DNA of 53,247 bases. Source: Bacillota bacterium. GTDB lineage: Bacteria > Bacillota > Clostridia > Peptostreptococcales > Anaerovoracaceae. Numbering within the stretch: position 1 is the first letter of the stretch; the number at the start of each line of letters is the position of its first letter. This document shows, in pieces, positions 1 through 53,247 of the stretch. The translations under genes and the position numbers were made by a program. The stretch is from assembly GCA_017431785.1 (NCBI GenBank), contig JAFRKJ010000040.1, positions 1-53,247 on the forward strand. The letters are read 5' to 3'. The notes below the pieces were generated by a model that was not told the DNA's origin, searched no databases, and saw only the letters and a list, made by a program, of their open reading frames with translations.

Positions 1-2428
1 GTAGTTGTCTGATGTTGCACTGAAATCATCCTTGCTCATTGTCATCGTGTAGGTGCCTGCATTGGTTCCCTTCGCGGTCGCCTTCGCGTCGTCCTGCTCG
101 ATGCCGGTGAATGTGATCGTCGGATCATATTCGCTTACAGTGTAGCCGCTTACACTCTGCTCTGATCCGTTGTAGATCTGAGTGTCAGAGTTTCCTGTTA
201 CCTTGATCTCATACTCATCCGTACTCGGTGTGATCTTCAGTGTTCCAGGATTTACTACGATCTTGATGTTTTCGTAGTTGTCTGATGTTGCACTGAAATC
301 ATCCTTGCTCATTGTCATCGTGTAGGTGCCTGCATTGGTTCCCTTCGCGGTCGCCTTCGCGTCGTCCTGCTCGATGCCGGTGAATGTGATCGATGGATCG
401 TATTCACTTACAGTGTAGCCGCTTACGTTCTGCTCCTGACCATTGTACGGTCTTTCCGCAGACGCTCCGGTTACAGTAATGACATATTCATCAGTTGACT
501 TGGTGATTGTCAGCGTTCCAGGATTTACTGTGATCTTGATGTTCGTGTAGTTGTCTGATGTTGCACTGAAGTCATCCTTGTTCATCGTCATCGTGTAGGT
601 GCCTGCGTTGGTTCCCTTCGCGGTCGCCTTCGCATCATCCTGTTCGATGCCGGTGAATGTGATCGTTGGATCATATTCGCCTACTGTGTAGCCGTTTACA
701 CTCTGCTCTTCTTTGTTATATACCTTCGTCGCAGAGTTTCCTGTTACTACGATCTCATATTCATCCGTGATCGGCGTGATCTCCAGTGTTCCAGGTACTA
801 CTGTGATCTTGATATTCGTGTAGTTGTCTGATGTAGCACTGAAGTCGTCCTTGCTCATCGTCATCTTGTAGGTGCCGACGTTGGTTCCCTTTGCGGTCGC
901 CTTCGCGTCATCCTGAGCGATGCCGGTGAATGTGATCGTCGGATCATATTCGCTTACAGTGTAGCCGCTTACACTCTGCTCCTTAGTATTGTATACATTT
1001 GTTGCAGAGTTTCCTGTTACCGTGATCTCGTATTCTTCTTCATTTGCAGTGATCTCCAGTGTTCCAGGTACTACTGTGATCTTGATGTTCGTGTAGTTGT
1101 CTGATGTAGCACTGAAGTCGTCCTTGCTCATCGTCATCTTATAGGTGCCCTTGTTAGTTCCCTTCGCGGTCGCCTTCGCGTCATCCTGCTCGATGCCGGT
1201 GAATGTGATCGTTGAGTCGTAATCGCTTACTGTGTAGCCGTTTACACTCTGCTCTGATCCGTTGTAGACCTTTGTATCGTTTTTACCCGTTACTGTGATC
1301 TCATACTCATCTGTGATTGGCGTGATCGTCAGTGTTCCAGGTACTACTGTGATCTTGATGTTCGTGTAGTTGTCTGATGTAGCACTGAAGTCGTCCTTGC
1401 TCATCGTCATCGTGTAGGTGCCGACATTGGTTCCCTTCGCGGTCGCCTTCGCGTCATCCTGCGCGATACCGGTGAACGTAATTGATGAATCGTATTCACT
1501 GACAGTGTAGCCGTTTACACTCTGCTCTGATTTGTTGTAAACCTTAGTGTCAGAGTTTCCGGTTACTGTGATCTCATACTCATCTGTGACCGGTGTGATC
1601 TCCAGCGTTCCAGGTTCTACTACGATCTTGATGTTTTCGTAGTTGTCCGATGTTGCACTGAAGTCGGCCTCACTCATCGTCATCTTGTAGGTGCCCTTGT
1701 TGGTTCCTTTCGCAGTTGCCTTTGCGTCATCCTGCGCGATGCCGGTGAATGTGATCGTTGAGTCGTACTCGCTTACAGTGTAGCCGCTTACGCTCTGCTC
1801 TGATCCGTTGTAGATCTTTGTTGCAGAGTTTCCTGTTACCGTGATCACATACTCATCGGTCTTCTTGCTGATCGTAAGCACTCCAGGTGTCACATTGAAC
1901 TTGATGTTCGTGTAGTTCGGCGACGTCGCTGCGAAGTCTGATTCGCTGAGAGCCATGGTGTATTCACCCTTGTTGGTTCCCTTTGCGGTAGCTACTTCCG
2001 CATCCTGTTCAGGCTGCTTTGTGATCGTGATCGTAGGATCGCAGTCTCCGATCGTGTAGCCGTTTACACTCTGCTCAGTCCCATTGTAGATCTTTGTTGC
2101 CGAATTACCAGTTACATTGATTACTGTTTCCTGTGTGATCGGTGTGATCTCCAGTGTTCCAGGTACTACTGTGATCTTGATATTCGTGTAGTTGTCTGAT
2201 GTCGCACTGAAGTCATCCTTGCTCATCGTCATCGTGTAGGTGCCTGCGTTGGTTCCTTTTGCGGTCGCCTTCGCGTCGTCCTGCTCGATGCCGGTAAATG
2301 TGATCGATGGATCGTAATTACTTACTGTGTAGCCGCTTACGCTCTGCTCTGCAGTATTGTAAACCTTCGTGTCAGAGTTTCCGGTTACTGTGATCTCATA
2401 CTCATCTGTGATTGGTTTGATCTTCAGC
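1..2428 (-). repeat. 273-bp (91-codon) coding tandem repeats
   Basis: The word GTTCCAGG (PGTL in the protein) recurs at 242, 515, 788, 1061, 1334, 1607, about 1880 (variant CTCCAGG), 2156 and 2429. The spacing is 273 bp throughout except one interval of 276. Eight full units and one partial unit (cut by the window edge) are visible. Most units are nearly identical at DNA level; the unit between about 1880 and 2156 is clearly diverged and holds a 3-bp insertion. Each unit encodes one MBG-like module with the conserved words VTGNS, VYN, EQSV.GY, TFTGI, KGTN.GTY.M and FSATSDNY. Such homogeneous repeats expand and contract by recombination and are prone to assembly collapse. Confidence 0.95.
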
Positions 2429-5400
2429 GTTCCAGGTGTGAATGTCGTATTGCTATAGAATCCCTTGGCATCTTTATTATCTGCCTCAATCGTAAATGAT
2501 TCTGCAAATTTTCCGTTGCTGTATGTTCCGACATTCGTACCCTTCGCCGGTGTGTAATCAATCTTGAGTACATTGCCGGCAGCAAGTCCTGTAATGATGT
2601 AATCATCCGTTTCAATTGTATTTCCTGTACCGGTGACCTCAGCCGGGAAGCTGAATCCGAGCTGTTCAGAACCATTATATGTCGCTTCTTTGTTCTTTAC
2701 TGTTACGCTAAGTTTTGCTGCTGTTACTTCCAGTTCACCGATTGAATCCGAGATTACATAGTTCCCTGCATTTGCTCCAAGGTCAAGGGTGTATGTGTTG
2801 TCACTCGTGCCGACCTCAGTCTGGGATCCTGTTATCGTGAACGTTGCCTTATCGCCAGTTTCGAGAGTAATTGTTCCCGGTTCCGCTTCTGCACTGGTCC
2901 AGTCTCCGCCGATGTTTTCTGTCCAATAACTATAACTAAGCTTAGCACCATCTTCCTTGGTAAGCGCTGTTCCATCGTATGCTTTACTGTCGGATCCGGT
3001 AGTTACCTTAATCGGCAGCGGATCAATGACGAGGAAACTGTCACGAGCAAAGACTGTTACTGAGTAATTCGGATCTCCTGATACGATACTCATAACCGTT
3101 GCCTTTTGCTGTGCTCCGGTGTAAGTATACGTTCCTGCATTCTTCTCGGAAATCAGTGCTCCGTTTTCACCGTACAGAGCATTCCATATCGCATTGCCGT
3201 ACTTCTCCTTAAACATCTCACGCTGGCCGCTTGTGATGCTGACATATGCAGATTTTGAAGTATTATCATTAAAGTGCTGCTTGTCAGGATTCGTGAATCC
3301 TACATTAAATACCTGACCGGTATAATAGTTCTTGCCATAGCCGCCACTGTGCGTATTCCACTGGTCGGCGGAAATGCTGATGTAAACACTTACCGGTTTA
3401 ACAGTCAGGTTGCCCGGCACGTAAATGATACTATAGTATACTTCCGGATCAGTGATCGCTGATGCGCCCTTTGTGATCTGTGCATTCTTCGGCGTTGTCG
3501 CGCTTGTACCTGCATCTGTCTGTGATCCATCAAACGCAATCGATGTAACTGTATCGCCACGCAGGTTGCCGGTGATCGTTGCATCATTTAAACCTGAACT
3601 GAACAGAGGCTCTCCGTCATAAGATTTCGCCTTGTTGTTCGCGACGATGATCAGCTTCTTCTGATAGTACACATTGATTTCAATATCTCCTTCTGAACCT
3701 GTGATCAGGTAGGAAGACTTCGGTGCAGTCTCTGTGCCTTTCAGATATGCGTGGTGATATACGTATCCGTTCGGTGCTTTGTTCTGCAGTGTGAATGTAT
3801 CACCTACTTCGACAAATGTCGTGTCTGAATCAGCAATTTCGTTTCCATCCATATCAAGGTAGTTGACCTTGATTTTTGAAGTTGTAAAGCTTACATATTC
3901 GAAGGTTATTACATTACCTTCAAGGGCAAGCGTAAGTTCCTCTGTAGTGTTCGTCGGCTTATAACTCTTGCCAAGAATATCTTCATCCTGGGTCTGCGTT
4001 CCCATGTATGCCTTGTCGACTTCTGCAGCAATTTCCTGAACGGTGGTTGTTGTTCCAGGGACTGTTACAGTCTTGGATTCTGCAACCTTGATCTGAGGAT
4101 AATCCTTCAGAACATAGTTGACTGTGTAGGTGAGCTCATCTGGAATTGTATAATAGTAGAATATTATCACATTCTCTTCATCGTTGAAGGTGAGCTCCAC
4201 ACTGGCGGAGGACTTGTCGGAAACATGTCCTGTAATAGCCGGTGCTGTTTCAGTCACGGTCTGACCCAATTCAAAATCAGGATCGGATACAACTTTGTCT
4301 GCCAGCAGTTGGTTGGTCGTTGCCTGATCGTTCTCTGTATCCCACTCGTAGTAGTGCACTGTATAGCTGAGCGTCTGCTGCGTCCAATGTGCATAGAGCG
4401 TGATATTTTCTGTTACAGGCTTATTCCAGTCATACGGAGATCCGGTCTCATCGGCTGCAGTAAACCATCCCTGGAATTCATACCCTTCCTTGTCCGGTGC
4501 TGTTGGTGCTTTAGCATAGAAACCATATTCGTCAGTCTGCTTAGGCACCTCTGATCCGCCCTGAGAATCGAATGTGACAGTGCGCTCCGGGAACTGGAAG
4601 TTGCCATAGAGCACGAGACCTTCAGGCATCTTCGGAGTTGTCCCCTCCTCGATGGTATACGAGTTCTCATGTTCTGCATCTGTGAACCATCCAAGCCACG
4701 TCGCTCCTTCCATTGGAGCTTCCGGTATATTGCTTTCAAGATAGCCGGATATGTCTGCATTCAGTTTTACATTCTGCGTACTGATTTCCGTTCCATCATA
4801 GTTTATGAATGTGAGCGGATGCGATGCAGCTGCATAATAGAAGTTTACATTGAGGGTTGCATCAGGTGTTCCATTGCCCAGCGTATAGTTCTGAGTCCGC
4901 CCCCATCTGTCAGTATATGTCGCTGTATATCCGTCTTTCGTGTATCCGGAAATAGCATAGAAGTCTGAATTCTCATACAGATAGTTGAACCTACCAGTTA
5001 CAGATTTATAGAGGCCGTATGTTTTTCCGTTACGTGTTGTGGTCTGGACTCCGTCACCTGTATAGTTCTCCAGCCAGTAGTTTAATACCTGTGTTTTCGT
5101 TGTTGAAAAATCAAACGCATACAGAGGCTGTGTGTTGTTATTAAAGTTAAGCGTAGTCTGGCTTGTTCCGTACTTATCCCCCTTACCTGGCATCGTGTCG
5201 ATGTTGATTACTTTATCGTTATTATTTGTGTTTAAACTCCATGCGTAATCTGGATAAGGTGTATTAAACGCAGCGATCCATTGTTGTGTAATATTGGCGC
5301 CATACTTGGCAGTCACGCTGCCACTTCCCTGATTCCTCGCTCTTCTTTCTCCTCGTGTGTTATAAACGTCACCATTCCAGGTAATCGTATATACATTACG

Positions 5401-8292
5401 ACTATATTTGACAACAACTACCGAGCTTCCATCAGCTTTGATTGTTTCAGTAGAAGATTCCTTAAATGTGAAATTCTGTTTGTCTAATGCATTCGGAGCA
5501 CCTGCATCCGCTGTCGTTCCATCAAGCTTAACCGTTGTATCGGTTTCAGCCTGCTTCGTAGCAGTGCCCAAATAAGAATAGCCCTCATCATTCGCATTTT
5601 CAATCATATATACGACCGTGTAATCAGTAAGAGCCGGATTCCACTTTGCATGAAGTGTTGTGTTTTCTTCAAGTGTAATCTTGCTACCTGCAGATTCCGT
5701 ACATGCCGCATCTTTGTACCAGCCATCGAATGTGTAACCGGTACGAGTTGCATTTGTCGGCAACGTGATCTCGGTGCCATACGGCTTGGTCACTGCCTCG
5801 ATGTACTCACCTTCACCTACTTCGAAGGAAAGTGTGAAATCTCTGCGGTCATAGTAGACCTTGAGTTCCTGATCCGGATCATCCATAATCTTGACATCCG
5901 TATCACGGCTCGCATATTTTGCATATGGATAGCTGTTGATATCAGGTGTTACCAATGAATTCTTAACACCCTGCTTTGTCTCCTGCTCGATAAGAGTACC
6001 GTAATCTTCTCCATCAAGGTCTTTCAGGTAATGACCCACTTTGTATGTAGCATCCGCTTCAACATACTCGTCATCCTCCTCATAGACCATCTTGATTGTA
6101 CCGTCTTCCAGTGTTTTCTGTTCCCATGTTGTTTCGAGGTCAACGGTGATCGTAGGCTTGACAGGATAATAAGTAGGCTCGTCCGTGATCTCGGAAGCAA
6201 TCGTTGACTGAGGTGCTGTAATTGTGTATCCATCCTTCAGCTCACTCTTCGTGATGTTGAATGTCTGGCTTCCGATATCTACTCTGTTGCTGCCGTTCAT
6301 ATAGAAGTAATGAACAGTGAACTCATAAAAGTTGATGTCTGAGAACTTTGCAACTGCATTGAAACTATCTTCAACAACAGTTCCCACTTCAACTGCTTCG
6401 CTCGGATTATTCTCCTTTACCCAGCCTTCAAATACCTTGCCCGAAATGAACGGATCTTCCGGCAATGTTTCAATCGCATCGCCTGCTTCGAGCTCGATGA
6501 AGTACTGAGATTTTTCTTTTATGATGTTTCCTTCGTCGTCCTTGACAAGGAACTTGACGCGAACCTGATCCTCAAAATATGCATACAGCGTGAGGTCTTC
6601 ACTGACAGTGGAATCTGCCGTGTACTGCGTACCCTGGCCATCTTCCTGAGTAAACCACCCCTTGAATGTCGCGCCTGACTTGATAGGATCTGACGGGAGC
6701 ACGATCTTTGTTCCTGTCGCGGTCGTCATCTCTTCATACTGTGCTCCGTCGACCATAAACGTCACTGTGAATATGTTCTGTTCATAGTATGCGTTAACAG
6801 TAAGGTCTTCAGAAATGACTGTTCCAACGGTGAACTCATTGGTCGTTCCAGGATAGACCCACTTGCCGATCTTGTTGGTCTTCTTTTCAACTTCCGGCAA
6901 ATCGTTGATCGCAAAACCATCATCAATGCTGGTTGTTCTGGTCTCTGTTGTTTCGTCTTCCTGAACGAATGTAACAGTATAGGTAATCTTCTCCTGTGAT
7001 ACAACAGCTGTGAACGCTTCGTTCACAACAGTGTCTGCAGTGACTTCTGTTTCTGTTCCTTCCTTGACCCACTTCGTATTGTAGCCCGGTACTTCCGGAA
7101 CTGTCGGAAGCTGACTGCCAATTGCTTCTCCTTTAGCAACATTGATTGTAATCGGAGCGAGCTCGCCGCCTTCTTCCGTATTCGGATCAAATGTTACTGT
7201 TACCTGCTCTTCGAAGTTCGCTGTGAACGTGACTTCGGTATCAGCCTCTTCAGGGTCTACGTCCAGCTTCGATACAGAAGGAGCAAACTCTGCACTTGTT
7301 GATACCGTTTTGCCTTTGCTGTCGGTCCACTTGGTGAAGATATATCCTTCATCTGCTTTCGCTGTCGACCCTACCGCCTTGGCGTTCTCTGCAGCCACAT
7401 TGACAAGTTCACTTGAATTGGTAACGGATCCACCCGTACCGGCAGTGTAATTAATTGTTACATTATTTTTTTCATCTGCCTCAACTGTGGACGTTTCAAC
7501 GATTGCATAAATGGAAAAATTAGCCGTCTTAAATACAGCTGAACTTCCGTTTGTGGATGCTCCCACTGCGTTGGCTGCTCCGCTGTCTGCGATGTGCACG
7601 ACAGCATCTGCCTCAACACCGGAAGCAGACATGGTTACGGAAACTGCTTTTTTCGGCTTGATCTCTTTACCATCTTTGTTGTAGAACGTGATGTCGACAG
7701 CTTTAACATTTTCGACGTCACCTTCGACAGCACTTTCAACTGCGGTCATGATCGATGCTGCAGATACCGCGGTAACTTTGACCTTAGCACCTTCCGGCAG
7801 TGCTCCCTTCGGAGCACTGATCTTGACCGTAACTCCACCTGCTGATTTTGTGAATGAGACGGCAGGATATTCTTCATCCGTGTCTTCTTCGGCAGGCTCT
7901 TCTTCTTCGGCAGCTTCTCCCTCAGCTGCCTGATCCTCGCCTGCAATTGGATCCCCTGTGTTAACATCATTCTCATCTTCCACGTCATCTGACTGCTCTT
8001 CAGGCACTGTAGTAGCCTCGGTGGACTCTGTAGCCTGAGTCGACTCTGTCGTTGCAGCAGGTGCCTGTGTAGGCGCAGGTGCTTCAGTAGCCTTTGTCGG
8101 TTCCGGTGCAGGCTCAGTAGCCTTTGTTGGTTCCGGAGCAGACTTTGTGGTTTCCGGCTCATCTGAAGTCTGCGCAGCCTCTACAGTATTGTCCATTCCG
8201 TAGGCAACCATTGCCTGCGGAGTGAAGCTGTACTGCGCGAGTACCGCGAGAGATAAGAACAATGCTAGACATACTTTGATTTTTCTACTCAT
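1..8292 (-). CDS. Giant secreted surface protein with InlB-like, MucBP-like and tandem MBG/YDG-type repeats (C-terminus off window)
   Basis: An open frame runs from ATG at 8292 (SD AGGAGA 6 nt upstream) to base 1 without a stop, giving 2764 visible residues; the C-terminus lies outside the window. Residues 1-32 look like a signal peptide. Residues ~40-135 are Thr/Pro/Glu-rich linker (repeats of TKATEPAPEP type). Residues ~360-1250 carry several InlB/Listeria-Bacteroides-type beta-grasp repeats (signature GY.F.GWY...L.A.W). Residues ~1300-1540 are MucBP-like (motif V.Y.D..G..I). From ~1545 come MBG/YDG-type modules (K.YDG..L), and from ~1955 near-identical 91-residue copies. The family is that of secreted adhesins or matrix proteins of Gram-positive gut bacteria. 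A cell-surface role is inferred; the ligand is unknown. The anchor cannot be judged because the C-terminus is missing. It follows the fibre operon on the same strand but is separated from it by terminators, so it probably has its own promoter. Confidence 0.88.
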   Translation of the reverse strand, partial: MSRKIKVCLALFLSLAVLAQYSFTPQAMVAYGMDNTVEAAQTSDEPETTKSAPEPTKATEPAPEPTKATEAPAPTQAPAATTESTQATESTEATTVPEEQSDDVEDENDVNTGDPIAGEDQAAEGEAAEEEEPAEEDTDEEYPAVSFTKSAGGVTVKISAPKGALPEGAKVKVTAVSAASIMTAVESAVEGDVENVKAVDITFYNKDGKEIKPKKAVSVTMSASGVEADAVVHIADSGAANAVGASTNGSSAVFKTANFSIYAIVETSTVEADEKNNVTINYTAGTGGSVTNSSELVNVAAENAKAVGSTAKADEGYIFTKWTDSKGKTVSTSAEFAPSVSKLDVDPEEADTEVTFTANFEEQVTVTFDPNTEEGGELAPITINVAKGEAIGSQLPTVPEVPGYNTKWVKEGTETEVTADTVVNEAFTAVVSQEKITYTVTFVQEDETTETRTTSIDDGFAINDLPEVEKKTNKIGKWVYPGTTNEFTVGTVISEDLTVNAYYEQNIFTVTFMVDGAQYEEMTTATGTKIVLPSDPIKSGATFKGWFTQEDGQGTQYTADSTVSEDLTLYAYFEDQVRVKFLVKDDEGNIIKEKSQYFIELEAGDAIETLPEDPFISGKVFEGWVKENNPSEAVEVGTVVEDSFNAVAKFSDINFYEFTVHYFYMNGSNRVDIGSQTFNITKSELKDGYTITAPQSTIASEITDEPTYYPVKPTITVDLETTWEQKTLEDGTIKMVYEEDDEYVEADATYKVGHYLKDLDGEDYGTLIEQETKQGVKNSLVTPDINSYPYAKYASRDTDVKIMDDPDQELKVYYDRRDFTLSFEVGEGEYIEAVTKPYGTEITLPTNATRTGYTFDGWYKDAACTESAGSKITLEENTTLHAKWNPALTDYTVVYMIENANDEGYSYLGTATKQAETDTTVKLDGTTADAGAPNALDKQNFTFKESSTETIKADGSSVVVVKYSRNVYTITWNGDVYNTRGERRARNQGSGSVTAKYGANITQQWIAAFNTPYPDYAWSLNTNNNDKVINIDTMPGKGDKYGTSQTTLNFNNNTQPLYAFDFSTTKTQVLNYWLENYTGDGVQTTTRNGKTYGLYKSVTGRFNYLYENSDFYAISGYTKDGYTATYTDRWGRTQNYTLGNGTPDATLNVNFYYAAASHPLTFINYDGTEISTQNVKLNADISGYLESNIPEAPMEGATWLGWFTDAEHENSYTIEEGTTPKMPEGLVLYGNFQFPERTVTFDSQGGSEVPKQTDEYGFYAKAPTAPDKEGYEFQGWFTAADETGSPYDWNKPVTENITLYAHWTQQTLSYTVHYYEWDTENDQATTNQLLADKVVSDPDFELGQTVTETAPAITGHVSDKSSASVELTFNDEENVIIFYYYTIPDELTYTVNYVLKDYPQIKVAESKTVTVPGTTTTVQEIAAEVDKAYMGTQTQDEDILGKSYKPTNTTEELTLALEGNVITFEYVSFTTSKIKVNYLDMDGNEIADSDTTFVEVGDTFTLQNKAPNGYVYHHAYLKGTETAPKSSYLITGSEGDIEINVYYQKKLIIVANNKAKSYDGEPLFSSGLNDATITGNLRGDTVTSIAFDGSQTDAGTSATTPKNAQITKGASAITDPEVYYSIIYVPGNLTVKPVSVYISISADQWNTHSGGYGKNYYTGQVFNVGFTNPDKQHFNDNTSKSAYVSITSGQREMFKEKYGNAIWNALYGENGALISEKNAGTYTYTGAQQKATVMSIVSGDPNYSVTVFARDSFLVIDPLPIKVTTGSDSKAYDGTALTKEDGAKLSYSYWTENIGGDWTSAEAEPGTITLETGDKATFTITGSQTEVGTSDNTYTLDLGANAGNYVISDSIGELEVTAAKLSVTVKNKEATYNGSEQLGFSFPAEVTGTGNTIETDDYIITGLAAGNVLKIDYTPAKGTNVGTYSNGKFAESFTIEADNKDAKGFYSNTTFTPGTLKIKPITDEYEITVTGNSDTKVYNTAEQSVSGYTVSNYDPSITFTGIEQDDAKATAKGTNAGTYTMTMSKDDFSATSDNYTNIKITVVPGTLEITPITQETVINVTGNSATKIYNGTEQSVNGYTIGDCDPTITITKQPEQDAEVATAKGTNKGEYTMALSESDFAATSPNYTNIKFNVTPGVLTISKKTDEYVITVTGNSATKIYNGSEQSVSGYTVSEYDSTITFTGIAQDDAKATAKGTNKGTYKMTMSEADFSATSDNYENIKIVVEPGTLEITPVTDEYEITVTGNSDTKVYNKSEQSVNGYTVSEYDSSITFTGIAQDDAKATAKGTNVGTYTMTMSKDDFSATSDNYTNIKITVVPGTLTITPITDEYEITVTGKNDTKVYNGSEQSVNGYTVSDYDSTITFTGIEQDDAKATAKGTNKGTYKMTMSKDDFSATSDNYTNIKITVVPGTLEITANEEEYEITVTGNSATNVYNTKEQSVSGYTVSEYDPTITFTGIAQDDAKATAKGTNVGTYKMTMSKDDFSATSDNYTNIKITVVPGTLEITPITDEYEIVVTGNSATKVYNKEEQSVNGYTVGEYDPTITFTGIEQDDAKATAKGTNAGTYTMTMNKDDFSATSDNYTNIKITVNPGTLTITKSTDEYVITVTGASAERPYNGQEQNVSGYTVSEYDPSITFTGIEQDDAKATAKGTNAGTYTMTMSKDDFSATSDNYENIKIVVNPGTLKITPSTDEYEIKVTGNSDTQIYNGSEQSVSGYTVSEYDPTITFTGIEQDDAKATAKGTNAGTYTMTMSKDDFSATSDNY

Positions 8293-8502
8293 TGTCTCTC
8301 CTACTCTAAAATACTTTTGTGATAACTAATGCTTTGCGATAACTTATTAATTGAATTAAAATAACTAAACTTTTCAACTCTATCCTAAAACCCTACACAT
8401 AATAATATTCTTAACGTCTTTGAAACCGTCACAAAACACGCAATAAACGGGAATAGAAGGTCATCTTTCATGCCTGATTCTGCACGTTCATGCCAAGTGA
8501 AA
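8293..8502 (-). promoter_or_regulatory. Upstream leader of the giant surface protein with a paired TTCATGCC motif
   Basis: This 210-bp AT-rich stretch separates the surface-protein start from the duplicated terminators. It holds two exact copies of TTCATGCC at 8467-8474 and 8487-8494, start-to-start 20 bp. The right copy belongs to a 12-mer, CACGTTCATGCC, whose exact reverse complement occurs at 22941-22952 upstream of the other giant gene. LytTR regulators typically bind paired ~9-bp direct repeats about two helical turns apart, so a LytTR site is a reasonable inference. No convincing -35/-10 pair could be fixed; an AT-rich TATTAT near 8399-8404 is a weak -10 candidate. Confidence 0.4.
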
Positions 8503-8532
8503 TATTCCCTTTCAGCAATGTATTCCTACATG

Positions 8533-8572
8533 AAAAAGAGAGCCGGCTAAATAGCTGAATAGCCGGGCTCTC
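8533..8572 (-). terminator. Rho-independent terminator (distal, duplicated copy)
   Basis: The arms at 8561-8572 and 8538-8548 form a GAGAGCC(C)GGCT hairpin followed by TTTTTCAT on the minus strand. It is a second copy of the terminator 75 bp away and lies in tandem with it. Confidence 0.8.
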
Positions 8573-8607
8573 ATGAATTATTCCCTTGCAGCAGTGTATT
8601 ACTACAT

Positions 8608-8639
8608 AAAAAGAGAGCCGGCTGTAAAGCCAGGCTCTC
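8608..8639 (-). terminator. Rho-independent terminator (proximal copy)
   Basis: Read on the minus strand, GAGAGCCTGGCT pairs with AGCCGGCTCTC (arms 8628-8639 and 8613-8623) across a 4-nt loop, followed by TTTTTAT. It lies about 35 bp after the stop of the 8674-9570 gene and should end the fibre operon. Confidence 0.85.
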
Positions 8640-8673
8640 ATTGTCTCATCTTATTCAAGCTGTGTCGTTTCGC

Positions 8674-9570
8674 TTACTCTTCTTCACCTGCTCTGCGTCT
8701 CGCAAGGAATGCTGCGATCGCTGCGATGATTGCTGCTACTGCGACACCACCGATGATGTAAGGCAGTGCGCTTCCGCCGCCGCCTTCTTCCTCGTCAGGA
8801 TTTGCGAGCGGTGTGTCGCTGTCATCAATGTCTACTGTATTGGCTGGTGCGTTAGCAAGTGGCACAGCACCGTCTCCTATATTAGCAGCAGCATTGGCAT
8901 TGCCTGCTGCATTACCAGCTGCTGCATTGGCGGCGTTGGCATTAGCTGCAGCATTGCCATTTATTACAATGTTTCCATCCTGAACAGTAATGATCTGCCC
9001 AGCATTATCTACCGGGTAATAATAGAATGTGAACACATTGTCGCTGCCTCTTTTGAGCTCTCCTGTCCTGTTGTATGCATCAGGCAGATAGCCTTCAACA
9101 TACTTGTAGGCGACAACTGGCTTTTGTCCTACTACACCGTAATGTTCTTCCTGTTTATGAAGCACTGTTGATCCATCTGCAGTGATATAGCGGATGGTGT
9201 ATTTGATCATGTTACTCTTAAGACCATATGCTACGACCAGAGACTCATCCTCATTATAGTTAGCCAGATCAACAGTCCCTGTAATGACTTCAGAATTATC
9301 GTGCCCCGTGACTTTCATCCCGATAACGAAGTGATTTTCATCCGGTGCTGTAATATCGACCGTATCGTCTCCGACAGTCAGTTGGGCGTTGTCGATGTCA
9401 ATGGAAGCCGTGGTTCCTTTGAGCGTGCTACCGCTGCTGAATGAACCGTTTCCTGCAGTGACTTCCAGCTGATGCTTATATCCGTCATCTCCGAATGCGC
9501 TGACTGTCATCATTCCGAATACCAGACAAGCTGATAAAACCAGAACTGCTATTCTCTGAACCTTCTTCAT
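8674..9570 (-). CDS. Secreted MucBP-domain protein with C-terminal membrane anchor
   Basis: This gene encodes 298 residues. A signal peptide covers residues ~1-27 (MKK, hydrophobic core, SAFG). The middle holds a beta-rich region, then a MucBP-like module at ~130-190 (YI..DG..VLHKQEE.YG ... Y..GYLPDAYN ... FTFYYY). An Ala/Asn-rich linker (NAAANANAANAAAGN type) and a Gly/Glu stretch precede a hydrophobic helix at ~270-291 and an ARRRAGEEE tail. There is no LPXTG motif, so it is probably held by its C-terminal helix. Its ATG overlaps the stop of the preceding gene by 4 bp (ATGA), which implies translational coupling. It is the last gene of the operon, just before two terminators. It may be a wall or membrane base for the fibre; that role is inference. 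Confidence 0.8.
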   Translation of the reverse strand: MKKVQRIAVLVLSACLVFGMMTVSAFGDDGYKHQLEVTAGNGSFSSGSTLKGTTASIDIDNAQLTVGDDTVDITAPDENHFVIGMKVTGHDNSEVITGTVDLANYNEDESLVVAYGLKSNMIKYTIRYITADGSTVLHKQEEHYGVVGQKPVVAYKYVEGYLPDAYNRTGELKRGSDNVFTFYYYPVDNAGQIITVQDGNIVINGNAAANANAANAAAGNAAGNANAAANIGDGAVPLANAPANTVDIDDSDTPLANPDEEEGGGGSALPYIIGGVAVAAIIAAIAAFLARRRAGEEE

Positions 9571-10313
9571 GCCTCCTCACCTTCCTTTCTGTCTTTTTTG
9601 AAACTCAGTATAGTAAGTATGAGAAGTATTGCTGCCAGTGTGAGCATCAGCAATGGAAGCAGCAGGTTTGCATCATCTCCGGTCCTTACTGTTTTGCCCG
9701 GGATATGATTGTAGATAATACCACCGTCTGCTGCATTCTCAACTCCATAAGCGATTCGAAGCTGTCCGATGGCTGACTGATAACTGTTAGCCTGTGATTC
9801 GCCATCAAGAGCTACAGTAAGCTTCGTAACACCTGACTGTCCACTTTTCAGTGTGTCAATGTAAAGCCATTCTTCTGTAGCGTTTGTCGCAGCCCTGAGT
9901 CCCTTATCGGCCTTATCAGGGTTCTCGCTGTCAGCACCTGCTACCGCATCACTGCTGAAGATCGTAACAGTTCCTTCCTTCTTTCCTTCATTGACCAGCT
10001 TGTACGTATAACCGCCATCCGCGGCTCCGTTAATGCTCTCCTCTTCCAAAGTCTTCACAACCGTATTATCGAGATACCAGTCTGTATCATTGCCTGACTC
10101 GTTTTTGTATTCGAATACAAATGTCATGCTATCGCCCGGCTCCAGATCACCGATTGCTTCATCGAGCTTAGCTGCTGCCTCGCTGTTGTTGATGTCTGTT
10201 CCATCATAAGTGAATGTGCCGCCGTCATAGTTTGCTGCAAAAGCGATCTGGCTCATCATGAGTACTGTAATGAGGGCCAGCAGAAGGATCATTGTTTTTC
10301 TTAATTTCTTCAT
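9567..10313 (-). CDS. Secreted protein with C-terminal membrane anchor, fibre operon
   Basis: The product has 248 residues, with a signal peptide at ~1-27 (MKKLRK..., cleavage near AFA) and one C-terminal helix at ~216-237 followed by the basic/acidic tail SFKKDRKEGEEA. The extracellular part is beta-rich and acidic, with no Cys and no family motif I recognise with certainty. It loosely recalls the TasA/TapA-type beta-sandwich accessory proteins encoded beside SipW (the word SGQSGVTKLTVALDGE resembles the linker before such domains). A strong SD (AGGAGG, 7 nt spacing) precedes the ATG, 12 nt after the TasA-like gene. A TapA-like fibre base is a possible role, but this is inferred from position and topology only. 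Confidence 0.7.
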   Translation of the reverse strand: MKKLRKTMILLLALITVLMMSQIAFAANYDGGTFTYDGTDINNSEAAAKLDEAIGDLEPGDSMTFVFEYKNESGNDTDWYLDNTVVKTLEEESINGAADGGYTYKLVNEGKKEGTVTIFSSDAVAGADSENPDKADKGLRAATNATEEWLYIDTLKSGQSGVTKLTVALDGESQANSYQSAIGQLRIAYGVENAADGGIIYNHIPGKTVRTGDDANLLLPLLMLTLAAILLILTILSFKKDRKEGEEA

Positions 10314-10325
10314 CTCCGTACCTCC

Positions 10326-11024
10326 TTACAGATCAATTCCTACGGATCCGGCATCAACGCCCCAGACACTCTTGATCGCCTTGGCTGCATTATGTGTCTG
10401 TACGGCCTGAGCTTCAGCCTCCACATTGAAGGTGTATCCGTTGTACTTGTAGGTATAAGTTATGATAGTCTTAGTGGCTTTTCCTTCCTGGACGCCTTCA
10501 ACAATCTTGCCTTTGCCTTCTTCCAGAACATCGCCGCTAATTCTGATATCCTTGAACAGCTCTTGCTCAGCTCCCGCTTTCAGGATATTTTTGAGGTAGT
10601 AAATCTGCGTTTCCTCACTGCCGCCTTCTTTCACCGTCCAACTCTTATCTGCAGTCAGTTCAATCAGATCCGGACTTAACGTTGTGGCTTTCGCACCCTC
10701 TTTATCTGTCCAGTACTTGCGAACTATAACTCTGACATATTCGTCTGCGTCGCCATTATTGACCACACCAACAGAGTCCTTATATGTTCTGGTCGGTTCG
10801 ATTTTGTTGCCTATCGATTTATATAGTACTCCGTCATCAACAGTTTTTCCGTTCTCCGTAATGCCTACCGCTAAACTATCTGTTGCAATTGTGGCATCAT
10901 AGTTATCACTTGTTACAGTAATTGCCGCCTTGGTTCCAACTGCTCCACCAGATACTAACAACAGCAGAGAAACTGCAAAGAGTGCTATTGTACGCTTTGA
11001 TAGTACAGTGTTTCTAAATTTCAT
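10326..11024 (-). CDS. TasA/camelysin-like secreted fibre protein (second, longer copy)
   Basis: The chosen ATG at 11024 gives 232 residues. A GTG nine bases upstream would overlap the AGGAGG SD, whereas the SD stands 8 nt before this ATG. The N-terminus is a SipW-type export signal: basic MKFRNTVLSKRT, a hydrophobic core (ALFAVSLLLLVSGG), then AVGTKAAIT. The mature part fits the TasA/CalY pattern: early beta strands, VGVVNNGDADEYVRVIVRKYW, and a central K/E-rich segment. It lacks a C-terminal anchor. In Bacillus, TasA is processed by SipW and forms the amyloid-like biofilm fibre; the sipW-like gene of this locus suggests the same route. It lies 15 nt after the shorter paralogue. The family assignment is by N-terminus, size and context, as the mature sequence is diverged. 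Confidence 0.75.
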   Translation of the reverse strand: MKFRNTVLSKRTIALFAVSLLLLVSGGAVGTKAAITVTSDNYDATIATDSLAVGITENGKTVDDGVLYKSIGNKIEPTRTYKDSVGVVNNGDADEYVRVIVRKYWTDKEGAKATTLSPDLIELTADKSWTVKEGGSEETQIYYLKNILKAGAEQELFKDIRISGDVLEEGKGKIVEGVQEGKATKTIITYTYKYNGYTFNVEAEAQAVQTHNAAKAIKSVWGVDAGSVGIDL

Positions 11025-11039
11025 TTTCGCCACCTCCTA

Positions 11040-11552
11040 TCATTCCGCTGAGATGGAAGGAATATACTTCCATCCTTCAGGCTTCTCAACTTTGTTATTG
11101 CTGTCATAAGTCGGCTGTGCCGATTCATGTGTTACTACGATCTGATAGCTGTCACCAAGATCCGTTCCTGCAGGATATTCTCCTGTGTTGGCTACAATCG
11201 GTGTTGTTACGTCACCATCTCCATTTTCACCTGGTTTTAATATCTTGTTGTAGTAGTAGTAATCTCCATTTTGTTCCCAACCGTCCGACGGCTCAATAGT
11301 CATTTGTGTCGGTCCAACGATCATCACTCTGACAACTATATTCGTCTCTCCGGTGTTTTTAATAGTAACGGTTTTCTGATTTTCGTTTACATCTTCTTTT
11401 ATCTCAGTTTTTCCACCAAGGGAGAGCACTGCTCCTCCCTTGGCTTCTGTGTAATCACTGAAGTATGCAAATGCCACACCTACTGAGAGGGAGAGGACAA
11501 GTGCCATCGAAACAGCTAACAGAATTGATTTTTTATTCATTATTTTCTTCAT
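11040..11552 (-). CDS. TasA/camelysin-like secreted fibre protein (first copy)
   Basis: The product has 170 residues from ATG 11552; the upstream GTG at 11561 is rejected because AGGAGG sits 8 nt before the ATG and overlaps the GTG. The N-terminus has the classic SipW-dependent signal: MKKIMNKKS, a hydrophobic core, then VGVAFAYFSDYTE, matching the AYF(S/T)D hallmark of TasA, camelysin and related proteins. The mature domain shows KTVTIKNTGETNIVVRVMI, a strand pair typical of the TasA-type beta-sandwich, and ends without an anchor. It starts 18 nt after the giant vWA gene and precedes the second TasA-like gene. It is a likely structural subunit or co-polymer of the surface fibre, exported by Sec and cleaved by the SipW-like peptidase at 25026-25523. 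Confidence 0.85.
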   Translation of the reverse strand: MKKIMNKKSILLAVSMALVLSLSVGVAFAYFSDYTEAKGGAVLSLGGKTEIKEDVNENQKTVTIKNTGETNIVVRVMIVGPTQMTIEPSDGWEQNGDYYYYNKILKPGENGDGDVTTPIVANTGEYPAGTDLGDSYQIVVTHESAQPTYDSNNKVEKPEGWKYIPSISAE

Positions 11553-11570
11553 TTTGTCCACCTCCTTCTC

Positions 11571-14500
11571 TTAGTCTACTGCATTGTCGCCGGGACTTTT
11601 CTCCGTCCCTGCCCGTTTCTCGGTGCCGGCTTTTTGTTCTCCTTTTCCGGAAAAGTCATAACCGCCAGTGTCATTCTTTGTATAGTTGTTTATTTCACCG
11701 CTGTTGTAATTGAGGTTGTCATAAACATTCTTGAATGATGCTTTGTAAACTCCGTCTTCTAGTTTCAACGTTACAGTAGGCTCGTCTGTAGTGAAGTTGC
11801 TTGCATATACCTCTGTTACCTCTACCGGTATATCTGTTGGTATCCTGGAGATTGTAACAGTCTTCACTTTTCCTGCTTCGACCTCTGCTGCAGAGAACTT
11901 GATTCCACCGGCCGCTGAGAACTTCTTGCCCTTTGTTTCTTTGTCGACAACTCTGAACGCAAGTGTTACATCATTGACACCGTCATGCTGAACAAAGTTC
12001 TCAAGTTCCTTAGTGATCGTGATGTCTGTGTAAGCTCTGGTATTGGTGAACTCTGCATCATACTCGACCTCTGCTGGATCCTTGGTGACCTGAAGTGTGC
12101 CATCTCCATTGTCTTCTACTGTGACTTTCACGGTCTTTACAGAATTATCATATCTGTAGTTTCCAAGTTCGAAGATGCCATCTGCTGCCGGATCTTCCTT
12201 GTAGGTCTTACCTGTCTTAGTGTTCACAGCATCGTCAGGGATGACTTCCTTGATGGTGTAGGTGTAATCACCTGTTTCATCGATCGTCTTTTCTGATTCT
12301 GCATCGTACTTCTTGACGTACTCAATCGTACTGAACGTGAACTCTGAGCTTGTTCCTGCCTTGGTATCTGCGTCGCCTTCAACATCGGCACCTTCGCCAC
12401 CTGCAGTTGCGGTAGCAACTTCACTGCCGTCCCCATCAAGTATTACGAAGTCGAATGACTGCTCAGCAAGGTCGCCGTATTCGAGAGTCTTAAGTCCGTC
12501 GAGTACAAGCTCGCCTCTGGCTTCATAGTCGTTGATGAACTCCGGTGTAGGAGCTTTGTCCTTACCGTCATACTTGATATCGAGTGTTCCGTCACCGTTG
12601 TCTGTTACAGTAACCGGAATCGTTGCAACTGTGGTGTCATATGTGACTCCGCCAAGTTTGTCTGCATCATCAGCAGGCACAACTTCTGAAATTGTTACGG
12701 TGTGGTCCCCTGTCTGATCCTTTCCAGTTTCTTTTACGAACTGAATCGCATCAAATGTTACCTTACCATCTGCATCATTTGCTTCCGTACCACCGACTGT
12801 AGTGCCATCCAGTTTGAGCTCGAATTCGAATTCACCTTCTGCAAGGTCACGTCCTCTGAGCGTCTTCTGTGCGTCAAACTCTGCAGATCCAACCGCTCTG
12901 TAAGTGTTGGTAACTGTCAAAGCTTCTTTGTCTTCGTCATAGGTAACGCTCTCGACCTCGAGTGCATTGGTATCAGGATCCTTGCTGATGACAACGGTTA
13001 CCTCATATGTGTTCATATCATATGTGATTCCGCCCTTGCCGCCATCAACTTCTGTGATCGTGTACTTATATGTACCTGCCTTCTCGAATGTGATCTCTCC
13101 GAATACCGCAGTCTGGTTAGCTTTTGTTGCTTTTGCTGTTCTGGTCTCTTTGCCGAGGATCGTATCGATGATGCTTCCCTTTGGCATTGGCGCGCCATCG
13201 ACACCTTCCAGCGTGAACTCGAATTCATCAGCATCCAGCCAATCACGTCCTGAGAGTTCCTTTGTTACCTGAAGCAGATCTTCCGTAACCAATGGGGTAT
13301 ATGTGTTCTCAATGGTCAGGCTCTCTTCGCCATCGTAAGTTACTGTTGCAACAAGTGTATTGTCTGTGTCGCTCTTCTTCGCAACGGTTACGATGACTTC
13401 GTGTGGTGTTTCATCATAGGTGACGCCATCCACATGATCGTTGATCTCAGTAATGGTGTATTTGTATTCACCAGACTTCTCATAGGTGATAGTTCCAAAT
13501 ACTGCTGTCTTCTTATCCTTTGTCGCCTTTACTGTATCTGATGCCGGCATTGGAGTTGTTTCAAGTCCTGCAGTATTGCTGACCGCTTCAAGTTTGAATG
13601 TGAAGCTGTCTGCCTTGCCCCAGTCATTGAATTCCTTGGTCGCCTTGATCAGATCCTCTGCAACGAGTGGCTTATAAGTATTCGTTACAGTCAGTTTATC
13701 TTTATCGCCGTCATACTTGACTGCTGCTGTCAGCTTGTTCGTATCAGGATCCTTGCTGACAGTCACAACTACTTCATAGGACTTCGTATCGTATGTTACG
13801 CCGTCCGCATGATCATCAGTCTCTGTGATCGTGTACTTGTATTCACCGGCCTTTTCGAAGGTGATATCACCAAACTCAGCAGTTGGGGCGTCCTTTGTCG
13901 CCATTGCTGTCTTCGTTGTACCGGTGACTCCCTCTGGCATCGGTGCATTACCCTGAGCTTCAAGTGTGAAGGTGAAGCTGTCTGCCTTACCCCAGTCATT
14001 GAAGTTCTTTGTTACCTCGATACCCTTCTTTACTGCCGTATATGTGTTCGTAACGATCAGGCTGTCTTCAGTATCATCGTACTTGACAGTCGCTACCAGA
14101 GTATTATCTGTTTCACTCTTCTTCGCAACGGTTACAACTGCTTTGTGTGGTGTCGTATCATAGCTTACACCATCAGCTCCATCATTGCGTTCAGTAATTG
14201 TGTATTCATACACACCAGCCTTCTCGAATGTGATTTCTGGGAATGCTGCCACTGGTGAACCCTTTGTAGCGGTTGCTTCTGTTGTCGAAGGCATTGGAGG
14301 CAGTTTGCCATCCTTTTCAACTCCTGCGAGATCGAATGTGAAGCTTTCTGCCTTGCCCCAGTCATTGAACGCCTTGGTTGCCTGAAGTGTTGCTTTCGTT
14401 GATTTGTAATTATTGACGATTGTCAGCTCATCAGCATCCTCATATTTGACTGTTGCTGTCAACGCATTGGTTGCATCTTCAGCTTTCGTAACCGTTACAA

Positions 14501-17500
14501 CAACCGTCTTCGGCGTTGTGTCATAGGTTACGCCATCTTCATGATCATCAATCTCAGTGATTGTGTACTTGTATTCTCCAGCCTTCTCAAACTGAACTTT
14601 TCCGAAGATTGCAGTCTTGTTCTCTTCCGTAGCCGTTACGCGTGTATTTGCAGGCATTGGATTGGTATCGACTCCTTCGATGTCATTTCCTGCATCTGCA
14701 AGCGTGAATGTAAAGCTCTCTGCCTTACCCCAGTCATTGAAGGACTTGGTTGCTTTGAGTTCCACGTCGTTGGACTTGCTGTAAGTATTGGTTACTATAA
14801 GGCTATCCGCATTGTCTTCACCATAGGTAACCGTTGCCTTGAGCGTATTGTCTGTGTCGCTCGTCGGACTGATAACAATCGTGACTTTCTTTGGAGTCGT
14901 ATCATAGGAGACGCCATCGGCTCCGCCATTGCGCTCTGTGATCGTGTACTCATACTTTCCGACCGTGTCGAATGAGATGTCTCCGAATACTGCTGTCGGC
15001 GAAGCCTGCGTAGCAGTAGCACTTCTTCCTGCTTCTGCAGGCATTGGCGCGCCCTCTGTTACAGCTGCCAGATCGAATGTGAAGCTGTCTGCCTTACCCC
15101 AGTCTTCGAAGGCCTTTGTAACTTCAGCATGTGTTGTGACTGGAGTAAATGTATTCGTTACAGTCAATCCATTTTCTGTCTCATATTCAGGAGTTGCCGT
15201 AAGAGCGTTTGTTTCAGGGTCTTTCACTACATGGACAGTGACAGTATGCGGCATTGTGTCATATGTAACGCCAGGAACACCGCCGTCTCTCTCTGTAATT
15301 GTATAGATGTAGTCTCCCGCTTTTCCGAACTTGATTTCGTCGAATACTGCTTTCTTTCCGTTTGTAGAAGTTGCAGTTGCAACAGTGTTTGTAGGCAACG
15401 GAGCGCCTTCTGTTACGGCTGCCAGATCAAATGTAAAGTTGTCTGCCTTGCCCCAGTCTTCGAAATCCTTTGTTGCTTCAAGCTTTACACCATTGGATTC
15501 ACTGTAGCTGTTCGTGATGGTAAGTGATGTCTTTCCATCGTATTCGATTGCAGCTGAGAGCTCATTCTTCGGCGCATCACCCTTTGTGACAGTTACCACT
15601 ACTTCGTGTGGTGTTGTGTCGTATGTTACACCGTCTACATGATCATTGACCTCAGTGATGGTGTACTTGTAAATACCGGCCTTCTCAAACTCGATCTCAC
15701 CGAATAATGCCTTAAGATTGTCTGCTGTTACTGTCTTGCTGACCTTGCCGCCAGACGCATCTGCAGGCATCGGAGTATCGATTGTCTCACCTTCAGCATC
15801 TTGAGATTCTCCCGGAGCAAGCTCGAATGTGAAGCTTTCTGCCTTGCCCCAATCAGAGAATGACTTTGTTGCTTCAAGCTCTTTTTTCACAGGTTTGTAT
15901 GTATTTGTGATCGTCAGGCTATCCGCATTATCATACTTCACTTCTGCCGTCAGCGCATTGCCTTCACCCTTTGATACAGTAACAACAACATTGTGCGGTG
16001 TCGTGTCATATGTTACACCATCCGCTGTTCCTGCTGTCTCTGTAATGGTGTAGCTGTAAGTGCCAGCCTTCTTATACTCGATTTCGCCGAATATTGCAGT
16101 AGGGTTGTCTTCGGTGACTTCCATAACAACCTTGTTGTCGGTTGCGCCTGCTGGCATTGGTGCACCATCTACAGGTGCCAGCGTAAATTCGAAGCTGTCC
16201 GCCTTGCCCCAATCTGCAAAGCTCTTCGTAGCCTGCAATGAGGTTTTGCTGCTTGCGAACCTATTGGTGATGATTAGTTCTTCCTGATCGGTATCATACG
16301 TAACTGTTGCTGTAAGTGCATTTGTATTTGCATTCTTATCTACGTGAACAACAACCGTGTGCTCACTTGTATCGTATGTAACGCCGTCAACTCCATCGTC
16401 TTTTTCAGTGATAGTGTACCTGTAGTCTCCCGCCGCTGGATATTTGATGGTGCCAAATACCGCGGTTGGAGCAACTTCCGTTGCCTTTGCTGTCATGGTG
16501 TTGCCTTCGGCACTCGCCGGCATCGGGGCGCCACCCTTTGCTTCGAGCGTGAATGTGAAGCTGTCTGTCTGTCCCCAATCATTGATCTGCTTCGTTACCT
16601 GAATAGGGGCCTCTGCAGGTGTAAATGTGTTATCTACTGTCAGAGAAGCAGAAGCCTCACCGTCATAGGTTACTTCCGCAGTAAGTGCATTTGTATCAGG
16701 ATCCTTGCTGACAGTTACAACAACAGTATGTGTGCTCGTGTCATACGCAACACCATCTGCACTTCCTCTTACCTCGGTAATCTTATATGTGTATGTGTCT
16801 GCTTTCTCGAATGTGATTGTACCGAATGTATCGGTATAATCTGGTGTATCCTTTGTAATTTCTACCGTTCTGGAATCGCCTTCTGTAAGGAGATCACCTA
16901 ACGCTTCTGTGAGTCCTGATGCAGGAGGCATCGGAGCGTCATCGGATACTGGTTCAAGCTTGAATATGAACTTGTCGCTGTTTGTCCAGTCACGTCCGGT
17001 GAAATTCTTCGTAACATCAATCGGAACTGTTACAGGCTCAAATGTGTTCTCAACTGTAAGGCTGTTTTCTCCATCGTACTTAACTGTTGCTGTCAGAGCA
17101 TTGTCGTCACCCTTTGTGACTGTTACGACGACGTTGTGCGGTGTTGTATCATACGTTACTCCGTCCGCTCCGTCGTTCTGCTCTGTGATCGTGTAGTTAT
17201 ATGTGCCAGCCTTTTCGAAGGTAATATCTCCGAAGTCAACAGTCTTGTTTGCCTCAGTTGCCGTTCCGATCTTGGATCCTTCCGAGGATCCTGCCGGCAT
17301 CGGTGTTGTAACGCCTGCTGTGTTCGTTCCAGCTTTCAGTTCGAATCTGAAGCCTGCTCCAGCTTTCGCCCAGTCATTTTTACCAAAGTCTTTCGTAACT
17401 TCGATTGATTCCTGAACCGGAGTGAATGTGTTCTCAATTTCGAGCTTTTCAGCCGAACCATAATCAACAGTTGCTGTCAGTTCGTTTGTATCGGTATCCT

Positions 17501-20500
17501 TCACCACATGAACTGTTACTTCATGCGGAGTAGTATCATACGTAACACCATCCACGCCATCGTTGACCTCTGTTACGGTGTAAGTATAATCCTTCGCTTC
17601 CGTGAACTCGATGGTACCGAATACTGCAGTCTTTGATGACTCAGTTACCTGAACTGTCTTCGTTCCATCCTCAGCAAGACCGGCAGGCATCGGAGCACCT
17701 GCTGTTTTAGCTGCCAGCTTGAATGTGAAGCTGTTTGCCTTGCCCCAGCTATCGAAGACCTTTGTAGCCTCGATCTGAGCGGATGTTGGACTGAACCGGT
17801 TCGTAACTGTAAGACCTTCAAGATCTTCTCCTCCATCATAGCTCCATGATGTAGTGAGAACATTTCCTGCACCCTTCGTTACCACAACAGTCAGAACGTG
17901 TTCAGATGTATCGTATGTAATACCATCTGCAGTTCCTTTGGTTTCTTTAATAATGTAGGTATATGTTCCGGCCTTATTGAACTTAACCGTTCCGAAGCTT
18001 GCAATAGGATTGGCCTTAGTTGCTGTCGCCGTTGTGTTCGCAGGCATCGGAGCTGTGACTCCAGCCGGAGCGGAACCTGCTGTCAGCGTAAATTCGAAGC
18101 TGTCAGTGTTATTCCAGTCACGACCTGTCAGTGCTTTGGTTACCTGAATTGGAACTTCTGTAGAAGGCACAAATGTGTTGGTGACACTAAGCGCATCCTT
18201 TTCTTCATACTTTACAGAAGTTACTGAAAGTGCATTTGTTGCAGAGTCTTTGCTGACCGTCACCACAACGTTCTTTGGCGTTGTATCATAAGCGACACCA
18301 TCCAGGTCTCCCTGTTCCTCTGTAATAGTATAGCGGTATGTTCCTGCTTCGTTGAACGTAATCGTTCCGAACTTCGCGATGTTCTCGTTTACCTCTGTTT
18401 GAGGATCATCCTTAGTAGCCGTCGCAGTTCTTCCTGCTTCTGCAGGCATCGGAGTTGTAATTGTTTCATCTGCAGCATTTTGAGATTCTCCAGCAGCAAG
18501 TGTGAACGTAAAGCTGTCTGCATCTTCCCAATCACGTCCAGACAGGATCTTCGTAACTTCAAGATCCTGTGTTACAGGAGTAAATGTGTTTTCAACTGAA
18601 GCCGATGCCTCGCCATCATACTTGATGCTTGTAACCAGCTTATTATCAGCATCAGTTGAAACTGTAACAACTACATTGATTGGTGTTGTGTTGTATGTAA
18701 CGCCATCAGCGCTACCCTTAGTTTCTGTGATTGTGTACTTATAAGTACCGACACTATTGTAGCTGATGTTCCCAAATGCAGCTATCCAATTGGAAGCTTT
18801 ATTGGCTGTAGCTGTAGTTTGTGCCGGCATTGGTGTGTTGTCGTCTTCGCCAACAATAGTGAATGTGAATGAATCATCATCCTTGAATTCACGGCCGTTC
18901 AATGTCTTTGTGACTTGCGGAGCAGCCGTTACCGGGGTAAGTGTATTTGTTACTGTGAGGGAGTTCTGATCTCCATCATACTTAACTGCTGCAACAAGAT
19001 CACCATTTGCATCTTTGCTTACAGTAATCTTTACCGTATGCGGCGTTTCATCATAAACCACTCCCGCTATAGGATTCTGCGGTTTGATTTCAGTTATCGT
19101 GTATTCATATTCTCCCTCTTCAGAGAACATGATTGTTCCGAAACCTACAGTTTTGTTATTACTGTCTGCTGTTACTGTTTTTTCGTCATCAATCGTACCA
19201 GCTGGCATCGGTGCGTTTTCAGTAACTGGTTCAAGCTTGAACTGGAAGCTGTCACTAGCAGTCCAATCACGTCCGGACAGCTGCTTAGTAACTTCAGGCT
19301 CGGCAGTAGCCGCTGTCACTTTGTTAGTATATGCAACTGAAAAGACATTGTTTGGCTGATCAATGGTGCCAGTAACAGTGTCGCCTCTCACCGTGCCAGG
19401 TGTAGCCTGATAATCGGCGGCATAATCAGGATCTGTTACTTCTGTAGAGGTCTCCGCTTTCACAAAACCGTAGCCGGTTGACATGGCGGTTTCCTGTATG
19501 GAATAGGTAGTGCCTGTTGGAAGGTTGAAGAAACGTACATTCCAACCATCCTTAATGCTAATGGTAAATTGTGCACCAGATGGGACAGAATAACTGCCTG
19601 TCGGGTTGCCCGATGCATCAACTTGTGGTGTTACGTTGGATGAATAATTTTCAATCGGTACAGTATTACCATCCTTGTCCTGTGCACCAAACCATACGGC
19701 ATCACCATTGATGTCCGTAACGGTGATAGTGTAAGTAAACGTTGCATTTGGATTCGGATTTGGATTGGTTTCTACATTCTTGCTCAGGTTCAGATTGCTT
19801 CGACGATCATTCTTGGCAACCAGCTGTGGATGAGTAGTCTCACTTACCTGATAACTCTTGCCATCAATTACATAGTAATCCGTTCCCTCAGTTCCTGTAG
19901 GGTTATCTGTCTTGATCAGCATAGTCAATGTTCCATTGATGACCATTGGACGATAGACATCTGCCGTCAGATCCCAGTAGTAGGAGAAGGAAGCCGGCTC
20001 AGTAACTGTGTATTCATGACCTTTTTCACGGACGTTATATCGCCCATCAGAAGTCTTGGTGATAAAGCCAGTGGAAATATACTCCTTACCAGATGTCCAG
20101 TTATTACCGTTGTTGAGAGAAACATTATCGAGATAAGCACTTCCGTCCTTCGTCACTGTCAAGGTGATTCCAGTTTCAACTCGAGGGTCTAACGCGTTGT
20201 GCCACTCCTTCTTAACTGTGATGTCGTCTGAATCCAGCGACATGTTCTGAAGAGTTCCTTCAGTATAATTTGCATCTATATCAGTAGTATCAGAAATAGT
20301 TACAGTATCACCAGTCTTGGTTGTCTTGTTGTATGTAGCATTTACCTGGTCTGTATTTGTTTTCAGGGCGTATGTGCCTGTAGTAGTTGCAGTTGGTGGT
20401 GTAACTTCTACGACCTGCGCTTTCTCTGCGTCTGTGAGTGATGCATAAGTTCTCAAGCCGTTATTCAGGTCGGCAACCAGGTCATATGCCGCCTGGCTAG

Positions 20501-22787
20501 GCCAAACCGTGAACTCGACAACGTAAGTGACATCATTCTCCAACTGGAAGGTTTCGCCCATATCCCAATGGACCGCTCCATCAGTCTCACTATATGTCGC
20601 TGCTGCACATCCATCTGCAGCGCGGGTTGTCCACTCTGTCTTGTGCGCGTAATCAGCTCCATACTTGTTATTCTCGCCGCCATAGCGGTAGTATTTGAAA
20701 CTGTTTGGATCTACGGTCTGCATGACCTTCATCTCGGCATTCGTCAGAGCTGTAATACCGTCGGTAATCTCCACATCGCCAAAGCCAAGGTTTGTCTTAA
20801 TGGACTGAGTGATGTTTGCAAAGGCTTCTTCAAGAGCAGCTGAATCCGTTGCAAGGTAAGCCGTGCCGCCTCCCGCTTCATCTACAAGGTTCTGTACCTT
20901 GGTAACATCCGCTGAAACGCCGATAGCATAGAAGGTCTTATTGCTATCAAGAATCGATTTCACTTCCTCTGCAGCATAGTCGAAGTTTCGATTAGCACTG
21001 TCATTATTACCTTCGCCATAAACATGATTATTTCTATAGTATTGGTATGTAGTATTGCTATTATACGTTTCAGTACGAAGAGCATTATTGTCTACATCAC
21101 CACGGCTGACGCGGAATGTTGGGTCACCATCTGTTACGAATACTACATATGTCGCAGCATCACTGTCGACAGCCATTCTATTCGCAACAGAAAGCGCCTG
21201 TTCCCAGTTCGTACCACCGCTAGCTGTCAGACCGTCGACCGCATCTTCATATGTGTCGTAGTCATCCGTAAACTCTTGAACTGTGCTTGCAGTAGTTGAG
21301 AAGGACACAAGTGCCATCTTAACACCGGTAATATCCCCATCCAAAAGTGTTTCGGCCATGTTCTTTACTGCATTTTTGGCCGTATTTAAGCGCCAAATAT
21401 TGTCACCACCCATGGAACCTGACCGGTCAAAAACAACGATAACATTAGCTTTTGTTGACCTTTCGTAAGGGGCCTCACCACCGCTGATGCTAAGAGATAC
21501 GGTATTAGTGCCATTACCATTATTTGTTGAGGACTTGCCGAACTGTGGTGTAGCCGAACCTTGCGGCCAATCACTTTCTTGAGCATCGTCAATTACCGGA
21601 GTACCACCTGTTGTCGGGTCCGCTTTCTTCTTATAGACAACATAAATGTCGTCATTGTTAGACATCTCAGTCCAGTTTACATTATTAGTACCTGTATACC
21701 GCCAGTAATTGTTATTGTTCTTACTTAGAATTGGCGCAATTCTGTTCGCATTGGTATCTGTATTCCTATATGTATATGAATACTCATATCCATCGATATC
21801 ATAAATCAGGAATGCAGGTGACGATGAGTTGGCATTCATGTCTGGATGCGTGTTGTCCGGATTCGCAATCGTCAGCTCATTCCCATTCTCATCGACATAG
21901 TGAACTGTTACAGTACGTGCGTTATAACCTGTTCTCCACGTAATCGTAAATGTTGAGAAAACATCAACGTTGAAATCTGTCTCCGCTGTTTCTTTCTTTT
22001 CTTTTACGTTGATTTCTCCGAGGTCCTTATCCTTTGTTGCTTCCTTGCTGTCCACTGTCGCAACTTTTTCAACGACAATATCACCTGTACTTTCGTTCAG
22101 GTGCTGGATCTCCATGGATGCTGCCAGGTCCTCTGCGGCAACTCCCTCAGGAAGTTCTTTGAACTCAACGCTTACGGAAACTTTGCTCTCAGGTTCGACA
22201 ACATTGCCATCCTTATCGCGGATAGTCAAATCGAAGGCTGCCATACCCAAGTCTTCCTGTTCTTCCTTGGTGGTCTGTGAGAACACGGAGTTGCCGTCCT
22301 CATCATCTACCAAGGCTTGCTTAGCGTCTTTGTACTCTTTGTCCTTCTGTGAGAATTCCGTGATGAAAAGCTCTGCATCTTTAGGAATCATCGCGTCGGC
22401 GTCATAGGAAACGGTGATTTTGTACAAGTCACTCTCCTGTTTCAAATCGCCGCCCGAGAATTCAGAATCAGCATCTGCATCTTCTTCTGATGCGATCTCA
22501 TCATCTGAGGCATCCTCATCATTCGTTGTGTCTTCCTTCGTTGTCTTTGCCTTCGTTGCTTCTGTTGCCTCCGTCTGAGGTTCATCCTTCTGCACAGCTT
22601 CTGTAGCTTCTGTTGGTTCATCCTGAACCACTTCAGTCTGTACATCGTTCTGAACGTCATCAGGAGCAACTTCCGGCTCTGCCGCATACGCAAACAGTGA
22701 TGTCGGTATGAATGTGACCGTCATCATGACTGAAAGCATTGCAACGAGAAGTCTCTTACCTAAGGTCTTCTGTTTTCGTTCTTTCAT
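11571..22787 (-). CDS. Giant vWA/Spy0128-repeat fibre or adhesin protein (3738 aa)
   Basis: A signal peptide covers ~1-36 (FAYAAEPE), followed by a Glu/Thr-rich acidic segment to ~115. A vWA domain lies at ~445-640 with MIDAS motif DRSGS starting at Asp454. A Cna/DUF-type beta region fills ~850-1160. About 19 Spy0128-type (FctA pilin backbone) modules of 115-140 residues follow at ~1160-3590, then a last Cna-like domain. Nearly every repeat keeps the Lys (VTK or ATK), Glu (YTITE) and Asn (TNTY) expected to form intramolecular isopeptide bonds, which would make a stiff, protease-resistant stalk with the vWA head at the tip. The C-terminus is hydrophilic (KGEQKAGTEKRAGTEKSPGD), with neither LPXTG nor a membrane helix, which is odd for the family. 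Attachment may be through the TasA-like partners encoded 18 nt downstream (inference). Confidence 0.92.
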   Translation of the reverse strand: MKERKQKTLGKRLLVAMLSVMMTVTFIPTSLFAYAAEPEVAPDDVQNDVQTEVVQDEPTEATEAVQKDEPQTEATEATKAKTTKEDTTNDEDASDDEIASEEDADADSEFSGGDLKQESDLYKITVSYDADAMIPKDAELFITEFSQKDKEYKDAKQALVDDEDGNSVFSQTTKEEQEDLGMAAFDLTIRDKDGNVVEPESKVSVSVEFKELPEGVAAEDLAASMEIQHLNESTGDIVVEKVATVDSKEATKDKDLGEINVKEKKETAETDFNVDVFSTFTITWRTGYNARTVTVHYVDENGNELTIANPDNTHPDMNANSSSPAFLIYDIDGYEYSYTYRNTDTNANRIAPILSKNNNNYWRYTGTNNVNWTEMSNNDDIYVVYKKKADPTTGGTPVIDDAQESDWPQGSATPQFGKSSTNNGNGTNTVSLSISGGEAPYERSTKANVIVVFDRSGSMGGDNIWRLNTAKNAVKNMAETLLDGDITGVKMALVSFSTTASTVQEFTDDYDTYEDAVDGLTASGGTNWEQALSVANRMAVDSDAATYVVFVTDGDPTFRVSRGDVDNNALRTETYNSNTTYQYYRNNHVYGEGNNDSANRNFDYAAEEVKSILDSNKTFYAIGVSADVTKVQNLVDEAGGGTAYLATDSAALEEAFANITQSIKTNLGFGDVEITDGITALTNAEMKVMQTVDPNSFKYYRYGGENNKYGADYAHKTEWTTRAADGCAAATYSETDGAVHWDMGETFQLENDVTYVVEFTVWPSQAAYDLVADLNNGLRTYASLTDAEKAQVVEVTPPTATTTGTYALKTNTDQVNATYNKTTKTGDTVTISDTTDIDANYTEGTLQNMSLDSDDITVKKEWHNALDPRVETGITLTVTKDGSAYLDNVSLNNGNNWTSGKEYISTGFITKTSDGRYNVREKGHEYTVTEPASFSYYWDLTADVYRPMVINGTLTMLIKTDNPTGTEGTDYYVIDGKSYQVSETTHPQLVAKNDRRSNLNLSKNVETNPNPNPNATFTYTITVTDINGDAVWFGAQDKDGNTVPIENYSSNVTPQVDASGNPTGSYSVPSGAQFTISIKDGWNVRFFNLPTGTTYSIQETAMSTGYGFVKAETSTEVTDPDYAADYQATPGTVRGDTVTGTIDQPNNVFSVAYTNKVTAATAEPEVTKQLSGRDWTASDSFQFKLEPVTENAPMPAGTIDDEKTVTADSNNKTVGFGTIMFSEEGEYEYTITEIKPQNPIAGVVYDETPHTVKITVSKDANGDLVAAVKYDGDQNSLTVTNTLTPVTAAPQVTKTLNGREFKDDDSFTFTIVGEDDNTPMPAQTTATANKASNWIAAFGNISYNSVGTYKYTITETKGSADGVTYNTTPINVVVTVSTDADNKLVTSIKYDGEASASVENTFTPVTQDLEVTKILSGRDWEDADSFTFTLAAGESQNAADETITTPMPAEAGRTATATKDDPQTEVNENIAKFGTITFNEAGTYRYTITEEQGDLDGVAYDTTPKNVVVTVSKDSATNALSVTSVKYEEKDALSVTNTFVPSTEVPIQVTKALTGRDWNNTDSFEFTLTAGSAPAGVTAPMPANTTATATKANPIASFGTVKFNKAGTYTYIIKETKGTADGITYDTSEHVLTVVVTKGAGNVLTTSWSYDGGEDLEGLTVTNRFSPTSAQIEATKVFDSWGKANSFTFKLAAKTAGAPMPAGLAEDGTKTVQVTESSKTAVFGTIEFTEAKDYTYTVTEVNDGVDGVTYDTTPHEVTVHVVKDTDTNELTATVDYGSAEKLEIENTFTPVQESIEVTKDFGKNDWAKAGAGFRFELKAGTNTAGVTTPMPAGSSEGSKIGTATEANKTVDFGDITFEKAGTYNYTITEQNDGADGVTYDTTPHNVVVTVTKGDDNALTATVKYDGENSLTVENTFEPVTVPIDVTKNFTGRDWTNSDKFIFKLEPVSDDAPMPPASGLTEALGDLLTEGDSRTVEITKDTPDYTDTFGTITFEKADTYTYKITEVRGSADGVAYDTSTHTVVVTVSKDPDTNALTAEVTYDGEASASLTVDNTFTPAEAPIQVTKQINDWGQTDSFTFTLEAKGGAPMPASAEGNTMTAKATEVAPTAVFGTIKYPAAGDYRYTITEKDDGVDGVTYDTSEHTVVVHVDKNANTNALTATVTYDTDQEELIITNRFASSKTSLQATKSFADWGKADSFEFTLAPVDGAPMPAGATDNKVVMEVTEDNPTAIFGEIEYKKAGTYSYTITETAGTADGVTYDTTPHNVVVTVSKGEGNALTAEVKYDNADSLTITNTYKPVKKELEATKSFSDWGKAESFTFELAPGESQDAEGETIDTPMPADASGGKVSKTVTADNLKALFGEIEFEKAGIYKYTITEVNDHVDGVTYDTTPHEVVVTVTKGDAPKNELSAAIEYDGKTSLTITNSYSESNGVKLEATKDFEDWGKADNFTFDLAAVTEGAPLPTNTVATATSTNGKKAVFDEIKFGKAGDYIYTITERDGGVPGVTYDTMPHTVTVHVVKDPETNALTATPEYETENGLTVTNTFTPVTTHAEVTKAFEDWGKADSFTFDLAAVTEGAPMPAEAGRSATATQASPTAVFGDISFDTVGKYEYTITERNGGADGVSYDTTPKKVTIVISPTSDTDNTLKATVTYGEDNADSLIVTNTYSKSNDVELKATKSFNDWGKAESFTFTLADAGNDIEGVDTNPMPANTRVTATEENKTAIFGKVQFEKAGEYKYTITEIDDHEDGVTYDTTPKTVVVTVTKAEDATNALTATVKYEDADELTIVNNYKSTKATLQATKAFNDWGKAESFTFDLAGVEKDGKLPPMPSTTEATATKGSPVAAFPEITFEKAGVYEYTITERNDGADGVSYDTTPHKAVVTVAKKSETDNTLVATVKYDDTEDSLIVTNTYTAVKKGIEVTKNFNDWGKADSFTFTLEAQGNAPMPEGVTGTTKTAMATKDAPTAEFGDITFEKAGEYKYTITETDDHADGVTYDTKSYEVVVTVSKDPDTNKLTAAVKYDGDKDKLTVTNTYKPLVAEDLIKATKEFNDWGKADSFTFKLEAVSNTAGLETTPMPASDTVKATKDKKTAVFGTITYEKSGEYKYTITEINDHVDGVTYDETPHEVIVTVAKKSDTDNTLVATVTYDGEESLTIENTYTPLVTEDLLQVTKELSGRDWLDADEFEFTLEGVDGAPMPKGSIIDTILGKETRTAKATKANQTAVFGEITFEKAGTYKYTITEVDGGKGGITYDMNTYEVTVVISKDPDTNALEVESVTYDEDKEALTVTNTYRAVGSAEFDAQKTLRGRDLAEGEFEFELKLDGTTVGGTEANDADGKVTFDAIQFVKETGKDQTGDHTVTISEVVPADDADKLGGVTYDTTVATIPVTVTDNGDGTLDIKYDGKDKAPTPEFINDYEARGELVLDGLKTLEYGDLAEQSFDFVILDGDGSEVATATAGGEGADVEGDADTKAGTSSEFTFSTIEYVKKYDAESEKTIDETGDYTYTIKEVIPDDAVNTKTGKTYKEDPAADGIFELGNYRYDNSVKTVKVTVEDNGDGTLQVTKDPAEVEYDAEFTNTRAYTDITITKELENFVQHDGVNDVTLAFRVVDKETKGKKFSAAGGIKFSAAEVEAGKVKTVTISRIPTDIPVEVTEVYASNFTTDEPTVTLKLEDGVYKASFKNVYDNLNYNSGEINNYTKNDTGGYDFSGKGEQKAGTEKRAGTEKSPGDNAVD
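12000..19310 (-). repeat. ~19 tandem Spy0128-type coding repeats (about 350-420 bp each)
   Basis: The repeats are recognised by recurring DNA words such as TGCCTT(G/A)CCCCAGTC (DWGKA), GTGTA(C/T)TTGTA (YKYTI) and the GTATC(A)TA block (VTYDT). Units vary in length and sequence, unlike the homogeneous 273-bp array at the left edge. The subgroup with DWGKA(D/E)SFTF is most alike and forms the central block; repeats with SGRDW flank it at both ends. Confidence 0.85.
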
Positions 22788-22866
22788 AACACTACCTGCC
22801 CCTAATCATTTGATAAGATAAAAATTTATTAATATAAACAGGAAACTAATGCGCACTAAAAATAGT

Positions 22867-22893
22867 GGGCATAATCCAAGATGGATTATACCC
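22867..22893 (-). promoter_or_regulatory. -10 box inside a 12+3+12 inverted repeat, upstream of the giant fibre gene
   Basis: On the minus strand GGGTATAATCCA, TCT, TGGATTATGCCC form an inverted repeat with a single G-U-type mismatch. The left arm contains a perfect TATAAT (plus-strand 22885-22890), about 98 bp before the start codon. No good -35 lies 16-18 bp upstream, which suggests an activator-dependent promoter. The hairpin is followed by ACTATTTTT, so a terminator or attenuator for the kinase transcript is the alternative reading. Confidence 0.5.
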
Positions 22894-22910
22894 TATTTTC
22901 ACAGAAAAAA

Positions 22911-22952
22911 CACATGAATTGGCAAAAAAATAGAAAAAATGGCATGAACGTG
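22911..22952 (-). promoter_or_regulatory. Candidate LytTR-type binding region for the giant fibre gene
   Basis: The plus-strand copies CACATGAA (22911-22918) and GGCATGAA (22941-22948) are 30 bp apart, centred near -37 and -67 relative to the start implied by the TATAAT box. The 12-mer GGCATGAACGTG (22941-22952) recurs exactly, in reverse complement, upstream of the other giant gene at 8483-8494. Binding by the LytTR regulator encoded at 24298-25029 is inferred. Confidence 0.4.
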
Positions 22953-22981
22953 AAAGAATAACCAATTGATGGAAATTGCAG

Positions 22982-24301
22982 TCAGATAATGGAAATTCTG
23001 GTGTCGACCATGAACTCGGAATCCGTGTTGCTGATGTTCATCTCACCATTGTACTTAGACACGATAGCGCGCATGGACGGAATGCCCAGACCGGACCCGC
23101 CATCTTCTGCTCTGGTGCTGTGATAACCATACTTGTCTTTTCGCACCTGTCCATCAAAAGAGTTTGTGGAAACAATGAACAGCTCATTGTCAAACGGCGC
23201 TTTGACCGTCAATGCGAATCGGCGGTCTTTTGGCGAAACCGTTTCGCATCCGAGGATCGCATTTTCCCCAAGGTTCTGCAGATAGTTCGCAACGTCTACA
23301 GATTGCTGCTCCTCCATCATTGGAATATCTACACTCAAATCAAATTGAATCTCAGATTCATCACAGCGGTCTGCAATGGTATTCAGTACCGCATTCAGAA
23401 TTCCATCTTCACAATACTGGTGTACGGAATCTGTCGGCATGGTTTCCAGTCTTACATCAAGATACCGGAGCACTTCTTCGACCTTGCCCTCCCTCAACAG
23501 CTTTTGGGCAAGCAGCATTGCATGCTTAATATCGTGGCGGACAATTCTGTTTTCCTCCAGCGTCTGCTTCATCGTCTCGTATTGTTGCCTTTGCATTTTG
23601 AAAACGGTCTTCTGTGCTTTGAGCTGATCGATCGACATGAGCGTTTTACCAACATCGAGAAAACGATATACCATGTAACAGTACATAAAAATCGTGACGA
23701 CGGCCAGGCCCACTACACTGAAATAAATGAAAGGATCATCATCCGGACGAAAAATCAACGGAACAGTTATGACAAGCACAACAAATACGCCCGCCGAAAT
23801 AGGGATGGAGCTAAGCCATATCCAATCGAGTTTCAGATTATCAACCATAAATGTGCCATTCCGTTTGAACGGCTTGTAGAACATGACCGCCATCAAAAGC
23901 GCAAATCCAACCTGCATGATATTTGAAATCATATCGTTATCTGCCATAGCTTCACTTCCGAAGAGCCCCCTATATATAATGTAGGTAACTTCAGAAGCCA
24001 TCGCCATCATCGCGCATACCGCGGCAAATACTCCAAGGTTCTGACTGACGGACGCCTTTGTGGAATAAATGTAATAGATACAAAAGATTACAAGAAACGG
24101 AAGCAGTGTGAGCGTGCTGTCCGTATTGTTCGTCACAATCTCTATTGCGAGAATTCCGGCTGCAGCAAAAACGAACAGAATCAGGCAATCGCGAACGATT
24201 CTGCCTTTTGAAAACCGCAGCTGGTTCCGCATGGGGAGATAGCACATAGAACCCGCCGGTAAGATGATCAGTGTTGAAATCGACGTAGTCAGTGCAGTCA
24301 T
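22982..24301 (-). CDS. GHKL-type sensor histidine kinase (AgrC/VirS-like)
   Basis: The kinase has 439 residues. About seven hydrophobic segments fill residues ~1-215 and form a membrane sensor. A short dimerisation helix follows with the phospho-acceptor motif RHDIKH (His near residue 255), then a GHKL ATPase domain with the N-box-like NYLQNLGENAI and a late GSGLGIPSMRAIV glycine motif. This architecture is that of kinases paired with LytTR regulators, which often sense peptides or envelope state. Its ATG overlaps the regulator stop by 4 bp. No autoinducer-peptide gene is visible nearby, so the signal is unknown. It lies upstream of, and on the same strand as, the fibre genes, which it probably controls. 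Confidence 0.9.
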   Translation of the reverse strand: MTALTTSISTLIILPAGSMCYLPMRNQLRFSKGRIVRDCLILFVFAAAGILAIEIVTNNTDSTLTLLPFLVIFCIYYIYSTKASVSQNLGVFAAVCAMMAMASEVTYIIYRGLFGSEAMADNDMISNIMQVGFALLMAVMFYKPFKRNGTFMVDNLKLDWIWLSSIPISAGVFVVLVITVPLIFRPDDDPFIYFSVVGLAVVTIFMYCYMVYRFLDVGKTLMSIDQLKAQKTVFKMQRQQYETMKQTLEENRIVRHDIKHAMLLAQKLLREGKVEEVLRYLDVRLETMPTDSVHQYCEDGILNAVLNTIADRCDESEIQFDLSVDIPMMEEQQSVDVANYLQNLGENAILGCETVSPKDRRFALTVKAPFDNELFIVSTNSFDGQVRKDKYGYHSTRAEDGGSGLGIPSMRAIVSKYNGEMNISNTDSEFMVDTRISII

Positions 24302-25029
24302 GATTGTTCCTCACGTATTTTATCGAACTGGTACGATCGCCATGTGGCGATGAGTGAGCTCCTGTCTCTATGACGAATCGGCAACCATGTATCGTCAATC
24401 ATTCTGCAGTCTCCTTCTTCGATGCTCTTGATATGATCCATGTTGACGAGCACGCCTTTGTTGATCTGAAGGAAACACTTCCCCGTTTCCAATTGATCAA
24501 GAAGCTCACGAAAAGTCATCCTCAGGCGCACTGGCTCTCCATTCAGTATGCGGATGTTCAGATAGTGACCGTCCGTATAGGCGCATATAATCGTTTGATG
24601 CGGAATCTGGAGTTCCTGGGTGCCCTGCTTGACTGACAGTTTCTTTGTCACCGGGAGCACTTTGATTGCATCATCTAAAACATTCTGCACCTGGTGCTCA
24701 AGTTCTTCCTTCATGATATAGGAGAACGCATGCACGGCAAATGCTTCCGGCATGTGATCGGAACTGCTCGTCAGAAAAATGATCATGCACTGCGGATCTC
24801 TGCGCCGCAATTTCCTGGCCGCCTCGATGCCGGTCACTTCCTGTCCATCAAAATAGATGTCCATGAAAACGATGTTGTATTGTTCTTGCTGCGCCTCTTT
24901 CAGAAATTCTGCCGCGTTATCGTAGCCGCTGAGGTCAATCATGACTCCCTTCTCTTCGCTATAATGACCGAGCAGTGCTCCCATCTGCTGCAGGATTTCC
25001 TGATTGTCATCGACACATGCGATTTTCAT
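24298..25029 (-). CDS. LytTR-family response regulator
   Basis: The product has 243 residues. A receiver domain occupies ~1-120, with acidic pair DD at 7-8, phospho-acceptor Asp near 57 in VFMDIYF, and a conserved Thr/Ser (LTSSSD) and Lys (IMKEE). A LytTR DNA-binding domain follows at ~135-235 (CAYTDGHYLNIRI, FLQINKGVLVNMDHIKSIE). It overlaps the SipW-like gene upstream and the kinase downstream by 4 bp each, so the three are co-translated. LytTR proteins bind paired short direct repeats; candidate sites lie upstream of both giant surface genes. A dedicated regulator of the fibre locus is the natural reading. Confidence 0.92.
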   Translation of the reverse strand: MKIACVDDNQEILQQMGALLGHYSEEKGVMIDLSGYDNAAEFLKEAQQEQYNIVFMDIYFDGQEVTGIEAARKLRRRDPQCMIIFLTSSSDHMPEAFAVHAFSYIMKEELEHQVQNVLDDAIKVLPVTKKLSVKQGTQELQIPHQTIICAYTDGHYLNIRILNGEPVRLRMTFRELLDQLETGKCFLQINKGVLVNMDHIKSIEEGDCRMIDDTWLPIRHRDRSSLIATWRSYQFDKIREEQS

Positions 25030-25523
25030 TTTTCCTGCCCCCTGTTCTTTCGCCCGACTCTTCTGCCGACTTCCGCCAGCAGGTATCCGGCCAGGATGAT
25101 CATCGCTGCTGCAATCTTGCCCATGACAGTTCCAAGTGCTCCCGTAATCGCTCCGATGACAGGGACGTGCGCAACAACTCTTCCCTCTACATTTGTGTAT
25201 AATGCAGGCCGCATATCAATGCCGTTGTTGGCGTCACCCTTGGTGATGATCTTCTGTGTGTCTGTATCATTTTCGACGACGCGGTGGGTAATTGGCGTGC
25301 CGTCCTTACTGTCATAAAACAGGATCACATCACCCTCCTGCAGTGTCGCCGGTTCACAGCTCTTTACATAGATGAGACTGTTTACCGGGATGGCAGGCGT
25401 CATACTTCCTGAAACAACAACATAAGAGCTGAGTCCGAATAACCTGGGCACTGTTACTGCCAGACAAACAACGATGACAGCAACGATCAGAATTGTTCCG
25501 ATTATATTACAAAGTTTCGCCAA
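25026..25523 (-). CDS. sipW: SipW-like (ER-type) type I signal peptidase
   Basis: The product has 165 residues, starting at TTG 25523; SD AGGAGA stands 5 nt upstream and no ATG is available. An N-terminal membrane helix spans ~8-28, the catalytic Ser lies in VVVSGSMTPAI, and the second catalytic position is His in THRVVE rather than Lys, which defines the ER/SipW class. A C-terminal helix lies at ~130-150 before a basic tail (RRVGRKNRG). In Bacillus, SipW processes TasA and TapA. Here it heads the transcript for the two-component system and stands upstream of TasA-like genes with matching signal peptides, so those are the likely substrates. Having regulator genes between sipW and its substrates differs from the Bacillus tapA-sipW-tasA order. 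Confidence 0.92.
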   Translation of the reverse strand: MAKLCNIIGTILIVAVIVVCLAVTVPRLFGLSSYVVVSGSMTPAIPVNSLIYVKSCEPATLQEGDVILFYDSKDGTPITHRVVENDTDTQKIITKGDANNGIDMRPALYTNVEGRVVAHVPVIGAITGALGTVMGKIAAAMIILAGYLLAEVGRRVGRKNRGQEK

Positions 25524-25576
25524 TGGATTCTCCTGTTTTGATTCATTCGTTCTTTGATTGATTATTTCTACAATTT

Positions 25577-25604
25577 ATTATATCCCTTCCGCCATCAAAG
25601 TCAA
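25577..25604 (-). promoter_or_regulatory. Sigma-A-type promoter of the SipW operon
   Basis: On the minus strand TTGACT (25599-25604), a 16-bp spacer and a perfect TATAAT (25577-25582) lie about 55 bp before the TTG start. A second TTGACT abuts it at 25605-25610 (TTGACTTTGACT), which leaves the exact -35 slightly ambiguous. Confidence 0.75.
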
Positions 25605-25672
25605 AGTCAATGTAGGAATCGCAGCAAATCAAACAGACCACTCTCGTTAGCTCACACCTGCAACGGCTTCTG

Positions 25673-25701
25673 TTGTTCTGTCTCGCTATGGATGATAAAA
25701 T
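25673..25701 (+). promoter_or_regulatory. Candidate promoter of the iron alcohol dehydrogenase gene
   Basis: TTGTTC (25673-25678), a 17-bp spacer and TAAAAT (25696-25701) stand 51 bp before the ATG, with SD GAGGTG just upstream of the start. The 229-bp gap it shares with the divergent SipW operon holds no other clear element. Confidence 0.55.
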
Positions 25702-25752
25702 AAAGCCATCAGCAAAACCAACAAGTACTTACAAAAGCAATGAGGTGAAACT

Positions 25753-26928
25753 ATGGACTATAAATGCACAAACCCGTTTGAATTTACTCTGCCGACGAAG
25801 ATCGTTTTCGGACCGGGATGCGTGAAGCATTTGCCGGATGCTATCAAGGAAATCGGCGGCAGAAAACCGCTTGTTATCACGGACCCTGGCATTCGCAAAG
25901 CTGGCATCGATCAGATCATCACAAACCTACTGGATGCAGCTGGTATCGAATACGGATTGTTCGATGGCGTCGAAGCTAATCCGAAAGATGTAAACGCAGA
26001 AGCTGCTACAAAAGCAGCCCGCGAAGTTGGTGCGGATTTCCTGATTGCAGTCGGCGGCGGCAGCCCGATCGACTGCGCTAAGGCAGTCGGAGTTTTACTT
26101 GCCCACGATGCGGAGTTCATAAAACCATATGAAGGTAAAACGGCAGCGACACTTCCGAACCCACCGCTCATTACAATTCCGACGACATCGGGAACAGGAA
26201 GCGAGATCACATTCTCATCGGTCATCACTGACACGAAGAACAAATACAAGATGACAGTCAAGAGTCCATACACGGCAGCGACCACCGCATTGTGCGATCC
26301 GGAGCTGACGCTCACCGTTCCGCCAGCTGTAACTGCGGCGACCGGCGTGGACGCATTGACCCATTCCATCGAAGGTTTCACAGCAACATGCTCCGAACCG
26401 ATCGGCGATGCAGCTGCACTCTATTCCATTGAGCTCATTGCGAAGAACCTCGTCGGAGCATATAAGGACGGTTCTGATCTTGGAGCACGGAGCAACATGC
26501 TCATGGCAAGCATGCTCGGCGGCATCTCATTCAGCCACTCCGACGTCGCCAGTGTCCACTGCATCGCGGAAGCATTGGGGAGCATGTACGATCTGCCTCA
26601 CGGAACTTGCAACGCGATATTCCTTCCGTACGTCATGGAGTACAACATGGACTACTGCATCGACCGCTATGCTCGCGTTGCTACTGCACTTGGTCTTACC
26701 TTCGACACAGATGCTGAGGGTGCTGCAAAGGCAGTCGAATACGTCAAGCAGTTGACCAAGGATGTAGAGCTTCCGACCTTCGCTTCTCTGGATCCTGATC
26801 CTGCTGACTTCCCTGCCCTTGCGCAGATGGCGTACAACAACGGCTCCAACGGAAGCAATCCTCGTCCAATGGAAGTCTCAGATTACGAAGCGCTTTTAAA
26901 GATCGTTTACGAAGCAGGCAATAAATAA
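25753..26928 (+). CDS. Iron-containing alcohol dehydrogenase
   Basis: The product has 391 residues, the usual length for the Fe-ADH family. Seen: the nucleotide-binding GGGSPIDCAKA near residues 97-107, GTGSEIT near 150, and the metal-binding region with HSIEGF, then H in SVHCIAEALG and H in LPHGTCNA (DxxxH, H, H pattern). It should catalyse NAD(P)H-dependent reversible oxidation of an alcohol in the cytoplasm; 4-hydroxybutyrate, 1,3-propanediol or butanol are common family substrates and cannot be told apart here. It shares an operon with a 3-hydroxyacyl-CoA-dehydrogenase-like gene 13 nt downstream, which hints at fermentation of a short hydroxy acid or alcohol. Confidence 0.9.
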   Translation: MDYKCTNPFEFTLPTKIVFGPGCVKHLPDAIKEIGGRKPLVITDPGIRKAGIDQIITNLLDAAGIEYGLFDGVEANPKDVNAEAATKAAREVGADFLIAVGGGSPIDCAKAVGVLLAHDAEFIKPYEGKTAATLPNPPLITIPTTSGTGSEITFSSVITDTKNKYKMTVKSPYTAATTALCDPELTLTVPPAVTAATGVDALTHSIEGFTATCSEPIGDAAALYSIELIAKNLVGAYKDGSDLGARSNMLMASMLGGISFSHSDVASVHCIAEALGSMYDLPHGTCNAIFLPYVMEYNMDYCIDRYARVATALGLTFDTDAEGAAKAVEYVKQLTKDVELPTFASLDPDPADFPALAQMAYNNGSNGSNPRPMEVSDYEALLKIVYEAGNK

Positions 26929-26941
26929 TAAGGAAAGAAAA

Positions 26942-27889
26942 ATGAAGAAACCAATTCACGAATACAAAAAAGTCGCAGTCATCGGCTGCGGCTTTATCGG
27001 TTACAGCTGGGGTGTTGCCTTTGCGAGAAAAGGGCTTGAAACCTGGATGTACAACAGACCGTCAAAGACGCTCGACACCGTCGAAGATCGGATGCGCGGA
27101 GCACTTCAATTTCTGTCAAAGGAAGGCGTTATTTCTGACGAAGAAATTGACGATGCTTTGGGTAACGTCCACATCACCGATGATCTCAGTGCAGCCGTCA
27201 ACGGCGCTGATTATATTCAGGAATGTCTGTGGGAAGACCTCGCTCTCAAACAGGACATCTTCAAAACTCTGACCGACATGACTGACGAAAACGTTCCCAT
27301 TGGATCGAGTTGCTCCGGTCTGCGCATCACGGACATCGCCGGCAAGGTAGCCAACCATCCGGAGCGTTGTATTGTTGCACACCCGACCAACCCGCCGCAC
27401 CTGATTCCGTTCATGGAAATCTCCGGCGACAATGCTTCACAGGAAGTCAAAGATTCTGTCTTCGATTTCTTCGAACAAGTTGTGGGGCAGAAACCGATCC
27501 AGTGCAAGGAAGTCTACGGATATGTTTTGAACAGACTGCAATTGTCCCTCGTGCAGGAAGCGCTCTATCTGGTGCAGGAAGACATCTGCAATGTGGAGGC
27601 AGTGGAACGCGCTCTCACAGAGGGTCTCGGGTTAAGATGGGCGTTCACCGGTCCTTTCGGCGTCGAAGAGCTCAACTCACCGAACCTCTTCGAAGGGCTC
27701 GACAAATACAAAGATTACATGATTGAGTTCTTCACAAAGGAACAGAAAAAAGTCTACGATTACGATAAGGACTTTATCAAAAAATGCGTTGACGGATTCG
27801 CGCCGCTCATGGATGGAAAGTCACATGAAGAATATCTTCTGTGGCGTGACCAGATGGTGACGAGAACCCGCCGGCTCAAAGAGGATTAA
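26942..27889 (+). CDS. 3-hydroxyacyl-CoA dehydrogenase family protein
   Basis: The product has 315 residues. An N-terminal Rossmann fold carries GCGFIGYSWG (residues ~13-22). The family signature HPTNPPHLIPFMEI, with the catalytic His, lies near residue 142, followed by the conserved YGYVLNRLQ and GLGLRWAFTGPFG in the C-terminal helical domain. The length and the R/Y.F.GP motif recall the lambda-crystallin/L-gulonate 3-dehydrogenase and L-carnitine dehydrogenase branch more than the HBD enzymes of butyrate synthesis. It is an NAD(P)-linked cytoplasmic dehydrogenase for a 3-hydroxy acid or its CoA ester; the substrate is unresolved. It is translated after the Fe-ADH gene (SD AAGGAAAG) and ends 18 bp before the convergent phosphate transporter. 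Confidence 0.85.
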   Translation: MKKPIHEYKKVAVIGCGFIGYSWGVAFARKGLETWMYNRPSKTLDTVEDRMRGALQFLSKEGVISDEEIDDALGNVHITDDLSAAVNGADYIQECLWEDLALKQDIFKTLTDMTDENVPIGSSCSGLRITDIAGKVANHPERCIVAHPTNPPHLIPFMEISGDNASQEVKDSVFDFFEQVVGQKPIQCKEVYGYVLNRLQLSLVQEALYLVQEDICNVEAVERALTEGLGLRWAFTGPFGVEELNSPNLFEGLDKYKDYMIEFFTKEQKKVYDYDKDFIKKCVDGFAPLMDGKSHEEYLLWRDQMVTRTRRLKED

Positions 27890-27907
27890 CCTCGCGGCTG
27901 CGAAGTG

Positions 27908-29668
27908 TTATACGACCCAGAAGCGTGCGAAGTATTCATCGTACAGCTCCTTGAATGCTCTTTGTTCTTCTTCCGTTTTTAATTCTCTGTCATGGGTGCT
28001 CAGTTCGAGCCCATTCATTCTCTGCAGCAGATGCTGACAGACGTTGTTGCAGTGGTCGGAAATACGTTCGATATCTGTAAGCATTTCGATGAAGGACACG
28101 CCGCGTTCTACGGTACATGTTCCATCCTTCAGTCTGACAGCATGGTTGATTTTCATCATATCGACCATATCGTCGACGACTTCTTCCAGAGCCTCGACTT
28201 TCAGAACGAGTTCCTGCTCTTCTGTTTCGTACGCTTTTGATGTCGTCGTGAGTATCTCATTGATCGTATTTCTCAGGCAGTTGAATTCCGCCATACTTTC
28301 ATCAGAATATTTTTCGCCGTCATTGTGCATGATCTCAGCTTCTTCTGCCAGATTATCAACGTGATCGCCGATACGTTCCATGTCTCCTACTGTATGCAGA
28401 AGCTCCGTCGCGAAGATGTTCTGTCTCGCGCTGAGAGGATGCTCAGTAATATGGACGATGTATTCACCGAGTACCGTTTCGGTCTTATCGAGAAATGCTT
28501 CGTTTTCATTGATGGTTTCCCGCTTGTCCTCTTCATATTTATCCACCAGATCACATGCAATGTTGAAACTCTCTTTGCCTGTGTCGCACATGATATTGAT
28601 GACTTTTCTGCACTGCTCGAGAGCAACGTTTGGTGTATCGAAGAATCTTGTATCCAGCATAGCCAGTTCCTGATCCATCTTCGTATATCCGCCTTCGTCC
28701 TTAACGATTTTGGAAGCCAGTTTGATGAGCGGGTTGATAAACGGAAGGAAGATGACCGCCACAACCACATTGAACAAAGTGTGGAAGTTGGCAACAGCGC
28801 CCATGTTGACTTTGTCATCCCAGAAGTCGAATCCGATGACACCTTGATAAAGATAGATGGCAATGAGGAAGATTGCTGAACCCAGTACACACATTGTTAC
28901 GTCGATGGAGACAGCTCTCTTGGCGTCTCTGTTGACGCCGATGCTGGCGAGCAGAACGGTGACGCACTTGCCCAGGTTGCAGCCGATTGCGATCGGCGCA
29001 GCCATTGCGAAGGTAACAACACCAGTGGATGCTGTTGCCTGCAGAACACCGACTGCTGCGGATGAACTCTGAAGCAGAACGGTTACTGCCATTCCTACGG
29101 CAACACCCAGGAATGGATTGGCGAACAGCGTAAACAGTTTGCTGAACTCTTCGGATTCTGCCATCGGCGCGAAGCTGTTCTGCATCAGCGTCATGCCCAT
29201 GAACAGGATACCCAGTCCCATGAAGATTCCTGTCTTGTCCTTTAAGGACTGCCGTTTGGACATCAGCAATATAAACGCACTGACAACGATGAGAATCGGG
29301 GCGAATGTAGATGGCTTCAGCAGCATCAGGAAAATGTTGTCGCCGCTGATGTCGCCCATTCGAAGGATCTGTGCTGTGATCGTCGTACCGATGTTTGCTC
29401 CCATGATGACCGGGACGCCCTGCGCCAGTTTCAGTATTCCTGCGTTGAGAAAACCGACGACCATGATGATCGTCGCGGCGGAACTTTGAATGACCGCTGT
29501 AACGCCGGCTCCAAGGGCAACGCCCTTCGCCTTATTGCTTGTCAGCTTTTCCAAAATCTTCTCCATTTTGGCGCCGGCGGCGCTCTCAAGAGAGTTTCCC
29601 ATTAGCTTCATGCCGTACAGAAACATTCCGATTCCGCCCAGCATCATAAGCACTGATTCAAATGTCAA
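27908..29668 (-). CDS. Na+/phosphate cotransporter with C-terminal PhoU domain
   Basis: The product has 586 residues. The membrane part (~1-320) holds two inverted Na_Pi_cotrans repeats with the paired signatures QSSAATIIMVVGF/GANIGTT and QSSSAAVGVLQ/GCNLGKC. Residues ~340-560 form a helical PhoU-like domain (E..VLGEYIVHI, DMERIGDHVDNLAEEAE, DIERISDHCNNV). It should import inorganic phosphate with Na+; the PhoU part may sense or gate phosphate flow. It starts with TTG overlapping the kinase stop (TTGA), with SD GGGGGTG, so it is translationally coupled to the phoP-phoR-like pair. Confidence 0.92.
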   Translation of the reverse strand: MTFESVLMMLGGIGMFLYGMKLMGNSLESAAGAKMEKILEKLTSNKAKGVALGAGVTAVIQSSAATIIMVVGFLNAGILKLAQGVPVIMGANIGTTITAQILRMGDISGDNIFLMLLKPSTFAPILIVVSAFILLMSKRQSLKDKTGIFMGLGILFMGMTLMQNSFAPMAESEEFSKLFTLFANPFLGVAVGMAVTVLLQSSSAAVGVLQATASTGVVTFAMAAPIAIGCNLGKCVTVLLASIGVNRDAKRAVSIDVTMCVLGSAIFLIAIYLYQGVIGFDFWDDKVNMGAVANFHTLFNVVVAVIFLPFINPLIKLASKIVKDEGGYTKMDQELAMLDTRFFDTPNVALEQCRKVINIMCDTGKESFNIACDLVDKYEEDKRETINENEAFLDKTETVLGEYIVHITEHPLSARQNIFATELLHTVGDMERIGDHVDNLAEEAEIMHNDGEKYSDESMAEFNCLRNTINEILTTTSKAYETEEQELVLKVEALEEVVDDMVDMMKINHAVRLKDGTCTVERGVSFIEMLTDIERISDHCNNVCQHLLQRMNGLELSTHDRELKTEEEQRAFKELYDEYFARFWVV

Positions 29669-30429
29669 TTGTTCACCCCCTTAGGAAAAGTAATTGTAAT
29701 AGTGGTTCCATATTTCGGCGCGCTTACCAGATGGATCTCGCCGTTATGAATTGCGGATGCGTGTTTGACGATGGAAAGTCCGAGGCCGGTTCCTCCGACT
29801 TCCTTCGAATGACTTTTATCAACTCTATAGAATCTTTCGAAGACTCGTTCCTGCTGCTCGTGCGGAATGCCGATTCCGCTGTCGTTGACCGTCAGCACCG
29901 CGCGGTCGCGGAAATCATTGATGTCGACTTTCACGCTGCCGTGTGGATTGTTGTATTTGATTCCGTTTTCACAGAGATTATAGATGATGAGACTGAGCAG
30001 CTGAGAATACCCATTGATCACACTCGACTCTCCGGTCAGCTGCAGTGTAACGCCTGCCGCTGCCGCTTCTTCTTCCAGAGACTTGACTGCGCTGGCAGCG
30101 ACTTCATAGAGATCGACGTCTTCCCTGCTCATGTCTTCCATGCCCTCATCGAGATGGGACAATTCCAGAATGTCATTGACCAGAGTGATCATTCTCTGGG
30201 ACTCGGAGTAGATGCGTTCCGCGAACTGCTGCACATCTTCTTCTTTGACCATGCCGCTCTTGAGAAGTTCCGCGTAACCGGAGATGGAGTGGAGCGGCGT
30301 CTTCAGTTCGTGAGAGACATTCGCCGTGAACTCCTGCCGCATTTTCTCCGCTTCACGCTGCGCTTTGCTTCTCTCCTCGGTGGCGATTTTTTTAGAGATG
30401 CGTTCATAGATAAAATTCTTTTTTGCCAT
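29665..30429 (-). CDS. PhoR-like histidine kinase lacking a sensor and membrane domain
   Basis: The kinase has only 254 residues. It starts MAKKNFIYERISKK and goes straight into the HisKA motif FTANVSHELKTPLHS (His near 40), then an HATPase domain with N-box (NLCENGIKYNN), DSGIGIP, ERFYRV and GGTGLGLSIVKH. PhoR proteins of Gram-positives usually have two membrane helices plus PAS domains before this; none is present and no upstream extension is possible because the regulator ends 10 bp away. It should be soluble, or recruited by a partner. The PhoU-bearing transporter coupled to it is the obvious candidate for signal input. Confidence 0.9.
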   Translation of the reverse strand: MAKKNFIYERISKKIATEERSKAQREAEKMRQEFTANVSHELKTPLHSISGYAELLKSGMVKEEDVQQFAERIYSESQRMITLVNDILELSHLDEGMEDMSREDVDLYEVAASAVKSLEEEAAAAGVTLQLTGESSVINGYSQLLSLIIYNLCENGIKYNNPHGSVKVDINDFRDRAVLTVNDSGIGIPHEQQERVFERFYRVDKSHSKEVGGTGLGLSIVKHASAIHNGEIHLVSAPKYGTTITITFPKGVNN

Positions 30430-30439
30430 ACGCTGTCAC

Positions 30440-31123
30440 CTAACCTATGCTGCCGAGTCTGTAGCCGACGCCACGAACGGTTTCAATATATCTGCCGCAC
30501 TCCTTCAGTTTTGTCCGTAGGGTTCCGATGTGAACATCGACCGTTCTGGTCTCTCCCACATAGTCGATTCCCCAGATGTTTGAGAGGAGTGTCTCTCTCG
30601 TAAATACATGTTCCGGATTTTCCATGAACAGTTTCAGAAGTTCAAACTCTTTCAGGGTCAGAACAACTTCCTCGCCGGCAACTAAAACTTTGCGGGCCGG
30701 CACGTTCAGATTGAGTTCTCCGATTTCGATGATTGTTTCCTCTTCTTCATTTGTTCCCGCACGTCTGAGGACGGCGTTGACTCTGGCGATCATCTCCATC
30801 ATACCGAACGGCTTGGTCAGGAAATCGTCTGCTCCCGTATCCAGCCCTATGACTTTATCGAATTCGGTTCCCTTGGCTGTGGCCATGATCACCGGGATTT
30901 TTCTCGTCGCCGGATTTGCTTTGAGCTTCTGCAGAATCACCATGCCGTCTTCTCCCGGAAGCATAATGTCGAGCATGATGAGCTGAGGCTTTTCGTCTTC
31001 GTTCTGAATCGCCTCGAACAGCTCGCTGCCGTCGTTGAATCCGCGCGCCTCGAATCCTGAAGTTCTCAGCGCGTATATCATTAAATCTCTGATGGAAATG
31101 TCATCTTCAACACAGAAAATCAT
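30440..31123 (-). CDS. PhoP/OmpR-family response regulator
   Basis: The product has 227 residues. The receiver domain (~1-120) shows ED at 6-7, phospho-acceptor Asp in MLDIMLPGEDG (~51), T in MATAKG and K in TKPFGM. A winged-helix Trans_reg_C domain follows at ~130-225 (LTLKEFELLKLF, VFTRETLLSNIWG, TVDVHIGTLRTKL, RGVGYRLG). SD AAGGAGAT precedes the ATG. It is first in the operon, followed 10 nt later by the sensorless kinase and then the Na/Pi transporter; with the Pho-box-like array upstream this supports a phosphate-starvation regulator. The name phoP is by context. Confidence 0.9.
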   Translation of the reverse strand: MIFCVEDDISIRDLMIYALRTSGFEARGFNDGSELFEAIQNEDEKPQLIMLDIMLPGEDGMVILQKLKANPATRKIPVIMATAKGTEFDKVIGLDTGADDFLTKPFGMMEMIARVNAVLRRAGTNEEEETIIEIGELNLNVPARKVLVAGEEVVLTLKEFELLKLFMENPEHVFTRETLLSNIWGIDYVGETRTVDVHIGTLRTKLKECGRYIETVRGVGYRLGSIG

Positions 31124-31149
31124 TTTATCTCCTTTTTAAGAATACTGCT

Positions 31150-31213
31150 GATATATTAATATTACTATCGGTTTTTCAAATGCACTGACGAACAATTGTA
31201 AAATCTATGTAAA
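31150..31213 (-). promoter_or_regulatory. Pho-box-like direct repeat array and promoter of the phoP-like operon
   Basis: On the minus strand two perfect TTTACA units (31208-31213 and 31197-31202) are 11 bp apart. They are followed in phase by degenerate TCGTCA (31186-31191) and TTTGAA (31175-31180). This is the Bacillus-type PhoP box layout (TT(A/C/T)ACA every 11 bp). TTGAAA (31174-31179) can serve as -35 with TATATC (31150-31155) as -10 at 18 bp. The array overlaps the stop codon of the AraC gene. Confidence 0.6.
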
Positions 31214-32164
31214 ACGAGCCCTCTCCACCTGCCGGGCTGCAATGTAATCCTTGATGATTTCCCTTGCTTCATCCATAGGATACTCATAGTATCCCTCTTT
31301 TATCCGCATGAGACGAGCGTACTCTTTACGGTGTTGGAGCGGCGTCGTCTGCCAGTGTATTTTGAATGCGCGGTAGAAGTATTTCTCCGATGAGAAACCT
31401 GCCATCGCCGAGATTTCACCAATGGGAAGGTCTGTTTCCAAAAGCAACTTTTCTGCATAGAAACAGCGGAAATAATTCACCGCTTCCGAGAAAGAATGAA
31501 AGTTTGTCCGCTTCATGAAACTCGAAATATAAGATGGATTCAGATAGATGATCTTCGACAATTCGGAAATCGTAATCTTGCTTCTATAGTTATTAAGGAT
31601 ATATTCCAAAATCATTCTCAGGCGATCTGCATATTTATCGTCACCTTCCTCGTACCACCCTTCAATAGAGAACCAGGAGAATCTATTCATCAGCAGATCC
31701 ACCAGATTCAGTCGGATATCTTCACAGATGACCGCAGCGTTTTCCTGCCTCTCTGAAACGACATACATTGCAGCCAGAAGCACATCACAGACCCGTTGTA
31801 CTTCTTCCGGATGCCGGGTGTATTTCGGGTGGGTTGTGCAGGAGAAAATCGTCTCGAAAACCTCCTCACGAGTGTAGTTCGGATGGTTCAAATCAATATG
31901 TACGACCAAACAGAGGTTGTCCTTATCTGCCATAATATTATGTGCATCGTCCCGATCGAATGTCACGAGATCTCCTGCCTTTAGATGCAGTTCGTCATGA
32001 GCAATATGCCCCCAGACATGTCCCTGCAGACAGTACACCATCTCCACCGCACCATTATGTCTATGGGGCTGAATGTGACGGATGTTCAGAAGCTGCACTT
32101 GCAGCCCCGTGCCGGCTAAATAATCCGGTTTGATTGTTTCGCAGAGATTGTTTTGCTTTGTCAT
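31205..32164 (-). CDS. AraC-family regulator with N-terminal cupin domain
   Basis: The product has 319 residues. An N-terminal cupin-type sensor lies at ~20-110 (IQPHRHNGAVEMVYCLQG, HLKAGDLVTFDRDDAHNI). Two helix-turn-helix motifs follow at ~195-290, with the AraC signatures ITISELSKIIYLNPSYISSFMKR and LPIGEISAMAGFSSEKYFYRAFK. It is divergent from the amidohydrolase-permease operon across a 162-bp gap, the usual arrangement for a ligand-responsive activator of those genes. The ligand may be the transported substrate (inference). Its end overlaps the Pho-box array of the next operon. Confidence 0.88.
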   Translation of the reverse strand: MTKQNNLCETIKPDYLAGTGLQVQLLNIRHIQPHRHNGAVEMVYCLQGHVWGHIAHDELHLKAGDLVTFDRDDAHNIMADKDNLCLVVHIDLNHPNYTREEVFETIFSCTTHPKYTRHPEEVQRVCDVLLAAMYVVSERQENAAVICEDIRLNLVDLLMNRFSWFSIEGWYEEGDDKYADRLRMILEYILNNYRSKITISELSKIIYLNPSYISSFMKRTNFHSFSEAVNYFRCFYAEKLLLETDLPIGEISAMAGFSSEKYFYRAFKIHWQTTPLQHRKEYARLMRIKEGYYEYPMDEAREIIKDYIAARQVERARFT

Positions 32165-32326
32165 CTGATTTATTTGCGTTAAGTGGTCAAATTCTTAAAT
32201 AATTAATCAAAAACGTCATTAAAAAAGGTATTTTTTCTTCTTTTGCTTGATATTATCATAATACTGTAAAGAAATAAAGTGTTTTAGCTGGAATAGAATA
32301 CATGAAATCATACGGAGGACAGAACT

Positions 32327-34027
32327 ATGAATGCACCTGAATTGATTCTGACAAACGGTAAAGTATATTCTGTTACACTGGATGATGAAATCATCCGCGG
32401 CGATGCCGTCGCTGTGAAAGACGGAAAGATTTTCAAAGTCGGTACAGCTGATGAAATTGCTGCCTTTGCAAGTGATGATACTGAAGTAATCGACTGCCAC
32501 GGAAATACCATCTTGCCTGGTCTTTGCGACGCGCATTGCCACCCATCTCTTGCCGCCTCCTCAATGGCGGGGGCAGATTTGTTCGGCGTCTATCGCGAAG
32601 AAGGTCAGAGCGCCGATGAAGTCATCGACATCCTGATGGGAAAGCTGAAAGAATATGTTGACGCAAATCCGGACAAGGAAGTCATCAGAGGCACAGGATG
32701 GGTTTATCAGATTTTCAATCCTGCAGAGCGGATGCCGACGAGACATGACATAGATAAAATCTGTGCAGACAAGCCGGTCATTCTCGAATCCTTCTGCCAG
32801 CACAACCTCTGGGTAAATACGAAAGCAATTGAAATCGCAGGGGTTGACGAGAACACACCTGATACGAAAATCGGCTGCATTTATAGAGAAGAAGATGGCT
32901 ACCCGCAGGGTGTCTTCAATGATCCCGAAGCAATGGAATACATCAGGATGGGCGTTCCGGGATACGACCTCAGCGTGGAAGAATACAAACAATCGATCCT
33001 CTGGTATCAGCATGAATGCGCGAACCGCTACGGCGTAACTTTCGTACAGGATTGCATGCATACTGATAACGCGCGGCAGGCATACAAAGAGCTTGCCGAA
33101 GAAGGAAAACTGACCATCAGATTACGTGCAGTCTATCACCTAAAGCCGGAGAAATACGAACAGCAGATGCCGGAGTTTATCTCACGCAAAGGCACCGACA
33201 ACGTCGGTAACGATTTCCGCATCGACACCGTGAAGATGTTTGCAGAAGGAACCTTCAGCATGCTCGACGGATACCTGCCGGACTTTTGTGATGCTCTAGG
33301 CGTACCGCATGATTTCAACGGACCGCTTTACTGGCCGGACGACGTGTTTACCGAGTACGCTGCAAAAGCAATGGAAGCAGGATTCAACGTCCATGTTCAT
33401 GCCATGGGTGACGCGTCTGTCAAGCAGAGCGCCGAATGTCTCGCGAAGGCGCAGCACATCGTCGGAAAACAACCGCGAAATATCATCGCCCATGTGATGC
33501 TCACTCCTGATGAAACCGCAGCGCTAATGGGTAAGGAAAAAATCATCGCAAACTGTCAGCCGGCTTGGATGATGCTCGAGTCAGACGTCTCCGGTGAAAT
33601 TGAAATGTTCGGCGCTGAGAAAGCGCTGCAATCTTATCCGTTCAGAAAATTCATCGACAACGGCGTGACCGTTGCCTTTGGAACAGACTTCCCTGTTACG
33701 CCGCCGCCGGATACGATGCAGGAAATCTGCGCGGCTATGACAAGAGAGATCACGCCGGGATCCATCGGTTACGACAAATTCCAAGGTCAGAAACTCGGTG
33801 CTGAAGAGCCGGCAACACTGGCGGAAGCAATCAAGGCGCTGAGCATTAACGGCGCATATCAGATGTTCGGTGAAGAATTTACCGGTTCCATTGAAGAAGG
33901 TAAATCCGCGGAACTCGTCGTTCTGGATTCAGATCTTGAAAGCACACCGGCAAAAGACATTTACGCTGTCAAAATCGACAAAACGATTTTCAAAGGCAAA
34001 GTCGTCTTCGACTTAGCCTCGGAATAA
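32327..34027 (+). CDS. Amidohydrolase family protein (YtcJ-like)
   Basis: The product has 566 residues, typical of the amidohydrolase_3/YtcJ group. N-terminal and C-terminal strands form the small beta-sandwich (LILTNGKVYSV; GKSAELVVLDSD). The metal motif HCHP lies in LPGLCDAHCHPS near residue 70, a later H.H in VHVHAMGDASV near residue 355, and Asp in FGTDFPV near 450. It should hydrolyse an amide, N-acyl or related C-N bond in the cytoplasm; the substrate is unknown. SD GGAGGAC precedes the ATG. It shares an operon with an APC permease 53 bp downstream, and together they suggest uptake and cleavage of an N-substituted amino compound. Confidence 0.87.
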   Translation: MNAPELILTNGKVYSVTLDDEIIRGDAVAVKDGKIFKVGTADEIAAFASDDTEVIDCHGNTILPGLCDAHCHPSLAASSMAGADLFGVYREEGQSADEVIDILMGKLKEYVDANPDKEVIRGTGWVYQIFNPAERMPTRHDIDKICADKPVILESFCQHNLWVNTKAIEIAGVDENTPDTKIGCIYREEDGYPQGVFNDPEAMEYIRMGVPGYDLSVEEYKQSILWYQHECANRYGVTFVQDCMHTDNARQAYKELAEEGKLTIRLRAVYHLKPEKYEQQMPEFISRKGTDNVGNDFRIDTVKMFAEGTFSMLDGYLPDFCDALGVPHDFNGPLYWPDDVFTEYAAKAMEAGFNVHVHAMGDASVKQSAECLAKAQHIVGKQPRNIIAHVMLTPDETAALMGKEKIIANCQPAWMMLESDVSGEIEMFGAEKALQSYPFRKFIDNGVTVAFGTDFPVTPPPDTMQEICAAMTREITPGSIGYDKFQGQKLGAEEPATLAEAIKALSINGAYQMFGEEFTGSIEEGKSAELVVLDSDLESTPAKDIYAVKIDKTIFKGKVVFDLASE

Positions 34028-34080
34028 TACAAGCTATCATTATCATCAACTGATAAGCGTGAAAGGAAAGGAGAGCTGTT

Positions 34081-35493
34081 ATGGAAGAAAAAGAAGTAAT
34101 GGCTGAAGCAACGGCTGCGGAAAGCACCGTGCAAAAGGGCGCCCATACGGAAATGGATCGTGTCCTGTCAACGAAGGACATGGTCGTTCAGGGTATGGCG
34201 TGGCTTTGCCCGGCCTGCATCACGATGTATTACGGCATCATCAATGAGTCATCCGGCGGAGCGTTTCCTCTGGTAACACTCATCGCAGGTCTGGTTATGT
34301 TCATGGCTGCCTTTGGATATGCCAACATGGGTAAAAAGTACACACAGGGTGGTTCCGTTTACACCTATGTAGGCGGCACCTTCGGACCGAGACTCGGTTT
34401 CATGTCCGGATGGCTGATGATTCTGGACTACTTCCTGATGCCGATGATCTGCTATCTGACAAGCGGACTGTATCTGCACATTTTGTTCCCGGCAATCTCG
34501 GCGAACATCTTCACGATCCTGACGATTATATTTGTATTCATCTGTAACTACATCGGCGTTAAAGTGGCGACGCTCGTCAATGCGATCAACGTTATCGTTC
34601 CGATACTGATGCTGGTCGTCACAATCATCTGGATCATCAAATTCGTTGCTACTGACGCACCGCAGTCGACCGGAACCTTCCTGAGCATGAAGGCATTCAT
34701 GTCACCGGATACCATCAAGTGGGGCGGCGTGCTCCAGAGCGCTGCCGTCATGTGTGAACTGTTTATCGGATTCGACATCGCGACAACACTGGCAGGTGAA
34801 GCAAAGAATCCAACCAAAACAGTTCCAAGAGCTGTTATCATCATCGTCGTTTACACACTGGTCAGCTTCTTCCTGACAGCGTACCTGTTCAACTGCGGAT
34901 GGGTTTATGAGGACGGAATGCTCCAGGATCCAAATACTGCAATTACTGAATACTATGTCTATCTGGGACTTGGATGGATGAATCTGGTGTTTGTTCCAAT
35001 CAATACGATTGCCTGCATCGGATGCTGCATCGCGGGAAACATTTCCTCATCCAGAATCCTCTACAACATGGCAAGAGACGGCTTCCTGCCGAAGAAGTTC
35101 TTTGCATTCATTCACCCGAAGCACAAGACACCTTCCTTCAACATCGCTCTGGCCGGCGTTGCCGGACTCTCTGCACTGCTCTTCCAAGGACAGGTTATGG
35201 ATGCTGCGAACCTCTGCAGTTTCGGAGGATTGCTTGGTATGGTACTCGTAAATGTCTGTGTCATCGGTTCATACTGGTACAAAGACAAGCGCAGAGGAAC
35301 CAAGAACTTCTTTAGATACGTTCTCATGCCGGGTGCTGCAGCTGCATGCACACTCTTCCTGTGGTGCCAGCTTTCCGCCATGGCGAAGATCGTAGGTTTC
35401 TCATTCCTGGCACTTGGCGCCATCATCCTCGGCATCAAGACCAAGGGCTTCAAGGAGATGCCTCCTGAAATGGACTTCAGCGAAGCTGAATAA
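34081..35493 (+). CDS. APC-family amino acid permease
   Basis: The permease has 470 residues with about twelve hydrophobic helices. Conserved APC features are visible: the first-helix region VVQGMAWLCPACITMYYGII, GSVYTYVGGTFGPRLGFMSGW, FIGFDIATTLAGEAKNPTKTVPRAV, and SRILYNMARDGFLPKKFFAFIHPKHKTPSFN between later helices. It should import an amino acid or amine with a proton or by exchange across the cell membrane. SD AAAGGAGAG precedes the ATG. The preceding amidohydrolase probably acts on the imported compound. A strong terminator follows 35 bp after the stop. Confidence 0.9.
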   Translation: MEEKEVMAEATAAESTVQKGAHTEMDRVLSTKDMVVQGMAWLCPACITMYYGIINESSGGAFPLVTLIAGLVMFMAAFGYANMGKKYTQGGSVYTYVGGTFGPRLGFMSGWLMILDYFLMPMICYLTSGLYLHILFPAISANIFTILTIIFVFICNYIGVKVATLVNAINVIVPILMLVVTIIWIIKFVATDAPQSTGTFLSMKAFMSPDTIKWGGVLQSAAVMCELFIGFDIATTLAGEAKNPTKTVPRAVIIIVVYTLVSFFLTAYLFNCGWVYEDGMLQDPNTAITEYYVYLGLGWMNLVFVPINTIACIGCCIAGNISSSRILYNMARDGFLPKKFFAFIHPKHKTPSFNIALAGVAGLSALLFQGQVMDAANLCSFGGLLGMVLVNVCVIGSYWYKDKRRGTKNFFRYVLMPGAAAACTLFLWCQLSAMAKIVGFSFLALGAIILGIKTKGFKEMPPEMDFSEAE

Positions 35494-35527
35494 TACAAAG
35501 GCAATACAAATAAAACAACTCCACTAT

Positions 35528-35559
35528 AAAATCCCCGCGTCATAGGATGCGGGGATTTT
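35528..35559. terminator. Bidirectional rho-independent terminator
   Basis: AAAATCCCCGC, a 10-nt loop and GCGGGGATTTT pair, with T-runs on both strands. It sits between the convergent APC permease and FAD oxidoreductase operons and can serve both. Confidence 0.9.
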
Positions 35560-35578
35560 ATCTGTATTTTTCATTTGA

Positions 35579-37099
35579 CTACAAACTGCAATCTGCTGTT
35601 GCCGCAATCGCCACTGTTTTTTCTCCGTCCTGGATTTCCGCAACTACATCGCCGCATTTGACCGGTGGCTCCACTGTGATCCTGCTGAGTTCATGCACCA
35701 GCTGCGGAAGGTTTCGTTTGCTCACCGGCTCGGTGCTCCGCACCGGCAAAAGGTTCACGCGGCAATAATCTCCGTCACCTGTCTTACGGTTAGCTACCTT
35801 CACAGTAGTCGTCAGGATTCTCTGCGGATTCACTCTCTCCTGCTCGGCAAATGCCGCGCCACGTTTGCATTTGTTTCCTTCGTATTCGCCGAGTGCTTCG
35901 TTGTATCTGACCTGACATCCTGTTGGACAGAGTGTGCAGGTTACAACACCCTCTTCCGGGAACCCTTTCGCCATGGACGAAGTGCGTGTCTCATCCCATT
36001 CGTCCATCTCTGTGCCATTTAGATATGCGACCGCATTTCTTCCGGCCAACTCGCCCTGTTCCGATACAAAATCTGCAAGGTCCATGATGCGCCGTGCATT
36101 GCCGCACGCAAAGATTCCGGGGACATTCGTCTGCAGATACTGGTCTGTCATCATTCCATTTGTCTTGGCGTCGAGTTTGATTCCCGCTGTCTGGGCGACT
36201 TCGTTTTCCGGAATCAGACCGACAGACAGAACCAGTGTGTCACATGCAATCAGTCGCTCAGTTCCCTTGATCGGCTGCATCGATTCATCAACCTCAGATA
36301 TTTCTACCGCCTCGAGCCTCTTCTTGCCGATGATTCTTGAAACCGTGTGGCTGCAGAAAATCGGAATCCCGTAATCGTACAAACACTGACTAACGTTTCT
36401 CGAAAGCCCTGCCGGTTCAGGAAGAATTTCAATAACCGCTTCCACCTTCGCACCCTCCAGGCTGAGTCTGCGTGCCATGATCATGCCCACATCGCCGGAC
36501 CCGAAGACCACAACTTTTTTGCCCGGCATGATGTTCCTGATGTTCACGAAATTCTGGGTGACGCCCGCAGTAAAAACACCGGCCGGCCGCGATCCCGGAA
36601 TGGCGATCGCGCCGCGTGTTCTTTCTCTGCAACCCGTGGCGATGACGACAGCACCTGCTTCAATCTGTTTCAGCCCGTCAGCAGAAACAGCAGTCACTAC
36701 GTACGCGCGCGTACACGCGTACATGCGCGCGGGTGTATGCGTGTGCGCGTGTGCGGGTGTATACGCGCGCGTGTGCGCGTCGATCCGCAGCACATGACAT
36801 CCGGTGAGCAGTTCGATGCCGGATGCCTCAGCCTCTTGTTCCGCCCTAAGCGCATACTCCGGTCCGGTGAGCTGTTTCCGATAGCGCACGATTCCGAAGC
36901 CGTCATGGATGCATTGATTCAGAATGCCTCCTGCCCGGTCGTCTCGTTCGATCAGGAACACGTGCTCCGCGCCTGCGTCCCGCGCACTCTTCGCTGCGGC
37001 CAGACCACCCGGTCCTGCTCCGACGACGAGGACGTCGCAAGTCTCATGTACTACGCCGCGGGTCTCATATTCATTTGTATGGTTTTTCGTCTCGCTCAT
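35579..37099 (-). CDS. FAD-dependent oxidoreductase fused to a DUF1667 domain
   Basis: The product has 506 residues from ATG 37099; a GTG two codons upstream is an alternative, and both have weak SDs. An FAD-binding GAGPGGLAAAKSA lies near residue 27, a second nucleotide-binding GSGDVGMIMARR near 210, and ATGCRERTRGA and CDTLVLSVG between. Residues ~390-500 match DUF1667, with the cluster CTLCPTGC, GNKCKRG. DUF1667 is commonly a separate ~120-residue partner of GlpA/GlpB-like proteins; here it is fused. Residues ~106-134 are an Ala/Thr/His/Arg-rich insert encoded by the alternating tract at 36698-36780, between two strands of the FAD domain. It lies 24 nt downstream of its GlpA-like partner. 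It should pass electrons from a 2-hydroxy acid or glycerol-3-phosphate-like substrate to an acceptor (inference). Confidence 0.85.
   Translation of the reverse strand: MSETKNHTNEYETRGVVHETCDVLVVGAGPGGLAAAKSARDAGAEHVFLIERDDRAGGILNQCIHDGFGIVRYRKQLTGPEYALRAEQEAEASGIELLTGCHVLRIDAHTRAYTPAHAHTHTPARMYACTRAYVVTAVSADGLKQIEAGAVVIATGCRERTRGAIAIPGSRPAGVFTAGVTQNFVNIRNIMPGKKVVVFGSGDVGMIMARRLSLEGAKVEAVIEILPEPAGLSRNVSQCLYDYGIPIFCSHTVSRIIGKKRLEAVEISEVDESMQPIKGTERLIACDTLVLSVGLIPENEVAQTAGIKLDAKTNGMMTDQYLQTNVPGIFACGNARRIMDLADFVSEQGELAGRNAVAYLNGTEMDEWDETRTSSMAKGFPEEGVVTCTLCPTGCQVRYNEALGEYEGNKCKRGAAFAEQERVNPQRILTTTVKVANRKTGDGDYCRVNLLPVRSTEPVSKRNLPQLVHELSRITVEPPVKCGDVVAEIQDGEKTVAIAATADCSL
36698..36780. repeat. 83-bp alternating purine-pyrimidine tract inside a coding region
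   Basis: Every odd base is a purine and every even base a pyrimidine over 83 bp, except two positions (36732 and 36756, where GGG interrupts without shifting phase). It consists of CG, GT/AC and TA steps, the composition that favours left-handed Z-DNA, and includes several short palindromes such as CGCGCGCG and TACGCGCGCGTA. The reading frame of the FAD oxidoreductase stays open across it. Nothing comparable occurs elsewhere in the window. Confidence 0.95.
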
Positions 37100-37123
37100 T
37101 TCCACACTCTAACCGCTGTCATT

Positions 37124-38632
37124 CTATTTCACCTTGCCCGAAAACAGTTCGCTTCCGGTGCTCCTGTATGTAATCTCTTCTGGTTTGACTCCATATTCGT
37201 TCACAAGCATATCGACGATTCTCGTCAGACAGTATCCGCCGTTGCACCGTCCCGTCGTTGCCCATGCTCTGTATTTGATCGCAGAGATGCTCCTGGCGCC
37301 GAATGGATTTTCGATAGCGTTTCGAATCTCTCTTTTTGTCACCTTCTGGCATCTGCAGATGATCTCTCCAAACTCCGAATCTTCTCTAATGAGCTTCGCC
37401 TGCTCCTCTTCACTGAGGTCACGGAATCTGACGGGACCTTTCCGTTCAGCGACGAAATCTGTTTTCTCTTCTAACGGCATTCTCTCCCCGATGATGCTGC
37501 AAACCTTGCGCGCAATTGGCATGGACGCCGTGAGTCCCGGAGACTCGATGCCGATCAGGTTGATCAGTCCCGGACAAGCCTCTTCTTCCTGTATGACGAA
37601 ATCCCGATACCCGCCTTCTTCCGGCGGCGCAAGTTTCGGCCGGATCCCTGCGTAGCTGCCGATGATATATTTCCGTTCAATGGCCGGCAGCAATGCCTTT
37701 GCTTCTGCGAAAAGATCATCCATAATTGGACGCGTGGTGGACAAATCGTCTATTTGCGATATATACTCCGCGCTCGGACCGATGATAATATTGCCTGCTG
37801 TTGTCGGTGTCAGATGGACACCCAGCCCGCCGATGCCTTTGCGCGGAGCCGGATAGACCGGCATGGGCAGAAGCTCTTCGGCCACTTTATCGAGAATGAA
37901 GTACTCACCCCTGCATGGGTAAATCTGATACGCTGGCCCGCCGGCCATCTTTGAGATATTCCCGCTGCTGAGTCCGGCGCAGTTGATGAGGAACCTGCAG
38001 GCGTATTCGCCGCCGTCTGCAGTCTTCACTACAAACCTATCGCCAATGTGCTCCTTACCGCAATCCTCAGTGTGCTCCCCGCCACATTCCTTGACCATAT
38101 TGCGTTCGATTGCAACGACTTCACTATTGAAGTGGAACACTGCTCCATTCTCCAATGCGCTTTCCGCCAGCGCGATACAGTAGAGGAACGGATCAAAGAC
38201 TGCTGTTTCCGGAGAATACATGCCGCCGATTCCACCGATTCCCGGTGCAAGTTTTTCCATCTCGTCCGCATCGACGAGGCGCAATCCTTCGCATCCATTT
38301 CGGATGCCCTGCCGCATGATTTCATGCAGTGCATTCATGTCAGTCTCATCAAATGCAACCAGAAGTTTTCCTGTCTTTTTGTACGGGATATCAAGCTCCC
38401 GGCAAAGGGTTTCGAAGCCGCGATTTCCTTCCACACAAAGTTTCGCCATAAGACTTCCCGGCACATTATTAAAGCCAGCATGAACGACAGCAGAATTTCT
38501 CCCGCTGATTCCGCCGGCAGCATCACATTCCTTTTCGAGGACGGTTATATTCAGATTGTAGCGGGACAGTTCCCGCGCGACGGCGCACCCCACACCGCCG
38601 GCACCTATGATCACAACATCGTGCTTGGTCAT
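37124..38632 (-). CDS. GlpA-like NAD(P)/FAD-dependent oxidoreductase with C-terminal BFD [2Fe-2S] domain
   Basis: The product has 502 residues from ATG 38632, which has AGGAGG 8 nt upstream; a GTG two codons earlier lies too close to the SD. Domains: a DAO-type FAD fold with GAGGVGCAVARELSRY at the N-terminus, SGRNSAVVHAG, a long substrate domain, GIESPGLTASMPIA, then a BFD-like [2Fe-2S] region with ICRCQKV and TTGRCNGGYC (four Cys). This is the layout of the anaerobic glycerol-3-phosphate dehydrogenase large subunit and its relatives. It is first in a two-gene operon with the FAD/DUF1667 protein. No glycerol kinase or facilitator is nearby, so glycerol-3-phosphate is only one candidate substrate; L-2-hydroxyglutarate or another 2-hydroxy acid is possible. 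Confidence 0.87.
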   Translation of the reverse strand: MTKHDVVIIGAGGVGCAVARELSRYNLNITVLEKECDAAGGISGRNSAVVHAGFNNVPGSLMAKLCVEGNRGFETLCRELDIPYKKTGKLLVAFDETDMNALHEIMRQGIRNGCEGLRLVDADEMEKLAPGIGGIGGMYSPETAVFDPFLYCIALAESALENGAVFHFNSEVVAIERNMVKECGGEHTEDCGKEHIGDRFVVKTADGGEYACRFLINCAGLSSGNISKMAGGPAYQIYPCRGEYFILDKVAEELLPMPVYPAPRKGIGGLGVHLTPTTAGNIIIGPSAEYISQIDDLSTTRPIMDDLFAEAKALLPAIERKYIIGSYAGIRPKLAPPEEGGYRDFVIQEEEACPGLINLIGIESPGLTASMPIARKVCSIIGERMPLEEKTDFVAERKGPVRFRDLSEEEQAKLIREDSEFGEIICRCQKVTKREIRNAIENPFGARSISAIKYRAWATTGRCNGGYCLTRIVDMLVNEYGVKPEEITYRSTGSELFSGKVK

Positions 38633-38674
38633 CGGCACATCCTCCTGATGCCATTATAGCACCGCACTAAATCA

Positions 38675-39886
38675 TTAGACGTTTTTCATTTTGATTTTCT
38701 TCGATTTGCAGACATAAATCCACGTGAGCAGCGCCAGCGCAACGAAGACGAACATGGTGCAGCTGATGCCTCCGATATAGGAACTCCACGGAAGCGATCC
38801 GATAAACATGCCGATGCTCCCCAGAAGTGTATGCATGAAATTAAGAAGCGCAGATGCGGAACCTGTATCGCCCTGCACCTGATCCAAAAGTAAATTCGTC
38901 GAGAACGGTCTCTGATAACTGTTCGCTATGCTGAACGGAATCATGGTCATAAGGAATACGACCGGCGACAGCTTGCCGAACAGGAACATTGCAAAGGCAG
39001 CAGCGAATCCGATGATCAGCAATGCGCGCATGGTTGCCTTTGCAGTAATTCTGTTGTTGAGCTTCATGTATAACAGCGGGCCGAAAACAGATGTCAGTGC
39101 ATTGATGGCGAAGAAAACACTGAACATAGTCGGCATCAGCCCAAAGTAATCTTCATAGACGTAAGATGCGACTGCCAGATACGCCATGAACGGTGCCGAA
39201 TAAAATGAAACAGCCAGCAGAAATGCTGAGAAGTTGATGTTCTTCCCAACAACGCCGATCCGCTTCAGGGAATCGATGACTCCGCCCTGGTTGATCTCAT
39301 CTTCGTGAATGGATTCCTCAAAGAAAAACGCCGCAATGAGACAAACTGCCGCAATGGCAGCAAGCACGATGAAGACGGTCCTCCAGGTGGAAACCTGAAT
39401 GATGAGCGCGCCGATGACCGGCGCTGCAATCGGTGCGATGACAGACATACTCTGGACCACCGCCAGCGCCGTCGCCCTCGTCTGTCCTTCGAAACAGTCT
39501 TTGATGATTGCAATCGAAAGAGACACCATGCCTCCTGCCCCGATGCCCTGCACAATGCGCATCAGAATCATGAAATAAACATTGAACGTAAGTGCACAGA
39601 ACACGCTGGAAACGAGATACAAAAGCAGCGAAACGATCAGGACCTTTTTCCTGCCGCTCCTGTCGCTGAGTGGTCCCATGATCAGCATGCCGATGGACAT
39701 GAACACGAAGAATGCAACCATAGTCATATTCACAAGGGCTGGAAGCGCATCGAAATACTCCGCCATCTTCGGAAGGGACGGCATATACATGTCCGTCGAA
39801 AGAGGCGGTGCCATACCGAGCACTGTCACCATTGCGATGAGCCCGGCCTTTTTTAGATATTTCTGATGAATGCTCTGTGCCTGCAT
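38675..39886 (-). CDS. Bcr/CflA-family multidrug efflux MFS transporter
   Basis: The transporter has 403 residues with twelve predicted helices. The Bcr/CflA signature STDMYMPSLPKMAEYF appears in helix 1, followed by the MFS motif GPLSDRSGRKKVL between helices 2 and 3 and RIVQGIGAGG in helix 4. It should export drugs or metabolites by proton antiport. It is monocistronic: the gap to the GlpA-like gene is about 40 bp without a clear terminator, and it diverges from the lipoprotein gene. SD GGAGGAG precedes the ATG. Confidence 0.92.
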   Translation of the reverse strand: MQAQSIHQKYLKKAGLIAMVTVLGMAPPLSTDMYMPSLPKMAEYFDALPALVNMTMVAFFVFMSIGMLIMGPLSDRSGRKKVLIVSLLLYLVSSVFCALTFNVYFMILMRIVQGIGAGGMVSLSIAIIKDCFEGQTRATALAVVQSMSVIAPIAAPVIGALIIQVSTWRTVFIVLAAIAAVCLIAAFFFEESIHEDEINQGGVIDSLKRIGVVGKNINFSAFLLAVSFYSAPFMAYLAVASYVYEDYFGLMPTMFSVFFAINALTSVFGPLLYMKLNNRITAKATMRALLIIGFAAAFAMFLFGKLSPVVFLMTMIPFSIANSYQRPFSTNLLLDQVQGDTGSASALLNFMHTLLGSIGMFIGSLPWSSYIGGISCTMFVFVALALLTWIYVCKSKKIKMKNV

Positions 39887-39986
39887 TTTTCTCCTCCGCT
39901 TCGTATTTTACCACGAATAAACACACGGTCTCATTGTTTTGTTTTATAATATAAGAAACAATATGGGAGAGGGAGGAACCGACGCT

Positions 39987-40496
39987 ATGAAAAAACTGAT
40001 CCTATCCATTACTATACTCTTTCTTGCTTTTGCATTCACTGCGTGCGGCGGCGAAGCAAACACTGAAGCAAATAATGAAGACGTAAATAACGAGATCGCA
40101 AATCCATGGATCGACTGCGCGAATCTTGATGAAGCCGCGCAGATTGCGGGCTTTGATTTCGCTGCACCAAAACGAATCGATGGCTATCCTAAAACCTTCA
40201 TTCAGGCCATGGAAAATGAAATGATCCAGGTGTTTTATTCAGACAAGGATCTGGGAGATGAAACATCTGCTTCAGTCTTGATTCGAAAAGGATTCGGTGA
40301 TGATATTTCCGGTGATTACAATGAATACACCGAAAACAAAACCGCAGAGATGCACGGTATCAGCGTGGATCTCTGCGGAAACGATGGTCTGATTTATAAA
40401 GCCTTGTGGCAGCAGGACGGTTTCGCTTACAGCATCGGCGCTGACAAGGGTATTGATGAAGCGCTTGTAAGCGAACTTGTTGAGTCAGTTAAGTAG
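39987..40496 (+). CDS. DUF4367-like secreted lipoprotein
   Basis: The product has 169 residues from ATG 39987 (SD GGAGG 10 nt upstream). An upstream in-frame ATG at 39939 would put 16 polar residues before the signal peptide and lies over the probable TATAAT at 39945-39950, so it is rejected. The signal peptide has a lipobox ending FTACGG (Cys at residue ~20). The mature domain starts with an Asn/Glu-rich linker, then LDEAAQIAGFDFAAPKRI, the typical opening of DUF4367-type domains, and ends VSELVESVK. It should be a lipid-anchored protein on the outer membrane face of unknown role. It is monocistronic and convergent with the ArsR gene. Confidence 0.8.
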   Translation: MKKLILSITILFLAFAFTACGGEANTEANNEDVNNEIANPWIDCANLDEAAQIAGFDFAAPKRIDGYPKTFIQAMENEMIQVFYSDKDLGDETSASVLIRKGFGDDISGDYNEYTENKTAEMHGISVDLCGNDGLIYKALWQQDGFAYSIGADKGIDEALVSELVESVK

Positions 40497-40532
40497 AGTA
40501 ACGGAAAGACTTCCGGATAAAAGACGCTGCCT

Positions 40533-40898
40533 TTATTTCGTCGGACAGGAGATTTCCATAATCTCTTCTACCGCGTGATGCAGCTTTTGGGCAATGTCTG
40601 TATCAGCAGCTTTGTAGTACATTTCTTTGCCTTCGCGGCGCGAGACGATGAGACCGCTTGCTTTCAGATTGCGAAGGTGATGAGAAACGGCAGGACTTGA
40701 CATGCCCGCCATAGCAGCGATATCGATCACGCATTCCTCGACATGACAGAGAATCCAGAAGATGCGAAGCCTGCTTGGATCATTCAGCTGCTTCATAAGA
40801 GCCGCCACCGTCTGGAAATTCTCTTCCGCCGGCATACGCTCCATAAGTTTTTTAGAATCCACATCGTGATCATGTGGCAGGCTTATGTTTTTGCTCAC
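40533..40898 (-). CDS. ArsR/SmtB-family metal-responsive repressor
   Basis: The repressor has 121 residues with a GTG start (SD GGAGG 9 nt upstream). A winged helix-turn-helix is visible: LNDPSRLRIFWILCHVEECVIDIAAMAGMSSPAVSHHLRNLKASGLIVSRREGKEMYY. Metal-site candidates are the N-terminal HDHDVD stretch, Cys/Glu/Glu/Cys in LCHVEECV at the alpha-3 helix, and the C-terminal HHAVEEIMEI (alpha-5 site, D/H..H/E pattern). This resembles CadC/CzrA/SmtB sensors of Cd/Zn. It is divergent from the HMA protein and P-type ATPase genes, and the intervening region holds a canonical 26-bp palindromic operator, so it should repress them until metal binds. Confidence 0.9.
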   Translation of the reverse strand: MSKNISLPHDHDVDSKKLMERMPAEENFQTVAALMKQLNDPSRLRIFWILCHVEECVIDIAAMAGMSSPAVSHHLRNLKASGLIVSRREGKEMYYKAADTDIAQKLHHAVEEIMEISCPTK

Positions 40899-40929
40899 TC
40901 TTCTTTACCTCCGGATCATGCATTCTTCT

Positions 40930-40954
40930 GACACTGCAATTCTATTGCAGTGTC
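40930..40954. terminator. Perfect 11-bp hairpin between arsR and the metal-exporter promoter
   Basis: GACACTGCAAT, TCT, ATTGCAGTGTC followed by TTTTAT on the plus strand has terminator form. No plus-strand gene ends just upstream, so it may insulate the exporter promoter from read-through, or act in the arsR 5' leader on the other strand. Confidence 0.5.
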
Positions 40955-40961
40955 TTTTATA

Positions 40962-40990
40962 TTGACATTAGTATAATCTCATGCTATCAT
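40962..40990 (+). promoter_or_regulatory. Promoter of the heavy-metal exporter operon
   Basis: Perfect -35 TTGACA (40962-40967), a 17-bp spacer and -10 TATCAT (40985-40990) lie about 60 bp before the HMA gene and directly upstream of the palindromic operator. Confidence 0.85.
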
Positions 40991-40997
40991 ACAGTCA

Positions 40998-41023
40998 AAC
41001 GATTAAACAATTGTTTAATCGTT
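40998..41023. promoter_or_regulatory. ArsR/SmtB-type operator, perfect 26-bp palindrome
   Basis: AACGATTAAACAA joins its exact reverse complement TTGTTTAATCGTT. The core TAAACA..TGTTTA matches the ArsR/SmtB 12-2-12 operator pattern (TGAACA-N2-TGTTCA type). It begins 7 bp after the -10, over the expected transcription start, a position suited to steric repression. Confidence 0.85.
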
Positions 41024-41050
41024 CTGAATGAAACAAAAATGGAGTGAACA

Positions 41051-41269
41051 ATGAAAAAGACTTACAAGATTGATGTGGATTGCGCAAACTGCGCGAACAA
41101 GATGGAAGTTGCAGCGAATAAGACAGATGGCGTAAAAGAAGCGACCGTCAACTTCATGACGCTGAAGATGAAAGTGGAATTTGACGAGGGCGCAGATCCG
41201 CAGACCGTTATGGAAGAGGTTCTGAAGAACTGCAAGAAGGTCGAAGACGACTGCGAGATTTTCTTCTAA
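41051..41269 (+). CDS. Heavy-metal-associated (HMA) domain protein
   Basis: The product has 72 residues. One ferredoxin-like HMA fold carries the metal motif VDCANCANKME near residues 9-18, matching the DCxxC form seen in Zn/Cd CadA N-termini rather than the copper MxCxxC form. A second pair of Cys near the C-terminus (NCKKVEDDCEIFF) may add ligands. It lies 28 bp before the P-type ATPase gene, which lacks an N-terminal HMA domain, so the exporter appears to be split into metal-binding and pump proteins. It should bind metal in the cytoplasm and deliver it to the pump. Confidence 0.92.
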   Translation: MKKTYKIDVDCANCANKMEVAANKTDGVKEATVNFMTLKMKVEFDEGADPQTVMEEVLKNCKKVEDDCEIFF

Positions 41270-41297
41270 GCAAGCACACTGAGTACAGGAAACTTCG

Positions 41298-43217
41298 ATG
41301 AACAAGAAACAGCGAAACAACTTAATCAGAATCATCATTGCGGCAGTGCTTTTGATCATACTGCACTTCGCTGCCTTCGACCGACCGATCATGTTCGTGT
41401 GCTACATGGTGCCATACCTGATCGTTGGCTACGATATCCTGAAGAAGGCGGGCAAAGGCATCGTCAACCGGCAGCCCCTCGATGAGAATCTGCTCATGGC
41501 AATCGCAACCATCGGAGCCATCGCTTTGGCTGTGTACAAAACCGGCGACTTCACGGAGGCAGTCGCTGTTATGCTGTTCTATCAAGTCGGTGAATTGTTC
41601 CAAGGCTACGCAGTCGGCAAAAGCCGCAGAAATATCGGCGAACTTATGGACATCCGTCCCGACTACGCCAACATCGAAGAGGATGGCGTGATCACCAAAG
41701 TGGATCCGGACGATGTTGAAATCGGTACCGTCATTATCGTGCAGCCGGGCGAGAAAATCCCAATCGACGGTATCGTCGTAGAAGGCAAAGCTAGTCTGGA
41801 TACGAGTGCGCTCACGGGTGAAAGCGTACCCCGTGCCGTCAAGGAAGACGATGAAGTCATCAGCGGGTGCATCAATACGAACGGCGTATTGAAAATCCGG
41901 ACGACCAGAGAATTTGACGAGTCGACTGCTTCGAAGGTTTTGGATCTTGTTGAAAACGCCAGCTCACGAAAGGCGCGGTCAGAGAATTTCATCTCAAGAT
42001 TCGCACGTGTCTACACGCCGATCGTAGTTATCTGCGCTGTCCTGCTGGCGATTGTTCCGCCAGTCATCAGCATGGCTGCACTTGGCATGGCGCCAAACTG
42101 GGGCACCTGGATCTACAGAGCCCTCACCTTCCTGGTCATCAGCTGTCCGTGTGCTTTGGTCATCAGCATTCCGCTGAGTTTCTTCGCTGGAATCGGCGGG
42201 GCGAGCCGCGAAGGAATACTGGTCAAAGGGTCTAACTATCTGGAGGCTCTCTCCAAGGTGAAGACTGTTGTCATGGACAAGACAGGAACACTGACGCGCG
42301 GCGTATTTGAAGTAACAGGAATCTATCCTTCTCCTGACAGCGACCTTTCCGAGGAAGAAATCCTGCATCTGGCAGCGCATGCCGAACGGCATTCTTCCCA
42401 CCCTATCGCACAGGCACTGCGTGTTGCTTTTGGAAAAGAGCACGATGGATGCGAAGTCGATGATGTGGAAGAAATCGCAGGTCACGGAATCCGTGCGAAA
42501 GTCGACGGTAAGCTCGTGTGCATCGGAAATAGAAAGATGGTGAAGCTCGCCCTTTCGAATGGTGCAGACGATGTCGTGGCAAGCGGTCCGGATGCAACTG
42601 ACAATGCGGCGGCAGACACTGCCGGCACTGTGATCCACGTTGTGGTCGACGGCAAATACGAGGGGTATATCATCATATCAGACGTTATCAAGGAGACTTC
42701 CGCAGAAGCAATCAGAAAAATGCGGGAAGCCGGCGTCACGCGGCAGGTCATGCTGACCGGCGACGGCAAAGCGGCTGCGGAAGCAGTTGGCAGCCAGCTG
42801 GGCATTACAGAAATCTACAGCGAACTTCTGCCGGCTGACAAAGTCTCGAAAGTAGAGGAACTCTTAACGCCGGGCAAACAGAGTCTTGCTTTTGTAGGAG
42901 ACGGCATCAATGACGCACCGGTCCTCTCCCGTGCGGACATCGGTATCGCCATGGGCGCGTTGGGATTGGATGCGGCGATCGAGGCGGCGGATGTGGTGCT
43001 GATGGATGACGATCCTCTCAAGATTGCAAAAGCGATTCGGATTTCACGCAAGTGCATGCGAATCGTCCATGAGAACATCTGGTTTGCCATCGGCATCAAA
43101 GTTCTGTGCCTGTTTCTCTGTGCAGTCGGTCTGGTCGGCATGTGGGCAGCGATCTTTGCTGACGTAGGCGTGATGGTACTGGCTGTTCTGAACGCAATCA
43201 GGACGTTGTTCGTATAG
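41298..43217 (+). CDS. cadA: Heavy-metal-translocating P1B-type ATPase (Zn/Cd type)
   Basis: The pump has 639 residues. There is no N-terminal HMA domain; the sequence begins with a basic stretch and membrane helices. Visible: the actuator TGES, transmembrane metal motif SCPCALVIS near residue 288, phosphorylation site MDKTGTLTRG (Asp ~326), nucleotide domain HP in ERHSSHPIAQA, MLTGDGKAAA, and hinge FVGDGINDAPVLSRADIGIAMG. An Asp in the last helix pair (FADVGVMVLAVLNAIR) fits the Zn/Cd/Pb group (CPC plus DxG). It should export divalent metals with ATP. The operon order is HMA protein then pump, under the ArsR-type repressor. Confidence 0.92.
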   Translation: MNKKQRNNLIRIIIAAVLLIILHFAAFDRPIMFVCYMVPYLIVGYDILKKAGKGIVNRQPLDENLLMAIATIGAIALAVYKTGDFTEAVAVMLFYQVGELFQGYAVGKSRRNIGELMDIRPDYANIEEDGVITKVDPDDVEIGTVIIVQPGEKIPIDGIVVEGKASLDTSALTGESVPRAVKEDDEVISGCINTNGVLKIRTTREFDESTASKVLDLVENASSRKARSENFISRFARVYTPIVVICAVLLAIVPPVISMAALGMAPNWGTWIYRALTFLVISCPCALVISIPLSFFAGIGGASREGILVKGSNYLEALSKVKTVVMDKTGTLTRGVFEVTGIYPSPDSDLSEEEILHLAAHAERHSSHPIAQALRVAFGKEHDGCEVDDVEEIAGHGIRAKVDGKLVCIGNRKMVKLALSNGADDVVASGPDATDNAAADTAGTVIHVVVDGKYEGYIIISDVIKETSAEAIRKMREAGVTRQVMLTGDGKAAAEAVGSQLGITEIYSELLPADKVSKVEELLTPGKQSLAFVGDGINDAPVLSRADIGIAMGALGLDAAIEAADVVLMDDDPLKIAKAIRISRKCMRIVHENIWFAIGIKVLCLFLCAVGLVGMWAAIFADVGVMVLAVLNAIRTLFV

Positions 43218-43234
43218 GTAAGTTTGTTGATTTC

Positions 43235-43275
43235 AGCGCTTCTGTATGTTAGAAATAATGCAGAGGCGCTTTTTG
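43235..43275 (+). terminator. Rho-independent terminator after the metal exporter
   Basis: AGCGCTTCTG (43235-43244) pairs with CAGAGGCGCT (43261-43270) across a 16-nt loop, followed by TTTT. It separates the exporter operon from the next gene. Confidence 0.8.
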
Positions 43276-43293
43276 ATTGGACGAGGTGATGAA

Positions 43294-44394
43294 ATGGTTA
43301 TCAAAAGAGTAATCAAAGGAATCATCATTTTCATTGCGGCGGTGCTTTTGCTCGTCGCAGGATTGCTGGTTTTTCTGACTGCAACCGAATACAAACCGGC
43401 AGACGTGGAACCGCTCAAAGTCAACGGAACTGCAGACGCAACGTACTCTATGGGAGACTCCATAACGATCCTGTCCTGGAACATCGGTTACGGAGCGCTT
43501 GGAGATAACGCCGATTTCTTCATGGACGGCGGGAAGATGGTCAAGTCTGCAGATGAGGGCCGCGTGCTGAAAAACATGGACGGCATCATGCAGGCCATCG
43601 AACAGACAAAGCCGGATATTTTTCTCCTGCAGGAAATCGACCGTGACTCAGATAGGTCCTATAACATCGACGAATTGGCGATGCTGCGCAACAAGTTCAA
43701 AGACTATGAGTCAACCTACGGCATCAACTACAAAACGCCTTTCGTTCCATATCCAATGCCGCCTCTCGGTAAAATCAATGCTGGTATCGCAACCTTCTCA
43801 GACTGCCACGCTGAAAGCGTAGAGCGCATTCAGCTGCCTGTTCCATTCAAGTGGCCTGTCCGCCCGGTGAATCTCAAGAGATGTGTCGCGGAAACCCACA
43901 TTCCACTGTATGATTCAGAAAATACCGGAAGCGAATGTCAGAAAAGAATCGATAAAGATTTAGTAATCTTCAACCTGCACCTTGAAGCTTACGACAGCGG
44001 TGCGGGCAAGATTGCCCAGACAAAGATGCTTGCGGAGCTTTTGAACGAAGAACTTGCAAAGGGCAACTACGTCATCGCCGGCGGAGATTTCAATCAGATC
44101 TTCTCCTCCGCAGACAAGGACGCCTACCCTCCGCAGCCGGACAAGTGGCTTCCCGGCGAACTGGACGAAGAACAGTTCGGTGATGGTTGGGTCTTCCTGA
44201 TGGATGAAAAAACACCAAGCTGCCGCAGTCTTGACCAGCCGTTAGTTGGCGCCGACCTTGGCAGCTTTCAGTTCTATCTTATTGATGGTTTCATCGTTTC
44301 AGATAACATTCAGATCGATGATCTGAAGACGATGGATCTGGGGTTTGTGAATGCCGATCACAATCCGGTGGTGCTGCAGTTCACGCTACGGTAG
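43294..44394 (+). CDS. Membrane-anchored endonuclease/exonuclease/phosphatase-family protein
   Basis: The product has 366 residues from ATG 43294 (SD GAGGTG 5 nt upstream). An in-frame ATG at 43246 lies inside the terminator hairpin and is rejected. One N-terminal membrane helix at ~8-30 is followed by an extracellular EEP fold. The motifs are LSWNIGYGALG (catalytic Asn), FLLQEIDRDSDRSY (metal-binding Glu), NLHLEAYD, VIAGGDFNQIF (Asp, Asn) and VNADHNPVVLQF (Asp-His). Family members cleave phosphodiester or phospholipid head-group bonds; the substrate outside the cell is unknown. It appears monocistronic. Confidence 0.88.
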   Translation: MVIKRVIKGIIIFIAAVLLLVAGLLVFLTATEYKPADVEPLKVNGTADATYSMGDSITILSWNIGYGALGDNADFFMDGGKMVKSADEGRVLKNMDGIMQAIEQTKPDIFLLQEIDRDSDRSYNIDELAMLRNKFKDYESTYGINYKTPFVPYPMPPLGKINAGIATFSDCHAESVERIQLPVPFKWPVRPVNLKRCVAETHIPLYDSENTGSECQKRIDKDLVIFNLHLEAYDSGAGKIAQTKMLAELLNEELAKGNYVIAGGDFNQIFSSADKDAYPPQPDKWLPGELDEEQFGDGWVFLMDEKTPSCRSLDQPLVGADLGSFQFYLIDGFIVSDNIQIDDLKTMDLGFVNADHNPVVLQFTLR

Positions 44395-44425
44395 CGCAGC
44401 CGTTTAATTACAGCAGCACAACCGT

Positions 44426-45550
44426 TTAAATTTCATGCAGGAATTCTGTAAACAAATCAAGTCCTTTCTGCAGCACTTCCGGATCAAAAGCGTATCCGAT
44501 TCTGACTGCGCCTTCCATTTCGAAACATTCTCCTGGTGTGAACAGGACACCTTTTGATTTCATGAGTTTGTCACAGAGTTCTCTTGACGGCATATCCTTC
44601 TTGTAGTAGACAAGCGCGGTCGTTCCGGCTACCGGCCTCTGGTAGTACACCTCTGGCGTTGCCTTTACCCAATCGTCCAGGATCTGACGGTTCTTCAGCA
44701 GAATCGCGCGGTTTCTTTCGATGATCTTATCTTTATTTGCCAAGGCCAGAGCCGCCAGCTTGTCGTCAATAACAGCGCAGCTGATCGTGTCATAATCTCT
44801 TCTCTCATGGAATCTGTGAATCAGGTCCATGTCTCTCGTGACGATCCAGCCCAGACGTACGCCGGCCATGGACCAGGATTTAGACATACTGCCGACGGAG
44901 ATTCCTTTTTCGTACAGATCGACAACAGAATACATGTAACTGCCGTCTTCAGAAATCCCCCTGTACACCTCATCGCAGAGGACATAGGCTCCAACACTTT
45001 TGGCAACTTCGATGACCTGCTCCATGACATCTTTAGGAATCAATGATCCGGATGGATTGTTTGGGCTGTTCATAGTAATCATCTTTGTGTTTTCATCGAC
45101 CAGCTCCTTCAGCTTTTCGATATCCGGCAGGAAGTGGTTTTCCAGGTTCAGATTGAGGATCCTGACTTCCGCTCCGATGGATTCCGGAATCGAATAGTGC
45201 TGCTGATAGGTCGGCATGACGGAGACCATGTTGTCTGACGGATCAATCAGCGCCATGATGACGTGATTGTTTGCACCAATAGCGCCGTGCATCGGAACGA
45301 CGTGTTCCGGTCTGACCAGTTCCCCGTAAAGTCCCGCGATACCTTCCAGCAATTCCGGGGAGCCGAAGATATGACCGTATGTCAGACGGGTGTCTGCCAG
45401 TTCATTCATAAACTCTGCCGTATCCAATCCTGCCATCTCGGTCAGTTCTCTTACAGTCAGCGAATCAATGCATGTTTCTGCCAGATTATATGTACAATCA
45501 TCTTCGTATTCATTCATCCAACGTTCTACTTTGAATGTTTTGATATCCAT
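44426..45550 (-). CDS. PLP-dependent class I/II aminotransferase
   Basis: The product has 374 residues. It has a fold-type I pattern: TYGHIFGSPELLEGIA, MNSPNNPSGSL (Asn for PLP O3'), CDEVYRGIS (Asp), and the Schiff-base Lys in SVGSMSKSWSMAGVRLGWIV, with Arg in VRIGYAF near the C-terminus. It resembles the smaller aminotransferase group related to VioD/capreomycidine-synthase-like proteins, but the substrate cannot be assigned. It lies 30 nt downstream of the EamA-type transporter (SD AAGGAG), which suggests metabolism and movement of one amino acid. The divergent PucR regulator probably controls both. Confidence 0.88.
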   Translation of the reverse strand: MDIKTFKVERWMNEYEDDCTYNLAETCIDSLTVRELTEMAGLDTAEFMNELADTRLTYGHIFGSPELLEGIAGLYGELVRPEHVVPMHGAIGANNHVIMALIDPSDNMVSVMPTYQQHYSIPESIGAEVRILNLNLENHFLPDIEKLKELVDENTKMITMNSPNNPSGSLIPKDVMEQVIEVAKSVGAYVLCDEVYRGISEDGSYMYSVVDLYEKGISVGSMSKSWSMAGVRLGWIVTRDMDLIHRFHERRDYDTISCAVIDDKLAALALANKDKIIERNRAILLKNRQILDDWVKATPEVYYQRPVAGTTALVYYKKDMPSRELCDKLMKSKGVLFTPGECFEMEGAVRIGYAFDPEVLQKGLDLFTEFLHEI

Positions 45551-45580
45551 GTTAATCTCCTTTTCTTATACAACGAAACA

Positions 45581-46012
45581 TTACTTCAGATTGATAAACA
45601 CCAGACCGACGATGCAGATACCCACGCCCGCCAGTTTATTCCATGTCATTGGCTCATGGTAGAGCAGAAGTCCAACAAAAATCAGTGCGACTGCCAGGAA
45701 TGCTGACTGCACGATGGCCGCAGTGTTGACCTGCCAGCCTGCCTTATAAGCATAGATGAAACCCACTTCAAGCGCTACCAGAACGAATCCAAATACAAAC
45801 GGCACCCAGTTCAGTTTGCTGTACTCCATAATCAGATTGGCTGATCCTCTGTTCAGCGCGAAGTACAGAGTGCCGCTCGACAAGAACGCTACCATATACG
45901 TTACAGTCAGCGCAGCCAGCGGGTTGATATCCACCGGCATGGATTTGGCGCAAATCTGGTACATTACATTTGCGAAAACTACTAAAGCGATTGGCCAGAT
46001 ATAAGCAACCAT
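45581..46012 (-). CDS. Small EamA/DMT-superfamily transporter
   Basis: The product has 143 residues with four or five hydrophobic helices, half the size of a full EamA protein, so it probably acts as a dimer. Motifs: IWPIALVVFANVMYQICAKSMP in helix 1 and LYHEPMTWNKLAGVGICIVGLVFINLK at the end, the EamA/SMR closing pattern. It may export an amino acid or amine. It heads an operon with the aminotransferase, has a strong SD (AAGGAGGAAGAA), and diverges from the PucR regulator. Confidence 0.82.
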   Translation of the reverse strand: MVAYIWPIALVVFANVMYQICAKSMPVDINPLAALTVTYMVAFLSSGTLYFALNRGSANLIMEYSKLNWVPFVFGFVLVALEVGFIYAYKAGWQVNTAAIVQSAFLAVALIFVGLLLYHEPMTWNKLAGVGICIVGLVFINLK

Positions 46013-46086
46013 TTCTTCCTCCTTTCAAACCATCTGGTTTCCTTTGTTTCTGTAATTAAAGTATAGCAAAAGCACCGCAGTACGGT

Positions 46087-46147
46087 TTTGTAGAAATTTA
46101 GAATATTTGCAATAATTATTGTGTTTTCTACAAAGGCAATATAGAAT
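46087..46147 (+). promoter_or_regulatory. Promoter and inverted repeat upstream of the PucR-type regulator
   Basis: TTGTGT (46119-46124), a 17-bp spacer and TAGAAT (46142-46147) form a promoter 45 bp before the ATG. A perfect 10-bp inverted repeat, TTTGTAGAAA (46087-46096) and TTTCTACAAA (46125-46134), spans 28 bp, with the right half starting right after the -35. It lies in the gap between the divergent units and is a good candidate operator for the adjacent regulator. Confidence 0.6.
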
Positions 46148-46192
46148 AATATCAGACAAGTTTATGTGGAGTAGAACTCAGGAGATTGCTTT

Positions 46193-47365
46193 ATGGCACT
46201 GACTGTGAAAGACATTCTGGAGCTGCCTTCTGGGCAGCGCATGAAACTGCTGGCAGGCGGGAAGGGCCTGACCCGTCCTGTTGTTTCTGTCGAAATCGCC
46301 GACTATGAATTTGCTCCTGGCATAAAGTTCGTGCCGGAAGCAAACTTCAACCTCCAGGATGATATGGAACCTGGCAGTTTTATCATCACAAGTTTTCTGT
46401 TTGCCAAAGATGATCCGTCTTTGATTCTTTCTTCCATAGAGATAATGGAGAGAATGGAAATGGCTGGTCTCGCCTTCAAGCAGATCATCTACGATCAGCT
46501 GCCCACCGAAGCATTAGCATTCGCCGAAAAAAAGAACTTTCCTATCTTCTCATTCAGCAAAGATCTATGGTTCGAGAATATCATCTTCGATATCATGTAT
46601 GCGGTGCAGTTCGACGATAAAGTCTATCTGTCAGAGGAAAAAATCGACAACATGCTCTCCGGAAAGATGACTCGCTCAGAGCTGGATATCATCCTGAAAG
46701 GCATCTCCCTGAAACTGCGCCGATACATCTCTGTCATCTATATCTCAGGCAAGGACCTCGACGCAGGCCGCATCCTCCGCAGCTTTTATCTGCTCAAAGG
46801 TTTTCACAGCAAAGGCCTCATGGTGCGGTATGAAGACAGTCTGTTTCTGATTACCACATCAGATCGCGGTGATTCAAAGAGCCACGATCTGATCCGTGCA
46901 GAAGCCTTCGAACTCTTAGGCATCGGAACCGGCATGGACGAAGAATCCATACTGATTGGATGCAGTGATGTGCACGAACCGGCACAGTTGGATAAAGCAT
47001 TCCGGGAAAGTCATTTCTGTTTTACTGCTTCTTCCATCGAAGGCAGTGCTTTCGCGCACTTCTCTGATACAGGCGTATACCAGGTAATCCTTCCAAGCAT
47101 CGATACCGATGAGTCTGTTGCCTTTGCAAAAGGCATCACATCCGCGTATGATAGTAATGCAGATTTGTGCGAAACAGTGAAAGAATATTTGGCGTCTGGC
47201 GGCGATGTAACGAAAACATCGGCCGCTCTGCACTGCCATCAGAATACTGTACGATACCGCCTTGGGAAAATACGTGAACTGACAGGGCTTACTGCGGCAT
47301 CCGACAGTGAACTCTTCATGCAGCTCAAAATAGCTGCTGTTATCACCAATGCCAAAGGAGGTTAG
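46193..47365 (+). CDS. PucR-family transcriptional regulator
   Basis: The regulator has 390 residues. An N-terminal PucR ligand domain covers ~5-130 (LTVKDILELP, AGGKGLTRPVVSVEIAD, SFIITSF, LAFAEKKNFPIFSF). A middle GGDEF-like or degenerate region follows, then a C-terminal helix-turn-helix of the HTH_30 type: VKEYLASGGDVTKTSAALHCHQNTVRYRLGKIRELTGL. PucR-type regulators respond to purines, amino acids or related nitrogen compounds. It is divergent from the EamA-aminotransferase operon and directly upstream of the desulfidase remnant, so its original targets may have included that gene. Confidence 0.88.
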   Translation: MALTVKDILELPSGQRMKLLAGGKGLTRPVVSVEIADYEFAPGIKFVPEANFNLQDDMEPGSFIITSFLFAKDDPSLILSSIEIMERMEMAGLAFKQIIYDQLPTEALAFAEKKNFPIFSFSKDLWFENIIFDIMYAVQFDDKVYLSEEKIDNMLSGKMTRSELDIILKGISLKLRRYISVIYISGKDLDAGRILRSFYLLKGFHSKGLMVRYEDSLFLITTSDRGDSKSHDLIRAEAFELLGIGTGMDEESILIGCSDVHEPAQLDKAFRESHFCFTASSIEGSAFAHFSDTGVYQVILPSIDTDESVAFAKGITSAYDSNADLCETVKEYLASGGDVTKTSAALHCHQNTVRYRLGKIRELTGLTAASDSELFMQLKIAAVITNAKGG

Positions 47366-47368
47366 GCA

Positions 47369-47541
47369 ATGAATAAATCTGATGTGAGATACGCACAGTT
47401 TGTGAGTATCCTGAAAGAAGAACTGCTTCCTGCCATGGGCTGCACGGAACCTATTGCTATCGCATACGCGTCGGCAAACTTGCCAGACGCGGTATGAAAG
47501 CAACAGATGAAGAAATCATCCGGCTGATGCTAGAAGAATAG
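47369..47541 (+). pseudogene. Internally deleted remnant of a CyuA/YhaM-like cysteine desulfidase (serine dehydratase alpha-like) gene
   Basis: The first frame from ATG 47369 (SD GGAGG, 3 nt after the regulator stop) encodes 42 residues and ends at TGA 47497. It includes ILKEEL.PAMGCTEPIAIAYA, the N-terminal signature of the UPF0597/CyuA family. After about 47473 another frame reads GKLARRGMKATDEEIIRLM and LEE to TAG 47541, resembling the C-terminal end of the same family. The normal gene is about 1.3 kb; here 173 bp (not a multiple of 3) remain, so the middle was deleted and the ends joined out of frame. It cannot make an enzyme. Confidence 0.75.
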
Positions 47542-47551
47542 GAGATTATAA

Positions 47552-48601
47552 ATGAAATTTCTGTACCCACTGCTGATATTTCTTCCGGTCACGATCATCG
47601 GAAAATACATGGGGCTTTCAGACCCACTGCTGTTCATATGCAGTTCCCTTGCCATCATTCCGTTGGCGGGACTCATGGGCAAAAGCACTGATATCATTTC
47701 CTGCTTTTGCGGGCAGAGAATCGGCGGACTTCTGAACGCAACCTTTGGCAACGCGACAGAGCTGATCATCGCCTTTGTTGCCATGAAGGCCGGACTGTTT
47801 GATGTGGTGAAAGCATCATTGGCCGGCTCCGTCATCGGAAACATCCTGCTGGTCCTCGGCATGTCCATGCTGGTCGGAGGGCTGAAATTCAAGACGCAAA
47901 AGTTCAACCGGAATTCCATCAACATCACTTCGAGCATGCTGCTTCTGGCAGTGCTTGGGCTCTCTATTCCGGCGATTTTTACCCACACTGTACCAGAGGC
48001 GTGGCTGACCACACGGTTTGAGGGGCTCAGTATCATCATCGCGATTCTGATGCTTCTGGTCTACATCATGCAGTTTGTCTTCTGTTTTGTCACGCACCGT
48101 TTCCTCTACGAAGAAACACTCACCATGGATGATGAAGAACAGCCATCCATGAAGCTTCCGGCAGCCATTGGCTTGTTGGTAGCCTCTACGGTCTGCATCG
48201 CTGTTCTCTCAGAGATCTTCGTCGGAACGATCGAGCCGATGGCTGAAAGCGTCGGTCTGTCACCTGCCTTCGTCGGTATCATCCTCGTGCCGATCATCGG
48301 TAACGCGGCAGAGCACTCCTCTGCCATCATCATGGCATTCAAGAACAAGATGAATGCAGCGGTTGAAATCGCTCTGGGATCCAGCCTGCAGATTATTTTG
48401 TTCGTCATCCCTGTACTGGTTCTGCTCAGTCTCTGTTTCACACCGATGAGCATCGTGTTCACGCCATTTGAACTGGTGGCTCTGGTGGCATCCGTTCTCA
48501 TCGCCAACCGTGTTGCTTCTGACGGTGAATCAAACTGGCTGGAAGGATTGCAGCTCGTCGTCGTCTACATTATGATCGGCGCCGCGTTCTTCTTTGTATA
48601 A
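47552..48601 (+). CDS. Ca2+/H+ antiporter (CaxA/VCX1 family)
   Basis: The antiporter has 349 residues and about eleven helices. Two CAX c-motifs are clear: FGNATELIIAFVAMKAG near residue 67 and GNAAEHSSAIIMAFKNKMNAAVEIALGSSLQI near 250, each with the metal-coordinating Glu. An acidic loop (DDEEQ) near residue 190 separates the two halves. It should export cytoplasmic Ca2+ in exchange for protons. It begins 10 bp after the pseudogene (SD AGGAGA), so it may be read from the PucR promoter. No terminator is evident after it. Confidence 0.92.
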   Translation: MKFLYPLLIFLPVTIIGKYMGLSDPLLFICSSLAIIPLAGLMGKSTDIISCFCGQRIGGLLNATFGNATELIIAFVAMKAGLFDVVKASLAGSVIGNILLVLGMSMLVGGLKFKTQKFNRNSINITSSMLLLAVLGLSIPAIFTHTVPEAWLTTRFEGLSIIIAILMLLVYIMQFVFCFVTHRFLYEETLTMDDEEQPSMKLPAAIGLLVASTVCIAVLSEIFVGTIEPMAESVGLSPAFVGIILVPIIGNAAEHSSAIIMAFKNKMNAAVEIALGSSLQIILFVIPVLVLLSLCFTPMSIVFTPFELVALVASVLIANRVASDGESNWLEGLQLVVVYIMIGAAFFFV

Positions 48602-48625
48602 TCATTCACCAGCCATTAAAAAAAA

Positions 48626-48656
48626 TTAACAGTATATTAACAAGTTGATGTATAAT
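48626..48656 (+). promoter_or_regulatory. Weakly supported promoter of the ABC transporter operon
   Basis: A perfect TATAAT (48651-48656) lies 86 bp before the start codon. The best -35, TTAACA at 48626-48631, is 19 bp away, longer than ideal. The region is AT-rich and holds no hairpin. Confidence 0.4.
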
Positions 48657-48741
48657 GGGTTGTGTGTTTATAAGAAAAAAGTTATGGACACATAATCCGT
48701 TATTTATTTGGAATCGTTGATATTCTAGTTGGAGGTAAAAG

Positions 48742-49734
48742 ATGAAAAGGAAATTTGTCATTATAGCTGTTGCTGTAATTACTGCTTTCAGCCTTTGCAT
48801 GTCAATGGCAGGATGCGGCAGCGAAAGTTCTGACGAAGGCGACGGAGCAGCAACTCTTACAATCGTCCAGCAGTACGGCATGGCCTACGCTCCTCTCAAG
48901 GTGATTGAGCAGAAAGGCCTGATTGAAGAGAATTATGACGGAGACGTTGAAGTGAATTTCCAGACGCTGAACTCAGGGGCATCCATCAATGACGCCTTTG
49001 TAGCGGGTGATGTAGATGTAGGCCTTATGGGTGTTGCGCCTGCGATTACTGGTTCCCTGAATGAAGGAGTTCCTTATAAAATCTGTACGAACATTTCCGC
49101 GCAGCCGCACAAGCTCATGACGAATGACCCTAACATAAAATCATTGAAGGACATCGGAGAGAGCGACCAAATCGCACTGGTCAACATCGGAAGTATCCAG
49201 CACATTCTGCTGGCCATGGCCTGCAAGGAACAGCTGGGCGATGCGCATGCACTCGACAACAACATCGCAGCCATGGCACATCCTGACGGAATGACCGCTC
49301 TGCTGAACGGCAGCGTCAAGTGCCAGCTCACAACTTCACCATTCGTATTCAAGGAAGCTGCAGAAGATGGTATCTCTGAAGTAGAAGCCATTGAATCCGT
49401 ATGGCCTGCAGGTAACTCCTTCATTGTTGCTGTAGCTTCAACTGATCTTTATGAAAACAACCCGGATCTGTACAATGCAGTACTCGCTGCTTTCGGTGAT
49501 GCGATCGCATTCATCAACGACGATCCGGAAGCTGCCGCCGAAATGCTCTGCAGTGACGAGGATGTTGACGCACAGACTTACCTTGAGTGGCTGAGCGATC
49601 CTGCATGCAGCTATTCCACTGAGCTCAAGGGTGTTTCCACTATGGCGAAGTTCATGACAGAAGAAGGCTTCCTGGAAGACGTTCAGTTCGATGATATCAG
49701 CCAGATCGTATATGACGGTGTAGAAGGTGACTAA
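48742..49734 (+). CDS. ABC transporter substrate-binding lipoprotein (SsuA/TauA/NMT1-like)
   Basis: The product has 330 residues. A signal peptide has lipobox SMAGCGSE (Cys at residue ~28). The mature protein fits the periplasmic-binding-protein type 2 group of nitrate/sulfonate/thiamine-precursor binders: YGMAYAPLKVIEQKGLIEE, NSGASINDAFVAGDVDVGLMGVAPAI, HPDGMTALLNGSVKCQLTTSPF. It should capture a small anionic or organosulfur solute outside the cell and hand it to the permease. SD TTGGAGG precedes the ATG. It is first gene of a three-gene operon. The ligand cannot be named from sequence. Confidence 0.9.
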   Translation: MKRKFVIIAVAVITAFSLCMSMAGCGSESSDEGDGAATLTIVQQYGMAYAPLKVIEQKGLIEENYDGDVEVNFQTLNSGASINDAFVAGDVDVGLMGVAPAITGSLNEGVPYKICTNISAQPHKLMTNDPNIKSLKDIGESDQIALVNIGSIQHILLAMACKEQLGDAHALDNNIAAMAHPDGMTALLNGSVKCQLTTSPFVFKEAAEDGISEVEAIESVWPAGNSFIVAVASTDLYENNPDLYNAVLAAFGDAIAFINDDPEAAAEMLCSDEDVDAQTYLEWLSDPACSYSTELKGVSTMAKFMTEEGFLEDVQFDDISQIVYDGVEGD

Positions 49735-49755
49735 AAAGGCGGTTAAGGGAAGAGT

Positions 49756-50538
49756 ATGAAAAGCGAAACACGAAGTGAAATTCGGGATCAGATCATCTTT
49801 ATCATATGCTTCATCATCGCCTGGTATGTGGTCTACAAAATGCGCGTATTCAGCCCGACAGCATTTCCATCAGTCGGAAGTATCGGGGAGAGTTTTGTAA
49901 CCGCCTTCACCACCAATGATATGCTCAGTTATACCGGCCACTCCCTTCTGCTGATTGCGAAGGGATTAGCCATTGGCATTGGTCTGGCCTTTATATTCTC
50001 AAGCCTTGCAGTGATCAGCAAACACTTTCACGCAATCTACAATCTGATTGTTTCCATCTGCGACTTGCTGCCGGGTGTTGCCTTGCTTCCTCTGGCGATC
50101 TGTTGGTTCGGAATCGGTGAAATCACGATCATCTTTATCGTGGTCCATTCGATCATCTGGCCGATGTCCAGAAGCATCATGGACGGATTCAGTTCTATTC
50201 CGCGCATGTACATTGAAAGTGGTATGAACATCGGACTGAGAGGATTGAAGCTCGTCACCGGCGTATATCTGCCGGCAGCTTTCTCCAGCGTACTCTCCGG
50301 CATGAGAGTCGGATGGGCGAGAGCATGGAGAGGTCTGATCAGTGTAGAGATGATTTTCGGAACCACAAGTTCCGGCGCGGGCATCGGATGGTACATCATG
50401 ATGAGAAGAAACTTCATGGATATGTCAGGTGTGTTTGCTGCCCTCATTGTTATCATCATCATAGGAGTTCTCGTTGAATACGGCATCTTCAGAACCGTTG
50501 AGAACCGTACAGTCAGAAAGTGGGGGATGGTACAGTGA
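49756..50538 (+). CDS. ABC transporter permease (SsuC/TauC-like)
   Basis: The permease has 260 residues and six predicted helices. The BPD_transp_1 EAA-like loop is visible as GFSSIPRMYIESGMNIGLRGLKLVTGVYLPAAFSSVLSG. FSPTAFPSVGSIGESF near the N-terminus is typical of the SsuC/TauC group. It follows the binding protein by 21 bp. Its stop overlaps the start of the ATPase (GTGA), so the permease and ATPase are translationally coupled. Confidence 0.92.
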   Translation: MKSETRSEIRDQIIFIICFIIAWYVVYKMRVFSPTAFPSVGSIGESFVTAFTTNDMLSYTGHSLLLIAKGLAIGIGLAFIFSSLAVISKHFHAIYNLIVSICDLLPGVALLPLAICWFGIGEITIIFIVVHSIIWPMSRSIMDGFSSIPRMYIESGMNIGLRGLKLVTGVYLPAAFSSVLSGMRVGWARAWRGLISVEMIFGTTSSGAGIGWYIMMRRNFMDMSGVFAALIVIIIIGVLVEYGIFRTVENRTVRKWGMVQ

Positions 50539-51326
50539 TAGAACAAAACAAAGCACCTCTCCTGGAAGTGAAGGATCTCGTGAAAAATTATCACGATGGG
50601 CCGAACGCGAGAAATATACTGGATCATCTCGATCTCTCTGTAAACGAAGGAGATTTCCTGACGATCCTGGGGCCGTCAGGCTGCGGTAAGACCACTTTGA
50701 TCAGATGCATCGCCGGTTTTGAAGACTATGAAGGTGAAATCCTTGTCGAAGGCAAAGCTGTCTCCCAGCCGGGCATTGATCGGATGATGATATTCCAGAC
50801 GTTTGAGCAGCTGTTCCCGTGGAAAACAGTCAAAAAGAACATCCAATATCCGTTGAAGATCAACGGCATCACAGATAAGGAAGAACTGGACCGCATTGCA
50901 GAAAAACATCTGGAGCTGGTTGGGCTCGCCGGCAAAGGCGACCTCTATCCGCACCAACTCTCGGGCGGTATGAAACAACGTGTCGCCATCGCCAAAGGTC
51001 TGGCTCTGAACCCGAAGATCATCCTGATGGATGAACCGTTCGCCGCATTGGATGCCATGACGAGAAACAAATTGCAGGCGGAACTGATCAAGATCAAAGA
51101 AAAAGAAAACGCGACTGTGATCTTCATCACCCACAATATTCAGGAGGCCCTTGTTCTTGGCAACCGCGTCATCCTGATGTCGAAGAACGGTGAAATCAAA
51201 GTCAATATGGAAAATAAAATTCCGAAACCGGTCACGCCGGCTTCGGAAGGATACGGCGAGATGTGGAAGCTTCTGAACGAAGCGCTCTGGGAGGAAGATT
51301 CCGAGAGTGGTGCGGTCAGCGAATGA
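50535..51326 (+). CDS. ABC transporter ATP-binding protein (SsuB/TauB-like)
   Basis: The ATPase has 263 residues from GTG 50535, which overlaps the permease stop by 4 bp and has SD GGGGGA about 8 nt upstream; a GTG at 50520 would overlap that SD. Walker A GPSGCGKTT near residue 49, Q-loop FQTFEQLFPW, signature LSGGMKQRVAIAKGLA, Walker B IILMDEPFAALD and the H-loop THNIQEA are all intact. It powers import by the SsuC-like permease. The gene ends 27 bp before the 3' end of the group II intron, which is inserted in opposite orientation. Confidence 0.92.
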   Translation: MIEQNKAPLLEVKDLVKNYHDGPNARNILDHLDLSVNEGDFLTILGPSGCGKTTLIRCIAGFEDYEGEILVEGKAVSQPGIDRMMIFQTFEQLFPWKTVKKNIQYPLKINGITDKEELDRIAEKHLELVGLAGKGDLYPHQLSGGMKQRVAIAKGLALNPKIILMDEPFAALDAMTRNKLQAELIKIKEKENATVIFITHNIQEALVLGNRVILMSKNGEIKVNMENKIPKPVTPASEGYGEMWKLLNEALWEEDSESGAVSE

Positions 51327-51353
51327 TTCCGCATACTCACCAATCTGCAAACA

Positions 51354-51422
51354 ATAGGGTAGAGTGAGAGCTTCCTCTCACCCTCCCGTTGCACCGTACG
51401 TACGGGTCTCGTATACGGCGCT
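51354..51422 (-). ncRNA. Group II intron domains V and VI
   Basis: Domain V (51389-51422) reads AGCGCCGTATACGAG, then ACCCGTACGTACGGTGC: paired AGCGCCGTA/TACGGTGC arms around a short internal loop, the most conserved group II element and the catalytic core. Domain VI (51354-51388) forms GGGAGGGTGAGAG paired with CTCTCACTCTACCC, holding an unpaired A that would be the branch point, and ends CTAT. Confidence 0.85.
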
Positions 51423-51443
51423 ACATCAGTATAGAATCAAGTA

Positions 51444-52826
51444 TTAACCCAGATAGTACGCCAAAGGATCGACCAACCCCGGTCGGTCTTTTGTTTTCCG
51501 CCCGAGTATCTCGGGGTTCAACGCATAGTTCACCACATACATGCCACATCGTCTGTACCATCCAAGTCTGCTGTTGGCAACCTTGTATATCTCTTCGTCT
51601 GTAAAGCCACATCCAACAATGCGGTTCAGCTTATGCAGATTCAGATATATTCGCCTTGGTATCTTCCACTGCTTGAGTATCACTACTCTCACCTTGTGTC
51701 TGAGCCATTGTCCATATTTGTCAAGGAAGTCTTTCATACTGCCTATCCTGTAGTAGTTTATCCATCCCCGGATAAGCCAGTTCAACTGTATGAATGTGGA
51801 GCGTATTGTTCGTGCAGTCGCTTTCTTCCGGCAGAGTATCTCGCTTGTTTTATCATAAAGCCTCTTCTTCCGGTCGTCAGCAGGTCTGCACTTCCATCCG
51901 TCTTTGCCCTTCCAGAATGTGAATCCCAGAAAGTTGCTCTTGGTCGGTCTCACGACCTTTGTCTTGGTGGCACTTACTCTCAGCCGGAGCTTTCGCTCCA
52001 GCCAATTCGTGACTGACTTCATCACCCGGTCTGCCGCCATCTCGCTTTTGACGAAGATGTTGCAGTCGTCAGCATATCTGACGAAATGAAGCCCTCTCGA
52101 TTCGAGTTCTCTGTCGAGCTTGTCGAGATAGACGTTGGATAGCACGGGACTGAGTGGGCCTCCTTGTGGCACGCCCTCCTCACTCGGACTGACCAATCCG
52201 TCCTCCATGACACCTGCCCGCAGGAACTGCCGAATCAAACGTAGTGTTTTCGCATCATTGATGCGCTCTCTGAGTATTGAAATCAATTTGTCATGGTTTA
52301 CAGTGTCAAAATACTTCTCGATATCAAGGTCTACGACCCACTCATATCCCTCGTTGAGGTATTCGAGTGCTTTTCCTATGGCTTGTTGGCAATCTCTGTT
52401 TGGTCGGAACCCATAACTGTTGTCGGAGAAATACTTGTCATAGCCCAACGACAGAATCTGTGCTGTCGCTTGCTGTACTACTCTGTCTGCTACAGTCGGT
52501 ATCCCAAGCGGTCTTTTCTTGCCGTTGGCCTTTGGGATGTAGACCCGTCGTACCGGACTCGGCTTGTACTTGCCTTCACGGATTTGAGCTTTTATCTCTT
52601 CTCTGTGCATGGCAAAGTATGCGTCAAGTTCATCCACCGTCATCCCATCGATTCCGGCGGCACCTTTGTTTCGCTTGACCGCTTTTATGGCCTCATCGAT
52701 ATTCTTGTCCTGTAATATACATTCAATCAATTCCACTTGTTGCTCCTCTGTCTGCTCGTAAAGCTGCCTGAGACCATCCCCTCTGTCTTCTGCCTCCGCA
52801 GGCATACGTTCCTGCTTGATGGGCAT
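51444..52826 (-). CDS. ltrA: Group II intron reverse transcriptase/maturase
   Basis: The product has 460 residues. RT domains are visible in order: KRNKGAAGIDGMTVDE, RPLGIPTVADRVVQQA, SYGFRPNRDCQQAI, VVDLDIEKYFDTVNHDKL, GVPQGGPLSPVLSN, the active-site YADD in FVRYADDCNIFVKS (near residue 245), and FLGFTFWKGK. Domain X (maturase) follows at ~330-440 (IRSTFIQLNWLIRGWINYY, VANSRLGWYRRC). No HNH endonuclease domain is seen at the C-terminus, so mobility would rely on nicked or replicating DNA. It lies in domain IV of the intron, in the intron's sense. Confidence 0.93.
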   Translation of the reverse strand: MPIKQERMPAEAEDRGDGLRQLYEQTEEQQVELIECILQDKNIDEAIKAVKRNKGAAGIDGMTVDELDAYFAMHREEIKAQIREGKYKPSPVRRVYIPKANGKKRPLGIPTVADRVVQQATAQILSLGYDKYFSDNSYGFRPNRDCQQAIGKALEYLNEGYEWVVDLDIEKYFDTVNHDKLISILRERINDAKTLRLIRQFLRAGVMEDGLVSPSEEGVPQGGPLSPVLSNVYLDKLDRELESRGLHFVRYADDCNIFVKSEMAADRVMKSVTNWLERKLRLRVSATKTKVVRPTKSNFLGFTFWKGKDGWKCRPADDRKKRLYDKTSEILCRKKATARTIRSTFIQLNWLIRGWINYYRIGSMKDFLDKYGQWLRHKVRVVILKQWKIPRRIYLNLHKLNRIVGCGFTDEEIYKVANSRLGWYRRCGMYVVNYALNPEILGRKTKDRPGLVDPLAYYLG

Positions 52827-53246
52827 ATCCTTGATTTCGGACTGCTCCGGCCTTGCTTACAGCGATTTGCAATACATTGACATTAGGCCCTTCCACGATT
52901 GGCGCTGTCGTGTACTATGGCCTCAGCTGACTCCTGGGTATGAGCTTTTTATCGCACGTGCTTTCGCACGCTACCCAGGCCTCCCGGGGTAAGACACAGT
53001 CCTTTCGCCGCACAACCTCCGGATTTACTGTCTTGGCGTTACGTTTACCTTTTGGGTTTCGGTTTGGTATGCAACCTTGCCCGCCATTTAGCCTTATATC
53101 CGGTTTCTGTTCGTAGGCTCGCCGGCTTTGCTACACCACTTCCTCCCCCTTGGCATTACTGCTTCCGGCTTGTGGTTCACTACACTTGGCGGTAACTACC
53201 CGTGACGGGACTTTCACCCGTTAGAACTGTGCCATGCCCGGCACAC
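52827..53246 (-). ncRNA. Group II intron 5' part (domains I-IV)
   Basis: This 420-bp stretch has no protein gene. It is the structured 5' part of the intron RNA before the maturase, with many short hairpins, for example CCTGGGTAGCGTGCGAAAGCACG near 52960-52980. Exon-binding sites cannot be assigned without the 5' exon. Confidence 0.75.
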
Positions 53247-53247
53247 A

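Follow-up and report, generated by a model that had tools for sequence, protein, structure and literature searches.

The window analysed here is the whole of contig JAFRKJ010000040.1 (53,247 nt) from a Bacillota bacterium genome of 2.72 Mb that is 81% complete. All genes of the locus lie on the minus strand, and the same-strand order proposed in a sequence-only reading is confirmed, with every gene found in its place. We refer to two small secreted proteins as TasA1 and TasA2, and to the two that follow as TM1 and TM2. From the upstream end, the genes and features are:

25577..25604, minus strand: promoter-like site ahead of the SipW gene (TTGACT, 16 nt, TATAAT; 11 of 12 consensus matches)
25026..25523, minus strand: SipW-like signal peptidase (TIGR02228, 86.7 bits, above cut-off), expected to process TasA1 and TasA2
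24298..25029, minus strand: LytTR response regulator (PF00072 and PF04397)
22982..24301, minus strand: GHKL sensor kinase (PF14501)
22867..22893, minus strand: hairpin and T-rich stretch between the kinase and giant genes, terminator- or attenuator-like (12-pair stem)
11571..22787, minus strand: giant secreted protein of 3738 aa with a signal peptide, a vWA domain, 19 FctA isopeptide domains and a C-terminal docking domain
21126..21443, minus strand: vWA domain, putative tip adhesin, aa 449-554 of the giant (PF13519, E = 9e-15)
12039..19295, minus strand: stalk of 19 FctA/Spy0128-type domains (19 matches above cut-off)
11640..12044, minus strand: docking domain, aa 3582-3716 of the giant, homologue of the accessory pilin C-terminal domain
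11682..11699, minus strand: tail motif GEINNY, aa 3697-3702, which holds an Asn invariant in 71 of 71 sequences
11040..11561, minus strand: TasA1, SipW-type secreted BsaA-like protein with invariant Lys63 (TIGR04088, 18.2 bits; TIGR04090 matches of relatives)
10326..11033, minus strand: TasA2, secreted BsaA-like protein (TIGR04090 matches of relatives)
9567..10313, minus strand: TM1, putative base or anchor subunit with a C-terminal sorting-type signal (conserved motif; TIGR03063 matches of relatives)
9675..9689, minus strand: VRTGD sorting-type motif of TM1, its TGD conserved in aligned relatives
8674..9570, minus strand: TM2, secreted protein with an Ala/Asn-rich linker and a C-terminal membrane anchor (own TM2 profile, 84 of 85 loci)

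The SipW-like peptidase scores 70.6 bits against the SipW model NF046067, below its 190-bit cut-off, and a SipW profile match is found in 73 of 85 loci. A 194-bp gap separates the kinase gene from that of the giant, which combines a single vWA domain with 19 FctA/Spy0128 domains (1109.6 bits), the Lys, Glu and Asn of the isopeptide triad being present at each triad column in all 19. Spy0128/FctA is the shaft pilin of Streptococcus pyogenes, and we take PF12892 and TIGR03786 to be domain models of this family. The giant ends ...SPGDNAVD, with neither LPXTG nor a membrane anchor at its C-terminus. Downstream of TM2, after a gap, a second giant surface protein occupies positions 1-8292 and runs off the contig end.

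The locus is not a chance assembly. Searches give 336 confirmed matches in genome contigs, of which 80 were kept, 62 of these titled Lachnospiraceae; record titles include Dorea, Blautia, Coprococcus, Eubacterium ramulus and Faecalicatena. TasA2 and TM1 are each matched by our own profiles in all 85 loci examined, and TM2 in 84 of them; since these loci were fetched by TasA2 or TM1 searches, it is TM2 that provides the independent count. The usual gene order is LPXTG pilin, class C sortases, accessory pilin, TasA1, TasA2, TM1, TM2 and SipW, with a local class-C-type sortase in 66 of 82 locus copies; 13 are without one and 3 are cut off less than 1.7 kb upstream. The idea of an isolated chimera is thus not sustained, as in those 66 relatives class-C-type sortases are encoded locally beside the same proteins. 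The window does nevertheless unite a SipW/TasA-type set and an isopeptide stalk in one locus free of class C sortase, as had been claimed. Its clade on the tree comprises 12 rows (support 100/100), 11 of them sortase-less, and carries a single giant in place of the pilin, sortases and accessory pilin; sortase state changes three times on the tree, and two of these changes are forced by starred branches. The tree was computed under a single-matrix model, has three long end branches (L035, L019 and L021), omits L087 and L054, which come from the same records as L019 and L023, and keeps L041, L046 and L052 without a state. Four loci lacking a full set (L084, L088, L090 and L097) were left out of the sortase-state count; L084, L090 and L097 give TM1 matches with a different best label.

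We find that the docking domain links the giants to the accessory pilins. An HMM was built from 59 accessory pilins of sortase-containing loci, leaving out L050, duplicates, loci in which no upstream gene was placed, and genes whose length fell outside 280-460 aa. It matches the window docking domain at 39.3 bits (i-E 1.3e-10) and the C-terminus of all 12 giants or giant pieces first tested (i-E 1.5e-9 to 3.4e-31), of which the second piece of L029 and L037, cut at the contig end, are the pieces, and L020, L027 and L030 are also incomplete. These 12 are exclusive of the second copy in L049 and of L107-L109: L107 and L030 are one and the same locus, L108 carries a sortase and has an accessory pilin that matches the HMM at 2.4e-13, and L109, a sortase-less giant fetched later, gives no match at E 1e-4. 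All 75 placed genes adjoining TasA1, 59 of which built the HMM, score at least 30 bits, and the best frame beyond accessory-pilin-type frames reaches 13.4 bits; the position of the homologue is partly a product of selection, because genes adjoining TasA1 were chosen, while the homology itself was not selected. The domain is not always the chain end, as in L050 and the second such frame of L043 it is followed by ~150 residues with a membrane-anchor-like end. Lys, Glu and Asn of the docking domain are each kept in 71 of 71 sequences, as is the tail Asn; position +2 from the latter is Phe or Tyr in 70 of the 71, and the domain's own Asn lies 13-15 residues away.

The two small proteins beside the docking domain are related to the BsaA family through their relatives. 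At E <= 0.01, TIGR04090 (BsaA) is matched by 53 of 62 TasA2 alignment members and 38 of 68 TasA1 alignment members; TasA1 and TasA2 of the window do not themselves match this model. TasA1 has a SipW-type signal peptide that scores just below the 19-bit cut-off of TIGR04088, and its Lys63 is invariant (68 of 68). TasA2 and TM1 of the window, searched alone in Pfam and NCBIfam, give no convincing family match, and their identity is taken from aligned relatives. The models of TasA1 and TasA2 consist mostly of beta-strands. The AF2 model of TasA2 has a pLDDT of 84.5, with residues 33-50 below 50, and this low-confidence stretch of the monomer model coincides with a conserved mature N-terminus in which A36 is invariant and A37, L38, S42 and Y45 are each conserved at 90% or more. 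Foldseek searches of the PDB with both models return only generic beta-sandwich-type matches, with TasA not among the best 50 of 1605 and 995 and none below E 0.001. A profile search of solved structures with TasA1 and TasA2 gives no TasA match, and the solved-structure search with single proteins and profiles yields nothing usable. The TasA-like proteins show kinship to BsaA at the sequence level, and structure search leaves a TasA fold unconfirmed.

TM1 carries a conserved sorting-type motif. In an alignment of 59 members, the Thr, Gly and Asp of TGD are present in 59, 56 and 58, respectively, counted from the alignment because a fixed last-70-residue window misses longer tails, and TIGR03063 (srtB_target) is matched by 21 of the 59. 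TM1 of the window has no good match to any sortase-target model and is absent among the TIGR03063 matches of its own genome. The TM1 profile finds weak, partial TasA matches among solved structures (5of1, E 0.23; 8aur, E 0.62), which we discount since ribosomal proteins score alike and a designed protein scores better. TM2 matches a doubled-motif LPXTG model partially (21 of 48 bits, below cut-off).

A search of the 2.72-Mb genome reveals three PF04203 sortase matches, all class-B-like and all on other contigs, and no class C sortase in the window or in the rest of this 81% complete genome. The absence of sortase from the locus, as claimed earlier, is confirmed, and for class C it extends to the genome as assembled. 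To call the fibre fully sortase-independent is too strong, because TM1 has a TGD motif, 21 of 59 aligned members match srtB_target, and class-B-like sortases are encoded in the genome. For comparison, the class C model gives 287.7 and 273.1 bits for two sortases of C. comes.

On balance, we lean towards a reading in which the giant serves as a ready-made shaft on a BsaA-like base, a class C sortase is not needed, and TM1 is anchored to the wall by sortase B. SipW would trim TasA1 and TasA2, two small BsaA/TasA-like proteins, and these would form the base together with TM1, which would be fixed to the cell wall through VRTGD by a class B sortase encoded elsewhere. The shaft would run from a vWA tip through 19 FctA domains, locked by isopeptide bonds, to the docking domain at the C-terminus. 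Where the locus has its common form, the accessory pilin, which ends in this docking domain, would join a shaft polymerised by sortase to the same base; with that domain fused to one giant chain, no polymerising sortase would be needed. A conserved tail strand after the docking domain would most likely occupy a groove in TasA1, whose own N-terminal strand, like that of TasA2, would most likely occupy the next subunit in turn, giving as the most likely assembly order giant-TasA1-TasA2-TM1-wall, equal to the gene order. Several observations count against this explanation: TasA is missing from the best 50 Foldseek matches and from the profile searches with TasA1 and TasA2; the window TM1 has no good match to a sortase-target model; a class C sortase is present in four of ten genomes whose locus is sortase-less; the docking domain is followed by further residues in L050 and L043; L109 misses the HMM threshold and is without an aromatic residue after the tail Asn; and two residues before the tail Asn the window has Glu where 68 of 71 sequences have Val or Ile. 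The 81% completeness of the genome and the single-matrix model of the tree also weigh on it.

A long TasA-type fibre polymerised from TasA1 and TasA2, bearing or tethering the giant without any kind of sortase, is rather unlikely. The BsaA-family kinship of the two proteins would be consistent with such a fibre, as would the BsaA polymers of C. perfringens, which are described in the accessible text of the report as resisting boiling SDS, with deletion of the flanking srtB being without effect (PMC7395162). The conserved sorting-type motif of TM1 and the class-B-like sortases of the genome argue against it, and since the same set is accompanied by sortases in 66 of 82 copies, the role of a base suits it better than that of the main fibre.

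That the window instead holds a decayed or rearranged sortase-pilus locus, still served by a class C sortase from another part of the genome, we consider unlikely. Sister forms have sortases, and among ten genomes whose locus is sortase-less, four (G017, G120, G122 and G125) hold one class C sortase; in two of these four, G017 (L019) and the Mogibacterium genome (L108), it belongs to an additional locus of this type. However, the other six carriers are without one, including a genome that is 97% complete (the completeness of contig-derived genomes is not stated); this genome, G050, has a sortase-less locus and a single, class-B-like sortase (147 bits, just below the 153.75 cut-off). Moreover, the giants lack LPXTG in their last 62 residues, and the reading frames of the window, L028, L049, L068 and L081 are unbroken. 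It is very improbable that the giant is an independent secreted adhesin merely adjoining a SipW/BsaA-like biofilm locus. In favour of this, the giants have little in common apart from their C-terminal part, with domains of FctA, CnaB, beta-helix or LRR type; against it, the docking domain is common to 12 of 12 giants tested and to the accessory pilins beside TasA1.

Within the ready-made-shaft reading, a more specific and in our view improbable proposal is that the tail acts as a natural tag that repeats the end strand of the isopeptide domain, Asn included, and would insert into TasA1, where its Asn would form an intermolecular isopeptide bond with Lys63 with the help of Glu56 or Glu146. If true, shaft and base would be joined covalently by self-catalysis and without sortase, in a natural equivalent of SpyTag/SpyCatcher across gut Clostridia, and the covalent tag would also let one giant chain replace the whole sortase-built shaft in the window clade.

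The dedicated sensor pair of the sequence-only reading is not a family feature, as LytTR and GHKL profiles match only the window and L029 among 85 loci, several of which are cut off upstream and cannot be judged. The 194-bp gap shows a mean column identity of 92% with L029 (two sequences). A promoter scan gives 22 sites vs a shuffle mean of 27.4, i.e., fewer than in shuffles, and terminator-like sites number 11 vs 14.0; since the latter are no commoner than in shuffles, only conservation counts for the hairpin.

We found no description of loci of this type in the literature searched, which covered few subscription papers. Sortase pili and SipW/TasA-type fibres, usually treated apart, are here tied into one base across many gut genera, and the locus may show how a pilus can be assembled without the enzyme that normally builds it. 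It points to a path along which a shaft could turn into a single giant gene and lose the enzyme that polymerises it, and offers a concrete way of testing what holds accessory pilins lacking LPXTG in place.

Class C sortase pili with a SpaH/EbpB-type backbone share isopeptide-type domains with the window, and the class C sortases and LPXTG pilins of its relatives adjoin the same base genes; the window differs in having neither a class C sortase nor an LPXTG pilin, with a single giant chain in place of the polymer. Spy0128/FctA of S. pyogenes belongs to the same domain family and has the same Lys-Glu-Asn triad, whereas the window giant has 19 copies in one chain and no sorting signal. The C. perfringens sipW-bsaABCRSD operon likewise groups SipW and a two-component system with a fibre protein of the BsaA family and other secreted proteins; as far as its accessible text goes, the report describes polymerisation independent of the flanking sortase and a two-component system needed for expression, and no FctA giant, docking domain or sorting-motif protein (PMC7395162). 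The window proteins, by comparison, are linked to the BsaA model through relatives only, and two C. comes proteins score 42.8 and 22.3 bits, below its 60-bit cut-off. TasA/TapA of B. subtilis and TasA/CalY/CapP of B. cereus are also SipW-dependent small subunits; in the accessible parts of these sources, the mature N-terminus of TasA is the donor strand and TapA is the proposed source of the first strand, with no isopeptide stalk or wall-sorting motif described (PMC9674648, PMC13082335). The archaeal thread Saci_0406, in the accessible text of its report, is held together by donor-strand joints, to which an isopeptide bond between subunits is proposed to be added, and no sortase is known for it; there, in another domain of life, the bond joins an Asn side chain to an N-terminal Asp (PMC9715654).

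We find that the gene set named in the sequence-only reading, a SipW peptidase, a LytTR-GHKL pair, an isopeptide-bearing giant and two TasA-like genes, is present in full on the minus strand, with the overlaps as claimed and a single 194-bp gap. The window is contig C87 of a source genome of 2.72 Mb in 96 contigs (completeness 81%, contamination 5.2%), and domain scans identify in it the SipW-type peptidase, a LytTR-bearing response regulator and the GHKL kinase. The same scans give the 3738-aa giant one vWA and 19 FctA (Spy0128-type) domains, the isopeptide triad Lys, Glu and Asn being retained in 19/19; a genome search confines the FctA domains of the source genome to this frame (19 matches). 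Further features of the contig are as follows.

1-8292, minus strand: second giant surface protein downstream of TM2, at least 2764 aa and running off the contig end, with Listeria-Bacteroides repeats and MucBP; its counterpart at the same place in the related locus L029 is 58.6% identical across 2361 aligned columns.
22788-22981: kinase-giant gap, strongly conserved relative to L029 (92% mean column identity between the two sequences), containing a 12-pair hairpin and then a T-rich stretch.
51444-52826: reverse-transcriptase-like frame, beside the group II intron pieces.
52887-53165, minus strand: two Rfam matches to group II intron pieces, near the contig end.

Searching genome contigs with the TasA2 alignment gives 336 confirmed matches, of which the best 80 were retained; 62 of the 80 carry Lachnospiraceae in the record title and 11 name no family. 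Across 197 genomes, 15 have a match at E ≤ 0.001 and only 6, the source genome among them, at E < 1e-60, a level reached by none of four further genomes listed under its genus; TM1, the putative base or anchor subunit, is found in 4/119 family genomes, source genome included. The 85 loci examined (the window, four from genomes and 80 from contigs, with two pairs sharing one record) are matched by profiles built in this analysis for TasA2 (85), TM1 (85), TM2, the C-terminally membrane-anchored protein (84), and SipW (73); class-C-type sortase profiles match in 70/85, and LytTR and GHKL profiles in 2/85. The usual order is LPXTG pilin, sortase, sortase, an accessory pilin of ~350 aa, TasA1, TasA2, TM1, TM2 and SipW. 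The Coprococcus comes locus L061 has a SpaH/EbpB-like pilin, at 91.9 bits against a cut-off of 95, and two sortases, both class C. The TasA1-TasA2-TM1 set is present twice in succession in L049 (9458-14842).

What the giants share with the accessory pilins is their C-terminus. A docking HMM built from 59 accessory pilins (their final 170 residues) matches 12/12 giants or giant pieces tested (i-E 1.5e-9 to 3.4e-31), 1-37 residues from the C-terminal end, and the best score of any other frame, accessory-pilin-type frames aside, is 13.4 bits. All placed genes adjoining TasA1 score at least 30 bits (75/75, of which 59 are the builders of the HMM), and the L108 accessory pilin is matched too. The Lys, Glu and Asn triad of the docking domain is kept in 71/71 aligned sequences, as is a second Asn 13-15 residues past the triad Asn, around which the tail motif resembles G-[VI]-x-N-x-[FY]; the window has GEINNY, with Glu where Val or Ile is usual. 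L109, not among the first 12 giants, gives no docking HMM match at E 1e-4, and its aromatic tail residue is absent. The upstream genes examined show no LPXTG within their final 62 residues. In L050 and the second L043 frame, ~150 residues with a membrane-anchor-like end follow the docking domain, which is thus not always the chain end; these accessory-pilin-type frames (L050 7810-9321, L043 7044-8489) resemble fusions to a TM2-type end.

At least one class-C-type sortase lies upstream in 66 of the 82 placed locus copies and none in 16; with three truncated ones (L041, L046, L052) set aside, 13 sortase-less copies remain. In an unrooted TasA1 + TasA2 + TM1 tree (80 rows, LG+G4; long branches L035, L019 and L021), the nearest neighbour of the window is L027 (99/94), joined next by L030 (99/98) and then by L028 and L029 (100/100), all within a clade of 12 rows, 11 of them sortase-less (100/100), while L021 and L081 are sortase-less independently of it. 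Three state changes in sortase presence are required, two forced by starred branches; being unrooted, the tree allows both gain and loss of sortases. Giants vary in content, from FctA in the window to CnaB, beta-helix or leucine-rich repeats elsewhere; the L029 giant aligns with that of the window over the first 1156 residues (36% identity), and the FctA stalk finds short weak matches only. L066 and L076 may be intermediate forms: each has an accessory pilin and a single sortase next to a large protein encoded upstream, of 1617 aa in L066 and, perhaps truncated, 1077 aa in L076.

Among ten genomes with a sortase-less locus, 6/10 have no class C sortase in the available sequence; at E ≤ 1e-10 the class C model yields no match in the source genome, which is 81% complete, nor in G050, G119, G121, G123 and G124, and one sortase each in G017, G120, G122 and G125. 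The three sortases of the source genome all score best with the class B model (160.6, 126.8 and 115.4 bits), the first alone exceeding its cut-off of 153.75; two look to lie in mobile-element-like regions and one (contig C92) amid ordinary chromosomal genes. No sortase of any kind was found in the L109 carrier, G193 (71% complete). One Mogibacterium genome (G178, treated as the same genome as G122, the genes of C9 being those of the L030 contig) holds both a sortase-less giant locus (L107) and a full class C sortase locus (L108).

TasA1 and TasA2 profiles are similar (98.2% probability, the signal peptide contributing part of the match). At E ≤ 0.01 the BsaA family model matches 38/68 members of the TasA1 alignment and 53/62 of the TasA2 alignment, the window's own two proteins not among them; two C. 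comes proteins, the scores available, fall below the model cut-off. AF2 models of the two (mean pLDDT 85.4 and 84.5) return generic Foldseek hits only, so a TasA fold is putative for both. The mature TasA2 N-terminus is conserved yet low-confidence in the AF2 monomer, which could be what a donor strand would be expected to show; TasA polymerisation through a donor strand is described in PMC9674648. In TM1 a TGD-type motif precedes the membrane segment (Thr 59/59, Gly 56/59, Asp 58/59), and 21/59 members match a sortase-B target model and 28/59 an LPXTG surface-protein model.

We propose that the TasA1-TasA2-TM1 base would form a wall-fixed socket, which in most relatives the accessory pilin would join to a sortase-built shaft, and into which, in the window, the giant would go as a ready-made shaft with the same plug. 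The tail would insert as a strand into TasA1; a conserved, strand-like motif close to a chain end is most simply read in this way. A covalent variant of this joint is possible, because the tail resembles a second copy of the isopeptide end strand and because TasA1 Lys63 is conserved in 68/68 sequences, with Glu56 and Glu146 in 65 each. There are precedents: archaeal threads have donor-strand joints for which isopeptide bonds between subunits are proposed (PMC9715654), and SDS-resistant BsaA polymers are reported to form without need for the flanking sortase (PMC7395162).

A search of open-licence papers found no description of the combined base-and-sortase loci of Lachnospiraceae, nor of giants with the C-terminus of an accessory pilin. 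In C. perfringens a two-component system is already known to accompany SipW and a BsaA protein, and a sortase-independent fibre is known in TasA/CalY/CapP (PMC13082335).
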